A stretch of 64,000 nt of DNA. Source: Tetrahymena thermophila SB210 (Eukaryota; Ciliophora; Oligohymenophorea; Hymenostomatida; Tetrahymenidae). The position numbers and the translations under genes are program-made. The notes under the pieces were generated by a model. It searched no databases, was not told the origin of the DNA, and saw nothing but the letters and a program-made list of their open reading frames with translations. Where the stretch lies: NCBI RefSeq assembly GCF_000189635.1, contig NW_002476417.1, forward strand, positions 682,001 through 746,000, written 5' to 3'. Shown here piece after piece: positions 1-64,000 of this stretch (the first letter of the stretch is position 1; each line of letters starts with the position of its first letter).

Positions 1-3000
1 ACTAATAACAATAAATTCATAATTATTTATTGATTAGATATCTTCTTTTAGATACTCTAAAACTTTTTCATCAACAGCATAGTTAAAAATTTTAATGCTT
101 AATTCATAAATATTTTTTTAACATATTTGATAATTCATTTTTTAAATTGGATTGCTAGTTTCTTCTAAAAAAGTATCAATTAAATTATAATATGCTTTTT
201 ATTTGACATAATGTACATAAATTGTTATAAATTTTTTGTTTATAACTTTAATTATATATCCGGCATTTTAATTAGATTATTAAAATGGAATATTATTAAT
301 TTCAACATCTATGCTTAGATTATATAATAGAATATTATGGCTATCTAACTTAATCTTATTCATTTAATTCCTGTTTTCGTCCTCTAAGTATATGATTAGA
401 TTAAAACCCATTTTTTCTTAAATAAAAAATTATTAATTGTCAATAAAGTTTAAGTGCTTTGATTCTTAAATAACTGAATAAGATTTTCCTTAAACTAAAA
501 GAAAATTGAGTTAAGTTAGACTCTTAAATATATCAATCTCGACATATTATGCTTTTCCTAAGTTTATTTCCTAATTTTGATTATTTTCGAAAATTAAAAT
601 ATTCTATTGCTATTTATCATTATAGAAGAATCTGATAGAAATTATCAATTGAGGAGAGTAGGAATATTAAAAACTATTGCTTATTATCATTAGAATGTTA
701 TTGTTATTGTTATTATTATGATAATTATCTAATTTTATTAAAAAGTAAGTACTTTATTCTTTTTTTGAACTGAGTATTTCATCTAAATTTAAAATCTCAT
801 TATAATTTAAATGAATAATTAAATCTTCGTTTTCTTAAAGTAAAAAATAATTTTTTTAATTTTATTTTTCATAGTCCATTTATTTTTATACAACCCATAT
901 GCACATCTTTTAGAGATTTGTTTCTTATTTGAAATCCTATTTTATAAATAGAATGAGAAAAATTTTTATTTTTTTAAATATTTAAAAAATCACATAATTT
1001 TTTTTTATTAATTATCATGTATAATTTTGAATAAGAATTAAATTCTAGTTTTTATTAAATATTGGACCAAAAAAATTTAATCAAATGTCAATCGTTTTTA
1101 GAAAATAAGAAAAATAATTATTTGACTAATTCTCTTAATAGTTTTCCTTTTATCAGATTAAATTATTTTATCTATCTTTTATTTTAAATTTTATTCTATT
1201 TTAAATTCTTATAATAAAAATTTGAAATAAATAAAAAAGTACATCTTAGAATTTCTTAATTTAATGGTCAAAGCTTTTCTCTGCAAATCTGAATAATTTA
1301 TTTACATGGATTGTTAAATCAAATTTCTTTAAATCATAAAGCATTTTATATTGCTTAAAATTGTTTTTTTCAGTAGTTTCGATTTCAAAATAATTTAAAT
1401 TCTCAAAGCAAGGTATAAAAAATAAGTCCTAATTTTAAATGCTAATTTTAATAAATTATTCTTTTTCTTCTCTTTCATTAAAGAATATAAACATTCTTTA
1501 CTTAGATAGTGTATTTTCTTAATTTAATTTAGCTCTTAGACGCTCATAAATCATAGATAATTTTATAGAATATTCAAACTCAAAATCTAGAGGATAAAAA
1601 AAACAAAAATTGTATTGTTCTTCAGTATAAATTATTGAATTATCCTAGCTAATTTACCAATTTTTATCATAAGTTTAGTTTATAGCAAATAATTCAAAAT
1701 GACTAAGATCAGAAATTTCGAACCAATAATGCATTATCGTTGAAGAATTATTACTTTGATGATTACTCATTTAAATTTTATATTTTGAATAGGGTAATAT
1801 TTAAAATTTAAAAAAATCATTTTTATCACTAATTTTCATTGGATAATACATCTTTAAACTATGTACAAATATTAGCTTAAATATTATTTTCATATCCAAA
1901 AATTATCGCCTGTACTAATAGCTAGGTTTGTTGTTTAACTTCAGATATTTTTAACTGCTTAAACAATCTAATAAAAAGTTTTGACTTTAATTCGAAATTT
2001 TGTAATTTTAGATTTAGTAGGCTCCTTAATATTCTTATATAATATTAATTAAATAATATAGTTGTTTATGTTTACGATTGCTTTCAATATTTAATTAAAT
2101 TTATTAACAAACGTTGTAAATCTCAAGAGATTTTTCAAATTCATCATTTTCTGTTTTTAAATATTTATTTTTATTAATATAAATATTGAATCTAAATTAT
2201 AATTTTACAAAACATGATTTAATAAACTTATGCCTCATCAGACTAAGAAGTTTAAGATTCAACAGGTTTAATTAATAATCCAATAGATCCTTATTGCTTA
2301 ATACCATTACATGAAAGTTTTTATAACAAATTAGAATATTAAAGTTTTCTTAAGTCAAAATTCGATTTCTTTTCACTATTTGGATAGTATAAATATTAAT
2401 AATAAAATTCACCTTTAAATTGAAAACCTCTTTCTTTGCTGTTCCAAAAGTAATAGAATTGTTATTAATTAAACCAACTATCAAATTCATTACTTGAATC
2501 ATTTAAGTAAGAAATATTTTCAAAGAAAATTGTTACTGAAACAGGAGCTTAAATATGCAATTCAAAAATAATATCAATAGTTTCTTGCTGCAATAAATCA
2601 ATAGGAAGAATTTAATTGCTAGATAATTAAAAAATATTTTTATCATTAATTTTAATGATTGAGTTAGATACACTTGTTGTAATCAATATTTTATCTGAAT
2701 ATAAATTAAACTAAGATTTTTTGAGAGAAATAAAAGGTTCAGTTACTTAGCTAATTTAAGCAAAATTATTTTTGAACATAATTTATGGTTTATTTATTAT
2801 TTAAATTTTATCAAATATACTTATTTATAAATAAATTTAATAGAAATCTTCTATTTCTTAGAAATAGTTCTCTTAAAGAAATATTTGGCAGAGATTCTCT
2901 TAAATGAAATCAACAGGAATAATCATATCCTTATCTTCTGCTATTATGTATCCAGAACATGATCCATCTTATGATAATTTCAAGATTGAATTATAATATG

Positions 3001-4880
3001 AATTAATTGATTATTTTTCATAAAGTAGTTTTATTGAATATTATTTATTTACATTTAAATCTATTACATTATTATTATTATTATTAATTTAAACCATGTT
3101 TTCAATGGTTTTGTTACTCTAACTATAGCATTGATATATTATCCTTGAATTGGAATATAATTTCTTATTTACAGGATAAATATAAAAATCTTATATATTT
3201 TCATTAAGAATTATTTAGCACTAATTAGTTTTATCTAATTCATATTTTTATTAACTATTGGTTTACAACTATATTTTAAACTATTTATTAAATAATAGTA
3301 GTTATATTAAGGTTTAAAATTAATAATTTACTTACTTTTTCATTATCTGTTTATAAACATATTTTAGCTAATGCACTTCCTGAGCAATGGTTAGAATTAA
3401 AAAATAAAGATTCTATATTCATTCTAATAGGGATGAAATATTTAAATTTTGATTGTGTTAAAAATGTAGATTAATGAAGTAATCTTTTTTGGTGCATAAA
3501 AATATCTCCTTTGCTTTTGCCTATGTTTAAATTATACAAGTGATTAATCAAAGTTGTTAAGTTATAAATGTCAAATATAATTACTTACTTAATACAAAAT
3601 AATAATGGTAAAATTAATTTGAGTTTTGAATGCATATTTCCTAGTTAATTTCATAAGATATTTTTTTAATTTGGTATTCTTACTCTAATTCTTCTGGTGT
3701 GCTTGATATGGAATCAATTTATAATCTAGAATGACTTCTCAATACATAAAAATAAAAATTTTTAGATTAAAATTAAAAGCAATCATTATATTAATATTCT
3801 GTAAGATAGTAATTTTCCTATTTAATTTAATTTATTTAATATTATTCACCATTTTTTGGTTCTTAAATAGAAATCATTTTTAGAAACCAATCATAATAGT
3901 AATCAGCTCCCAGGAATATAGCAGTTTAGTTGCAGTAAATTTATACTTCTCCTGTAAATCTTTTTATTCCTAAAACCAGATAAGCATTTTCTGATACTAA
4001 TTCTATTTCTTATTAATCTGTTCTCAAACTACAAGAACCATAAATAAAAAAAATTTCATGATTAAATTATCTAAAATTGTATTTGATTTAAGGTTATAGT
4101 TCAAAGTTTTTCATTGATTATCCCATAAATAGCAAATCATACAGATCGGAAGATACAAAGACTATTTCTACTTCTTCCTAGCACTTTATTTCAATCAGCT
4201 AAGATTAAAAATTAAATTATACATTGTTATAACAAGGATGATCCTCATTTACAAGGACTATAATTTTATCTAAATTTGCATCTTCCCAAATTAGATAAAA
4301 CCTTTTTTCTGATTGCTCTTTAAACAAAAACTTTTACAGTATCATTTAATATGGTTGTAATTTTTCTTCGTCTATAAGTTTAAATATTTGAAAAGAAATT
4401 AAAGATATATTTTTAAAAGTGATATTTATTACTTTACTATCTTTTTTTTTGAACAATAAAATACTATCTAGTCCTACAAACATCAGATAAGCATTTTATT
4501 GTAAGCTGATATAATAAGTAATATTAATAATCATATTGATACAATTAATCAATGCATATTCGATTGCGTTAATAAACATTCTCATTACATATATCTTTAT
4601 TGAAAGGAAATTAAATTTGCGTTTACATAGTAAATTTACTCTCAATTATATCATCATCATCAGCATAAATAATTAATTCATATTCAGAATACTATCCTAC
4701 TAAAGATATTTTTATTTTATATTATATCTCTTCTCCTTTTTTATATTATTTTGATAAATCTATCCTTTAATTTAAATGATAATCATTGGTAATTTATGTA
4801 TGCATCTATATAACTTGTACACATTAAGCAATTCTACTTATTAAAATAATTTATATTAGTATTAATATTTTTGCTATCAT
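1..4880 (-). CDS. Large secreted or cell-surface protein of unknown family (3' end outside window)
   Basis: I do not recognise the family. Translation from the ATG at 4880 gives a signal peptide (MIAKILILIQIILISRIAQC, then VQVIQ), followed by beta-rich, Cys-poor sequence with recurring blocks around short Cys motifs such as YGSCSL, HCSGSA and DGSCSGY. I placed introns at 4506-4542, 3521-3588, 3281-3335 and 2151-2208; all are GT-AG and keep one frame, giving about 837 residues by position 2209. Coding continues to base 1 with further introns in the 800-1250 stretch that I did not resolve. It lacks an obvious enzyme motif or EGF pattern. The signal peptide argues for export or a membrane anchor further on. 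A relic of a related N-terminus lies just upstream at 5217-5760, so the gene belongs to a small local family. Function unknown. Confidence 0.75.
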
Positions 4881-5216
4881 CTTTATTTTTAAAATAAATT
4901 TTATTAGAAAGAGTTATTTGTTTGTTTATATGTAAAATCAAATTAGATATTTGATTATTTTAATTCAATTAATTAAATAATAATCATTCATAGCAACAAA
5001 AAAATTTTTAATTTATGCTTTAGAAAATGATCTTTATTTAGTTTTATCAAATATTATGTTAGTATTTAAATAAATTACTGATATTGAAATGAATTACAAT
5101 TAAAGATAAAACAAAAAGAAAATATTTTATATCTAATTATAAAACTAATTTGTTTAACTAAATTTTAATACTTATATCAATACTACTAGTCTTAAAAATA
5201 TGTAAAAATAATTATT

Positions 5217-5760
5217 TCAATCAAAAATAATTTATTTCTGCCATGTTAGAAAGCTATTAATAATATAAATTGGTGATAATCTGATTTAAATTTTTGTAAA
5301 ACTTTAGAAATTTTCAAGTGATATAAAAAACATGTGCATTTTAAACAATTTAAATTTAAAAATGTGAATTTTTATTATTGATGAAAACATTTTTTAATCA
5401 TAAATTTCAATATTTGCCATAGAATGTATGCATACATTATTTATTAGATATTCTCTTGTTTAGCATATATTTTCCTTTAATGGATATTTTATCTCAGTCT
5501 CTATCATAAATTATCTTAACTTTCCCTTATCTTATGTGTAGATTATTAAATCCAAATCAAAAAAATTACTATCTATGCTATCTATAATTTTGTAATCAAT
5601 TTCTTATCCGAAATAGAATATCTCTGACAAATCAGTCATGTATTCGTAGCTTGATAGAATCTGAAATAACTAATTTCTACGAGTTCTCTCAAAAGTATGG
5701 AATTATTGGTTAGATGAGGCAAAATAAAGAAAAAATTAGAATAATTGTGGTAGAAATAAG
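5217..5760 (-). pseudogene. Relic of a paralogue of the 1-4880 surface-protein gene (N-terminal part)
   Basis: The minus frame is open to the TGA at 5217-5219. It contains FGQEIDYK, then DLDLIIYTQDKGK, then IKYPLKENICQ and NNVCIH. These align in order and spacing with KGEEIQYK, EYELIIYADDD, IQFPFNKDICN and NRICID in the first exon of the neighbouring gene. A hydrophobic stretch (IIYSILFLPQLFQFFLYFASS) sits where the signal peptide should be, but I found no in-frame ATG before it; the first is at 5639, after the signal region. The copy ends where the first intron of the full gene would lie, with no continuation of the ectodomain. It looks like a truncated duplicate. The opposite strand is also partly open, so coding sense rests on the homology. 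Confidence 0.5.
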
Positions 5761-5951
5761 ATGGAATATAATAGATATTGGCGACGAGTACTCAATGGAA
5801 TAAAAAACTTCCTTGACCTGTTTTATGTATGATTTTAAGAAGAAGAAAAATTCTAAAATAGATTTCCATGATACACTGACTCGTCTCGAGGATTTATGGT
5901 ATTATGTTTCAGATAATAAATATACTAAACTTTTTTTACAAACCAGGGTGT

Positions 5952-6018
5952 ATATGTGTATGTATGTATGTATGTATGTATGTATGTATGTATGTATGTA
6001 TGTATGTATGTATGTATT
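5952..6018. repeat. TATG tetranucleotide microsatellite
   Basis: About 16 near-perfect copies of TGTA/TATG run without a break and end in tatttgtg. It lies just right of the truncated paralogue relic and could mark the breakpoint of that duplication. Any reading frame across it (alternating Met-Tyr-Val-Cys) is an artefact of the repeat. Confidence 0.95.
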
Positions 6019-6601
6019 TGTGTATTTAGTTATCTTTATATAGCTTAGACAAATAAAATTAATTTTATAAATTTAACTATTTATTTTTTTGTATAATAAT
6101 ATGAATTGAATTAAAATAAATTGATCTGATTTGAAAATAAATGAATTTGTAATTAATTCAGAATGACATTTTAATAAAAAAAAATTTAATACTGAAATTA
6201 ATTATTAAAGTAATAAATAAATTATTTTGCTAAAAGTAATAAATTTTTTTATTACCAGGATATATTTTTAAATGTTTATTTATCTTTTTTCATTTTTCAA
6301 TAAGAAAATCAACTTTTTGATATTCTTAATTTTAACTATTGTTTCTAATGTTTCCACTAATAAGATAATTTATTTACTATGAATTAAATTTTTTAAAGAC
6401 AGATTTATTTGTTTTGAATAGAAATCAATAAATAGATAGTCATGAATGGTATATTAATAAACAAATTATAATAATTAAATAATTAAAGTAGTAAGTAAAT
6501 TATTATGTTTTAAGTAATAAGTATATGAAACTTGATGGGTGGATGAATGTATCTTTGTATGTATTTACCTTTTTTATTTTTACATTTTTAGATTAAGGCA
6601 A
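6019..6601. other. Intergenic, AT-rich
   Basis: This is the 3' flank of the Sec7-domain gene. It holds A/T runs and stray TATG-like remnants (atgaatgtatctttgtatgt near 6542). I see no gene, hairpin terminator or RNA here. Confidence 0.6.
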
Positions 6602-9600
6602 TCAATTTTTTCTAATTCCTTAATTTTAACTATTATTTGTAGAAAAAAGCTGTCTTAGCTTCTAATCTAATAGCTTTCCTTCTTCTTCGCCTTTAACTCT
6701 AAACTTCAACTGTTACTTTTATTTTACAATAAAGCCCTATGTTTAAGGATCTAGCTTTGCAACTTGAATAGAGCTCTTATTGAATATCTAAGCCGGTTTT
6801 AGGATTAGTACTTAATTTTTATAGCTTATTATTAAGCTTAGCATTGAAAAAATAGATATGTGAGACAAAGGATTAGAGGTATGGTTTTTATTGGTTACAA
6901 TAGCTAAATTATCTAATATAAAAAGAACGAGCTCTTATTCAGGAGGCTAATTTAAACCTCCTATATTTTATAATTTTTAATGAGGTGTTTTTGCACTTTG
7001 CTTAAATACAGAGACAAATATCTATGCCTTCTCGTGAAGTAAAAGATTGAAAACAGCAACATAGTGTTATTTTTATTTTTCAATTAGCTTATTTGAGACT
7101 ATGTGAGTAATTTTTTTATCTAACAAGTTCTCGATTATGTTATTTATGAAATCCTACGAAAAGTTTTTTCCTCCGTTTATGCCTTAGATATTCATTTAAA
7201 ATTCTTAAATTAGTTTAGGTAAATCATGCTCTTTATGGAAGTGGATATCTATGTCTAACATAAAGGTTGCAAATGCAAGCATGTGGACAGAGTCTGAGCT
7301 CTCAAACAAGCTTGATTGTTGTTAATTTTGCTAAAAGAATTTTTTTGCGAAACAGCTTAGCAATATATCTATTTATTCAGGATCATTTTAAAGTTGTAAG
7401 TCTTAAACAAAGTACCTTAAGGCACTACAAAAACTGCTATTAGAGAAACTGAAAAAGGTGCTATAATAATAGAGAATTTCGCAGTTTTCTTATAGAGATA
7501 AATCCGTAAGTATTTCGGTAATTGCTTGCTTACTCTTTTTAAGAAGATATGTTTGCTCTAAGCTGTTAGCTTGCTAAGCACTCACAGGAGTAGAAGGATT
7601 TTACATTAAAAATTTTACTATATCTTCACTTTCAGGTTTTATATAATCAAATAATATTAAGAAAGATAAACCACATAGAGGTGAAGAATTAAAAAGACTT
7701 ATTCCTATCTCTAGTAAATTTTATGAAAACTCCAGCATGTACTTCTATCTATTAGAGATTATTGATTGCTTACGATTATTTTGAATCTCAATTTATGGTG
7801 AATTCATTATATTTTATGAAATCGAAGGCTACTTTTTTCTTTTTAAAGCACTAGATTGTTCGTAATTAGCACCTTATATTAGAAAAGAGTTTTGATTTTC
7901 AGATCTAAATTAATAGGCTGACTCTATCATATCTTCATCTAAGACGAGCTAACGGATACTCAAAACTTATCTATTCACAAAAAAGATACTATTAGTAGAA
8001 GGGGTTGGACTTAGAGGGATCTTTTTCTTTCCGCTCAACTAACCATTAATGCTATGGCGTTTAAGTAAAGGGCTTACTGTTTATAAATATTATTAATTTG
8101 ATTCATTTTGATTTTAGTTGTTATTTTACTGAATAATATTAGCGATGCTAAATTATTAATTATTAATATTATTACTGTTATTGATAACCTAATTATTTTA
8201 AATCATTTCGTTTTAGGTTTATTATAATTAGAATTGTTGTTATTATAAATTATTTTAGAAAAAAATTTTGTTTTCTTAAGATTATTAATTGAGATTGCTA
8301 ATGTTTTAACTGTTGTGGCTCATGAGTGGTATTTATTGGATTAGTTTATCCGATTTTGTAATAAAATCAGTTTGGTTTTAATCTATTTGTTAGTTATTAG
8401 AAATCATTTTAAAATCTAAATCTTTTTTTGGATCGCAAGGAGTATTATAAACGTTTTTTAGCTTAAAAGGTATACTTTGGTTTATCTTTTTTTATAATTA
8501 AATAATAGTAATAATTAGTTGAAAAAAAAAAATTGATAAAATACTTATAAATATTCTTTAATTTATTGTTTGCTTTGTTTATAACCTTGCTCTTGTATAT
8601 TTTATCCAGGAATCTTCTTAAGTTTAATACTGTCCTATATTTTCATGATGTCATTTGTTTCAATATCATCAACAACAATGTTTGATTCGTCATAATCCTC
8701 ATCAAAATTTAGTTCTAATTCAACATTTCAAATTACAAATTCAATTAAATATGAAAAAAATAATGTAAATAATTACTTTATCTCAGCTAATATTGAATGA
8801 GCTGCTTTTATTGTTTTCCTACACACTCACTAAAGTTAATTATTTTTCTTTCTTTGGGAGAGCTTTCGTCTTCTGAAATTTGATAAGGTAAACGGTTTGC
8901 TGTGTTTAATTTTTTTAAGCTTTCTATATCTTTAGAATAAAATTCTTCATTAACTACTGTAAAGCCTTCTGATTATTAGGGATAAGTAAACCCTTAAAAT
9001 GTTTTATTTGGAGTAGGAGAGTTAAAATTTACTAGTCCTACATTTTGAACCAGCTGGCTTGTATCTACTTCTATAGCAACAGACGATTTTTCTTGAGCCA
9101 AACGATGTTTGAGTGACTTAAAGTAAAGATAATATTTGTGCTTACGAGGAGAAAGCATATTTGGTTCCATTATCTCATGCTCGTTGTCTATAATTGCAGT
9201 ATTTGTATTAGAACCTAATCTCGACTGCTAATACTATATAAGCACAGATGTTTAAGATTATGATCTTCCCCTTTATATTGGAGATTACATTCTATATTTT
9301 TCAATTTCATTATAATCTATTTCATGAGATTTCTAAATATACATTTTATTGCTAACTTTGTCTGCTTTAGAATTAAATTCATTCATATTATTTGGATTTG
9401 GTGAAAAAAACATATCTTCGTTTATTTTCCCCTTTCGAGTGCTTGTTGGGGAATCTATATTTTATCCGATAGATTAAGAAGCCTCATCATTTGTTTCCTT
9501 ATGGTTTTAAATAATGCCTACCTCAACTGGAGTTTGAATCTTTTACAGGCTCAAAGGAGTAGGTTTTAAAGCAGAAAAATGAGCTGTTATATTAGTTACA

Positions 9601-9857
9601 TTGTTGTATTTTTGGTGGGTTGAAAATTTAGGAGAATTCATATAGAGAGAATCTTTAATAATAAATTAATCATATTTTTATTCTTCTATTTCCTCTTCCT
9701 TATAATTTTCCAAAGACTGATCGAAGAAATTTTTAAAGGTAAAGTTATTTTAAACTTCTTATTAGTCATTTAAATTTTACTATTTGTTGAACTATGCATT
9801 AAAATAAATAATAAATTAAAATAATTGGGAAAATATAATAAATAGCTTATTTACCAT
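6602..9857 (-). CDS. Sec7-domain protein (Arf guanine-nucleotide-exchange-factor-like), 1023 aa
   Basis: Four exons from the ATG at 9857, with introns at 9792-9854 (immediately after the ATG), 8715-8776 and 8486-8544; the spliced length is exactly 1024 codons. Residues 1 to about 640 are polar, Gln/Asn/Ser-rich and probably disordered. A divergent Sec7 domain follows at about 655-870: LFNSSPLCGLSFLI matches the start helix, then EQIDILLSCFAKKF, then SSDSVHMLAFATFMLDIDIH, then NIQGINGGKNF. These are the landmarks of the Arf-binding groove. The catalytic loop, normally LPGEAQ, reads LQNDPEQ, so Asp replaces the glutamic finger. The C-terminal 130 residues are beta-rich and may be a PH-like fold. 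Family members activate Arf GTPases on Golgi or endosomal membranes. Activity is uncertain because of the loop change. Confidence 0.8.
9792..9854 (-). other. Intron directly after the start codon of the Sec7 gene
   Basis: GTAAATAAG to GCATAG, 63 nt, falling between the ATG and the second codon. Because its length is a multiple of three and it holds no TGA, the unspliced message would stay in frame and add a 21-residue hydrophobic insert (LFIIFSQLFQFIIYFNA core). Splicing gives MFNKQQ instead. Confidence 0.65.
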
Positions 9858-10200
9858 TTCTTCTTAATTGATTTACTAAATCATAATTTCATATTAATTT
9901 AAAACTCTTGAATCTTCGAGAATATTGTGGGATTGGTTGTTGAATGTATTGCTTTGATTTTAATCATTTTTTATAGAATTAATCGTAGGGGGAGGGATAT
10001 TTCTCTCATAGTTTTGTTTAATTTATTAGTTAGGATTGTAGAAGTATTCATCATCTTATTCTTATATGCAGTAATATTAGTCCTCGCCATCAATAAACCT
10101 CTTTTAGAGATCTAATAAAAAATATTTAAAGTATTTATATGAATGAAATAATTATTTGTGAAGCTATTTAAATAGAAAATAATTAAGTGGTATTTAGGAT
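9858..10200 (+). other. Intergenic; holds a hydrophobic ND4L-like open frame at 9927-10115
   Basis: The gap between the ankyrin-gene frame and the Sec7 gene carries a plus-strand frame opening with GTG at 9927 and closing with TAA. It reads as 62 hydrophobic residues with VGLVVECIALILIIFYR, then RGRDIS, then LFNLL. That resembles the C-terminal end of mitochondrial NADH dehydrogenase subunit 4L, which has an Glu-x-x-Ile-Gly/Ala-Leu core and ends in LNLL. The stretch is unusually G-rich on one strand for this window. The same frame extends upstream only through a TGA, which mitochondrial code reads as Trp. A nuclear copy of mitochondrial DNA is possible; a chance frame is not excluded. Confidence 0.3.
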
Positions 10201-11241
10201 TCAAAATATTAATTAAAATCCACAATTAAAATATTTAAAAATTTTTGATTATTTAATTTTGAATTTATCGACCAGACCGTCAGATTTATTTTTAAATGCA
10301 TTCATATTAAAATTTAATAAAGAAGAACAAGTTATTTTCTATTTATTTTTTTTAATTTTATTCTCCTCGATGTCATATTTTGAAATAAATACAAATTATT
10401 TTAGTATTTTAAGTAATTTACTTTGATGCGAGTAAGGATTATATTACTTGTTTTCATAATAAGCTAGACTGTTTCTTTATTGGAGATTTAGGTCATAAGG
10501 TGTAGCATATTTTTCAAATACTTCTCTTGTTTTTTTATCCTTAACTAAGTCAATTGCAATTTATCCGTCCCTGTTTTTCATTCAGTGCTTAGCGCCCTTT
10601 TTTAATAAAAGCTCGCAGACTGCATCCCTTTAAAAGAATGCGGCAACATGCAAAGGTGTCCACCCAGCAATATCAGTAATATCACAATCTGCTCCACAAT
10701 TTAGTAGTTCTTCTACCACTTAAACTGACCCATGTCTACTTGCAACATGCAAGGGAGATGTTCTTTCTTCATCTAAAATATTAATATTAACTCCCTTTTT
10801 CAAAAAGAATCTTATTGCACTAACGTTTCTGCTAGCGCTGCTCTTGAAAAAATTAATTTCGCTAGGAGCTAAATATGCAATTGAATTATTCGTTAATTTT
10901 CCCTTTGGCTTGCTCTAGTCTATATTTATATTTAGTTCATTATTATCAAAATGCAATTCTTTCTAGTCATGTGCCATGCATCCTAGACATGAAGCAATAT
11001 TCCCATTACTTTAATATTTATTTCCTTAGTTTTTAACAATTTTTTTCTCTTTTTTCCTAAGAGTAAATGCATTTTTATCATTATTAATTGTTGTATCTTC
11101 AGAACAAAGTTTGTTGAGTTTGATGTTTTAATCACCATATTTCTTTTTAAGTAATTACTGCTCTTCATAGGAAATTTTGAAACCTCTCTAATCTATATAA
11201 ATTTCTTCTTCTTCGTTTCTATTTAGCTATTGATTTCCCAT
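10201..11241 (-). CDS. Ankyrin-repeat protein with an internal in-frame TGA
   Basis: The ATG at 11241 (MGNQQLNRNEEEE) opens a frame of 219 residues to a TGA at 10582-10584. Residues 1 to about 135 are charged and Lys-rich. Ankyrin repeats follow: a first unit around VSAIRFFLKKGVNINILDEE, a second with TSPLHVASRHG and LLNCGADCDI, and a third with GWTPLHVAAFF and LLLKKGAKH. The TGA falls at the start of the next unit, and the frame then goes on with MKNRDGQIAIDLVKDKK, plainly the continuing repeat, before a final TGA at 10201-10203. The last 50 codons look less coding-like and could be 3' flank or contain an intron. Either the protein ends early, or the TGA is decoded (a selenocysteine or readthrough), or it is a recent mutation. 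A scaffold role is inferred from the repeats only. Confidence 0.65.
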
Positions 11242-12266
11242 TTTTAGAGATGTGCTATGTATTTTTTACTGTTTAATTTACCAACACTATTATAGATTTT
11301 AATATACGCTAATTATTCAATTATTGATTTTTATTAATTACTGTCTTCTTTCAAACTAACTATGTTATCAAAAATTTACTATTCTGAAAGTAATTAATCT
11401 CTCTTTACAGATTTTGGAAACTACTTCACCTGTAAATATAGTTTTGTTTTAACTCTCAAGAAATAAATAACAAAAAAACTGTAAACAGAGACAAAGAAAA
11501 CTTGTTGTTTCTCATGAATAATTAACAAAATAAAGTGCATTTGCTATTGCAAAATAATAACAACTACTACCTGCAAATTATAACTAAGAACAAATGATAG
11601 ATAAAATTAAAAGAAATTATTCAAATTAATTTAATATTATATGAAATTAATTAAAAATGGTTAAAAATAACACAATTTAATATTTATAAAAAGTTTTAAA
11701 AATATATTTTTTTTATTTTTGCAAATAAAATATTTAAATATATTTTGAATCAATACACCACACCGTCTATACTTTTCCAAAAAAACGTTAAAAAGTTCTT
11801 ATTTTTATTTTTTTTAAAAGAAATAAATAAAAACTGCAAATAGAAATATTTTAACTCTCCTTAAAGAAGAGTACCTATGGTGCAATTTAATCAATTCATT
11901 TAATTCATTTGTTGTTTTCTTAAAAGTAATTTAAATATTTTTTTTAATTATTATTCTATTATAAATAAATAAATAAGATTTAGGAATCTAAAATTATATC
12001 ATATTTGTTTTTTTTTTTAGAAGTTGAAAACAAAATAATAAATAAGTAAGTAATATAATTAAATAAATAAATATACTAATAATTTAAAATATTTTATATA
12101 AATTATTGTTAGAAGTTTTATGGGATTAGTTTGATATATTTTAGCCAAATATAATTATAAACTAGAAATTTTTTATATTAAATGTTTTATAACAGTTTTT
12201 ATTATAGTTTTTATTACTAAATCTGTTTGTTTGTTGGTGCCACTAATCTTTTTTATTTTTAAAAGA
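11242..12266. other. Intergenic, AT-rich
   Basis: About 1 kb between the start of the ankyrin gene and the stop of the first kinase gene (both minus strand), so it combines the promoter of the former with the 3' flank of the latter. Long A/T runs with a few slightly GC-richer patches near 11540 and 11755. No gene seen. Confidence 0.55.
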
Positions 12267-14288
12267 TCACTTAGGGTATTGGTAGCATTTTACTTAATCG
12301 TTAACTGTAAAATGTCTTACTTTTTTTCTATTTTAATCTGGTTTTACTTGAAGCTTTTATAAATTTACGATAGGATCTTCTTCTATTACACCTTCATCTT
12401 ATTAAGTTTTTTATGCTAAAGACTCACCAATAAATATTAGAGATGGGTTAGTTTGTTGATTTAAATTTGTGCTATAACTTGTTTAAAAATTTTAAATTTG
12501 ATTAATTTATGTTAGAGTATTTGTGCTAATAAATTATTCAGAAAATTAATTTTAAGATAATAAAAATTATTCTTCTTCATTTAGTTTGTATCTATCGTGT
12601 AGAATTAAAGTTTTGTGAGTTTTTTAAGACCTAGCAAATCTAGAAAATTATGGATCAGCTTACAATTTTTTCGAGCTGTAGGATTCTTATAAATCATTTC
12701 CCTTTTCCTCTTCTTCTTATTATTAATTATTAATATTTTTCTCATCAACATAAAGACTTTGAATTCTTTTTATCTTTGTATTATTTTAAGATTCATTGTT
12801 GATAATTTCTTCAGAAAAAGTTTAGGATTTTTGATGGCGGTTTATTACTTAGTCTGAAAAGCATATATGAGGGGTTATGCTTTGTTTAAAAAATACTGAT
12901 TGATTGCTTTTTTGTTCTTTAAGTGGAGAGATAGTTATTTTAGGAGGAGAATTATTATTATCATTGGTGGGAGATTCAACTTATTAAATATTCAATAACT
13001 CAGCTGGTAGTGATTCTTCTTTGCACTACTCTGTTTTTAAACATGCCTCATAAAACGAAGAGTAATTTCTATTCTATGAGGAAGTAGATTATTTTGAGTT
13101 TCCACTATCTTTTCTTAAAATTATGTGGCCTAGAGAATAAGGACTTTCTTATGAGAATTCCTATTCACTGTGATGGTTAGTCCTTTGCAAGATGCTATAG
13201 TCTATTGATATTTTTCTGCTTACAGGTTTTATTAAACCTAGTTTTTGATAGGCATGAACCTTTTTAGATAGTCTTCTTGCGTTATTTTCAAAGTTATTAA
13301 ATATTATAAGAGCTAGAGGTGAAGTATTTTATTTTCCAGTTATCCAAGGATGGAGAAGCGCTTAATCTGGAGTAATTCTCTCTTTAGGATTTAAAATTAA
13401 ACATTTTTAAATAAGATCTTTCGCTTCGTCACTTATTGCTGACCAAATATGGCTTTAAAATTGATAATCTGCATTTTGTATTTTTGCAATTAAGTCCTAC
13501 AAATACTCAGCCTAAAATGGTTCCTAGCCACTTAGCATAGTATAAAGTACTACACCCGCACTCCATATATCTACTGATTAGTCATACTCGTCTTCACTAA
13601 AAACTTCTGGAGCAGAGAAGGAAACAGTACCTGTATAAGTCCACATTTTAACATTCTTGTTAAAAAACTTATCCTTTTTTGTAGTAGACCCAAATTTCGA
13701 AATATTGAAGTCGGTTATTTTAACACATTGTCCATCTTCTGTAGAGAGAATGTTATTAGGCTTCAGATCTCTATGGCATACACATGATTCATGCATATAG
13801 CGTATGCATGAGAGAATTTATTTGAAAATTCGTGAGGCTATTTCTTCAGAATAAGATCCTAACTTTCTAATTACTTCAAACATTTCGCTTGCTTCTACTA
13901 ATTCCATTATAGTATAGATTCTTCTCTTAATTTCATCAACGTAAAGCTCATAAACTCGTACAATATTAGGGTGATTAAGCTTCTTTATATTCTTAAATTC
14001 TCTTATAACCTGTAAAACAGTTTCTTCATCTTTTAATTTCACCATTTTACAGGCAAAGAGCTCACCATCTGATATTCTCTTCACTTTTTTAACTAAACCA
14101 ACACATCCTTCTCCTAATATATCTAGTTCTTCGAAAAATGAGCTAAAATTTCCAGGGATATAATAAATTTAATACTCTCGATCCTTCTCTACAACTTCAG
14201 CCCTATCTGAAATCATTGGATAATTTACTTTCTTGATTGTGCCTTTAAGCTAGCTCCTTAGTTTATTCATTTTTTCATTTTTCGACAT
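12267..14288 (-). CDS. Serine/threonine protein kinase, CAMK-like, with DFN motif (copy 1)
   Basis: Intronless, 673 aa from the ATG at 14288 to TGA at 12267. The kinase domain occupies about residues 53-315: glycine loop GEGCVGLV at 59, the Lys of ACKMVK, catalytic loop HRDLKPNN at 172, then TDFNISKFG at 193, TGTVSFSAPEVF, and DIWSAGVVLYTMLSG. Asp of the metal-binding motif is kept, but the usual Gly after Phe is Asn. Catalytic Asp and the VAIK-type Lys are present, so an active enzyme is likely. After the domain comes a 350-residue Ser/Gln-rich tail with KTLILHDRYKLNEEEQF, also found in the neighbour. It is a tandem duplicate of the gene at 15404-17353 (about 1.1 kb upstream, same strand). 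Substrate unknown. Confidence 0.9.
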
Positions 14289-15403
14289 TTTAATAAGCTT
14301 ATTTATTATTTTGGAGTTAAAGCAACTTATCCAAACTTTTATTACCAAATTTTCTTTTATTAAATAAATAGATGGTTGAGTAAAATTTTTCTTGTAAATC
14401 GATATATTTATTATTTGTGTTTAATTAAAACCATTGTTTATTTAGTATGATATAGGCTAAAATTTGCATAAAAAATTTTAATAGTTCTAGTTCATTTGAC
14501 CATAATTACTTTAGTGTAATCAGCTTTTACACATTACATAAAAATGTTAGTTAAAGCTTGAAATAATTTTTAAAGTTTAAAATATTTTTTCTAACACGTT
14601 GGTTTTTGATTTTAGAGTATGCTTTTAAAGAAAAATATAACTTAATTCAGAAAAATCAATTATACCACAAAGAATTATACTAAGATTTCTACTCAGTAAT
14701 ACTTTTTTTAAAATCAAGTATTACTGAATTTTATTATTTTTATAAAGAATCAACTATGACCTTTTTAATTTACACATAGTTCTCTAATAGTATTAAAAAA
14801 ATATGTAATTATATTTTATAAAGAATTCTATGATTATTCAAAATTATCCTATACTTCTTCTTAAAAAGATTTATCTAATTACTTCATTTAAAAATATTAT
14901 TTTGAAAACAAGTTTATTTATAATTTGAAAAGTGCTTTTGTATTAAATTTTAGTAAATTGTTTAAAAAATTGATTCTTTTGAAGTATTTAAACGTAAATA
15001 AATAAATTAATAAAATATAAAGAAGGCTAAAAATTAATTAATTTAACAAACAAAATTACAAGTTTAGAAAATGATTCTTTTATCTATTTAATTATAAATA
15101 ATTAAATGAAATTTTAATAACGTCATTCCTATGTTTTTTATAAATTATGTTAAGTAAGGAAGACTCATAAATATACCAATTTATCAAATAATTAAAATTG
15201 ATCTGGTAAATAATAAGTTAATTAGATTTATTTTGAATTCTTCATTGATTGGCTAATCCAGCTTGTTTTTATTTTACATTTATATGAAGATTTATTTTAT
15301 TTAAATTGTTTATTTAAAATTTTTCATATTCATTTGAAAATGAAATTCTATTACTAAGTCCTAATTTATTTTTTTTAATCTTTAATTGATTGCGCAAAAT
15401 CAA
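14289..15403. other. Intergenic between the two tandem kinase genes
   Basis: Promoter region of kinase copy 1 and 3' flank of kinase copy 2. AT-rich with poly-A/T tracts. The only structured element seen is the inverted repeat at 14693-14727. No gene. Confidence 0.55.
14693..14727. repeat. Perfect 11-bp inverted repeat (hairpin)
   Basis: Left arm tcagtaatact at 14693-14703 and right arm agtattactga at 14717-14727, with a 13-nt A/T loop; one more inner pair extends the stem to 12. It lies about 400 bp upstream of kinase copy 1. It could be a dyad-symmetric protein-binding site or a chance feature of AT-rich DNA. Confidence 0.6.
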
Positions 15404-17353
15404 TCAAGAAGAACACATTGTTTTCTATACTGAGCTTATTAAAAAGGTATTATTTTTAGGCTACTTGCGCTTTTAAGGAGAAATGCTAGTCTATTCACTT
15501 TTTAATTGAGTATTTTGAAATGATATATCTATATTTAATTTTGAATTAAATGTTTGAGAGTTTTCTATTTCTCTATTACTGCTATAAATTTCAGTTGAAT
15601 TTAAGCTATTCATACTATCCTATTCCTGAATATTACATATTTATAAGTTTGATTTATTAAGATAGCTGATTTTATTTTGGAGCATAGTATATATAGGATT
15701 TATAAGATTTTAGCTTTAATTTTAAATATTTGTATTACTGATGCCTTAATCAACTATTTCATCTGTAAAAGTGTGAGAAATACTTGATGTGGAAGATGCT
15801 ATAATTTCATTTTACTAAATTGTAAATTAATCTTACTCACTTAGTCTATATCTATCGTGAATGATCAGAGTTTTATGGTATTTTTTTGCTCTAGGAGAGC
15901 GCTGAAATTAAGGCGAGTTTTATGCCGATTCCTAGTCACTTTCTTCGATGCTTTCATTACACTTCTATATATTTTTTATAGTTGCAAAGCATATACTCGC
16001 CCTTTTGGACATTTCTAATGTATTTTAATTATTAGCATTTATAAAAGGAGAAGATTAGTTATTAAAAGTGTTGAACTAGTTAAAAGACAATAAGCTTCCA
16101 CTAGCTTCAGGTGTCAATTATTATTGTATATTTTTATAAGTAGCAAAACTAGTTATAGACTTAGATTAATCGTCAAAAGCCTCTTTTATGCTATTTTAAT
16201 TATTATTAGCTTCGTTTAAGCAAAATTATCTAAGTTAGTGTTAGCGGAGAATACTTGAATCAACTGATTTTTTTCTTTCCGATATTTTTATAAGTCCAAG
16301 CTTTTCGTAAGCATTAACTTGCTTGGAAAGCTTTTTGGCTGTGTTCTCAAAATTATTAAAGAAGATTAAAGCTAATGGAGAAGTATTTTGCTTACCAGTA
16401 ATCCAAGGATGAAGGAGAGCCTACTCTGGTTTAATCCTTTCCTCTGCATTTAAGATTAAGCATTTTCTAATTAGATCTTTTGCATCTTCACTTATATGCT
16501 CCCAACTTTCAGCGGGAAAAGAGTAATCAGCTGTCTATATTTTCTGAATTAAATCTTTAAGATATTCAGCTTAGAAAGGTTCTTATCCACTAAGCATGGT
16601 GTATAAAACAACTCCGGCACTCCAAATATCTACAGACTGATCATACTCGCTCTCTGAAAAAATTTCAGGTGCTGAAAAAGAGACTGTTCCAGTATAGGTC
16701 CACATTTTTAGATTTTAGTTGTATAGCTAATCCTTTTTATTCTGACTTCCAAATTTAGAAATATTAAAATCAGTGATTTTAACACAGAGCCCGTCTTCAG
16801 TGGCTAAAATATTGTTCGGCTTTAAATCTCTGTGGCAAACCAATTGATCATGCATGTATTTAATAGATTAAAGGATTTATTTGAAAATTTTTGAAGCTAT
16901 TTATTCAGAATATGATCCCAATTTTCTGATAACTTCAAACATCTCTCTTGCTTCTACTAATTCCATTATTGTGTAAATTCTTCTTTTCACTTCGTCTACA
17001 AAAAGTTCGTACATTTTTACTATGTTGGGATGGTTTAATTTTTAAATATTTTTAAATTCTCTAATGACCTACATTACAGTTTCTTCATCTTTTAATTTTA
17101 CTGTTTTGCAAGCGAAATACTCACCTGTAGAAATCTTGCGCACTTTCTTAACTAAACCAACACATCCCTCTCCCAAAATTTCAAATTCCTAATAGTATGT
17201 ATGAAAATTACCCATGATGTAGTAAATATTATAGGCACTGTCTTATTCGATAATTTCTTTTCTTTGAGAAAACATGGTTTCTTAGGAAATCTTGAGATTT
17301 AGACTTCCCTTTATCGAAGATTTAAGTTACTCAAATTTATTATTTTTTTTCAT
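15404..17353 (-). CDS. Serine/threonine protein kinase, CAMK-like, with DFN motif (copy 2)
   Basis: Intronless, 649 aa from the ATG at 17353 to TGA at 15404. Same architecture as its downstream neighbour: GEGCVGLV at about residue 61, the Lys of ACKTVK, HRDLKPNN at 174, TDFNISKFG at 195, TGTVSFSAPEIF, then WSAGVVLYTMLSG and HPWITGKQNTSPLALIFFNNFEN just after the domain. Again Asn replaces Gly of DFG, so the change predates the duplication. The long tail is Asn/Ser/Gln-rich and has diverged, except for KTLIIHDRYRLSEQ, which matches KTLILHDRYKLNEEEQ in copy 1 and may be a docking or regulatory element. The N-terminal 50 residues differ between copies. Probably a ciliate-specific kinase subfamily; role unknown. 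Confidence 0.9.
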
Positions 17354-18474
17354 TTTCTTTAATTTAATATTTCTTTTTCTTATCAATTTTTCTTCTCAAA
17401 ACTTAATGATTTATAAATTGCTTGAATTCCTTTTGTTAAATTGCTCTTAATTGATGGCTAATCACCAATAAATTATAAAGAATTTTTGTAAAACAACCTT
17501 GATCAAAGTAAATCAAACATAATTATATAGATAATCCTTCATAGATTGCAAATGTAGGATTCTGTAAATCATTAATAAAAGTTATAACAAAAAATATAAT
17601 ATTAATTCTAAATCTGGTTCAGTACAATTTTTTGTTATAAACAGCCTAAAAAATTTATCTATAGAATTTTTTATCACATAAAAAGTATTTAAATTCAAAT
17701 TTTATGAATTCATTCAATTAATTTCATTAAAATTATAGTTTTATGGAAAATATTTTTTTCTATTTAACTTAGCAATTTTTGAGCATAATGGATTTTACTT
17801 TATCAAAGTTTTTAATTTAAAAAAGGCTTCATAAATTAATTAATGGACTCAAATTAATAAATAGATACAGCATATTAAGAACATTTTAGCAAAAGCCAAA
17901 CTGAAGATAAGTTGATAATTAATTGAAAAATAAAGCATATTATTATTATGTTTAAGATAAATTATTCTTAACTCATAAAATGATAGCACTAATCTTGCAT
18001 TTATAACAATTAAATTTTTATATTCAATTTACTCTCTTGAGCTATTAGTACAATAAAAAATTATTTTTTTGATCATTTTAATCACAATAGTTTATATTGA
18101 CTTATAACTTGTATATAAGAATGGTGTCTAAAAATAGAAAATGTATTTTTTAGGTTTATTTTTGTAAATTACAATTTTAAATTTAATTTTTAAAAATTTA
18201 TTTTATTTAATTTTTCTTATGCAAAGCTTTTTCTTTTTACTAGCTTATTATCTTTTTATAAAAAAAAAATTGATACTGTTAAAAATTAAAAATGGAAAAT
18301 CTTTTAAAAATTCTTAGAGACAACTTTTTATGTTTATGAACATTGTACATTCTTTGAGCTTGGAATTCTGATATATGAAAATTAAAAATGACCTAAATTT
18401 TATTATGCTTTTTCTGATGAAATATTGGATCAAGAGATTTAATACTGCATCTGAAATTACAAAACGATTTCTTG
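17354..18474. other. Intergenic, divergent promoter region
   Basis: The start of the minus-strand kinase copy 2 and the plus-strand clathrin gene point away from each other across this gap. The DNA is AT-rich with broken short frames only (for example near 18293 and 18400). No recognisable gene. Confidence 0.5.
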
Positions 18475-18777
18475 ATGCCTTATCTTTTATATATTAAAGA
18501 TATAAATAATGGGAAAAATATTGAAATTATTCAAAAATTTAAGAGTCTATCAAAAACAAAAGATGGATATATTTAATCGCCTTGTAAGAATAACAATTAA
18601 TAAGAAATTATAAACAAGAGTTGTTTATTGAGTATTACTTTGAAAAGTCTTAGAGAAAAAATAGAAGATGTGGAGAGAAACAATAAAAATAAATCTAAAG
18701 TAAAGAAATTAGAATAGATGATCTCAATAAAAAATGAATAGAAATACATTGAATCAATCAATCAATTAGTTAAATGA
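18475..18777 (+). CDS. Possible small hypothetical protein, 100 aa
   Basis: The frame opens at the ATG at 18475 (MPYLLYIKDINNGKN) and runs 100 codons to TGA, using TAA/TAG as Gln. The C-terminal half is charged and helix-forming (TLKSLREKIEDVERNN, then VKKLEQMI), as in a coiled coil, and its composition is more coding-like than the surrounding DNA. The frame is open upstream of the ATG to about 18426. It ends 221 bp before the clathrin start, so it could be a degenerate remnant or chance. Not recognised. Confidence 0.3.
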
Positions 18778-18997
18778 TTGAATGAATGAATTATTATTTT
18801 TGAGATTGCTTTATTAAATGAATAGATAATTCAAAAATTAGTTTGTAAGAAATATTTAGTTAAATAAAAATTAATGTATTAGCAAGGATAATTAAGTGCA
18901 ATGATGTGGGAAATAAAAAATAATTAAATAAAAAATCTTTAAAATAAAAAAGAAATAAAGAAGAAGAAAACAAAATCAACAACAAAAAACAAAAGAC

Positions 18998-21900
18998 ATG
19001 CAAGGAGGCGTTCCTATTAGAGTTTAGACAGTTGCTTCCCTAACCCAATTAGGAGTTGGTTCTGAATATCTTAAGTTCAATTAAACAAGCTTTTAGTCAG
19101 ATAGAACTATTTGCATTAATGACAAGAATGCAGTAAAATTATGATTCATTCTGCTTTGAGATTTTAACATTTTTCTCAGTCTTCAAAATCCTCTTATTAG
19201 ATATATTGATTCCTCAAACATAACTATTATTTCAATTTTAGTTGGCATGATTACTTTTTAAATTTTTACATTTTTTAAATTTTTGGTTAATCCAAATCAA
19301 TTATGAAGCATTTAAAGGAGTAAGAGCCTTACCATAAACCAGTTGAGCTTTAAGCTTAGCCCAAAAATTAAAGAATTATTTTGTAAATAGTAAGATACGC
19401 AGTAGCTGATCCATTTATTTTTATCTTAAAACTAACAAATTTTTCTTTTTGTAATTTTGAATGAATAGAAGAGGAAAAAGAAAGACTTTTAAATAGTTCA
19501 ATATGAATATTAAACAAAGCTAAAGATATTTTTTTTAATAATAAACATTAGCAAGGATAAAACCAATTGACATAGATTTAGGTTGACAACAACTTCAGCG
19601 TTAATAGAAAACCCAATAAAGCTGAGTACAGTTTAAACCATCCTACAAAGAATATCCTTAGTATGAGAGCTCCTAGTCCCAACGGAGTAGGCTGTTATGT
19701 TTAAGTAACCTAATTTATTCTTATTATATTTTGATATTTGCACAAGCCCTTAGCTTGATTACTGCTTTTACCACAGAGAGGTGAAAAATTCTAAATATTT
19801 TCATCTTTTCTGCTAAAATAATCTCTTTTTTTTCCATGTTTTCAAACTCTTATTAACGGTGTTTAATAAAATATAAAGATCTATAACTTAGACAACAGAG
19901 AAAAGCTAAAACATATTGATTTAAATGAAAACATTGTCTATATGACTTGGGTTAACAATAACATATTAGCAATGGTTACTCCCACCAAGGTTTATCATAG
20001 TGATCTTACTTCCCAAGCTCCTTCAACAGTTGCTTTTGAAAGGTAACATATATTTAAAATAGAATTTTAAAATAAATAAGCTGAAAGATCAATCTATCGC
20101 TCAATCCCAGCACTAAAACAATAATATTTTATAGAAATGCAAATCCAAAATACATAGAGAAAATTAAAGAATAAATAATGCAAATAATATTGCTGGACAA
20201 CTTGAATTTTTCATCAGTTTAAGCAATTAAATGTTATTGAAATAATGAGAGAGAAGCAAAGAAAGAAAAATAGATGTGATTGCACTTAATATAACTCAAT
20301 AATTTATTATTTTTGAAAATGAAATCAAATTAAATGAAAACGAAAACAATGATTAAATAAACTAACAAATAAACAAATTAATAAATAAATAAAACAAAGA
20401 AAAAAAGAAAGGTTGATAGAAAAAAAATAAATAAATATCCTATTTTATTATTTATTTATTATATTAATTTTATTTAATTAATTAATTTCTTTTTTTAATT
20501 TTATTTGCAACTCACATTTTATTTTTTCTGATTACTTTTTTTTGCTATTCTTTTGAGATATCTTAATCTTAACTAATAAATAAATAAATCAATAAACAAA
20601 GAAAGAAAGAAATAAAAAAACAATGCCATCCTTATTTCTCTCAAATAAAATACTTAATGCATTTTCTTGATAAATATACCAATTTATTTAAATTTCAAAA
20701 ATTTTATTCGCTTAATTAACCATTTAATAAACTTACTTATCAGAAATTTGACAAAAATAATTATTCTTTAAATAAGTATTTTCAAATTAATTTAAATATT
20801 TTTTTCCATAAAATAAATAATAGAGCTGGTAATTTAGCTAACCCCAACTGTTAGATTATTGGTTATAAAGTTAACACCTAAGGTAATTGGGCTGCCTTAT
20901 ACGGTATCTCTTCTCCTGATTAGAGACAAATTAATGGTGATATTCAATTATATAAGCTTGATGAAAACAGTTAATAACCTTTAACTGGTCACTGCTGTTG
21001 CTTCGGATAGGCTAAAATTCATAATGATACTCACCTTTCAGATATTTTTGCTTATTATGATAGAAAACCTGGTGACACTGTTGCTAAAATTCTTTTAAGA
21101 GAATTATCAGCTCCTCCTGAGGGTTTCTAAAAATATAAGGGAGCTGCTGAATATCCTTTCAATGCCTAATTCCCAGCTGATTTCCCTATTTATATGTAAG
21201 TTTGCACTAAATATGGTTAACTTTTCTGCTTGAGCAAGAGCGGTTTCCTCTTTGTTTATGAATTGACTACCAGCGCCCTTATCTATCAATAAAAGGTTAC
21301 TGATTCTTCTATCTTTGTTGCCACTCAAGACTCTAAAGAAGATGGTATCTATGCTATTGCTAAAAACGGTAATGTAATTCTTATATAAATTGACCCTTCT
21401 TAACTAGTTCCTCACCTCTAAAGATAATAAAATATTCCTAATGTCGTCTAAGTTGCCTTCAAGCTTGCTTCTAGGTATAATACTCTTTGCAATTACAATT
21501 TAATTGAATTTAAAAAAAATAATACTTAAATTATTGAATTAAATTTTTTCCAATTAAAAAAATTAGATATAGACTCCCTGGAGCTGATGGTATGTTCATG
21601 GATTAATTCAATAGATTTATGATGGCAGGTGATTACGCTAACGCTGCTTAAATTGCTGCTGGCGCTCCTGGTGAATTAATTAGAAATGCTTAAACTATTG
21701 CTAAATTTAAATAACTTTAAGGCACTCCCTCCCCTCTTCTTGTTTATTTCTAAACTTTAATCTAAAAGGGTACCTTAAACTAATTAGAATCTTACGAACT
21801 TGCTCAATTCCTCTTGAGCTAGAACAAAATGACTGCAGTTGAAAAGTTAATGAATGAAAATAAGCTTGAATACTCTGAAGGTTTGGGTGATTTGATTGCC

Positions 21901-24900
21901 ACCTAAAATCCTAACTCAGCTCTTGAAGTTTACAAGAAATCTGGTTCTCACTTAAAGGTTATTTCTACCTTAGGAGGTTTGGGTCGTATTGATGAGGCTG
22001 ATAAGTACGCTCGCTTAAATAACTTAAGCTAAATTAACTACACTGAAGTTATTAGATCCACTGTCCTCACCAACCCCTAATAAGCAGTTACCCTTGCCAA
22101 GACTTAAGTTGCCACTAATCCCAGCACTAATGTTCATCAAATTGCTGAAATCTTTGGTTAAGCTGGTAAGTTCAAGGAAATGAGTGCATTCCTTGTTGAC
22201 TGTATGAAGTAAAACAGACCTGAAGATGGTCCTTGGTAAACTAAGGTCCTTGAATGGAATATCATAAATGAACCTAACATTGTTGACCCCATTTTCGATT
22301 TAACCAAATGGAATCAATACAACAGATTACGTATTGCTTAACTATGTGAATAAAAGCAACTCTACTAGAGAGCCCTTGAAAATTACTCTGACATCAAGGA
22401 CATCAGACGTGTCTGCCTTAACACTCATATGATTCAACCTGCTTGGCTCGTTAATTATTTCAGTAATGTCCAAACTGATTGGGCTCTTGCTTGCATGTAA
22501 GATTTATTGAAACATAACAGATAAAATCTCCCATTAGTTGTTGAAGCTTGTGCCAAGAACTATTAAAAATTCACTGTTTAAAGCTGTATCAAGTGCTTCG
22601 AATCTGTAAGAAATTTTTAATTCCCTAACATTTTTAAAATTTAAATTTCTTTATAATAAGGTTGGTTCATTCGATGGTGTCTATACCTTCTTAAGTTAAA
22701 TTATTAACTCTACTGAAGACAAGGATATCCATTTCAAGTATATTGAAGCCGCCACCAAGTGCAACTAATTGAGAATTGTTGAATAAGTTATTTAGGAAAA
22801 GGCTAACTGTTATGATCCCGTTAAGGTTAAGGATTTCTTAAAAGGCTTACGTTTACAAGATCCTAAGCCTCTTATCTTCCTTTGTGATATTCATAAATAT
22901 ATTGATGAATTAACTGCTTATCTTTACCAAAACAGTAAATTTAATTTGAATATTTGGGACTTAACAATATTAAAATTTTTTGTTATTAATTAGATTTCTT
23001 GAACTACATTCAAATTTACTTGTTCTAAGTCAATCCTCAAGCTGCCCCCATTGTCTTGGGAACTTTGATTGATCAAGAATGTGAAGAAAGATAAATTCAA
23101 ATCATTTTACAACAAATTGCTGGTAAATTGATTCCTTAATGCTACGAACCCTTAATTGAAGAATTCGAAAAGAGAAACAAACTCAGAGTTCTTGAAAGCT
23201 GGCTTGAAGGAAGATGCAACGAAGGAAACTAAATTCCTGCTATCCATAACGCTTTAGCTAAAATTAAGATTGATACCAACTAGGACCCTGAAACTTTCTT
23301 ACAAAACAACCAATTCTATGATGCTAAGGGTAAATTATCATTATTTTTCAAATAAAAGTAAGAAACATTTCTAAAAATTTCTAATTAATATAAATAGTTG
23401 TTGGTAAGTTCTGTGAAGAAAGAGATCCTCACTTAGCTGTTATTGCTTACAAGAGATCTTGGGGTCAATGCGATGAAGAATTAATTATGGTCACTAACAA
23501 GAACGCTCTCTTCAGACTTTAAGCTAGATATTTGGTTGAAAGACAATCCAAGGAATTGTGGGCTAGCGTTTTAACTCCTGACAATCCTTACAGAAAGTAA
23601 GTCATTGAATAGGTTGTTTAAAGTGCTCTTCCCGAAAGCAAGGATGTTGACTAAGTTTCTACTGCTGTCAAGGCCTTCATGGATGCTGAACTTCCTGAAC
23701 ATTTAATTACCTTATTGGAAAAGATTGTCCTTCACAACCACGAATTCGGTCAATACAAGAAGCTCCAAAACTTATTGATCATCACTGCTATTAAGAGTGA
23801 CAAGACCAAGGTTATGGATTACATTAACCGTCTTGATAACTATGATGGACCCGAAATTGCTAAGATTGCTTTGGGAGATCCTTACTAACTCTATGAAGAA
23901 GCTTATATTATTTATGTTAAGTTCAATCAACCTGTCTCTGCCATTGAAGTCCTTATTAACAATATTGATGACATCCCTAGAGCTGCTGAATATGCTCAAA
24001 AGGTTAACAACCCTGAAGTATGGAGCAAAATTGCTAATGCCTATCTTGACCGTTCCCAAATCACTGAAGCTATTGATTCCTACATTAAGGCTAAGGACCA
24101 CACTATGTACCTCCAAGTCATCAGTGCTGCCGAAATCGATGGTAAGTTCGATCAACTCATTAAGTATCTCTTGATGGCCCGTGAAAACATTAAGGATGCT
24201 TAAATCGATAACGCTCTCGTCTTTGCCTACGCTAAGACTGAAAAGATTACTGATCTTGAAAACTTCATTTCTAATTCCAATTCTGTAGATTACCAACGTG
24301 TTGGTGATCGTTGTTACGATGAAAAGCACTATGAAGCTGCAAAATTGCTCTTCACTGCTACTAAGAATAATGCCAAGATTGCATCCTGTCTCGTTAGATT
24401 AAAACAATTCTAACAAGCTATTGATGCTGCTAAGAAAGCTAATACCCCCAAGACCTGGAAGGAATTAACTATGGCCTGTGTTGAAGCTGCTGAATTTAAA
24501 CTTGCTGCTGTTGCAGGTCTCAACATTATCATTCATCCTGACCATCTTGAAGAATTAGCTTAATACTATGAAGAATTTGGCTACTCAAATGAAATGATCT
24601 CTTTACTTGAAACTGGTATGGGTCTTGATCGTGCCCACGTCGGTATCTTCACCGAATTAGGTGTCCTTCTTGCCAAGTACAGACCTGAAAGACTTATGGA
24701 ACACTGCAAGCAATACTACTCTGTATGATTTTTTAAATATTTTGAAAGACAAAATTTATAATCTTCATTTATTAAATATTTTTATTAATCTAAAATAGAA
24801 AATGAACATCTCCAAATTACTTAGAGTTTGCGAAAGATACTAACACTGGTCTGAAGCTGTCTTCTTGCACTCTAACTATGATTAATATGATAACGCTATC

Positions 24901-26054
24901 AACATTATGATTGAACACTCACCTGTTGCTTTTAATCATGATCAATTCGTTAATCTTTTAATTAAGGCTTCAAATTACGATTTATACTATAAAGCTATTC
25001 TCTTCTATTTAGACGAACAACCTGAATAAGTCAACGAACTTCTTAGATCTCTCACCACTAAGATTGACTTGAGCAAATGTGTCTCTGTCGTAAGAAAATT
25101 TTATCAAAAAATAAAACAATTTAATTAAATTAATTAACATATAAAAATTAGATGAGAAAGACTGGTTATATTGCTTTGATTACCCCCTTCTTAAAATCCG
25201 TATAAAATGCTAATAACAAGGAAGTTAATGAAATCTTGAATGAAATCTACTTAGAAAGCTTCGATTACGAAAATCTCCGTCAATCCATTACAACATATGA
25301 AAACTTCGATCAACTCACTTTGGCTTAAAATTGTGAACGTCACACTTTATTAGAATTCAGAAGAATTTCTGCTTATCTTTACAGACGTATTCAAAAGTAC
25401 GAATTCTCTATTGCTCTCTCTAAGCAAGATAACATTTACAGAGTATTTAATTTTTATTTTAAATTTAAATATGGAATTAATTGATTCTTTTTTATTCTAA
25501 AAAATTAATTAATTAATTATCAAAAAAAGGATGCCATCGAAACTGCTTAAGAATCTGGTAAGGTTGAATTAGTAGAAGATCTCCTTAAATTCTTTGTCTA
25601 AAAGGGTGAAAAGGAATTCATTACTGTTACTTTATATACTTGCTATGAATTAATCAGACCTGATTTGGCTATGGAATATGCTTGGAGATTTAACTTATTT
25701 GAATTTATTATGCCTTACTTCATCTAAATTACTAAAGAACTTACTTCTAGAGTTGATACAGTATAAAAGAAGCACGAAAAACGTGAAAAAGAAGAAGAAA
25801 AGAAAGCTAATTAATAATTAAACTAAGGTATGTTCATGCCTACACATGATATTTTACCAACTGCACTTATGATTGGACCTCCTCCCGGTTCTATGCCTGG
25901 TATGAATATGCCTCCTATGGGTGGTATGCCCCCTATGGGTGGTATGCCTCCAATGGGCGGAATACCTCCAATGGGTGGAATGCCTCCAATGGGTGGTATG
26001 CCTCCTATGGGTGGTATGGGTGGTTTCGGTACAAACCCCTTCGGTCCTTAATGA
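18998..26054 (+). CDS. Clathrin heavy chain, 1717 aa
   Basis: Forms the leg of the clathrin triskelion that coats endocytic and trans-Golgi vesicles. Eleven exons, with introns at 19133-19581, 19705-19878, 20043-20823, 21475-21566, 22606-22660, 22935-22993, 23330-23397, 24723-24798, 25090-25151 and 25443-25529; the phases close to 1718 codons. Near-human identity is visible in [37 protein letters not shown] and [15 protein letters not shown]-terminal propeller [20 protein letters not shown], heavy-chain repeats along the leg, then the trimerisation region. Human clathrin is 1675 aa; the extra length lies mainly in a C-terminal PPMGGM repeat tail. The internal exon boundary at 19582 skips a few residues relative to animal clathrin, so a micro-exon may be missed in the first intron. 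Confidence 0.97.
19133..19581 (+). other. Unusually long first intron of the clathrin gene with a GC-richer island
   Basis: At 449 nt it is several times the usual length here. Positions 19284-19430 are clearly less AT-rich than intron sequence elsewhere and are partly open in the Gln code ([18 protein letters not shown]). This could be an unrecognised exon, an intron-encoded small RNA, or a remnant of other coding DNA. I saw no clear C/D or H/ACA boxes. Confidence 0.45.
20043..20823 (+). other. 781-nt third intron of the clathrin gene
   Basis: The intron separates residues AFER and AGNLANPNC of the propeller domain. Apart from simple A/T-rich repeats (aaataaataaat, atttatttatta) it holds nothing I can name. 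It is the longest intron I could measure in the window. Confidence 0.6.
25863..26030 (+). repeat. PPMGGM repeat encoding the clathrin C-terminal tail
   Basis: Tandem 18-bp units of the type atgcctcctatgggtggt, about eight copies with silent and a few replacement changes (one unit gives IPPMGG), translate to a Pro-Met-Gly-rich tail that ends [11 protein letters not shown]. The repeat sits after the trimerisation region, where animal heavy chains have a short Pro/Gln/Gly tail that binds Hsc70 through a QLMLT motif; I do not see that motif here. Confidence 0.9.
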
Positions 26055-26666
26055 TTTTGTTGATAATAAAAACGGACTATTTTTCACATTTTATTCCATT
26101 CAACCAATATAAATATATACACTTATTAAAATATATGCTTGTAGTTTTTATCTTTTGTATAATTAACTCACTAAAATCATAAAAACTTATATTTTATTCT
26201 TAAAGCCACTTTCTAATAATTAATTAGTGTAAATAGTCTAAGTTTTATTTATCTATCTATTTAACTATCAATCTATCTATTAATAGATTATTTGCAAAAT
26301 AAACTTTAAGGTTCATTGATAAAATTGGAATCATGTAAAACAAAAATTTATATATTTAAAAGTATTAAATAAATATTTAAAATCAAAATTAATAAATAAT
26401 ATAAATACAGTCAACACAATTAAAATGATTAAAATTTGTCTTAACTTTTATAGATCTTTTTATATTTTTTGAATTTTTCAGATTTTTCCTAATAATCAAA
26501 ATGAAAAAAAAGTAGATATACAGAATATTAAAATTTTAGCTTTGCTATGTTTTGATCGAAATAATAGCACAACATTTACAATAAGTAATTCAATAAATAT
26601 ACAGAAGATATAATAGTATCTTATAAATTATATATTATTGAATTAAACTATTTCTTGTTTTTAATT
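26055..26666. other. Convergent intergenic region
   Basis: Shared 3' flank of the clathrin gene (plus) and the ETF-beta gene (minus). AT-rich, with an imperfect ATCT tract near 26248-26285. No gene or hairpin seen. Confidence 0.6.
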
Positions 26667-27883
26667 TCAAAATAACTTAGCTTCGTTTCTTAATTTGTTA
26701 ACTAGTTCATCAACACTAGATAATACCTAACCACCCTTTCTTTATTATGGTGCTTCAGTTTTAATAACTTCTAAACCAGTATTTAAATCAATACCTAAGC
26801 TGTTTAACTATAATTCTTCTAAGGGTTTCTTTTTAGCCTTTTATTATTTAATTAGTAAATAATTTTAAAATATGAAATTAATTTAAAATATAATAAAACA
26901 ATTTTTTGAAAGAAAAAAAAATTAAATTTACCTTCATAATATCAGGAATCTTAGCATATCTTGGGGTATTCAATCTTAAGTCACAAGTAATAACTCCTGG
27001 TAACTTGAATCCAATCTGTTTTTTAGGTAATTTATTTTTCATATATTTAACTTTTAATAAGCTAATTATGACGTATAACAAATAATTTTTGTATCAAATA
27101 AATATCTTTATTGTGTACTTATATAAATAATACCAATAATAAAAATAATTTATTACTGTTTAAAGACCAGCATCAATTTCTCTGGTAACTTCAACATCCT
27201 TATCTTTTATGGTAATTTATGAAGCAAAAGTAGCTTAGGGCCAATCTAGTAAACCAGCTAATAATTGTCCAGTTTGATTGAAATCATCATCAACAGATTA
27301 CTTTCCTAATAAAACTAATTCAAAATTGTCTCTTTCAATAATCTTTTGAAGAATCTTGGCAACAATCAAAGGTTATAATTTTTGATCAGGTGATAAATCG
27401 GTACTGATATGAATAGCCTTATCAGCACCCATAGCCAAAGAGTGTCTTAAAGTTTCTTAGAAGCTTAATTTAGAAAAGTGTAAATTTATATTTTGTTAAT
27501 CTAGCTAATAAATGTAAGCTGAATAATTTGATATTTATAAAATATTTTAAATAGCAAGTGTTAATCATTCTTAAAGTAAGTCAAAACTAGTTACGTCTTA
27601 GGACCAATAGATAATGCAACAACTTCCTTGATGATATTTTTTTCTTTAAGTTTGATAGCTTCTTCGATGGCTATTTCGCAGAAGGGATTAATGATTTATT
27701 TACCTGAAAGATCAATTCCAGAACCATCAGGCTTAACTCTGATCTATTTAAATTAAAATGAAGAGGATAAATACGAATTGCATGCTCCAAAATTATAATT
27801 ATTTCTATAAATTTGCTTGTTTAAATAATCACTTTTGTTGTTGTGTAATCTAAGACACGCTTAACACCAACTAAAGCTCTCAT
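26667..27883 (-). CDS. ETFB: Electron-transfer flavoprotein subunit beta, 253 aa
   Basis: Mitochondrial matrix protein that, with the alpha subunit and FAD/AMP, passes electrons from acyl-CoA and amino-acid dehydrogenases to ETF-ubiquinone oxidoreductase. Five exons, with introns at 27744-27832, 27464-27594, 27016-27156 and 26838-26931. They join in frame to 254 codons, against 255 residues in human. Family landmarks in order: [89 protein letters not shown], then [25 protein letters not shown], the segment preceding the flavin-side helix. Divergent from COQ4, 623 bp away. Confidence 0.96.
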
Positions 27884-28506
27884 AAGTTAACTTGATCGCT
27901 ATCTTTTTATTAAAGGTTTTTAATAATTTTTTTTAATTTTTTTTATTATATTGAATTTATTCAAGAATTTACTTTATTTTTTCTTTGATCAACTAGTAAT
28001 ATAATAGTTAATTAATTAAATAGGACTTTTAATCGAAAAAGATTTCTTGATGATAAAAAGATGATTCAAATAAAATATTAATCAATCAATATAATAAATA
28101 ACACCTATATTTGTCGCAAGATATCTTTCTCTTTTCCTTTCTTCTTTACACTACTAAACTTATTCTTTAAAATAATGAATGGATTTTTCACACTTAAATA
28201 ATCAAAATCTCATAAATTCAACAACCTTTTTGGGTAATCTATTTTAAAATTAGTTAATGATCAATAAAAATTTTAGAAATTATTTGATTTTTTTTAATTT
28301 ATAAAACATTTTTTCATTCAAATTAATTTTTTTGCACAAAATTTGAGAATTAAAATTTATATAAGTTATTATTCTACTTTGAAAAATACAATCAAACTGA
28401 CAATTCTACCTAAATAATTTGTATTTATTTTTTAATATTAATTCATATTGAATTGAAAAAATAATAGATAGAATTTAATTAAATAATCTTCAGTTCTTAA
28501 AGATAC
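27884..28506. promoter_or_regulatory. Shared divergent promoter region of ETFB and COQ4
   Basis: A 623-bp AT-rich gap separates the two start codons, so both promoters must lie here. I see no specific motif that can be named. Co-regulation is inferred from arrangement and linked function (both feed the ubiquinone pool). Confidence 0.45.
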
Positions 28507-29687
28507 ATGATAAAAAATATCAATAATAGAAATTTCTTTAAATTATTTATCAAGTAGTAATCAAAGGCTACCAACCTGCATTTCAATTAAACATTTAATG
28601 CATCGAATATTAGCAGGGATGTTTATGAAAGAAACAAAGATATTATCGAAAGACACGAAAGTGTCAGTTGTAATGCAGAAAGATTACTTTTAGTAGCCAA
28701 GAATGCAATTAATGCCTTCATATACAATGCACAGTAATTAATATCTTTACATTAAATAATATATTTTTTGAAGAGTAATAATTCATTTTTTTAAATTTTA
28801 GAGGTTAGCACTTATCTAACTTAGGCTGCCTTACTAGTTATTCAACACTCTAAGAAGTTAGAGAAAGAATGATGTAATTTATAATTTTGGATAGGTTTTT
28901 TAATAAGCAATTAATATATTGAAAACGATAAATTATAAAGGAAAGACGAAGTAGGAAGATAGATTTTACTTGAAAAGCCCAGAATTAATCATGATAGTGC
29001 TAATATTGAATACTTATTGTCTCTTCCTAAAAATACTTTTGGGTAATCTAATTTATATAATTATTTTTTAAAATTGTAAATAAATTTATGAAACAAAGAT
29101 ATCATTATGGAAGATTTATGGGAGATAGAGATTTTTCTAGCGAAGAAAGACCTAAAGTTACTTATATGCCAGATTTTGAATTAGCTTATATTTATTAAAG
29201 ATACAAAGAAGTATAAATAATAATAATTAAATATAGATTTTATATTTACTATTATAAAATAAGATACATGACTTTATCCACACATTGTTAGGTTTTGATG
29301 TTACTGTATATGATGAAATAGTTGTTAAGTGGTATGAGATGGTATAGCTAGGATTTCCTGTAAAAATATTTTAAATTTATTTGAATTTTTAGTTATAAAT
29401 ATTTTATTAATACATAAAAGAGTACTGGACTATCTTCTTTTGTAGGACCTCTTAAATTTTCTTAAGAAGAAATAACTAGATTCAATACTGAAGATCTTCC
29501 GATGATCATACAGCAAGCAAAGCAGAGCTAATTTATAATGAATATTTATTTCGAAAAGGAATTTGAAACAAATATAGTAAATTTATTTTCAATAGATTAA
29601 ATAATTTATTTTTTTTGTTTGAAAAATAAGCATGATCTCCGTAAAAGATTAGGACTTACTTTAGATCCTAAGTTAAAATATGAATGA
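28507..29687 (+). CDS. COQ4: Ubiquinone biosynthesis protein COQ4, 273 aa
   Basis: Acts on the matrix face of the mitochondrial inner membrane, organising the coenzyme Q synthesis complex and implicated in C1 decarboxylation/hydroxylation of the ring. Seven exons, with introns at 28734-28801, 28874-28940, 29043-29098, 29211-29263, 29360-29420 and 29577-29630; the sum is 274 codons. Family landmarks: [60 protein letters not shown]. The zinc-binding motif HDxxHx11E is complete (HDFIH at 173-177, Glu at 189). The N-terminal 50 residues are Asn/Lys/Arg-rich and Ser-containing, fitting a mitochondrial presequence. Confidence 0.95.
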
Positions 29688-30272
29688 ATAATAAAAAAAA
29701 GATTGTAAATACTCTTAAAATTAAAATTTAAGTGAAAAAAGAAGAAATATACATAGAAATTATTTAATTGAATTTAAATCTTCTTTAATATATATATTAT
29801 TTTAATAATAATACACATGTATCAATATATAATTGTAATTAAATATATTTGAATTAAAAATGCAAGATGGTTTAATATAAAAAATTTGAATTAATTTGAA
29901 AATAAAAAAAATTAATTCATTTAAAAAAAATATTATTTTTTTTTCATAATAAATTAAACAGTCCATTAAATATAAAATAGAAGTACTAATAATAGATTAT
30001 TTAGATTTTGCTTGTATGATTTTACCAACCTAAGAGAAGAAATTATGACTTGTTAACATAAGTTATATGTAAAGTTATTGTAATTATTTAAAGAAAAAGT
30101 AATAATTTTGAAAATATTTAATACTTAGAGTAAATATCATTTAAAATTTTAATATTTATTTATTTACTTTTAATTTACATTTAATTTTTTTGTCCATTGT
30201 TTTAATTATTGAAGTAATAATAATACAAAATTAGATTGTCTAAAAAGCATTTTGCTATCCTTTAATTCTAAA
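29688..30272. other. Intergenic, AT-rich
   Basis: 3' flank of COQ4 and promoter of the first Cache-receptor gene. Poly-A/T tracts only; no gene seen. Confidence 0.6.
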
Positions 30273-33200
30273 ATGCTTTTAACTTTTGAATATCTCATTT
30301 GCGTAAATATACCAGTTTGGGCTGGTATAATATTTTTGATTTTCTCTCATATTTAGTTCACTTCTAATACTCTGGAGAAGTGGTAAGCTTTAAATTATTC
30401 AGACTAGTTATTGCTAATAGCATAGAATTTATTAGTAATAGTATCTCATTTTTTAAAAAAGGGAAGAGCTTTCAACAATAGGAATCAAGAATAATGAACA
30501 GCAAAGACTTCACAATTTCGCTTTGAGCAATAAAATCTTTACAGAAAGCTTGTTTCAAAGTGTAATTTTGTTAAATGCATTGGTTTGTTTAAAAATACTT
30601 GTTTGAAATATAGATATCATAGGATTTAACTTAGATGATAAACTTTGTCTATAAAGATGTAAAATATTCTCAGAAATGTAACTCTGATATTAATATAAAA
30701 TCAAAATCTAATCTTTACTATAAAAATTTAGAGGTTTACAATGAAAACATTATGTGCTCAAATTAAAATTTCATAGATAAAGAATGTAGTAATACTTTCT
30801 TATCTCTTTATGAGCGAGATATGGTTTTAGTAGAATTATGGTTTCATGTCTTCAAAGAAGAATTTAATTTACTGAGTCCAAGTGAAGTTCAATTCTTTTA
30901 AAATGTAATTGATATGCTTTATTTTATAATATTCGAAAGTTTCTTGTTTTAAGAATTATAGTAGGTCATTCCTTTCTAAATCTATCTATCTAACTAGAAA
31001 AAATCAATTTATATCACCTGAATGGATTTATCATACTTTGAATACTTCTTTGATTATTTCTTCTCCAGCAAAGTATATCAATATATATCTAATAACTTCA
31101 AAGATTTCTATTTATATTATATTCTATTCTATATAAAGATTAGCAGATGGTAATGATAAAGAGTAAATATGTGAATAAATACTATTTAGAAGCTTTAGTG
31201 TATTTTATGATCCAAGATGTAGAGATTGGTATAAACAAGCTGTAAATACAGTAGGTAAAAATATATTCATCAAAACAATAAATTAATACTGAAAATTTTA
31301 TTTGTAGGTCAGATATTTACAAAGCCATATAAATTCGCTCTTGATAAAAAAGTAGGGATGACTTTATCTATGAGTTTAAAAAAACTGTTTTATTCTGTAT
31401 TCAGTATTGATTTCAGCATGAGCAATTTAGGAAACTAAGTTTTTGTCTATTAAGATAATTATGATGAGTCAAGCTTGTCAGAAGGATATACTGTACTTGT
31501 TCATTAAGATAATTAAACAGTAAAATTGATTTTTATTAACATTTGAAAATGAGAAAAAATTTATTTAAATTCATTTAGATATTTCATCATCGATATTGGA
31601 GTGAAGAGTCAAATACTTTGTATTCTTGGCCTGATATTGAATACAATTAGACTACATAATATAATCAAAAAGATAAAGAGGAATTTACTAATAAAATAAA
31701 AGAAGCTATTGATTTTAGTCAAACAAAGAATTACTCTATTTTAGACTTTTAGAATGTAGACAAATTTTTCATTAAGTTTAGGAAAAATAATCGAAAATAG
31801 TATGCTTATTTAATATATATATTTTTTTCATTATTAATTTGATTTATTTAAAATAAAGTGTATCTGTTTTATATCCTGTGGATATAAAGAGTTATTAATA
31901 TCCACAAAATAGGAGAACACAAAAAAGCTAAATTGTTTTATACGTTGGAAGAGTTCACTTTGATTTAAGTGGCTTGATTAATGATGTAATGATGAATGCA
32001 AAAACCATGTTTATAATTTTGAATATTGTTGAAGCTGTAATTGTCTTAGTAATAGTGATTGTTTCTTTTTTGCATTATGCAGCTGTGTTTATTAGAAAAT
32101 TAGATTTCTAGCTTGAAATTTTAATTTAGTATCTGAAGTAATAAGAAGAGAGCAGCTCAGCTTCTATAGTAAAATAGAGAGTAAAGAAAAATAGAAGATA
32201 CACATTTTAAATAATCAATTAGATTACATCAAATACATATGAAAGGAAGACTGCAACTTAATCTTATTCTAATTCTTAGAAATCAATTAAAGAAGACAAT
32301 AGAAATGAAAAAGCATTTCATACTGCCAGCAAACATCTAAAATAAAATAATATAACAAAAAGTAATAGCTCTAACCGTTTTTTTAAAAAAGTGTTTTCTT
32401 ATTTTTTTTAGTAAAGCAATCAGATAAACAAATTATAAAGTCTAAAGCAATTTATCTATGAAGATAGGATTAATATATATTAGATTTAGTACGAATTTTA
32501 TGAAATGTCCATTTTAATCAATTCATTTTAGCAACTAGAGAGTGTTATCAATTTAATTAAGAAAGGTGATTAGTAAATAGTGGGAAATATTTCTTAGAAG
32601 ATAATGGCTTCTTCTTCTGCAAAATAAGTATTTCATTCTGTAAATAATAATATAGGATAGGGATTTTGCTACTTTTAACTTGGCTAGTTATACTATCAAT
32701 AAAGGAAATATATTTAAGCAGCATAAAATTTTGAGTAATCTGTGAATAGTATGCTGATAGAAGTTAATATTGATGATATTAATTAACTCTCTTAGAAAAT
32801 ACTAAATGGGAATTTTAATGCTACTTTATATTAATGCTAAATCCTATAACAGAGATTATTTTTTTATGTTTTGAGCTAAAAAGAGTAAGCCTTGACTTTT
32901 GATAGATTAAATTTATCTTCTTCCGATTTAGAAAAGGAAGATGAAAAATAATCTAGAGAAATCCATTAATCGCTATAACAAAAGTTTGAAGAAATCAAAA
33001 AAAAACAAAACTAAATTAAAGATTAAAATTCTCTAAAGCCAATATAAATTATTATGAATGACGAACTAGCATCAGATAAGCATTTAATTACAGAATAATA
33101 AGATGAAATAAATTTAAATGAAAATGAAGATAGGGAAGAAGGTTTCTATAGAAATAAGTTTGATAATTAATAAATAAGCCTTTTATAACAAAAATTTAAC

Positions 33201-35543
33201 AATTAACATGACTAAAAATCTATTAAATTAATTAATTAATTAAATTTAACGTTATAAACGAAGCAAAATACTTTAAACAACTGCTTTAAATATTGTGCTA
33301 TTTTCTTAAACATTTGCAATTTTATTAAAAAGAAAAGGAATTAAGAATATCAGTTTGAATCTGGTACAGAATTTTCTTCAAATTATGTAAAAAGCTAATC
33401 TTAGCAACAAAAAGAATTGTTAATGTTTTTAGAATTAGGAGAGATTTACACTCACATATCTAACTTCGAATAAGCATCTTATTATATCTACAAAGCTGAA
33501 AAATTAATTTTATTTATTGAATAAAATTTTTTAGCTAATTAAGATCTAATTGATTTTTTCTAATCCAAAATTAATTATATCTTTGGTACTATTTGCATTA
33601 AAAGAAAATTATATAAATTAGGCTGTGAATGCTTGGCATCTTGCCTTGAGGATACTTTGATTCAAGAAGCTACTGTTATTTAAAGGAGTTTAATATAAAT
33701 TCAACAAGTATTTGAAATGTTTGAAATATCAACAAGTATAATCGAAAAATAAATAAAAAAATTTTAATTTTTAGAATTTTAATCAGATTCATCAATTCTT
33801 TAGCCATATTTTTTGTGTAAAAATGGGAATTTACTTTAAGAGACAAAAGAAAAATAAGGGCTAATAGATTTTTTAATTGTATTTGAAATATTACCATTCG
33901 AATCACCTGAGTAAATGAATATTTAAAAGCGAATATCAACATGGATTCAAAAAAATTATATTTGTAGTAAAGATAGGCTTTATATTTCATTTTACTGCTG
34001 CAGTAAGCTCATATTAACATTTTAAGCTAAAGATTTTTTAAATGATAGATACTTTGACCTATGCATTTAACAGTTAAGAATTGAATAAATAAAATTAATT
34101 AAAGAATATCAAGTTTCAAATCCTGATATTTTGAACAAGACTAATAAAGAACTTTCATTAGAATATAATTCTAAATATGAAAATGGGTGGTCTTATATTT
34201 TAATTTCCTCATTAGAATAATTTTTCGAAACTTAAAATTCATTAAGTGATTAATTCCTCTTTAAGGAAAAAAATGCTTTCAAAGACTCCAAATTAATTGA
34301 TAAAGCTCAAACAAATAAATATATATTAAGATAAAATAGTAAACTGAGTTAAGCAAGTTAAGGAGATTTAGATTTTAAATAATACTTAAAGCAATAAAAT
34401 TCCAAATCATCTGCAAAATTTTAGTTTACTACTAACTAATATTATTAAGATAGATAGCTAATACAAATTTTGTTTTCCTTTCATAACTAAAAAGAAGTAT
34501 TGGATTTAAATTTTTTGAATAAATTTAATTTATTAAGAAGTAGCTATTCCAGAAAAAGAATAAAATAAATAGTACTATAAATTCCCTTCTTATAAAATAA
34601 ATCTAAACTTAATGTTAAAGATTCAAATACTTGTAGATAAAAATACAAAAAATCTTTCACTTTTTATGAATAAAATGGATTTGTAAGTAACCAATAAAGA
34701 AAAGAAATTTATGATGAAAATCAACTAGAAAAAGTGTAAAAAAATTAATCATAAAATTAAGAAATTTAAAATTTGTAACCCAGCTTTTTTAATCTGTAAA
34801 AAATACAATAACTAGATTATTTGTAAGATGGAAAATTCAATTTTTCAGAATAAAAAAATATTAACACTGAGTAAAAATTCCTATCTAGCACAAGAAGCAA
34901 TTAAACTGATCAATTTATTTTTAGGAGTTTTAATTAAGAAATAACCTTATCACCCAAAAAAAATAACAAACCTATTAATATCTAAAATTAATAATAAAAT
35001 AATCTTTATTTTGATAATTACAATAAGAGTTCAAATAATTAAAAATAAATTAATTCTCATCATTGCACCAATAAAGAGTACACACATTAAGAAATTTATG
35101 ATTAATAGCGGTAAGTGTAATAAAATAATATAGAAGACAAAAAAGCTGTTGTTTGTTAAATTAATAGATAATAAAAAACCATGTAAAATAATTTAGGATA
35201 AAAAGCAGAAATAAATATAATAAAAAGTAATATACCTTAAGATAAGGTAAACCATCTTACTGATGACAGTATAAATGCTGAACGAAAATTAAATTTTATT
35301 TTCAATTAGCAAAAAACGTTAAAGGAAGAATACTTTCAACAAAATAAAAATAAAATTGATCAAAGAGATCTTTCTCCTTATATTATTCTAGAAGGAAATA
35401 AACAACATGAAGAAAAGTAAATAATAAAAAATCTAAAATTAAAATTCTTTACTTCTGAACTTTAGCTCTTTTAGTATTTATTAAAAAAAAGATAATCTTA
35501 TTCTAATATGCAATTTTAAATGATAAATTAAATTTTTGAATGA
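30273..35543 (+). CDS. Cache-domain transmembrane receptor-like protein, paralogue A
   Basis: Start at the ATG at 30273. Exon 1 (to 30382) encodes the first membrane helix (YLICVNIPVWAGIIFLIFSH) and ends inside Trp of EKW. Then come NNEQQRLHNFALSNKIF, the double-Cache ectodomain with SLIISSPAQ, FYDPRCRDWYKQA, KPYKFALDKKVGMT and VFSIDFSMSNL, GYTVLVHQDNQTV, and FHHRYWSEESNTLYSW. A second helix (IVLVIVIVSFLHYAAVF) is followed by a long Gln/Asn/Lys-rich tail with helical, TPR-like stretches (LELGEIYTHISNFEQASYYIYKAEK) and a weakly vWA-like end (FTSELQLFQYLLKKR). Several short introns; exact set not resolved. Inferred topology: both termini cytoplasmic, Cache domain outside. The vWA part is the most degenerate of the family. 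Confidence 0.75.
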
Positions 35544-36162
35544 ACTAATTGTGTATTTTCTTTATTAAAATAAAAATCTCTTTCTTAACATGAAAAAAAT
35601 ACCTACTGTAGATTCTGATTTTAAGCCTCATCCTATTAATAGTTTATATAATAAAATAGTTCAGAATTTCAAAACACCAAAGTCTAAGTATGAAATGTGG
35701 CTTAAAACGCAGATAAAACATTATAAATAAAAAAAATATTTATATAATTAATAATTATTTATTTTTGTGATTCTTGATTTAATATTGACGACAAATAAAT
35801 AAATAGAATTAGTTTTTTAATGTAACTAAACTAAATAAATGGCTTTGGCTGATTATCTATTTTATTAAATACACATACTAAGTTAATTTAAATTAATATT
35901 TTTGAAAAAAACTGATACAGATAGAGAGTATTTGTTCATTTAATAAATTTATGTTATTCTTTAAATTTTTACGCTTTATTAAGAAATTATTTATGATTAC
36001 ATTGACTGACTTATTTTACTTGTTTTTTTAATTAAAAAATACCTCTTTACAAATTATTAAAAATATGTAAATAATTTTTTTGATAATTTTATTTGCTCCA
36101 CAAATTAAGAATTAAAGTACATCAAAAATTTTTTAATTATTTTTGTTTTGATTGCTAGGGAT
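35544..36162 (+). other. Intergenic between paralogues A and B, with a short coding-like stretch at 35590-35733
   Basis: The ATG at 35590 opens a frame (MKKIPTVDSDFKPHPIN, then KTPKSKYEMWLKTQIKHYK) whose first 48 codons look like protein. The frame stays open to a TGA at 36007-36009, but the latter part looks like AT-rich non-coding DNA. It may be a remnant of another paralogue's tail or a small unknown gene. The rest of the gap holds nothing. Confidence 0.3.
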
Positions 36163-39100
36163 ATGAAACGTGTTATTGATTTCGCTAAGATAGTGTGTTC
36201 AAAAACAAACTCAAAATCATATTGCTTAATACCTAAATTCAATATCATCCACTAGGTTTTTGGTAGTATATGTATTCCTATGGTTTTAGGTGTAGCAATC
36301 CTCTTAATTGTATAATATTAATATACTTAAATGGTTATTGAAAACTGGTAAATAATAAAAATACAGTCAAACAGCATTAAATTTGGTGCTATGTATTTCT
36401 TCAAATAAAATCTGTCCATTTTATAGTAGTATTCACCTTATAAAGGGTAGAATTTTATTGCTATTTAAAATAATCTTAAAGGACACCTTCATATTTTTTC
36501 CTAATATAGAGGAACCCGATTTACAAGGGCACCAAAAATTAACAAGATTTGACTCTATTTGATAATCTTTAGAGCTAATTTATTTATAATTAAAACTAGG
36601 AAATCATTGAGTGAAGATTCTATCATGGTTTTTGAAAAACAGAAATTATATAATTATGTATCTGCTAACAAGGCTATTGCTGATATTTAGTTTTAAGATG
36701 TAATTATTTTAATTTGAAAATAACTTAGAAAGTATTAATAACAAACAATTTATTTCTACCTTTTAACAGATATCTTCAGATATATATGTGCTCTCTAAAT
36801 TTTATAATAAAGTTTAATCAGGCTAAGTAAAAAGTATTTAATTTTTCTGTATTTAACTCAAATTATCTATTCATCAACTCATACACTCTTTCATTCATTA
36901 ATAAGTTAAAGAAATAATTTATTCATTTATTTATTTATTTATTTTGATTGTTAATAATTAATTTTTTAGGTAACCCAAATTCCTTGTATTAAAAATGTTC
37001 TATGAGAGATTTTCAAACCAGTAATTTAGAATGCCCTCAGCACATTCAAAAAGAATATTCACTTAACAGAAATTATGTAGATTTATGGTTTCACAGGACA
37101 GCACATATAGAAAGTTAATTAAATCCTATTGAAAAGAATCTTCTATAAACTGTAATGCCAAATATTAACAATTTATATTTTTTCAATATTCTTTATTTTC
37201 ATCCACAAAATTAATTAAATTTTTTTAATTTCTAGAATTTGGTTTTTATCACGCTAGCTAAAGGATTTTATTCTGTAAGGAAAAATTCTTTATTAGATGA
37301 ACAGTGGATTTATAATACCTTTAATAATTCTTTGATGATTGGATCTCCTGCTAGGTAAGTTTATATTTCAGCTATAGATATATAATTATTATTAATTTAA
37401 TTATAAAAAGTACAATTTCTTTAGACTTTTATTATTAAGACTGTATGTAAGGTAAATATTAAGAACCTTACGATCCCAGATGTAGACCTTGGTATAAGTA
37501 AGCGATGCAAAACGAAGGTATTAATTAATTAATTATTTGAATATATTTTTGTATTTTCTTTATTTATTATTTAGGTATTTAATTTGAACAACCTTATGTT
37601 TATGCTTTCGATAACTCAATAGGCATGACTTCTTCTAGTAAAATTCTAGATGGGAATAATTAAATTTAATCGGTTATTAGTATTGATTTTGGAATCACTA
37701 ATTTAGTTAATGATGTATTCTCATTATAAGATTAAAATGATCCATCTAGTATTTACGAAGCCTATTCAGTTTTTTTTCACAAATAAAATAGGACAGTATA
37801 CATAATTTATTAACGCCTCATATTTTTTTTAAATCTTTCTTTAACTTACAGATTTTTTATCACAGGTACTGGAATAGATCAAGCGGAGATTTGTATAATT
37901 GGGCAGACTTAGAATATAATGAAACATCAGGATATCCAAAGAGTGAGTCAATAGACTTTTCAGATTAGCTTACAAAAGCAATTCTTTAATCAAATTCAGT
38001 AGATAACTTTTACAATTTTAACTAAATTTAAAATAGCAGTCTTTTTTTGAATTTTGCAAAGAATGATAGAAACTAGTAAATTTATTTTTAATCATTTATT
38101 TAAATTAAAAATCATCTTTAAATTCTGTTTGAAGGGAAATTTAATTTTAATTTTTTATGTTATTTTATTAAACTTACAGTACTGCCTTGGTATATCCAGT
38201 TGAAGCTTATTCTGTAAATTAAAAATTGTAAATTGAAATGATTTAAGTGATGTTTATAGCAAGAGTCCAAAGAAATATTGTTGATTTAATATTACAAGAT
38301 ATTTTAAAATACAATAAATTATTGGAGGCTTTAGCAATAGTCGAAATATGCTTTGTTAGCATAATATTGATCATAAGCTTATGTCATTTTACAGCTGTCT
38401 TAATGCATTAAATTGCAACTCCGCTTGATTAACTAACAAATTTCTTGAAGCATAGTAGCCTCCTTATTAAGCAACATAAGACTAATGAAATTGTATAAAT
38501 AAATAATTAGCTTTAAATTCATTAAAAACAACCACAAATCAACTAAAGCCTAGCTTTTTCAACTTAATTAAGATTTCATTAATAAACCATTTTTTCTTAA
38601 TAATTAAGAGATAGTTTTGCTTCTAATCAAGCTTTAAATTGTTTTCCTGAATATTGTAAGAATAAATATTTAACTATACCTTAATAAATTAAAGATAAAT
38701 CATAGTTTAAATATAATTCACCTTCTCCAAATTTTTAACCCTTCACACTAATTACTAGGCGATTCTCTAATACTGATTTTAAAATGGATAATTAACTTTA
38801 TTCATTACCAACAAAGAATCTAGATAACGATAAAGCTTTTTCTCCTAAAAAAAAAGAAACTCAATTTGCTTAAAAGTAGAGGAGATTAACAGAAAACTAA
38901 TAATAAAACAGCAATAGAAATAAAGAAACCTAATTAGAATCTAGCATTAAGCTTATTGATTATTATAATTGTTAAAAAATGGGAGATATTTCATAACTGA
39001 AGAGTTAATTCAAAGAATTTTCTGTGATTAAAAAGACATTTAAAATTTTAGCAAATATAATTTAATTTTAAAGGGAAGGCTTCTATGCTTCAGATAATAC

Positions 39101-40976
39101 CGAAAGTTTATTAAAATTTACGAAAGCATATAAAATATTCAATAAAATATAAAATTAATAAGCTTTAGCCTTATGCCTATATAATATTGGAAAATTGCAT
39201 TCTGAAAGTAGAAGATACAACGAAGCGACAGAATCTTATTAATTATCTTAATAAATCTGTCTTTAGCAACTTGGTTATAACGATGTCGTTTCCTTTCAAA
39301 GAGCCTTACAATAAGGCAATATTAATAATGATTAATTTTATTTGAACCTCTTAAAAAATACTTGCTAAAACTTTGGTTTATTACTTAAATAACAAGTTTA
39401 AGATAGCATAATATCATAATAATCCATTAATAGTGTTAAAAGATCAGCAAAAAAAAATATTTAAACTTTTGATCCTAATCAAACAATCTAAGACTATGAT
39501 TATTCTAATTTGCAAAAAGAATTTATAAAAATAGCATCGCTTTCTTTGAAGCTTTTGTAACTAACAATAGATTTAGAAAATAAATCAAATCCAATAAATA
39601 AATTTAATTTATAATTAACTTAAACTGATATAGCTGAATTGCTAGTTTATTTAGGAGATGTTAGTTAATCCCTCATCAAAATAAATTAAGTACAGGATTA
39701 GTTGTATTATGAAAACAATTAAGCTTCATGTAATGAAGAAATATAAATTTAATTGCAATTTAAAAAAGAGAATAAAATTTATTCTCAGCAATTAAACCAG
39801 CTTGAAACAAATTTTCTCTTTATAAGAGGAATTATATAAATGAAGAGAAGACAATATTTTCAAGCTGCTAATTTATTTACAGATATGATTGAAAATTCTA
39901 TTTCATGCGATCCTTAAAAAAAATTATTAGCCCTCTCAATGATTCATATTTGCTTTTTTAATGCTTAGTTAAATACAAAGAGCATTTTAAAATTTTTGCT
40001 TAAAGAGCAACATATTTATTTTGACAGCTTACTACAATCAGCTTTATTAAATAGATTTTAATTACCTCCATTAAATTCTAGTGCTTAAGATAAATAAGAA
40101 CTATGCTAGATTGAGTAAACATCGTTTGATGTTTCTCTAATATTTTAAACTCCTTCTTTCTAGTCTTAAATATAAAAAGAGTTTGAGAATTATCAATTAA
40201 ACTTTCTTGATTGGCTGATCAAGTTTTTTTTGCAACCTTAAAAAGATAGGTTATCAATTTTAAATTGTTATGAGGAAGATCAAGAACCATTTTCAAGCTA
40301 AATAGATACAATTTAACATTTAAGTGTCTTTTATGGAGATAAGACATTAAAAATTATAGCACAAGAATATTAAAGGTTGTATAAAGAATTTTAAAGTAAT
40401 CTATTTCAATTATAAAATGATTAGAATAAATAAAATCTTGATAAAAATAATATAACACCAAAAAACTACTCAAAAATTTGTATTAATTAAATTTTAAAAT
40501 GCCTGAGTAATTATATTCAAGATTAAAAATATCAAAATTTAAAAGCAAATTCATCATTTTAATATGATTAAAGGTAAATTTAAAAGAGCAGGACTCACTT
40601 AATAATATATTTTTCAAATTAGTAGTTGAATTAATAATTAGAATAAAGTTCATTCTAAAAAATACTTTAATAAATTTAATTATAAAATAAAAATATGAAG
40701 CATAAAATAATAATAATAAAACCTATTGATTTGATTAGTTTTTAGTACAATGAAAAAAATGAAGACCTAATAAATAAGGTATTTTAGGAAAGAATAATAA
40801 ATATATTTAAATAAAATTAAACTACTTTGATTTAAGAAAGCTAGATATTAAAGCAAGATCCAATTTTTATTGAGGGAGGTATTAAAATACATTAATATGA
40901 ATCTGTGTCTCAATTTAAAATGTATCTTTTGAGAAAGAGAATGAATCCCAAAGCTATTCAATATCTAAAAGAATGA
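36163..40976 (+). CDS. Cache-domain transmembrane receptor-like protein with TPR and vWA-like tail, paralogue B
   Basis: The ATG at 36163 gives a longer polar N-terminus than its paralogues (MKRVIDFAKIVCSKTNSK) before the first helix (FGSICIPMVLGVAILLIV) and the splice site in Trp of ENW. Ectodomain: NNSLMIGSPAR, PYDPRCRPWYKQAMQ, QPYVYAFDNSIGMT, VISIDFGITNLVNDVF, YSVFFHKQNRTV, and FYHRYWNRSSGDLYNWADLEY. Second helix SIILIISLCHFTAVLMHQI, with HFTAV where others have HYAAV. The cytoplasmic part has TPR-like units (ALALCLYNIGKLHSESRRYNEATESYQLSQQIC) and a vWA-like end (DRLSILNCYEE, later RTHLIIYFSN), finishing FKMYLLRKRMNPKAIQYLKE. Function inferred: ligand-sensing receptor with a protein-binding output. 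Confidence 0.8.
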
Positions 40977-41814
40977 ACCTTAAATGTTAATATTCATAAA
41001 ATCGATAAAAAATAATCAAAATAAAGTTTTAAAAATAGTTTATTCATCCATCTATCTATAATATGCAATAAAAAAATTCTATTTATTAATTAAAATTATA
41101 AAAATAAATTTTTTCATTTCTTTTTTTTATTTAGTTTATAAATTAATTTTACACAAATTATTTTACATTATTTTAGTTTAAATATATTTATAGATTTAGT
41201 TTAATCTTTTTTAGTTTCATTTTTTTATTTATTCTTTTCTTTTAAATTTTTAAATGTGAGGTAATAAAAGCTTCAGAAATAAAAAAATAATTTTTTAGTT
41301 TAATTTATTATTAATAAATTATTGTTCAATTAAAAGTGTATATTTTTGGATTATTTTTTTGTCCTTTACAATAATTCATAAAATAAAATATTTTAGAGAA
41401 AATAGAAAGTCTTAATATAATAATACAAAAAGTATTTTTCTCATAGTTTATAATTAATTAATAATATTTAATTACTACTTATTAGAAAAATATAACAATA
41501 TGGAAATATCAATCAATTCTTACTAGACTACAAACTTTATTTTGCCAAAAATAAAATAATTATGAAATAACATAAATAATTTAAATAAAAATTTTTTTAC
41601 CACATATAAAAAAATATATAAACATCGTTAAAAGCACAATTTATGACTAATTAATACTTTCCTTGTAATCTTTTTACTAATTAAATTAAAAGTAAATAAT
41701 ATAGTTAAACAAAAGGAAGGTTTTTTAAAGTAGCCTTTATAAATTAAAAGTATTCCTAATTCATTTAACTAAATAAATAAATAAATAGTTAGTAGCATAC
41801 AAAAGATATAAAAT
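40977..41814. other. Intergenic between paralogues B and C
   Basis: About 840 bp of strongly AT-rich DNA with poly-T and poly-A tracts. No gene, RNA or repeat recognised. Confidence 0.6.
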
Positions 41815-44800
41815 ATGGGTTATATAATGTAATTTATTTGTATTATTTCTATTCCTATAACTATAGGAAGCGTAGGATTGTTAATTTCTTACTACTATCT
41901 TTTGCAAAGTGCTCTTAGTTAATGGTAGGGTTAAAAAATTACTGTTTATTTATAGTGTTTAAACATCTTTAAATTCAATAAAAAAAGGTAAGAAATCAGT
42001 ACTCAACAATAAATATATTTTGAAAAACAGCGTCTCCATAATTATGTTTATTTGAACAAAATAATATCAGAACTATAGTATTAAGCAGTAATTACATATT
42101 TTGAATTTATTGACATACATATTTATATCATTGCAACAACAATTTATTTAGATTTATACAAGTAATAAAATAATTTTTATATAATTCATCAACTAATTAA
42201 AAGCTATCTAATGACATGACTACTTTAGAGGCCATTTATAAAAAAATAGTAAATTAGTAACTGATAAGTATACATATTATTTATAATGATTAATTTATAT
42301 TAAATAACAATTTTTGGTAATTAGAAAGCAGCTAATATCGATAAAAGGAGTGCTCAGTTATAGCTTAAAGCATGAACTTGTGCCCACTAGATATAAATGA
42401 AGAATAAAAAAAAAACATGAATTGGGTTAATCTGTGGTTTCACAGGGAAATACTTAAATCCTAAGACTTATAAGACGATGAAAAACATTTCTTTGAATTA
42501 GTAGAAATTATTTATATTCTATAACAATACAAACATTTATTTTTTTAATAGAATAAATACTTTTAATTCTACACAAGATCGATTTATGATTATAGGAAAG
42601 ATTAGTTATTTATAGCCACTTGGATTTATAACACTTACAATACTTCTCTGATGGTGGCTGCTCCCGGATAGTAAATGATAAATTCTTGATTTAAATAAAA
42701 ACATTTACACAAAATAACAAAGTAACGTGTAATTAAATGTAATTAATTAATTAGGTCTTATAATTATACTGGAATCACTTTTTAAATTTGTTAACCTGGT
42801 AAACATATAGTTGATTATGATCCAAGATGTCGTTCTTGGTATCAACAAGCTCTTTAATAAGAAGGTATAATTTAATAATACAATAAAAATTAATTTAATA
42901 TAAAGAAATATAAAAGGACAAGTATTTATAGAGCCATATTAATTCTCATTTGATGGAAACATAGGTATGACAATATCAACTAAGATATTTGACGATTTTG
43001 GAAATATGTTATCAATTATAAGTATCGACTACGATATCTCTGAATTGATAACAAATATTTTTCAACCTTAAGACTAATAATAAGTTGGAGACTAAGAAGG
43101 ATATACAGTATTTTTTCATGAAAAAAATATGACAGTAATTAATTTATTTAATGATTAATTTATTCTTAAATTTATTTTATAATAAAATGAACTAAAAAAA
43201 ATATATAGATTTTTTACCATAAAAATTGGAGTAGATTTTCTAAATAAACTTTCAGTTGGCCAGATTTTGAATATCTCTAAAATGAAACCTATCCTAATAT
43301 GTAAAAGGATAAAGCTTCATTTACTCAGCAAGTGTCTGACAGCATAAAATTTGCTCATACCTACAACTATTCCATAGAAAATATGACAAATATTGATAAT
43401 TTTTTTCAATCTTTTGAGAAGGATGGAGTAAAATAGTAAGTTATTAATTTAATTTATAAACTATCCTAGTAAAGAATTTTTTGAATATTCAACTAATAAG
43501 TTTTAGTTTAATTTACCCTATATAAGTGACGAGCGTCGTATATGCAAATAAAAACAAAAAGAAAAATTAAATTGTTATGTTTGTAGCAAGAGTAAATCGA
43601 GATTTGAGATATATTTTCCAAAATCAAGGAGTTTTTAACTAATTTGATATATTGTTATTTATTTTACAGTCTTTTGTTATATTGTTTATAATATTTTGTG
43701 CTGTCATGCACTATGCAGCTGTTTTATACTATTAAATTGATATTCCTCTCAGAATGTTATAGGCATACTTTATGTAAGAACTCACTAGATAAAAAATAAT
43801 CAAATTTGGATAACAGACTAGGCAAAAAGAACATAATCTTTCAAAAAAAAGCGAATTTAAAAAATTAAGTGAAAAAAAAGGAAAAATCTTAGAGTCTATT
43901 AATCAAAAAGATCAAGGGATAGATTTAAACGACTAAGATAGTCTTTAGCAGTAGTTATTTAATTACAAAGATAAAAAATTTATGTCTGACAATATTAGTA
44001 AAAATAATAATTATAGTGGGTACTTAATGCAAATTAATTAAGAAAATCAATTTTAAATATTATAATATTTAGGCAGTAAAAATACAATAAAATATAATAA
44101 CAATTTTTTATTTTAATAGTTATAATAAAAAGATAATTTTTTTAATGCATAGCTTCAATCCCCTTAAAATTAAGAATTTAGTTTTTAAAACAATATTACA
44201 CAACATTTATAAAACTCCCCAACTAAGTTGCTTTTCTATAATTAACAGGTTGATTAAACGTTAAATGATACTAAGTGTTACTTTTTTAAAAATAATATTT
44301 AAAATTAAAGGCTGAATAACTAGTAAAATCAACAAATTCCATAATCATAAAGTTAAATTTAGTCTAATCAAAATTTATTCTTTAATTAATAAAACATATT
44401 CAACTAATAAGATCTAGTTACGACAGCACCTATTTAATCAAATAAAAATTCTAATGAAAATAATCCTAAAATTAAATAAAATGTTTAGTGCTTAAGTCCT
44501 TTAAAGTAAACTAGAAGCATTCACCAATCTCAGTATTATTACCTTTCATAGAATCCTGAGTTAGCATCACAAAATTAGCGCTTTTAATAGTAAAATGGAA
44601 TTAGTAAGTATTTATACTCAGAAACAAGTTAGCATAAAGGGAACTACAATATGGGTAGCAAGACAGATAATTTCTCTTAGAATATTTTCAAACTAAACCC
44701 TTCTCCTAGGAGAAAACTAACAGGAAGTAAAGGAAGGATGAATGCTAATCGCAAAATTTAAGAAAAAATAGAAGAAAGGTCTTAAAATCAAATGATATCA

Positions 44801-47419
44801 AGATAGTTAAGGCAGATAGCGGTTTTTAGTGAGAAAGATATGAAATAAGTACTAAATATAAAGTTAACAGATATTCCAATTATGTTCCATGAAATGCAAA
44901 TCATAATCTCTACAATTTAAGAATTTTCAGAAATAATATAGTACTTAGAAGGAGGTTACGAAGAAACATAGGATGAATGGGAAAAGCTTACCAGGCTAAG
45001 ATAGGCTTTGAAAGTGTTTAGGTATGTAAAAAATTTTAATGCATAGGTGCTTGTCTATAAAGAAATAGGAAATATTTTATTAGATAAATATGAATTTAAG
45101 TAATGTATAGAATACTATTAACAATCACTTATTGTGAGTCTTTAGCATAATTACATACCTACTATTTAAGCATTATTTGATATGTTTCGAAATAGAAACT
45201 AATGTAATTTGCAAAAAATTGACCCTAATTATCTTAGGAGTTTGCTACCTACTTTGTATATTTGTGGGTTTGCAGTTTCAGAAATAGGTTTTTCTTTGAG
45301 TGCATCTATTTATGAAAAAAATGGAAATATTGAAAGCTTAAATTGGCTTAGACTCTCTAAAGAATATTTAAACACTTCGTTTAATATTTGTAATTTAATT
45401 AATGAAGAAAATCTCAAAAAAATTGAGATTCAAATATTTATAAAGCTGACATAGTCTGAAGTAAACATACATTTAAATGATTTATTTTCTGCTTAAAGCG
45501 AATTTAAGGCAGCTTTATAACTTCTTTAGACTTTAAAGCATGAAATCGATAGAAATAAGAACAAAAACTAACAAATATTTTTTTCATATCAACAAATATC
45601 TAATTATTTTTCGTTAATCTAAGGTGTATTTCTCATAAAATAAGAAAAGTATTATTAGGCATGCTAGAAATTCACTGATTATCTTGAGTTTTCTTCAATT
45701 TATTATTTTAGAAGTAAAGCTTTAAAGTATATAAAAGATACGTTTGATAAGTTTAATTTAGTTAGTAAAAAAATTAATCTAATGTACTCACGCTTTTAAA
45801 ACAATGATAGTTATAATATATTCATATTGTTTTAATCAACTTAGAATATTGTTTTTGGCAATAAAACAAATACTTAATAAGTTAATAGCATTCAAACTAA
45901 AAATCGTGTAAATAGCTTTGCTAAAAAAATAATTAAATAAAATTTAAATGAACTAGCATGGATATAATAATATTAAGAAGCCATTTTTTAGTACTTAAAG
46001 GAACACTTTTTGTAAAGGGCTGATAAAATATTTTTGGCAGGTTATGACCAAGAATTTAAAGTTTTGTAGCACCTGTTTCCATTTGAAAATAATTCGTATT
46101 AGTTGAGAAGTTAAAAGATTTTAAGAGATTTTCTAAACGGAAATAATGAATTACAATCAAAATTTAATAAAAAAATATATGGATAATAGCAATCATTGAA
46201 TTATAATAATATTTCGATGAGCAACAATTAGTAATTTAATACAAACTAATAAGAAATTGATAACAACAGAAGAAAAGAGAGGTTAACATCTTAAGGGACT
46301 CTATTTTCTAGAAAAGATTCAAATTAAATAACTTTCTCTGAAGATTACGAGACTATATTTCAACAAATAGGTAAACCTTAAATAAGCTGGGAAGAAGCGT
46401 TTTTCAATTTAATTAAGGAGGTAATTCAACAATACAATGAAAAACAATTGTTAAAAGAAAATAATTTGTAGTAAAATAAAAAAATAATGTTGGTAACTTT
46501 TTGCTTCTACAGCACTTAATCTCCAATCCCTGACTAAAATCTATTTTAAGAAAAATTAAAATTTGTAACCAAAATGATGCCTTAACATCCTAAAATATTA
46601 AATTTTTTTCTACCATTAGCAAGAGAATAATCAAATATAGCAGCTTATAAAAGCTAAATAATAGAAAATCATAGAGATGAAATTGATTAATCTTCATCAA
46701 ATTAGAAAAACACTCAAAGCTTTTAATTAAGTTAACTAACTAATGATTTAACAACCATTAATGGAGAAAGCTTAAATTTTATACCTCCAATGCATAATAA
46801 TGAGACTAAATTTTTTCCTAAAAACGGTGATATCAATCATAATCACGATAAAGAAGTTATTGGTAATAAATAAATAATTAACTTTATGAATGATAATTAA
46901 ATTATTGATTTAAGCAAAAACCAATTAAATAGCTTTACTAGAGATTGTTTGAATAACAGTAAAGGTGACTCCAATGCAAACTACCTTTAAAAAGAAGAAC
47001 TATAAAATTATACAGATGAGAATACTGAACTGTTCAACATATCATAATCAAGTGATTCATTAAATAATAGGAATAATCTTTAAGATTTAAAAAAAGAAAA
47101 AATTTTGCTTGAAAAAAATATAACAAAATCTAACAAAAACAAGGAATCGTCTAACTAATTTTCAAATTTTTTTTATTAAGAAAGGGATTCCTAATAGTAA
47201 AAACCAAAAGATTTGAGTGATATAAAGATAAATTAAGAGTAAAAGTAACCAGAAAAAGAAAACAAAATAACATAAGAAAATCCATTCCCTTCTCTTATTA
47301 ACATTGATTTTTAAAAATTTTACATTTTTTCGAATTAATCACAGATGTTTTACTACTTATCAAAGCTCCGTCATAAAAAAATAGATTTTCACAAAGTATT
47401 TGATGCCTTGTTTAAATGA
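41815..47419 (+). CDS. Cache-domain transmembrane receptor-like protein with TPR and vWA-like tail, paralogue C
   Basis: The ATG at 41815 begins MGYIMQFICIISIPITIGSVG, the first helix; exon 1 ends at 41934 in Trp of SQW. Ectodomain: YFEKQRLHNYVYLNKIISE, ATWIYNTYNTSLMVAAPG, DYDPRCRSWYQQALQ, EPYQFSFDGNIGMTISTK, IISIDYDISELITNIF, EGYTVFFHEKNMTV, then FYHKNWSRFSKQTFSWPDFEY. Second helix FVILFIIFCAVMHYAAVLYYQI. A very long Asn/Gln-rich linker precedes TPR-like helices (YKEIGNILLDKYEFKQCIEYYQQS; CGFAVSEIGFSLSASIYEKNG) and a vWA-like C-terminus (KKIMLVTFCFYST; FYIFSNQSQMFYYLSKLRHKK). Closest in layout to paralogue D. Intron set only partly resolved. Confidence 0.8.
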
Positions 47420-48736
47420 TTAAAATATTAAAAGACCTCTAATTATTTTCTAATATTGATTATTACTTTACATTTTCCACACCAATTATTAATTTTATGC
47501 TGTGTCTAAGATATTTATTTCTTTTTACATTAATATAAATATAAAAGATTATAGTTGGTTTTGTATGTAGCTTTTCATTTTATTAATTATTTCAATTTGA
47601 ATAAAATTGTAATTATTTTTTATAAAAAATTATTCATTACTCATTAAAACCTAAAAAAAATACATTAAATATTAATGGTTGTAATAATAAAAATAAAAAA
47701 ATATATATTTTTAGCTTTTGATGAACTATTTGATGAATAAATTATTGATAAAATTTTAAACACTCAAAAGATAATCAATTATTGTGTTAAAAAAATATTA
47801 AAATTTATCACATATTTTTTAATTTGTTTTTTTTAAGAAAAAAAAATATTTAAAAAACTTGAAAAAAAGAATGAAGCAGAAAAATAGAGAGTATTTGATT
47901 ATATTTTTAGATCGAAAGATGTAATGTAAGTCATTTAAGATATATATTATATTTTAATGACTCACTAAACTTTATTTTAATTAATAATACTCTTATTTTG
48001 CTTTGATAGTGTATCATAATATTATCTAATAGGATATCATTAGTATAAAAATTAAACATATTTCTAGTATTTGATTTAAAGATGCTATTTTTTTTATAAT
48101 TCTAATTTAATAATAGACTTAATCCTCTAAAGTCAATAAATTAGTAAATCTAAAATAAAAATTTTAAATTAAGAAACTTACTAACTAGCTTAATGTTAGC
48201 TCTTTAATATGTATATTTAAAACTTCAAATTAAATATTATTGGATCTATAAAAAATACAATTAAATTGGATTTTTGCTTATTGAAAGTCCTTTTTAGATA
48301 TTAAGACTGTTTTTTGAAAGCTATGTATTTGTATGTTGAGTATATTACGTAATAATTAACCATAAACTATATTTGCTCTAATTATTGGTGAGCCAACAAG
48401 AAACTTTAATTATGTAGGTTTTTTAGGTAGAAATAAAATTGGAATATGATTTAGTAAAGATTAATCCTTGAATGGTTGGGGGAATTTAGTCTGGTACTCT
48501 ATTAAAATAAAAATAGTAATTTGAGTATAATGTGATATTTGCGGCAATTATCAAAGTTTTAATAGATCCATCATCAAAACTTTAAATAAAACAAAAAAGG
48601 GAAAAAAAAAATATATCTCTGTATTTTAATTGAATAAAAGCCTAGCTAAGTCTATCAAAAGTTTATAGTAGGATAAAGACTTAACTAAATAAATAGGGTA
48701 AAAAGAAAGAATAAAAAATAAGAAAATAAAAGGAAG
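47420..48736. other. Intergenic between paralogues C and D
   Basis: The longest spacer of the array (1.3 kb). AT-rich with scattered short A/T palindromes. A slightly GC-richer patch near 48370-48500 shows no tRNA fold or reading frame that I can support. Confidence 0.55.
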
Positions 48737-51700
48737 ATGGGAATAGTTTTTTAGTTCATTTGCTCCATCTCGATACCTATTACAACAGGATCTCTATTTT
48801 TAATAGTAGTTTATAATTTCCTTTTCCAAAGAGCAATAGTTGAATGGTAAAACGCCTTTTCATACTTAATAATCTTAGAAACATTTTTATGATAAATGAA
48901 GTGGTTAATCATAAAAAATATTTTAAAATTTAGGCAGCAAATAAGTTAAAGTTAGATTTTAAATATAGAGAAGCAGAGACTTCATAACTATGCCTATCTT
49001 GACAAAGTTATAACCGAAATATAGTACTAAGGGGTAATAATTTATACTTACATTTTTCTCATTTAAGAAGTGGGGGTACCTTACTTATTTATAATTTCAT
49101 AGGATTAAAAAAATTAATTAGCGTAAAGGAAACTAACTATTCTTCTTTATCAATTTTACTAATTTAGTTAAATTAATATAAATCATTAATAAGCTCATGG
49201 AAAGCAGTACCAACTATATCAATTCATTTTTATTAACTCTCTTTCTTTGATCAATATAAAAGCTATCAAGTGATGTCACAAGTCTCTATTCTATGTTTAG
49301 TAAAATAAATTAAGGAAAAGTTCGGATAAGTAAACTAGTTTTTTTAATTACATTTTAATGCAATTTTTTCTTTAGCTATTTTCTTCTTTTGTTTGATGTT
49401 TTATGTTCTATTTATAACCATTTATTATAAATAATAGATAAAAATTATAAGAAGTAAATGGAATGCCATGTCGGGTTATTTGAAAAGAATTAATGCAGCA
49501 ACCCTTTAGTCTATTAAAAATTTAATCAAAATCCTAATTATTTAAATCTCTGGTACCATCGGTACATCACAAAATTTGAAGATTTAAGCTAAGAAGAATA
49601 AAAAAGATAGATTGAAGTAATTGAAAATTATATCTTTTATATTATTTCTACATATTAATTTTAAATACTTATTGAATTAAAAATATTTATTGATATTAAT
49701 AGAATGACATTTTCTCATTCTACACTAAGGCTATAGTTTACTCGAGTCGAAAATAACTACTTCATGTAACTTTTGCATATAATGGCTATGACACTTCGTA
49801 AATGGTTTCTTTTCCAGCATAGTAATTTTTAAGAAATAATATTTTTATTTGAATGTTTCTAAATAAAAAGTTACTTACTTATTTATTCATTTAATTTTTA
49901 TATATTAGAAAATTTAATCTTTAAAATATTCCTTAACTACCTAATTGCACAGACACTGGGTTATACACGTATGATCCTCGATGTAGATTATGGTACGAAG
50001 ATTCTCTTTAAAATAATGGTAAAATATTTTACAGAATTACTTATAATGTAAAAGTAAAAAAGTGAGTAGAATTAGTAAGAAAGAATATTTCACGATAAAG
50101 AAAATTTAAAAAAAATCAAAAAATTGTTTCCTTCAAAATTCTTAATTGTTCAGAATATTTCCTTTTATACCAATTTTTGATTAAATACAAGTGATTCAAT
50201 CTACTAGTAAAATAATAGTTTCTAATATATTGTTATTATTATAATAAAGTAAATTAATTAATTATCAAAGCAATACTTTCTAAAAAAATAATTAAGGATA
50301 TTTACACTTATTTTAAAACCTCAAGCTAATTATTCGCTTACTAAATCTTTAATAGCATTTAAAATTATTTATTTTAATGACAAAATTTAAATTTTGTAAG
50401 TTAATCATAATTGATGTACTATTTTCATCAATGTAATAGATACTACCATACCTACAAAAATACACTTAATCATACTGTGTTCTTATTTATTCACTTATTA
50501 TAATAATATCAATTTAAAACTATAAAAAGGCTAAATATTCACAATACCATATAAATTTGCATTCACAGGCGTAATTGGAATGACCATAGCTTAAAGGTTT
50601 AATAATAATGTAACTAACTAATTTCTTTCTGTTCTAGGCCTAGATTATGACTTATAAAATCTAATAGAGAACATATTTAAGCCCTAAGATTTATATACAA
50701 ATAGCAGTTTATTTTAGGGCTACACAATTTTTTTCCATCCATTAAATAATACAGTAAAATTTTTACTTGACAAATATTTTATTTTCTTTCTGAATAGAAT
50801 TTTAATTTATCTTAAATTTAAACTAATATTAGATATTTTTCCACAAAGATTGGAACAATCTTGACAGCATGTCAGTTACTTGGGAAGACTTAGAATATGG
50901 AATACATTTATCTACAAGTTCTTAATTGTATAGATAAAAATAGGATTTCATAAAATAATTAGAAGACTTAAAGGAATACAGTCAATAAAATATAAATAAT
51001 TAATATGATAGTACTAACTCAAATTAAGATCCTTACTTCTTTTAATTTTCAAAAGCGAACTAAAATTAGTAACTAATTTTTATATTTATTTCTTTTATTA
51101 TTTTTTCTTTTGGATAGATTAATAAAGTTATCTATAACAAAAGAATCTGTTTATCAATTTATAAAAAAAAAATAAATAATTTTCTAGGCTTTAAAATAAT
51201 TTTGAAATGAGTTCTAATTTTTATACAAATAAATTTTGTGGCTTATCTTACTCTGAACAATTTTAATATTGTAATATATTAAATTCAAGCTTTTAGAAAA
51301 ATTAATAATAAACTGATCATTTTTGATATTATTTATAAAATAAACACTCCCCCACAATAATTGTTAATTTAATAGTATATGATGTAATTATTTTGCATAA
51401 TCATTATATTGTGTTCACGCACCTTAGCTTTAGCTGAGGTTAATTATTTGAAAAAAATACTAAACATGAAAAAAATGAACTTTTTTTGCTTAATTTAGCT
51501 TTCAAATCAAGCACATTTTATTGACAAATTTCGATTTGAAATACCTATTATCAAATACATATTTTTTAGGTGCGTTATTGACAAATATTAATTTAACTCG
51601 ACATAATTTATTTAATTTATGAATAACTTATTTTTATTTAAAGTATTGCAATAGTTTACCCTGTAATAGTGAGATAATTAGTAAGTCCATTTAGCCTTTA

Positions 51701-54700
51701 AAAACAATCCTCAATAGTTATGTATGTTGGAAGAGTTTAAAATGATATAAGTGACCTTCTTTAATCGAGTTCATGGGAAAAAAGAATTACATATTTATGC
51801 AATTTTTTATAACCATTTTTAATTTTAGTTATTATATTTGGTTGCATCATGCATTATGCAGCTGTGTTAGTTTTTAGGATAGAAGTACCTATAAAGCTGC
51901 TTAAGACATTTATTAACTAGAGAGTAGATAAATATGAAAATGTTAAAAAAGTACCTAACAAATCGAATTTTGATTAATCTGAATGCTACAACTGCCCTAC
52001 AAATAAACCAGCAGATCGTAAAAAAAAATAAATTGATAAAATGAATAATAACAAATATAACTATGACAAAAACAATTTAATGAACACATCTATTATACCT
52101 TTAAAAGGGAGAAAATCATCATTAGAAAGTGGAAATTAGCAATCAGAAAGATTTATTAAACAAGTAGCACTGAGAAAAAATACTAGCCTCATGATTACAT
52201 GTGATAGAAATAGCGAAAGCTTAAATCAATTAGAAAAATATGAAAATGATAAAGCTTACTAAAGTCAATTAGTTACAAGTAATTAAATTCCCTAGCAAAA
52301 TTAAATTTTTACCACATAAATCTAAAGTTAAAACTCCTCTCCATAACACACTTTAAATTAAAAAGTAAAGCAACAACATATCAATCGCTACTTAATTTAG
52401 TTAAATAGCAACAAACTCCTTAGGAAATCGAGTGATTCTCAAATATAAAAATACAATTAATAACACATATTTTCTCACCTTTGCCTCAAAACGAAATAAT
52501 ATTCTCATGGACAGTAGTGCGAGGAATAAGATGAATAATCAGAAGTAGATAGCACCATAAATTAACAGTAGTAGAATGGTAACGATTTAATTACTAACAA
52601 AGAAGAAAAATCTGAAAGAAAAGATTTACCTTCCTAGCAAAACAATCAAGCTTTTTAAAATTCTATATTCGAATCTAACCACCCTATTAATATTATTCCT
52701 TATCAGTAAACGCCTCGTCTTGAAAATGATAGAGATGAAGAATTTTTAGAGCTTAACAAATAAGCTGCTAGAACTAATAGAAGCAACTTGAAAAAGTTAA
52801 GCTTATATTATAAGGAGAGTTAATAATAAGCAGCTATTCCTTAAACTTAAGTTAATCAAATAAATGAATCTGATTAGTAGAAGAAAAATTCACCAGCTAA
52901 AAATAGCACATTCTCATTTAAGTCAAATGATTAAATCACTCTACAAACAAATTAATAACCAATTCTAATTGATGATAATAAAATTGCAAGCATAACTCCA
53001 CTGACTCCAAAAGATTTTCCTGATAACTAAATATCAAAGAAATAAAGTGACTCTATTCACTTTAGTGAAAAGACTGCTTAAAAGTTTGAGGATGCAATCC
53101 TACGAACTGAAATAGAAAAACAAGTTAGTAATTATCTAATCACTGACATCGAATAGCAATGCTATAATTAGGTACCTGAAAATAATATAAATTTTCATAG
53201 TAATGGAGTAAGAAAGGAGGTAGTTGAATCTATAAAATTTGAATCAAAGCAAATAAAAGGTATTAACTTTCTCCAAAGAACATAGCAGTTTTTGAAGCAG
53301 TAGCTAGCTTAAATAAAAGAAAGTGCTAAATAATTTAAGGCATCAATTACTCCTAGACAGCAGCAGGGTAAAGACATTGAAAGTAATAATAACATAAAAA
53401 TTCAGTTAAAAACCATTTAAACTCTTGATTCTTCTGCCCAAAGAAAAAAAGAAGCTGTCTTGAATGAAGACTTAACACCAATTTATAAATAAAGTTCGTA
53501 ACAACAATAACAATATGAAGTTACTCTACTTTAAAATGAGTTTGATGTTGAAGAGTTTATGTAGCAATAAAACCAGGAATTTGATACTGTTGTTAATTTG
53601 GAAGATATCTAAACCTATTCACATGAAATTGAAGTCATTGTAAATACTTTTAAGCATTTATTTGGTGTGATTCACTATATGGAAGAAGGGTATGAAAGAG
53701 AAGATTTTGCTTCCTCATTGTTTAGCTTGAATTAAGCAGTTACTATTTTTAAATATATAAATAATATTTCTGCTGTAGGTATGGCCTACTTTGACATCGG
53801 TAATCTCTACTTCGGCTAAGAGAAATTCGAAGAGGCTATCGAAAGATATAGTATATCTCTTTCATGTGGATTTTAGTAATTTGAAGTGACGTCAATATCT
53901 CATTTTAATGAAGTTCTCTAATCAGGATAGCTTTGCTTCGATTATTACTCTCTTTAGTAGTTCTTTAATAGACTCTATTTTATTTCTCTTTCTTTCAAAG
54001 AGCTTGCACTTTCCTTTCATGATGATATATAATTAATTGGTAGAGATGCAAGGAGTAATTACTTGCTCAGATAAGCAGTCCTACATTTCAAAACTTGTCT
54101 CAGAGTTGGTACCTATTTAAAGAAACACTAACAAGACTCATTTAAACTACTAGAAATTATTATTTTTATTCATATTTACTTGAGTGAAATATTTGTCTAT
54201 TTAAATGAAGATATCTTATCTGAGTGCACTTTAAAAGAGGCTACTAGAAATTTTGAATAACTTATACTTAAAAACAGATAAAAAAACTTATTACCAAAAG
54301 GATGTAACTCCCCTTCTTAAAAAAGAAAATTATCAATATTGAGAACCAATAATCCTAAGCAAGATTAGTAGATAATTGAAGAAACCTATATTATTCGTAC
54401 AGCTTTCTATTATATTAGAGGTGTAATCTAAATTAAAAAGGGTTTAATAAAAGATGGTTGCAATTCTTTAACAAATTACCTCGAAAAATCACAAACTTAA
54501 CAATACTAAAAAAAGTCTCTCTATTTTTTAAAAAGCATATTCAAAAAGGAAAATTTACCTACATATTTTATAGAGAAAAGAATTGAAAAAATTGTACCTA
54601 TATCTTATGATATCTATGTCCTTATAGATATTTAAGAGCTATCCTATTCATCATCTTACCATCAAAGTCTATAGCTAAAAATACTTTAAAGATTTAAGCA

Positions 54701-55717
54701 AACTTTTGTTAAGACAGATGATAAAGTTTGTATAATTTTGTACAACTAAGAATTTCAAGTTCTTTAACCGCTTATGATCTTTTAAAATAACAAGCACTGG
54801 GAGATTTGCTTTGAAAACATCAAGTAAGCTCTAAAAATCTAAAGAGAAAAGTCAGTGTCCATATATTTCTAAAATAGCTTTGAAGACTAATCTCCTATTT
54901 TAATAAGAAACCATAATGTAAATGGATTAAATTCTCCACTAGGTTTGGTCTAAGAGAATTAATCTTAAAGCGATCATCAATAATCCTAATATACCGAATG
55001 GGAATCGTCAATATTCAAATCCCTTAAAGAGATGTCACTTCAAGAAATAGCAGTACCGTTCGATGTATCTTAAGTAAAAAGGAAATCTATCCTATTTTCA
55101 TTTTATTTCTCTTAGCACTCTCCTATAAGCAACGAAAGCAAATTTATATAAAATTTTACAACTCTCCTTGATACATTCCACAAACAGCCAACCGTTATTA
55201 ATTTCTTTAGTTCAATAAAATAAGATACACCTAGTCAAATGACAGTTTCATAAAAAATTGTAAGAAATCACTAAGAATCTTCTAATTCTATGTTGATTTA
55301 AAACTAATTTAATACTCAAGGATCTTTTTAAGATCACATGCATCTCACAAAAATAAATAGATAACCAAGAATTTCAATTAATAAAAACCATTTAATGAAT
55401 AATGCTTAGTAAAAACATAGCTTTTTAAACACTCCTTCAACTTTGCAGGGCTAAAATTTTAGAAACAGAGAAACGACATATGATTTGTTTGAATAATAAC
55501 AATTACAAATATCTCCTAAGCAAGATAACAAAGATATGTTTAGAAGATAGGAAACAATGCCCTTAATTAGCAATACTAAAATTATGTATGAAATACCTAA
55601 GACTAAAATAAAAAAATTTCATATATTTACCAAGGAGCAAGATTTGTTTACTTATCTTTTTTATAAAAGAACCGAAATATAAAACTTTTACATTTTACAG
55701 AGAAGATTTTTCAAATG
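48737..55717 (+). CDS. Cache-domain transmembrane receptor-like protein with TPR and vWA-like tail, paralogue D (longest)
   Basis: The ATG at 48737 begins MGIVFQFICSISIPITTGSLF; exon 1 ends in Trp of VEW. Ectodomain: NIEKQRLHNYAYLDKVITE, NGYDTSQMVSFPA, TYDPRCRLWYEDSLQ, IPYKFAFTGVIGMTIA, VLGLDYDLQNLIENIF, LGYTIFFHPLNNTV, FFHKDWNNLDSMSVTWEDLEY. The second helix is PFLILVIIFGCIMHYAAVLVF. A roughly 600-residue Gln/Asn/Ser-rich linker follows. Then comes a clear TPR unit (VGMAYFDIGNLYFGQEKFEEAIERYSISL) and more helical pairs. A well-preserved vWA-like domain ends the protein (YDIYVLIDIQELSYSSSYHQ; DDKVCIILYNQEFQVLQPL; KRKSILFSFYF). The vWA metal site (DxSxS) is not intact. Two introns are unusually large (50019-50529 and about 51069-51643). 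Confidence 0.82.
50019..50529 (+). other. 511-nt intron in paralogue D
   Basis: It splits the Cache domain after SLQNNG, at the position where paralogue C has an intron of about 50 nt. The extra length is AT-rich sequence without a frame or repeat that I recognise. Confidence 0.6.
51069..51643 (+). other. About 575-nt intron in paralogue D with an imperfect hairpin
   Basis: It lies between the Cache domain and IAIVYPVIVRQ before the second helix. The insert has a near-palindrome at 51421-51440 (accttagct / agctgaggt, 8 of 9 pairs) and a C-rich patch at 51348-51355, unlike the flanking DNA. It might be a decayed insertion; no terminal repeats were confirmed. Confidence 0.4.
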
Positions 55718-56386
55718 AAAAAAAAAATTGTTTATCTCATTTCAATTAGCTAAATAAAACCAAAAAAATAATTACAGTAGCCTGCCTTATGAACTTTACA
55801 TTTGTACTTTATATTTTTAAAAATTGTAATAAATAAATAATTAATTAAAATATAATTAAATTAAATTATTGTATTGAATATATAAAAAAAGATGATAATT
55901 AATTACATGTTGTAGACGAATTAACAAAAGGATATATATCTAAAGCTTATTTGAATATATTCATTTATTTTTGCGCTTTTAAATTTGAAAATTTATTCTA
56001 AAAATGTATCAAATCTTAATTTACCATTTGAGCAAATGATTGACAATTAAATAAAATAAATTATTAATTTTTGATTAAATATTTTATCTATTTAGTTTTT
56101 TTAAACGCTTTGATGCAACTATCATTACAGAATTTGAAGACTAAAATTGTATTTGATATACTTAATTAGTATAGATTAGATTTGTTAATTAACATAGTTT
56201 GAGTAACAACCTCAATTTTTTAGTGGTGATATTTAATTAAAATGGATTTATACATTTCATTTAAAAATAGACAAATGAAATTACCAATTTATTATGTTTT
56301 TTATCATTTTAGAGCAAAATCAAATAATTAATAGATTTCTCATAAAAATTTCAAAATAAGCTAATTTAAAACTCATAAAAAACAAA
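55718..56386. other. Intergenic between paralogues D and E
   Basis: 670 bp of AT-rich DNA; nothing recognised. Confidence 0.6.
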
Positions 56387-59300
56387 ATGAGATGGCTAAT
56401 ATACAAGCTAATTATATCAGTATCCCTCCCAATCATACTTGGAGTAGGAATAGTATTAGCAATATTTTATAAAAGTCTGTTTAATGCTCTCCAGCAGTGG
56501 TAATCCATCATTTATATTTTTTTCATACGCCTATCATTTATTTAATTTATTCAATAATAGTAAGTACTGCTAATTTTAATATATTTCTAAAAATCTCCAT
56601 TTTAAACTACTTTTATTGGTAAAATAACTAGGGAATAAGATAGTAATGTATGGATTCATTCAACGCAATAATAGTTATTACACAATTCAGTTTTCTCTCA
56701 ACATTTAATTGAAGAATATAGCTTCAACCAAGTAATAATTACTTTCTAGAAGAATATTAACTTCTAAGGAATTAAAAAATAATTTATTTTACTAAGCTAA
56801 TTAATCAAATATCTATGACAAAAGATGTAATTACATATGGTGATAATGAAGAGCCTTTATAATTAGTATTAAAACAATAAAATTACCAGTAAAAATTTAA
56901 TTCTACTTTACAATTTATATCAATGAAATTTAAAATAAAATAGTTAATTAAAAAACAACTTTTACAATCTGCTCATATAGAGAACTAGCTTTTAACCAGT
57001 GTCCAGAAAATGTTTATAATCAATTGAATTAAAACTAATTTTATGCTGACTTATATTTTGTTCGATAAGTTTTTAAATTTGATCTACTTACTCCTCAGTA
57101 ACAGTATTTTATCATTATGGTAAGTAAATTCTTTAAGAATCTATAATATATTAATATAACAATTAATAGAATGATTTTTTGTCATTTTATGGAAGGGCTG
57201 CTTTCTATTCATCTCAAATTAGTTAAACTCTCTTGCAAATTATATTTATATATAACGCAGATACTACTTCACTTGAGTATGGAATTCCTTCTGGGTAATC
57301 CAATTATAATAAATATATGTATTACTGATCAATGATTTATTTATTTATTTAAAAGATTCTATAATTACACACAATCAGATTTTGAAGATTGCTTTGGTAA
57401 TAATTTTATTGAGCCTTTTGATCCAAGATGTAGGCCATGGTATAAATATGCATAAAACCATTAAGGTAAACCATCCTTTTAATATACATCTAATTTATCT
57501 AAATATTTTTATATTAAGGATATTTTTTTTATGAGCCATATATTGATGCTATAATGGGAAATTTACTTATGACCCTCTCAAGCTAAGTTAGAGATAGTTA
57601 ATAAAATTTTTATTCTGTAGATAGTATAGATTTTAGTATGTAAAGCATAGTATAGTAATTTAACTCAACTTTAAATGACAATGCATATTCGGTATTGCTA
57701 CATGAATTTAACAGTACAGTAAATTTTTAGTATTTTTATAACAAATTCGTTTTTTAATTTATAGAGTAGGGTGGGTGAAAATATTAATCTTTATTTTAAA
57801 ACGTTATATTTTTAGAATTTTTTTTATTTTTTTAAAAAAAACTTACTAAAAATAAAAATTTAAAAATACCTCTAAATAAATAAATATTTTTATTTTCAAT
57901 TAATTTAAAATAAAAAAATATTAAATTATAAAATAGATTTTTTATCATCCTTTATTACAAAACTCAAGTCTAGAATCTTGGGGAGATTTAGAATTTTAAA
58001 ATATAACAACAAATTGCTAAAGCTTAAGTGAACTTTAAGATTGCTTAACTGAAAAATAATAATTTGAGTAATAAGTAAATTAAAGCATATTATTTATATA
58101 AAATGGGGAATATGATATTGATAATCAGATCAATACAACATAAATGTATCAGTATTGGTCTCGATATGGTGTAAAATTGTAATTAACAATATATTTTTTA
58201 ATCATAATTAATATCCTTTTCGTTTAGAATAAGTTTAGTTTACCCAGTTAAAAGTACTATTAATGGCATAAATACTTAACTCCCTTATTCATTTGCTACT
58301 ATACTTACTGCTAGAGTTATTAAAGATAATAGTGATAAACTGAAACTGTTCAATCTTTTTAATGAAAACATAATTGAAATACCTTTAATTATAGAATTTA
58401 TTATAATTAGTATTTCAGTCTTCTTATTTATTTTTCATTATGGATATTTTTTAAAGCATCAGATATAACATCCTATAGAGTTACTTATAATTTTTTTAGA
58501 AAGAAGTCTGATGCAGTAACAATCTTGTAACTAATTTCTTTTAAAAAAAGAAAAGTGCAATATAATTCGTAAAAGTTAGCTGTATTCAAATAAAAATGCA
58601 AATTAGAAAGTAAATAATAGAAAAAAAGGCAATACAGATTAGGATTTTTAAAATTAAAACTAAATTATTGATACTCCTTTACTAACATCTGGGAATAATG
58701 GATAAATATTTAATTTTCTAAGTCTAGAAGAGAAAAAAAATGATGAATAAAGAATGTTTACACTATTATCAAAAAATAACTTATTGTACCCTTAAAACCC
58801 TGAAGAAGAGGTATTAATAGAAGAAGGTGAAAGAATAGCTTAAAAAAATAATAAACCTTCAAATCTAATTAATAATTCGAAAACATTAATGAACACATCT
58901 CATAGGAAGTTAAATTAATAAGAATAAAATATTCAGAATAGCCCAGGATAGCATTTATTTTCCAATTAATATGAATCTCCTTATTAAATAACTCAATCTT
59001 AAAGAGGAAATTCCCCTCATTAAATAAAAACTTTAGATGAATCTGTATATAGTTTAGGATAAAATTCGAAAAGTAGTGGCGGTTATGATTACATCAACAA
59101 GCTAGAACGAGAATAAATTAATGACAAAGAAAATAAAAACAAAATCTTAAATGGCTTGTAACCCATGTTTAAGGAAATGGAAATTATCAAAGAAACATTT
59201 TAAAATCTTGAAAATTTAATTAATTATCAAATTGATGCCTATACTCAAAACTCTTAAGATACTATGAATACTTTATTTCACTTTAGCAAAGCCAAATCAA

Positions 59301-60946
59301 CATTTTAAAAGTTGTAAAATGAATTAGGTTTAGGTCGTTGTTACTTTAATTTAGGAGTAATATACTTGTTAAAATCGGAATATGATTTAGCTTCTGAATA
59401 ATTTGAATCAGCCTTAATGATAAATTTACGATAAATCGGAGTAGACACAGTGGAAGAGATTAATGACAAAATATTCTTAACCTTTGATAGCTAAGAGGAC
59501 GAATTAACTCTTTTTTGCAAGAGAATATTTTCGCTGGCTTATTGCTTAAAATCTTAAGCCTTTTAGTCAATTTATAAATAAAAAGAAGATATTAACTCAA
59601 ATTACGCTTATGACTTTTCTCAATACTAGGAAGTATTTTAGGTATATAATCAATAGAATAAATCTTTGCTTAAAAAATCTTTTGATCTTTATGAAATCAT
59701 TTAATAGATCATTTTTAACTAAGGTGAACAATTTTCAGATTTATTTAAGCTTTATTTGTATTAAGAATAAATAGAAATTGTTGAATACTTAAACATTTTT
59801 GTTAAACTGCCTTAATATTTGGAAAAGTCTAACTTTTTGCTAAAAAAAATAAGTAAACATAATTTAAGTACACCTATGCTTTAATCTCAAAATAGATAGC
59901 ACAACTAGACAACCAACAGAACTAGATTTTCTATTGATGAAAGTCAACATAATAAGTTGAATAGTTTTAATAAGCTAAATAATAACCTAATAAATATAAT
60001 TATTGAAATTCTTAAAAGTAGGTAGAAATTCTTGCTTGGAAAAATTGAAAGAAAGAAAAAAAACTATGTCAAAGCAATAGAGTATTTAACTTAAAGCCTA
60101 GAAGAAGGGACACACTACAATCCTTTCTAAAGAAAAATAACTCTCTAAAATCTTAATGAATTGTTTAAGTTAACTTCCCTAAAATAATAAAATATAACTA
60201 TTGAAATAGAAAGCGAAGAATAAAGTAATCCAATCGATATATTAATATTGCTTTAATTAGATTCAATTTTACAGTTGTACACATTTGAAACTTGTATTGA
60301 ATATATTAAATAATCAGATTTCTTTAAATAAGGCGATAGGGTAATGATTATAGTCTTTAATACTGATTTAGAAATATTTATGCCATTTACTGAAATAAAA
60401 AACGAAAATCATTGGAAATTGGTTATAAAGTCTCTATAAAATTTATTCATATAATTAATCTAAAATCCTAATCAAGATCAAATTTAGTTGAGCTGGTAAG
60501 ATGCTCTATACTAGTCTTTAAATTACATATATGATTTTAAAATATGGGATTAATACCTAGCAAATGAGTTTTAAAAATATATTAACAATTAAAGCATTTT
60601 TAATTATACTTAAAAAGATATAATAGATCTCATTAAAAAACAAAAAGGCTAATTGCAAAGAAAAAAAATTGTCCTTCTTTTTTCAAGAGAATAAGATAAT
60701 TGGTAATAAAATAGAGATTAAGAAATTTTAATTAAATAAAAAATACTCAACTTACCAAAGCCAATTGTCTATCACATGAAAGATTATTAACTTATTGATA
60801 ATGATTAAAATCAATTCAAATCTGAGTGCTATGTTTATGAATCATTTTAAGAAGAAATTTAATTCGTTAAAAAAGTAAGTCGATTAAGAAATATTGAAAA
60901 ATTTAATCAATAATATGAATTTTTGTCGATTCTTAATCACTCTTGA
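56387..60946 (+). CDS. Cache-domain transmembrane receptor-like protein with TPR and vWA-like tail, paralogue E
   Basis: The ATG at 56387 begins MRWLIYKLIISVSLPIILGVG; exon 1 ends in Trp of QQW. Ectodomain: QQQLLHNSVFSQHLIEE, DTTSLEYGIPSG, PFDPRCRPWYKYAQNH, YEPYIDAIMGNLLMT, VDSIDFSMQSIVQ, AYSVLLHEFNSTV. Phe replaces the Tyr that all other copies have before DPRCR. Second helix region FIIISISVFLFIFHYGYFL. Cytoplasmic TPR-like unit LGLGRCYFNLGVIYLLKSEYDLASEQFESAL, then a vWA-like domain with DILILLQLDS, QGDRVMIIVFNTDLEIFMPF and KKIVLLFSREQDN, ending at TGA 60944. The linker is shorter than in C and D. It has a probable spliced gap around 57770-57930. Confidence 0.82.
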
Positions 60947-61840
60947 CATACAAATTTATATTAAAAATAATATTTATTTGATTATATTAATTACTGATTC
61001 AATCAACAATCAAATTGGTTCATTTAATAAAAATTATTTATCTTTTTTTATATTATTTAATAATAATTTCCCTAAATAATTAACATTGATAAAAGTAATT
61101 TACTGAAATTAAATTCTACAATAAATTATTTACTGTAAATGCTCATTAATTAAGGCGTATTTTAATTAAGGCATTTTTTTCTTAAATTTTTTATAACACA
61201 TATTTTTGAAATAATATACTATTTGAAAAGTAGGAGTTTATGAAGAATTGCATTTAGTAACGTATATTTAATGCTCAAAGTAATTAATTGTGCTTAAGTT
61301 AATATTTTAGATAAAACTGAATTTTAAATGCTAAAATTTTAATTTTCGAAATGTTCATTTTAATGAAAGAATTAGTTAAAGAATTAACTATTGAATTGAG
61401 TGAGTAGATCTCTGTTAAAATTTCAAATTATTTTAATAAGCAATTATAAATAAATATTATGGAGTGGAGTTTGTTTAAAAAATTAAATTTTACACTAAAT
61501 GTTTATTAAATTTTAGCTATTTAATAATTTAATGGAATGACTTAGAAAAATGTTTGCATTCTTTTAAATGCAAATTATTTATTTTGCATTATTATAAAAA
61601 TAAATTTTATATTTCAGGGTTTTTAGAAGTCCTAAAAAAGTCATCATAGTAGATATTAACCTTTCTTTTTTCAGCATAAAATACCATAAATTAGATTATA
61701 TTTAAAGTATATCAAAAAAATTTAAGTAAAAGAAAGAAGAAAAGACTTATATTAGGACTAATAATTTGTAAAAGCTTAACTTAATACTAGTTAAGATAAA
61801 TATTTAGAGGGGTGAAGAGGATTTTACTTATAGCTAAAAG
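60947..61840. other. Intergenic between paralogues E and F
   Basis: About 890 bp, AT-rich. A short direct repeat (ttaattaaggc) occurs near 61147 and 61163. No gene seen. Confidence 0.55.
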
Positions 61841-64000
61841 ATGAAAATAAATTTTATATGCCAATTAATACTATTAACTTCATCCTCAATAATATTTGGA
61901 GTTGTTCTCATTTTATATTTGTTTTATGACAATTTGTTTAACTCTCTTTTATAATGGTAAGCATTAAAATAAATTGTTTTCCATATTTATTAAATACCTA
62001 ATTTTTAGCATTAAACTATCTAAAAATTTAGGGAAACAGAGAGCAGAGCTTGGATAACAGCCACAGAGTAGCAGCGCTTGCATAATTCAGTTTACTCAAA
62101 TAAAATCATTTCTGAATAAAATACAAATAAAGTAATTTTATATCATAATTGATAATTAAATAAAGTAGTTCTCTAACAATTAAAACCTAAAAAAATCAAG
62201 CTTTATAGTCAAATGTATTACATGAAGCAGCTTATAAAGAAGTTCAAAGCCAAGAAATATTAAAGTATTTATTTTTTTTTATTCATTTTGATCTTAAAAG
62301 CATAAATGAATGAAATTATATAAAAGAATTTTAATATTTAAGCAAACTAGAAAGCAAGCAAGCAAGAAAGGATTAATTAATAACTTTTGTTTTTATAAAT
62401 AGTTATTAATCCTTGTCAAAAATTTAATAAGCTTAAAATCAAAATACTTGCAATATTTATTTTTTATAGAAAATTAGAAATCCAATTTTTTAATTTGCTC
62501 TTATTATGAATACAATCACAACTTGTGTGGAGAATAAGTTTATAAATAATAAAAAACCAATGAATTGTACGTTGATTTATATTTTGAAAGAAATAGAAAA
62601 TAATACAAATAGCTTGATACCTAGCAAAAAGAATTCTATGACATGGTATTGTTTATTATTAATATTCTTTTTTATGAATTTACTTATTTATTTATTAAAT
62701 TCTATATTCATTCTCATTTACTTATATACTTATTAAACTTTAATTAATTCTTTTATTTAATTACTTATTAACTTTTTTATTCATTCTTCATTCATTTCTT
62801 CAGCCATCCATCCATCCATCCATTTATTTATTTAATTTATAATTATTTTTGGTATTTATTTTTTAACTTAATTTAAAAAATAAATAAAAGAACCTTGATT
62901 TCTCATTTTTACCAAATGCAATATATAATGATGCTAAAAGAAATTCTCTTTTTAGTGTTAGTTTTATTTATAATGCTGATGATACTTCTTTGATGGCTGG
63001 TAGTCCTTCTTTGTAATTAATTGATTTCATTTATAAAATTAGAAAACAATTTAATAATTTACTAAAAGGATAGATAATTTCTCTGATGCTGAATATTAAA
63101 CTTGCAAAGGAAATAACTACCCAGAACCATACGATCCACGGTGTAGACCTTGGTATATATACTCTCTTTAGCATTTAGGTATTATATTATAGGAAAGATT
63201 AATTTTTAAATTATTAAACAAAAATAAGTTTGATTTTTTTCCAAATTTACAAATAAAACATCATTAGAAACTTTTAATTATTTTTAATTGGTTTATGATA
63301 GCAATTAATTATATAGAGAAATGAATTATTAATAGTTTTGATTATAAAAAACAAATAATTTAAAAATTATAGGTTATAATTTTTATAAGCCCTATGTTGA
63401 TGCAACGAATTTTAAAGTTATAATGACAGTTTCTTCTTAAGTTTAAGATTAGTAAGGAAAATTTATATCTATTTTAAGTATTGATTTTGGTATAGATAAT
63501 CTGATTAATAGTGTGTTCGCACAGTAAGATTAAACAAACTAATAGGCTTTTGATTAATATAATGTTCTTCTCCATGAAGATTAAACTACAGTATTTATTT
63601 ATTTACTTACTTTTGTTTTAGATAGTAATTGGCATATATTTTAATAGGTTTTTTATCATAAATTTTATGATAATAATTCTGGAGTTTTAAAATCATGGGG
63701 AGATATTGAATTCAGTGGGTTATTTAACTATACCAATGATGAAAAAATAAGCTTTTAAAAATAAGTAAATGATTCTATCTAATTTATGAAATCAGGTAAC
63801 TATTCAATTTAGGAATACTAAAATGTTCTACCTCTATTTTAATATTGGACCAGAAACGGACAAAAATAGTAATTAATTAATTTTTACTTGTTAATTCATA
63901 TTATGATTTAAAAATTATCAAGTGAATTCTTCATTAAAAAAATTAATTTCTTAAATAATTAGTGTGAGCTTAATATATCCAATAATAATGAACAATAACC
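61841..64000 (+). CDS. Cache-domain transmembrane receptor-like protein, paralogue F (3' part outside window)
   Basis: The ATG at 61841 begins MKINFICQLILLTSSSIIFGVV; exon 1 ends inside Trp of LQW, with an intron at 61957-62031. Then come WETESRAWITATEQQRLHNSVYSNKIISE, a long AT-rich intron region (about 62200-62930) holding a CCAT microsatellite, NADDTSLMAGSPS, PYDPRCRPWYIYSLQH, YKPYVDATNFKVIMTVSS, ILSIDFGIDNLINSVF, NVLLHEDQTTV and FYHKFYDNNSGVLKSWGDIEF. The window ends as coding resumes just before the expected second helix (SLIYPIIMNN). All Cache signature residues are kept. The cytoplasmic half must lie to the right. Confidence 0.78.
62803..62830. repeat. CCAT microsatellite inside an intron of paralogue F
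   Basis: Five tandem copies of CCAT followed by a TTTA tract. It lies in a non-coding stretch between the QQRLHN region and the Cache domain. Confidence 0.9.

What the first reader, a model, noticed from the sequence alone, without database searches (positions are those of the whole stretch)
30273..64000. Six tandem receptor-like genes that all carry the amino-acid-sensor signature of dCache_1 domains
Every copy has YDPRCRxWY in the ectodomain (F instead of the first Y in paralogue E) and, about 41-43 residues later, the Asp of SIDF/GLDY. As I recall it, the amino-acid-binding signature of dCache_1 sensors in bacteria and animals is a Tyr, then five residues on Arg-x-Trp-Tyr, then an Asp some 44 residues further. 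The spacing Tyr(-5), Arg(0), Trp(+2), Tyr(+3) is met exactly. This predicts that a ciliate has a clustered family of amino-acid or amine receptors, perhaps for food sensing or signalling. Seen: motifs and spacing. Known: the signature. Inferred: ligand class.
Basis: partly seen in the sequence, partly recalled or inferred. Interest (0 to 1): 0.88.

Follow-up and report, generated by a model that had tools for sequence, protein, structure and literature searches.

The report
Ciliate amino-acid-sensor-like receptor gene cluster
Six neighbouring genes of a ciliate, a single-celled eukaryote, encode probable membrane receptors whose outer part carries nearly the same ligand pocket as bacterial amino-acid sensors, so they are good, testable candidates for amino-acid detectors.

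Summary
Six tandem plus-strand genes (30273-64000; the sixth cut by the window end) each encode an ectodomain with YDPRCRxWY (F first in E) and an Asp in SIDF/GLDY. On my spliced models the Asp lies 42, 45, 45, 46, 45, 45 residues after the Tyr of WY, not 41-43; PctA has 44. All six also carry the motif's second aromatic at +15, as PctA. The published amino-acid expression matches 5 of 6; A misses by one residue. A profile of the six finds PctA as best solved sequence (E 1.5e-11), Asp aligned with D173. Pfam dCache_1's cut-off is met by 0 of 6; PF22673's by 4 of 6 trimmed modules. The kept Arg argues against amine sensing. PctA's D146 is kept in E and F, aromatic in A-D, matching the tree. The cytoplasmic side shows TPR repeats and no catalytic domain above cut-off. 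Best reading: bacterial-type amino-acid receptors on a eukaryotic output. The ligand is untested, splice sites are predicted, and no full ectodomain model was possible.

The parts
30273..35543 (+). Receptor gene A: short N-terminus, hydrophobic anchor 1, dCache-like ectodomain, hydrophobic anchor 2, cytoplasmic TPR region; motif YDPRCRDWY 31206-31232, PY Tyr 31328-31330, Asp 31409-31411
   Evidence: Spliced model; codon coordinates; stop after the long exon
36163..40976 (+). Receptor gene B: motif YDPRCRPWY 37469-37495, PY Tyr 37595-37597, Asp 37685-37687; start codon uncertain (nearest in-frame ATG upstream of the first anchor)
41815..47419 (+). Receptor gene C: motif YDPRCRSWY 42816-42842, PY Tyr 42937-42939, Asp 43027-43029
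48737..55718 (+). Receptor gene D: motif YDPRCRLWY 49970-49996, long predicted intron 50019-50529, PY Tyr 50550-50552, Asp 50643-50645
56387..60946 (+). Receptor gene E: motif FDPRCRPWY 57417-57443, PY Tyr 57539-57541, second Asp (D146 position) 57545-57547, Asp 57629-57631; clearest TPR repeats
61841..64000 (+). Receptor gene F, cut off by the window end: motif YDPRCRPWY 63130-63156, PY Tyr 63393-63395, second Asp (D146 position) 63399-63401, Asp 63483-63485
37518..37574 (+). Example of the predicted phase-1 intron that splits the ligand motif at the same place in all six genes (others: 31255-31307, 42865-42916, 50019-50529, 57466-57518, 63179-63372)
60224..60943 (+). C-terminal cytoplasmic region of E: weak, sub-threshold Pfam matches to TIR_3 (E 0.012) and VWA_2 (E 0.032); identity not settled

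Best explanation
The six genes are a tandem family of cell-surface receptors built like bacterial chemoreceptors on the outside: hydrophobic anchor, dCache-type ectodomain, second anchor. The distal Cache module probably binds a free amino acid: Tyr/Phe, Arg and Trp hold the carboxylate, the PY Tyr and the SIDF/GLDY Asp hold the amino group. Binding would shift the second anchor and a short segment after it (IxxPLxxL, HAMP-like to my eye), changing the arrangement of a cytoplasmic TPR region that recruits partners, since no catalytic domain was recognised. E and F keep a second acidic contact (PctA D146); A-D have Phe/Tyr there, which probably changes side-chain preference or affinity. Shown: gene order, motif residues, spacing on predicted splicing, homology to PctA-like domains, TPR match. 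Inferred: ligand binding, topology, signalling, any role in finding food.
For: Profile of the six ectodomains against solved sequences: PctA best, E 1.5e-11; 17 of 19 listed are chemoreceptors, sensor kinases, a cyclase sensor or CACHD1; the Asp falls on D173 and the PY Tyr on Y144 (numbering by my count along the printed alignment). Copy F alone finds 7k5n (E 9.7e-8), CtaA and PctA. The published motif [YFWL]x4[RK]xW[YFW]x13-17[YFW]x27-34D, whose six tested bacterial carriers all gave amino-acid binding (PMC11237719, passages), matches 5 of 6, and A with a gap of 26. The set R126, W128, Y144, D146, D173 was found in 1535 of 18970 dCache_1 domains (PMC7584622, passages); E and F have all five, A-D four. 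PF22673 above cut-off in 4 of 6 trimmed modules. Motif count 6 against 0.075 expected. Arg, Trp, Tyr, PY Tyr and Asp invariant among paralogues 26-44% identical. TPR above Pfam cut-off in E; a profile of the five cytoplasmic parts finds designed TPR proteins (best E 1.5e-29 over repeated matches).
Against: No binding data. Pfam dCache_1 cut-off reached by 0 of 6, PF22673 missed by A and F, and by untrimmed A, the one untrimmed member whose scores were shown. The proximal Cache module was not recognised. The exon-piece model is weak (pLDDT 66.5); 0 of its 876 Foldseek matches have E <= 0.001, TM-scores among the 50 listed are at most 0.35, and LOV/PAS domains mix in from row 17 on. A misses the published spacing by one residue. 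D146 is lost in A-D. PctA also binds AI-2 with the same pocket.
Confidence: 0.66

Rival explanations
1. The domains have the amino-acid pocket by descent but sense another small molecule that fits it, above all the bacterial signal AI-2 (or a carboxylate), so the ciliate would track bacteria by their signal rather than by free amino acids.
For: PctA binds AI-2, and mutation of each of nine pocket residues, Y121, R126, W128, Y144, D146 and D173 among them, lowered AI-2 affinity (PMC7584622, passages). A PctA complex with MHF, an AI-2 form as I recall, is among the structure hits. E and F have the whole five-residue set.
Against: A-D lack D146. Docking scores in that paper were better for L-Met, L-Ile and L-Trp than for AI-2. 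In PMC11237719 six of six tested motif carriers bound amino acids.
Confidence: 0.13
2. The motif is a structural relic: DPRCRxWY and PY hold the Cache fold or a subunit interface, and the receptors bind no free small ligand.
For: The Trp/Tyr pair is shared with purine and amine sensors, and the second of the pair is structural. Pfam scores are low.
Against: The Arg and the Asp are ligand contacts; D173 corresponds to Gly in the purine sensor McpH, yet both are invariant here in six divergent copies.
Confidence: 0.15
3. Biogenic amine receptors (dCache_1AM-like).
For: Asp and two aromatic positions are shared with amine sensors.
Against: All six keep the Arg and the first aromatic, both said not to be conserved in the amine motif.
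Confidence: 0.04

Closest known systems
PctA, PctB, PctC amino-acid chemoreceptors of Pseudomonas (PctA is the type case of dCache_1AA)
   Same: Distal Cache pocket: Tyr/Phe, Arg, Trp, Tyr, +15 Tyr, Asp near +44, in register with PctA in the printed alignments; two hydrophobic anchors around the ectodomain (seen by eye in the models)
   Different: Eukaryotic, intron-split genes; conserved ectodomain cysteines (three columns 6 of 6, one 5 of 6); TPR region instead of a chemoreceptor signalling domain; D146 lost in A-D
7k5n, Aeromonas diguanylate cyclase sensor with proline
   Same: Best single-sequence hit of copy F (E 9.7e-8) and first structural hit of the exon piece (E 5.7e-3)
   Different: Output is a cyclase; none recognised here
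Animal alpha2delta and CACHD1
   Same: Eukaryotic dCache proteins; alpha2delta-1 has the same motif, also split (PMC9901441, passages); CACHD1 is a profile hit (E 1.6e-5)
   Different: There an extracellular VWA domain is inserted inside the motif and alpha2delta is GPI-anchored; here an intron, not a domain, splits the motif
Animal mGlyR/GPR179 receptors
   Same: A ligand-binding Cache domain on a eukaryotic receptor (PMC12716839, passages)
   Different: Seven-membrane-span receptors with an EGF-like domain; motif not compared here
dCache_1AM amine and dCache_1PU purine sensors
   Same: Family and the conserved aromatic pair
   Different: Amine sensors do not conserve the Arg; the purine sensor McpH has Gly at the Asp position

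Membership tests
dCache_1AA (universal amino-acid sensor) | Motif [YFWL]x4[RK]xW[YFW] | tested here: met
   6 of 6
dCache_1AA (universal amino-acid sensor) | Second aromatic after 13-17 residues | tested here: met
   PY Tyr with 14 residues between in 6 of 6 spliced models; depends on predicted splice sites
dCache_1AA (universal amino-acid sensor) | Asp after 27-34 further residues | tested here: inconclusive
   5 of 6; A has 26
dCache_1AA (universal amino-acid sensor) | Sequence homology to solved amino-acid dCache domains | tested here: met
   PctA E 1.5e-11 with the profile of six
dCache_1AA (universal amino-acid sensor) | Pocket residues face one cavity in a structure | tested here: inconclusive
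   Only an exon piece with an intron-encoded insert could be folded; pLDDT 66.5, no Foldseek match at E <= 0.001
dCache_1AA (universal amino-acid sensor) | Binds amino acids | not testable with these tools
   Needs purified protein
Pfam PF02743 dCache_1 | Score above curated cut-off (45 bits) | tested here: not met
   0 of 6; best 24.7 bits, no match listed for D
Pfam PF22673 MCP-like PDC_1 | Score above curated cut-off (27 bits) | tested here: inconclusive
   4 of 6 trimmed distal modules (B 29.1, C 33.7, D 27.7, E 27.7); A 24.3 and F 23.9 below; untrimmed A 20.2
dCache_1AM (amine sensor) | Arg position of the amino-acid motif not conserved | tested here: not met
   Arg in 6 of 6
alpha2delta / CACHD1 | Extracellular VWA domain | tested here: not met
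   None between the motif halves; no VWA family listed for the six ectodomains at E up to 1
VWA domain (cytoplasmic end) | Pfam VWA score above cut-off | tested here: not met
   Only E matches, 15.3 bits against 27, and TIR_3 scores slightly better there (16.1 against 26.1); A, B, D none; C's end not scanned apart, whole cytoplasmic part of C none
TPR protein | TPR score above cut-off | tested here: inconclusive
   E above cut-off (33.1 against 27.8); A, B, C, D below

The most novel reading that the evidence does not exclude
Ciliates have expanded a bacterial-type amino-acid chemoreceptor into a tandem gene family in which the dCache_1AA pocket is coupled to a TPR scaffold (perhaps with a degenerate VWA-like end) without kinase, cyclase or channel, and the copies divide amino acids among them, the D146 position separating two ligand classes.
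Probability: 0.45. Interest if true: 0.8.

Novelty: new variant of a known kind. Interest (0 to 1): 0.6.

Why it matters
Paramecium is attracted by bacterial metabolites including glutamate, and for its L-glutamate receptor a review names an NMDA-like candidate from a thesis (PMC8964087, passages). A receptor family with a recognisable amino-acid pocket gives direct candidates and point mutations to test. It would also add a non-animal eukaryotic receptor family with this pocket: a 2016 survey describes Cache in Metazoa as mostly limited to alpha2delta and as limited in plants and fungi, and holds Cache in eukaryotes to be due to horizontal transfer (PMC4822843, passages).

Tried and rejected
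Amine sensing: rejected on the conserved Arg. alpha2delta-like channel subunit: rejected, no extracellular VWA insert. Cytoplasmic fold: AlphaFold on E with four paralogues gave pLDDT 39.3 and was not used for a fold search. VWA identity of the C-terminal end: not proven; a direct search of solved sequences gave only two weak, unrelated hits. Relatives elsewhere: 56 pattern matches in viral contigs and 7 in prokaryote genomes, 0 confirmed as relatives; the motif pattern used there held the Cys of DPRCR, so bacterial relatives with another residue at that place would be missed, and no eukaryote collection was available, so spread among ciliates is untested. No tRNA (bacterial-code run) and no Rfam match in the window. 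Terminal introns that the aligner put into the cytoplasmic part of B (38455-38553) and D (51951-52107) were set aside, because the long frames are open without them. Literature: 'ciliate' with 'dCache' 0 papers; 'Cache domain' with 'ciliate' 7 and with 'Tetrahymena' 2; of these I opened one, PMC12716839 (passages), which is about GPCRs; two searches showed nothing on this family among 12 listed papers each (one search held 16,455). Listings were used to choose papers. Only open-licence papers are covered. The paper that defined the motif (Gumerov 2022) is not held; I know it from papers citing it and from recall, and cannot say whether it lists ciliates.

Full report
What was given and what is there. 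The window is AT-rich (18-34% GC in 2-kb steps) and its long frames appear with TAA and TAG read as Gln, as in ciliates with NCBI table 6; no genome is held for it and the species was not determined. Six copies of YDPRCRxWY lie on the + strand at 31206, 37469, 42816, 49970, 57417 (F first) and 63130. [YF]x4RxWY occurs nowhere else in six frames; 40 dinucleotide shuffles gave a mean of 0.075 and at most 1. The looser published first half is much less telling: 10 observed against 2.9 expected, at most 7.

Gene models. The ectodomains are broken by short GT-AG introns. I wrote a spliced protein-to-DNA aligner, started it from copy C and iterated with a profile. All six regions gave collinear models with a phase-1 intron at the same place after WYx7G, so the ligand motif is split over two exons in 6 of 6. 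The Tyr-to-Tyr spacing across that intron rests on predicted splice sites, least surely in D with its 511-base intron; the other spacings lie within exons. The N-terminal third of the ectodomain (alignment columns about 60-140) is poorly aligned and introns there are doubtful. Each copy has a hydrophobic stretch close to the start, and A-E a second one before the cytoplasmic part; this is by eye, no predictor was run, and F is cut at the window end. The ATG of A is at 30273, the start of the finding. The cytoplasmic parts of A-E read as single long frames ending in TGA; two introns that the aligner placed there in B and D were set aside.

The motif. Counting from the Tyr of WY (PctA Y129): the PY Tyr is at +15 in 6 of 6 (Y144 in PctA), and the Asp of SIDF/GLDY at +42, +45, +45, +46, +45, +45 in A to F; PctA D173 is at +44. 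The motif as written in PMC11237719 (passages) matches 5 of 6; A has 26 residues where 27-34 are given, through a shorter loop before the last strand. The position of PctA D146, one of five most frequent pocket residues in PMC7584622 (passages), is Asp in E and F but Phe, Tyr, Phe, Phe in A to D. The tree of the six puts E with F apart from A-D (100/100) and C with D (100/97); it is rooted at the midpoint, and A and D have long branches. In Campylobacter Tlp3 the mutation D169A lowered affinity for lysine and other ligands but did not abolish it (PMC9769880, passages; that D169 matches D146 is my inference from spacing), so A-D are not excluded as amino-acid sensors.

Family. A profile of the six finds 19 solved sequences with E up to 10: 17 are chemoreceptors, sensor kinases, a cyclase sensor or CACHD1, led by PctA at 1.5e-11, and 2 are unrelated and weak. 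In the printed alignment DPRCRpWY, PY and the SID Asp fall on PctA's DPRSRPWY, PY and GGD Asp, which by count is D173. Many of the structures matched by fold hold amino acids: methionine, tryptophan, isoleucine, GABA, glutamine, proline, serine, arginine, glycine (titles). Pfam is weaker: PF22673 is above cut-off in 4 of 6 trimmed modules and dCache_1 in 0 of 6; untrimmed, A reaches no cut-off (scores of the other five untrimmed members were not shown). The proximal Cache module was not recognised.

Structure. The piece of B from before the motif to after the Asp, with its intron-encoded insert, gave pLDDT 66.5. In Foldseek 14 of the 16 top rows are crystal structures of bacterial dCache sensors and 2 are integrative models with McpB; LOV and PAS domains mix in from row 17, no match has E <= 0.001 and TM-scores are low. 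This supports the family weakly and does not test the pocket geometry. The cytoplasmic model is unusable (pLDDT 39.3).

Output side. TPR models match E above cut-off and A-D below it; a profile of the five cytoplasmic parts matches designed TPR proteins through one repeat. Beyond the TPR region E has a stretch that reminds me of a VWA domain (DRVMIIVFNTDLEIFMPF), but the Pfam match is below cut-off and in E alone, and a TIR_3 match in the same region scores slightly better, also below cut-off. A direct search of solved sequences found nothing convincing. No catalytic domain or channel was found above cut-off. The segment after the second anchor (HYAAVLxxxIxxPLxxL) looks HAMP-like to me; no Pfam match supports it.

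Mechanism and rivals. In published docking of dCache_1AA domains the first Tyr, Arg and Trp contact the carboxyl group and the second Tyr and the Asp the amino group (PMC11237719). Equivalents of all of these are present here (Phe for the first Tyr in E). I therefore favour amino-acid receptors, at 0.66. AI-2 is a real rival because PctA binds it with the same residues. Amines are unlikely because the Arg is kept. A ligand-free structural role cannot be excluded.

Novelty. The pocket is known; the title of the defining paper speaks of bacteria to humans (seen in a reference list). What appears new in what I could search is a tandem eukaryotic family with this pocket on a TPR-type output, divided at D146. 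The searches behind this were made, in open-licence papers only.

Noticed in passing
12267-14495 and 15404-17386, minus strand: Two neighbouring protein kinase genes (Pkinase E about 2e-69), 74% identical over 363 residues.
   Followed up: no
6602-8407, minus strand: Sec7-domain gene (E 1.7e-30).
   Followed up: no
21592-22716, plus strand, and 22000-26000: Clathrin heavy chain segment at the edge of a locally GC-richer stretch (0.34 in 22-26 kb).
   Followed up: no
Ectodomains of A-F, alignment columns 149, 161, 256, 272: Three Cys columns conserved in 6 of 6 and one in 5 of 6 (D has a Cys one column away), including the Cys inside DPRCR, where PctA has Ser. Possibly two disulphides.
   Followed up: partly
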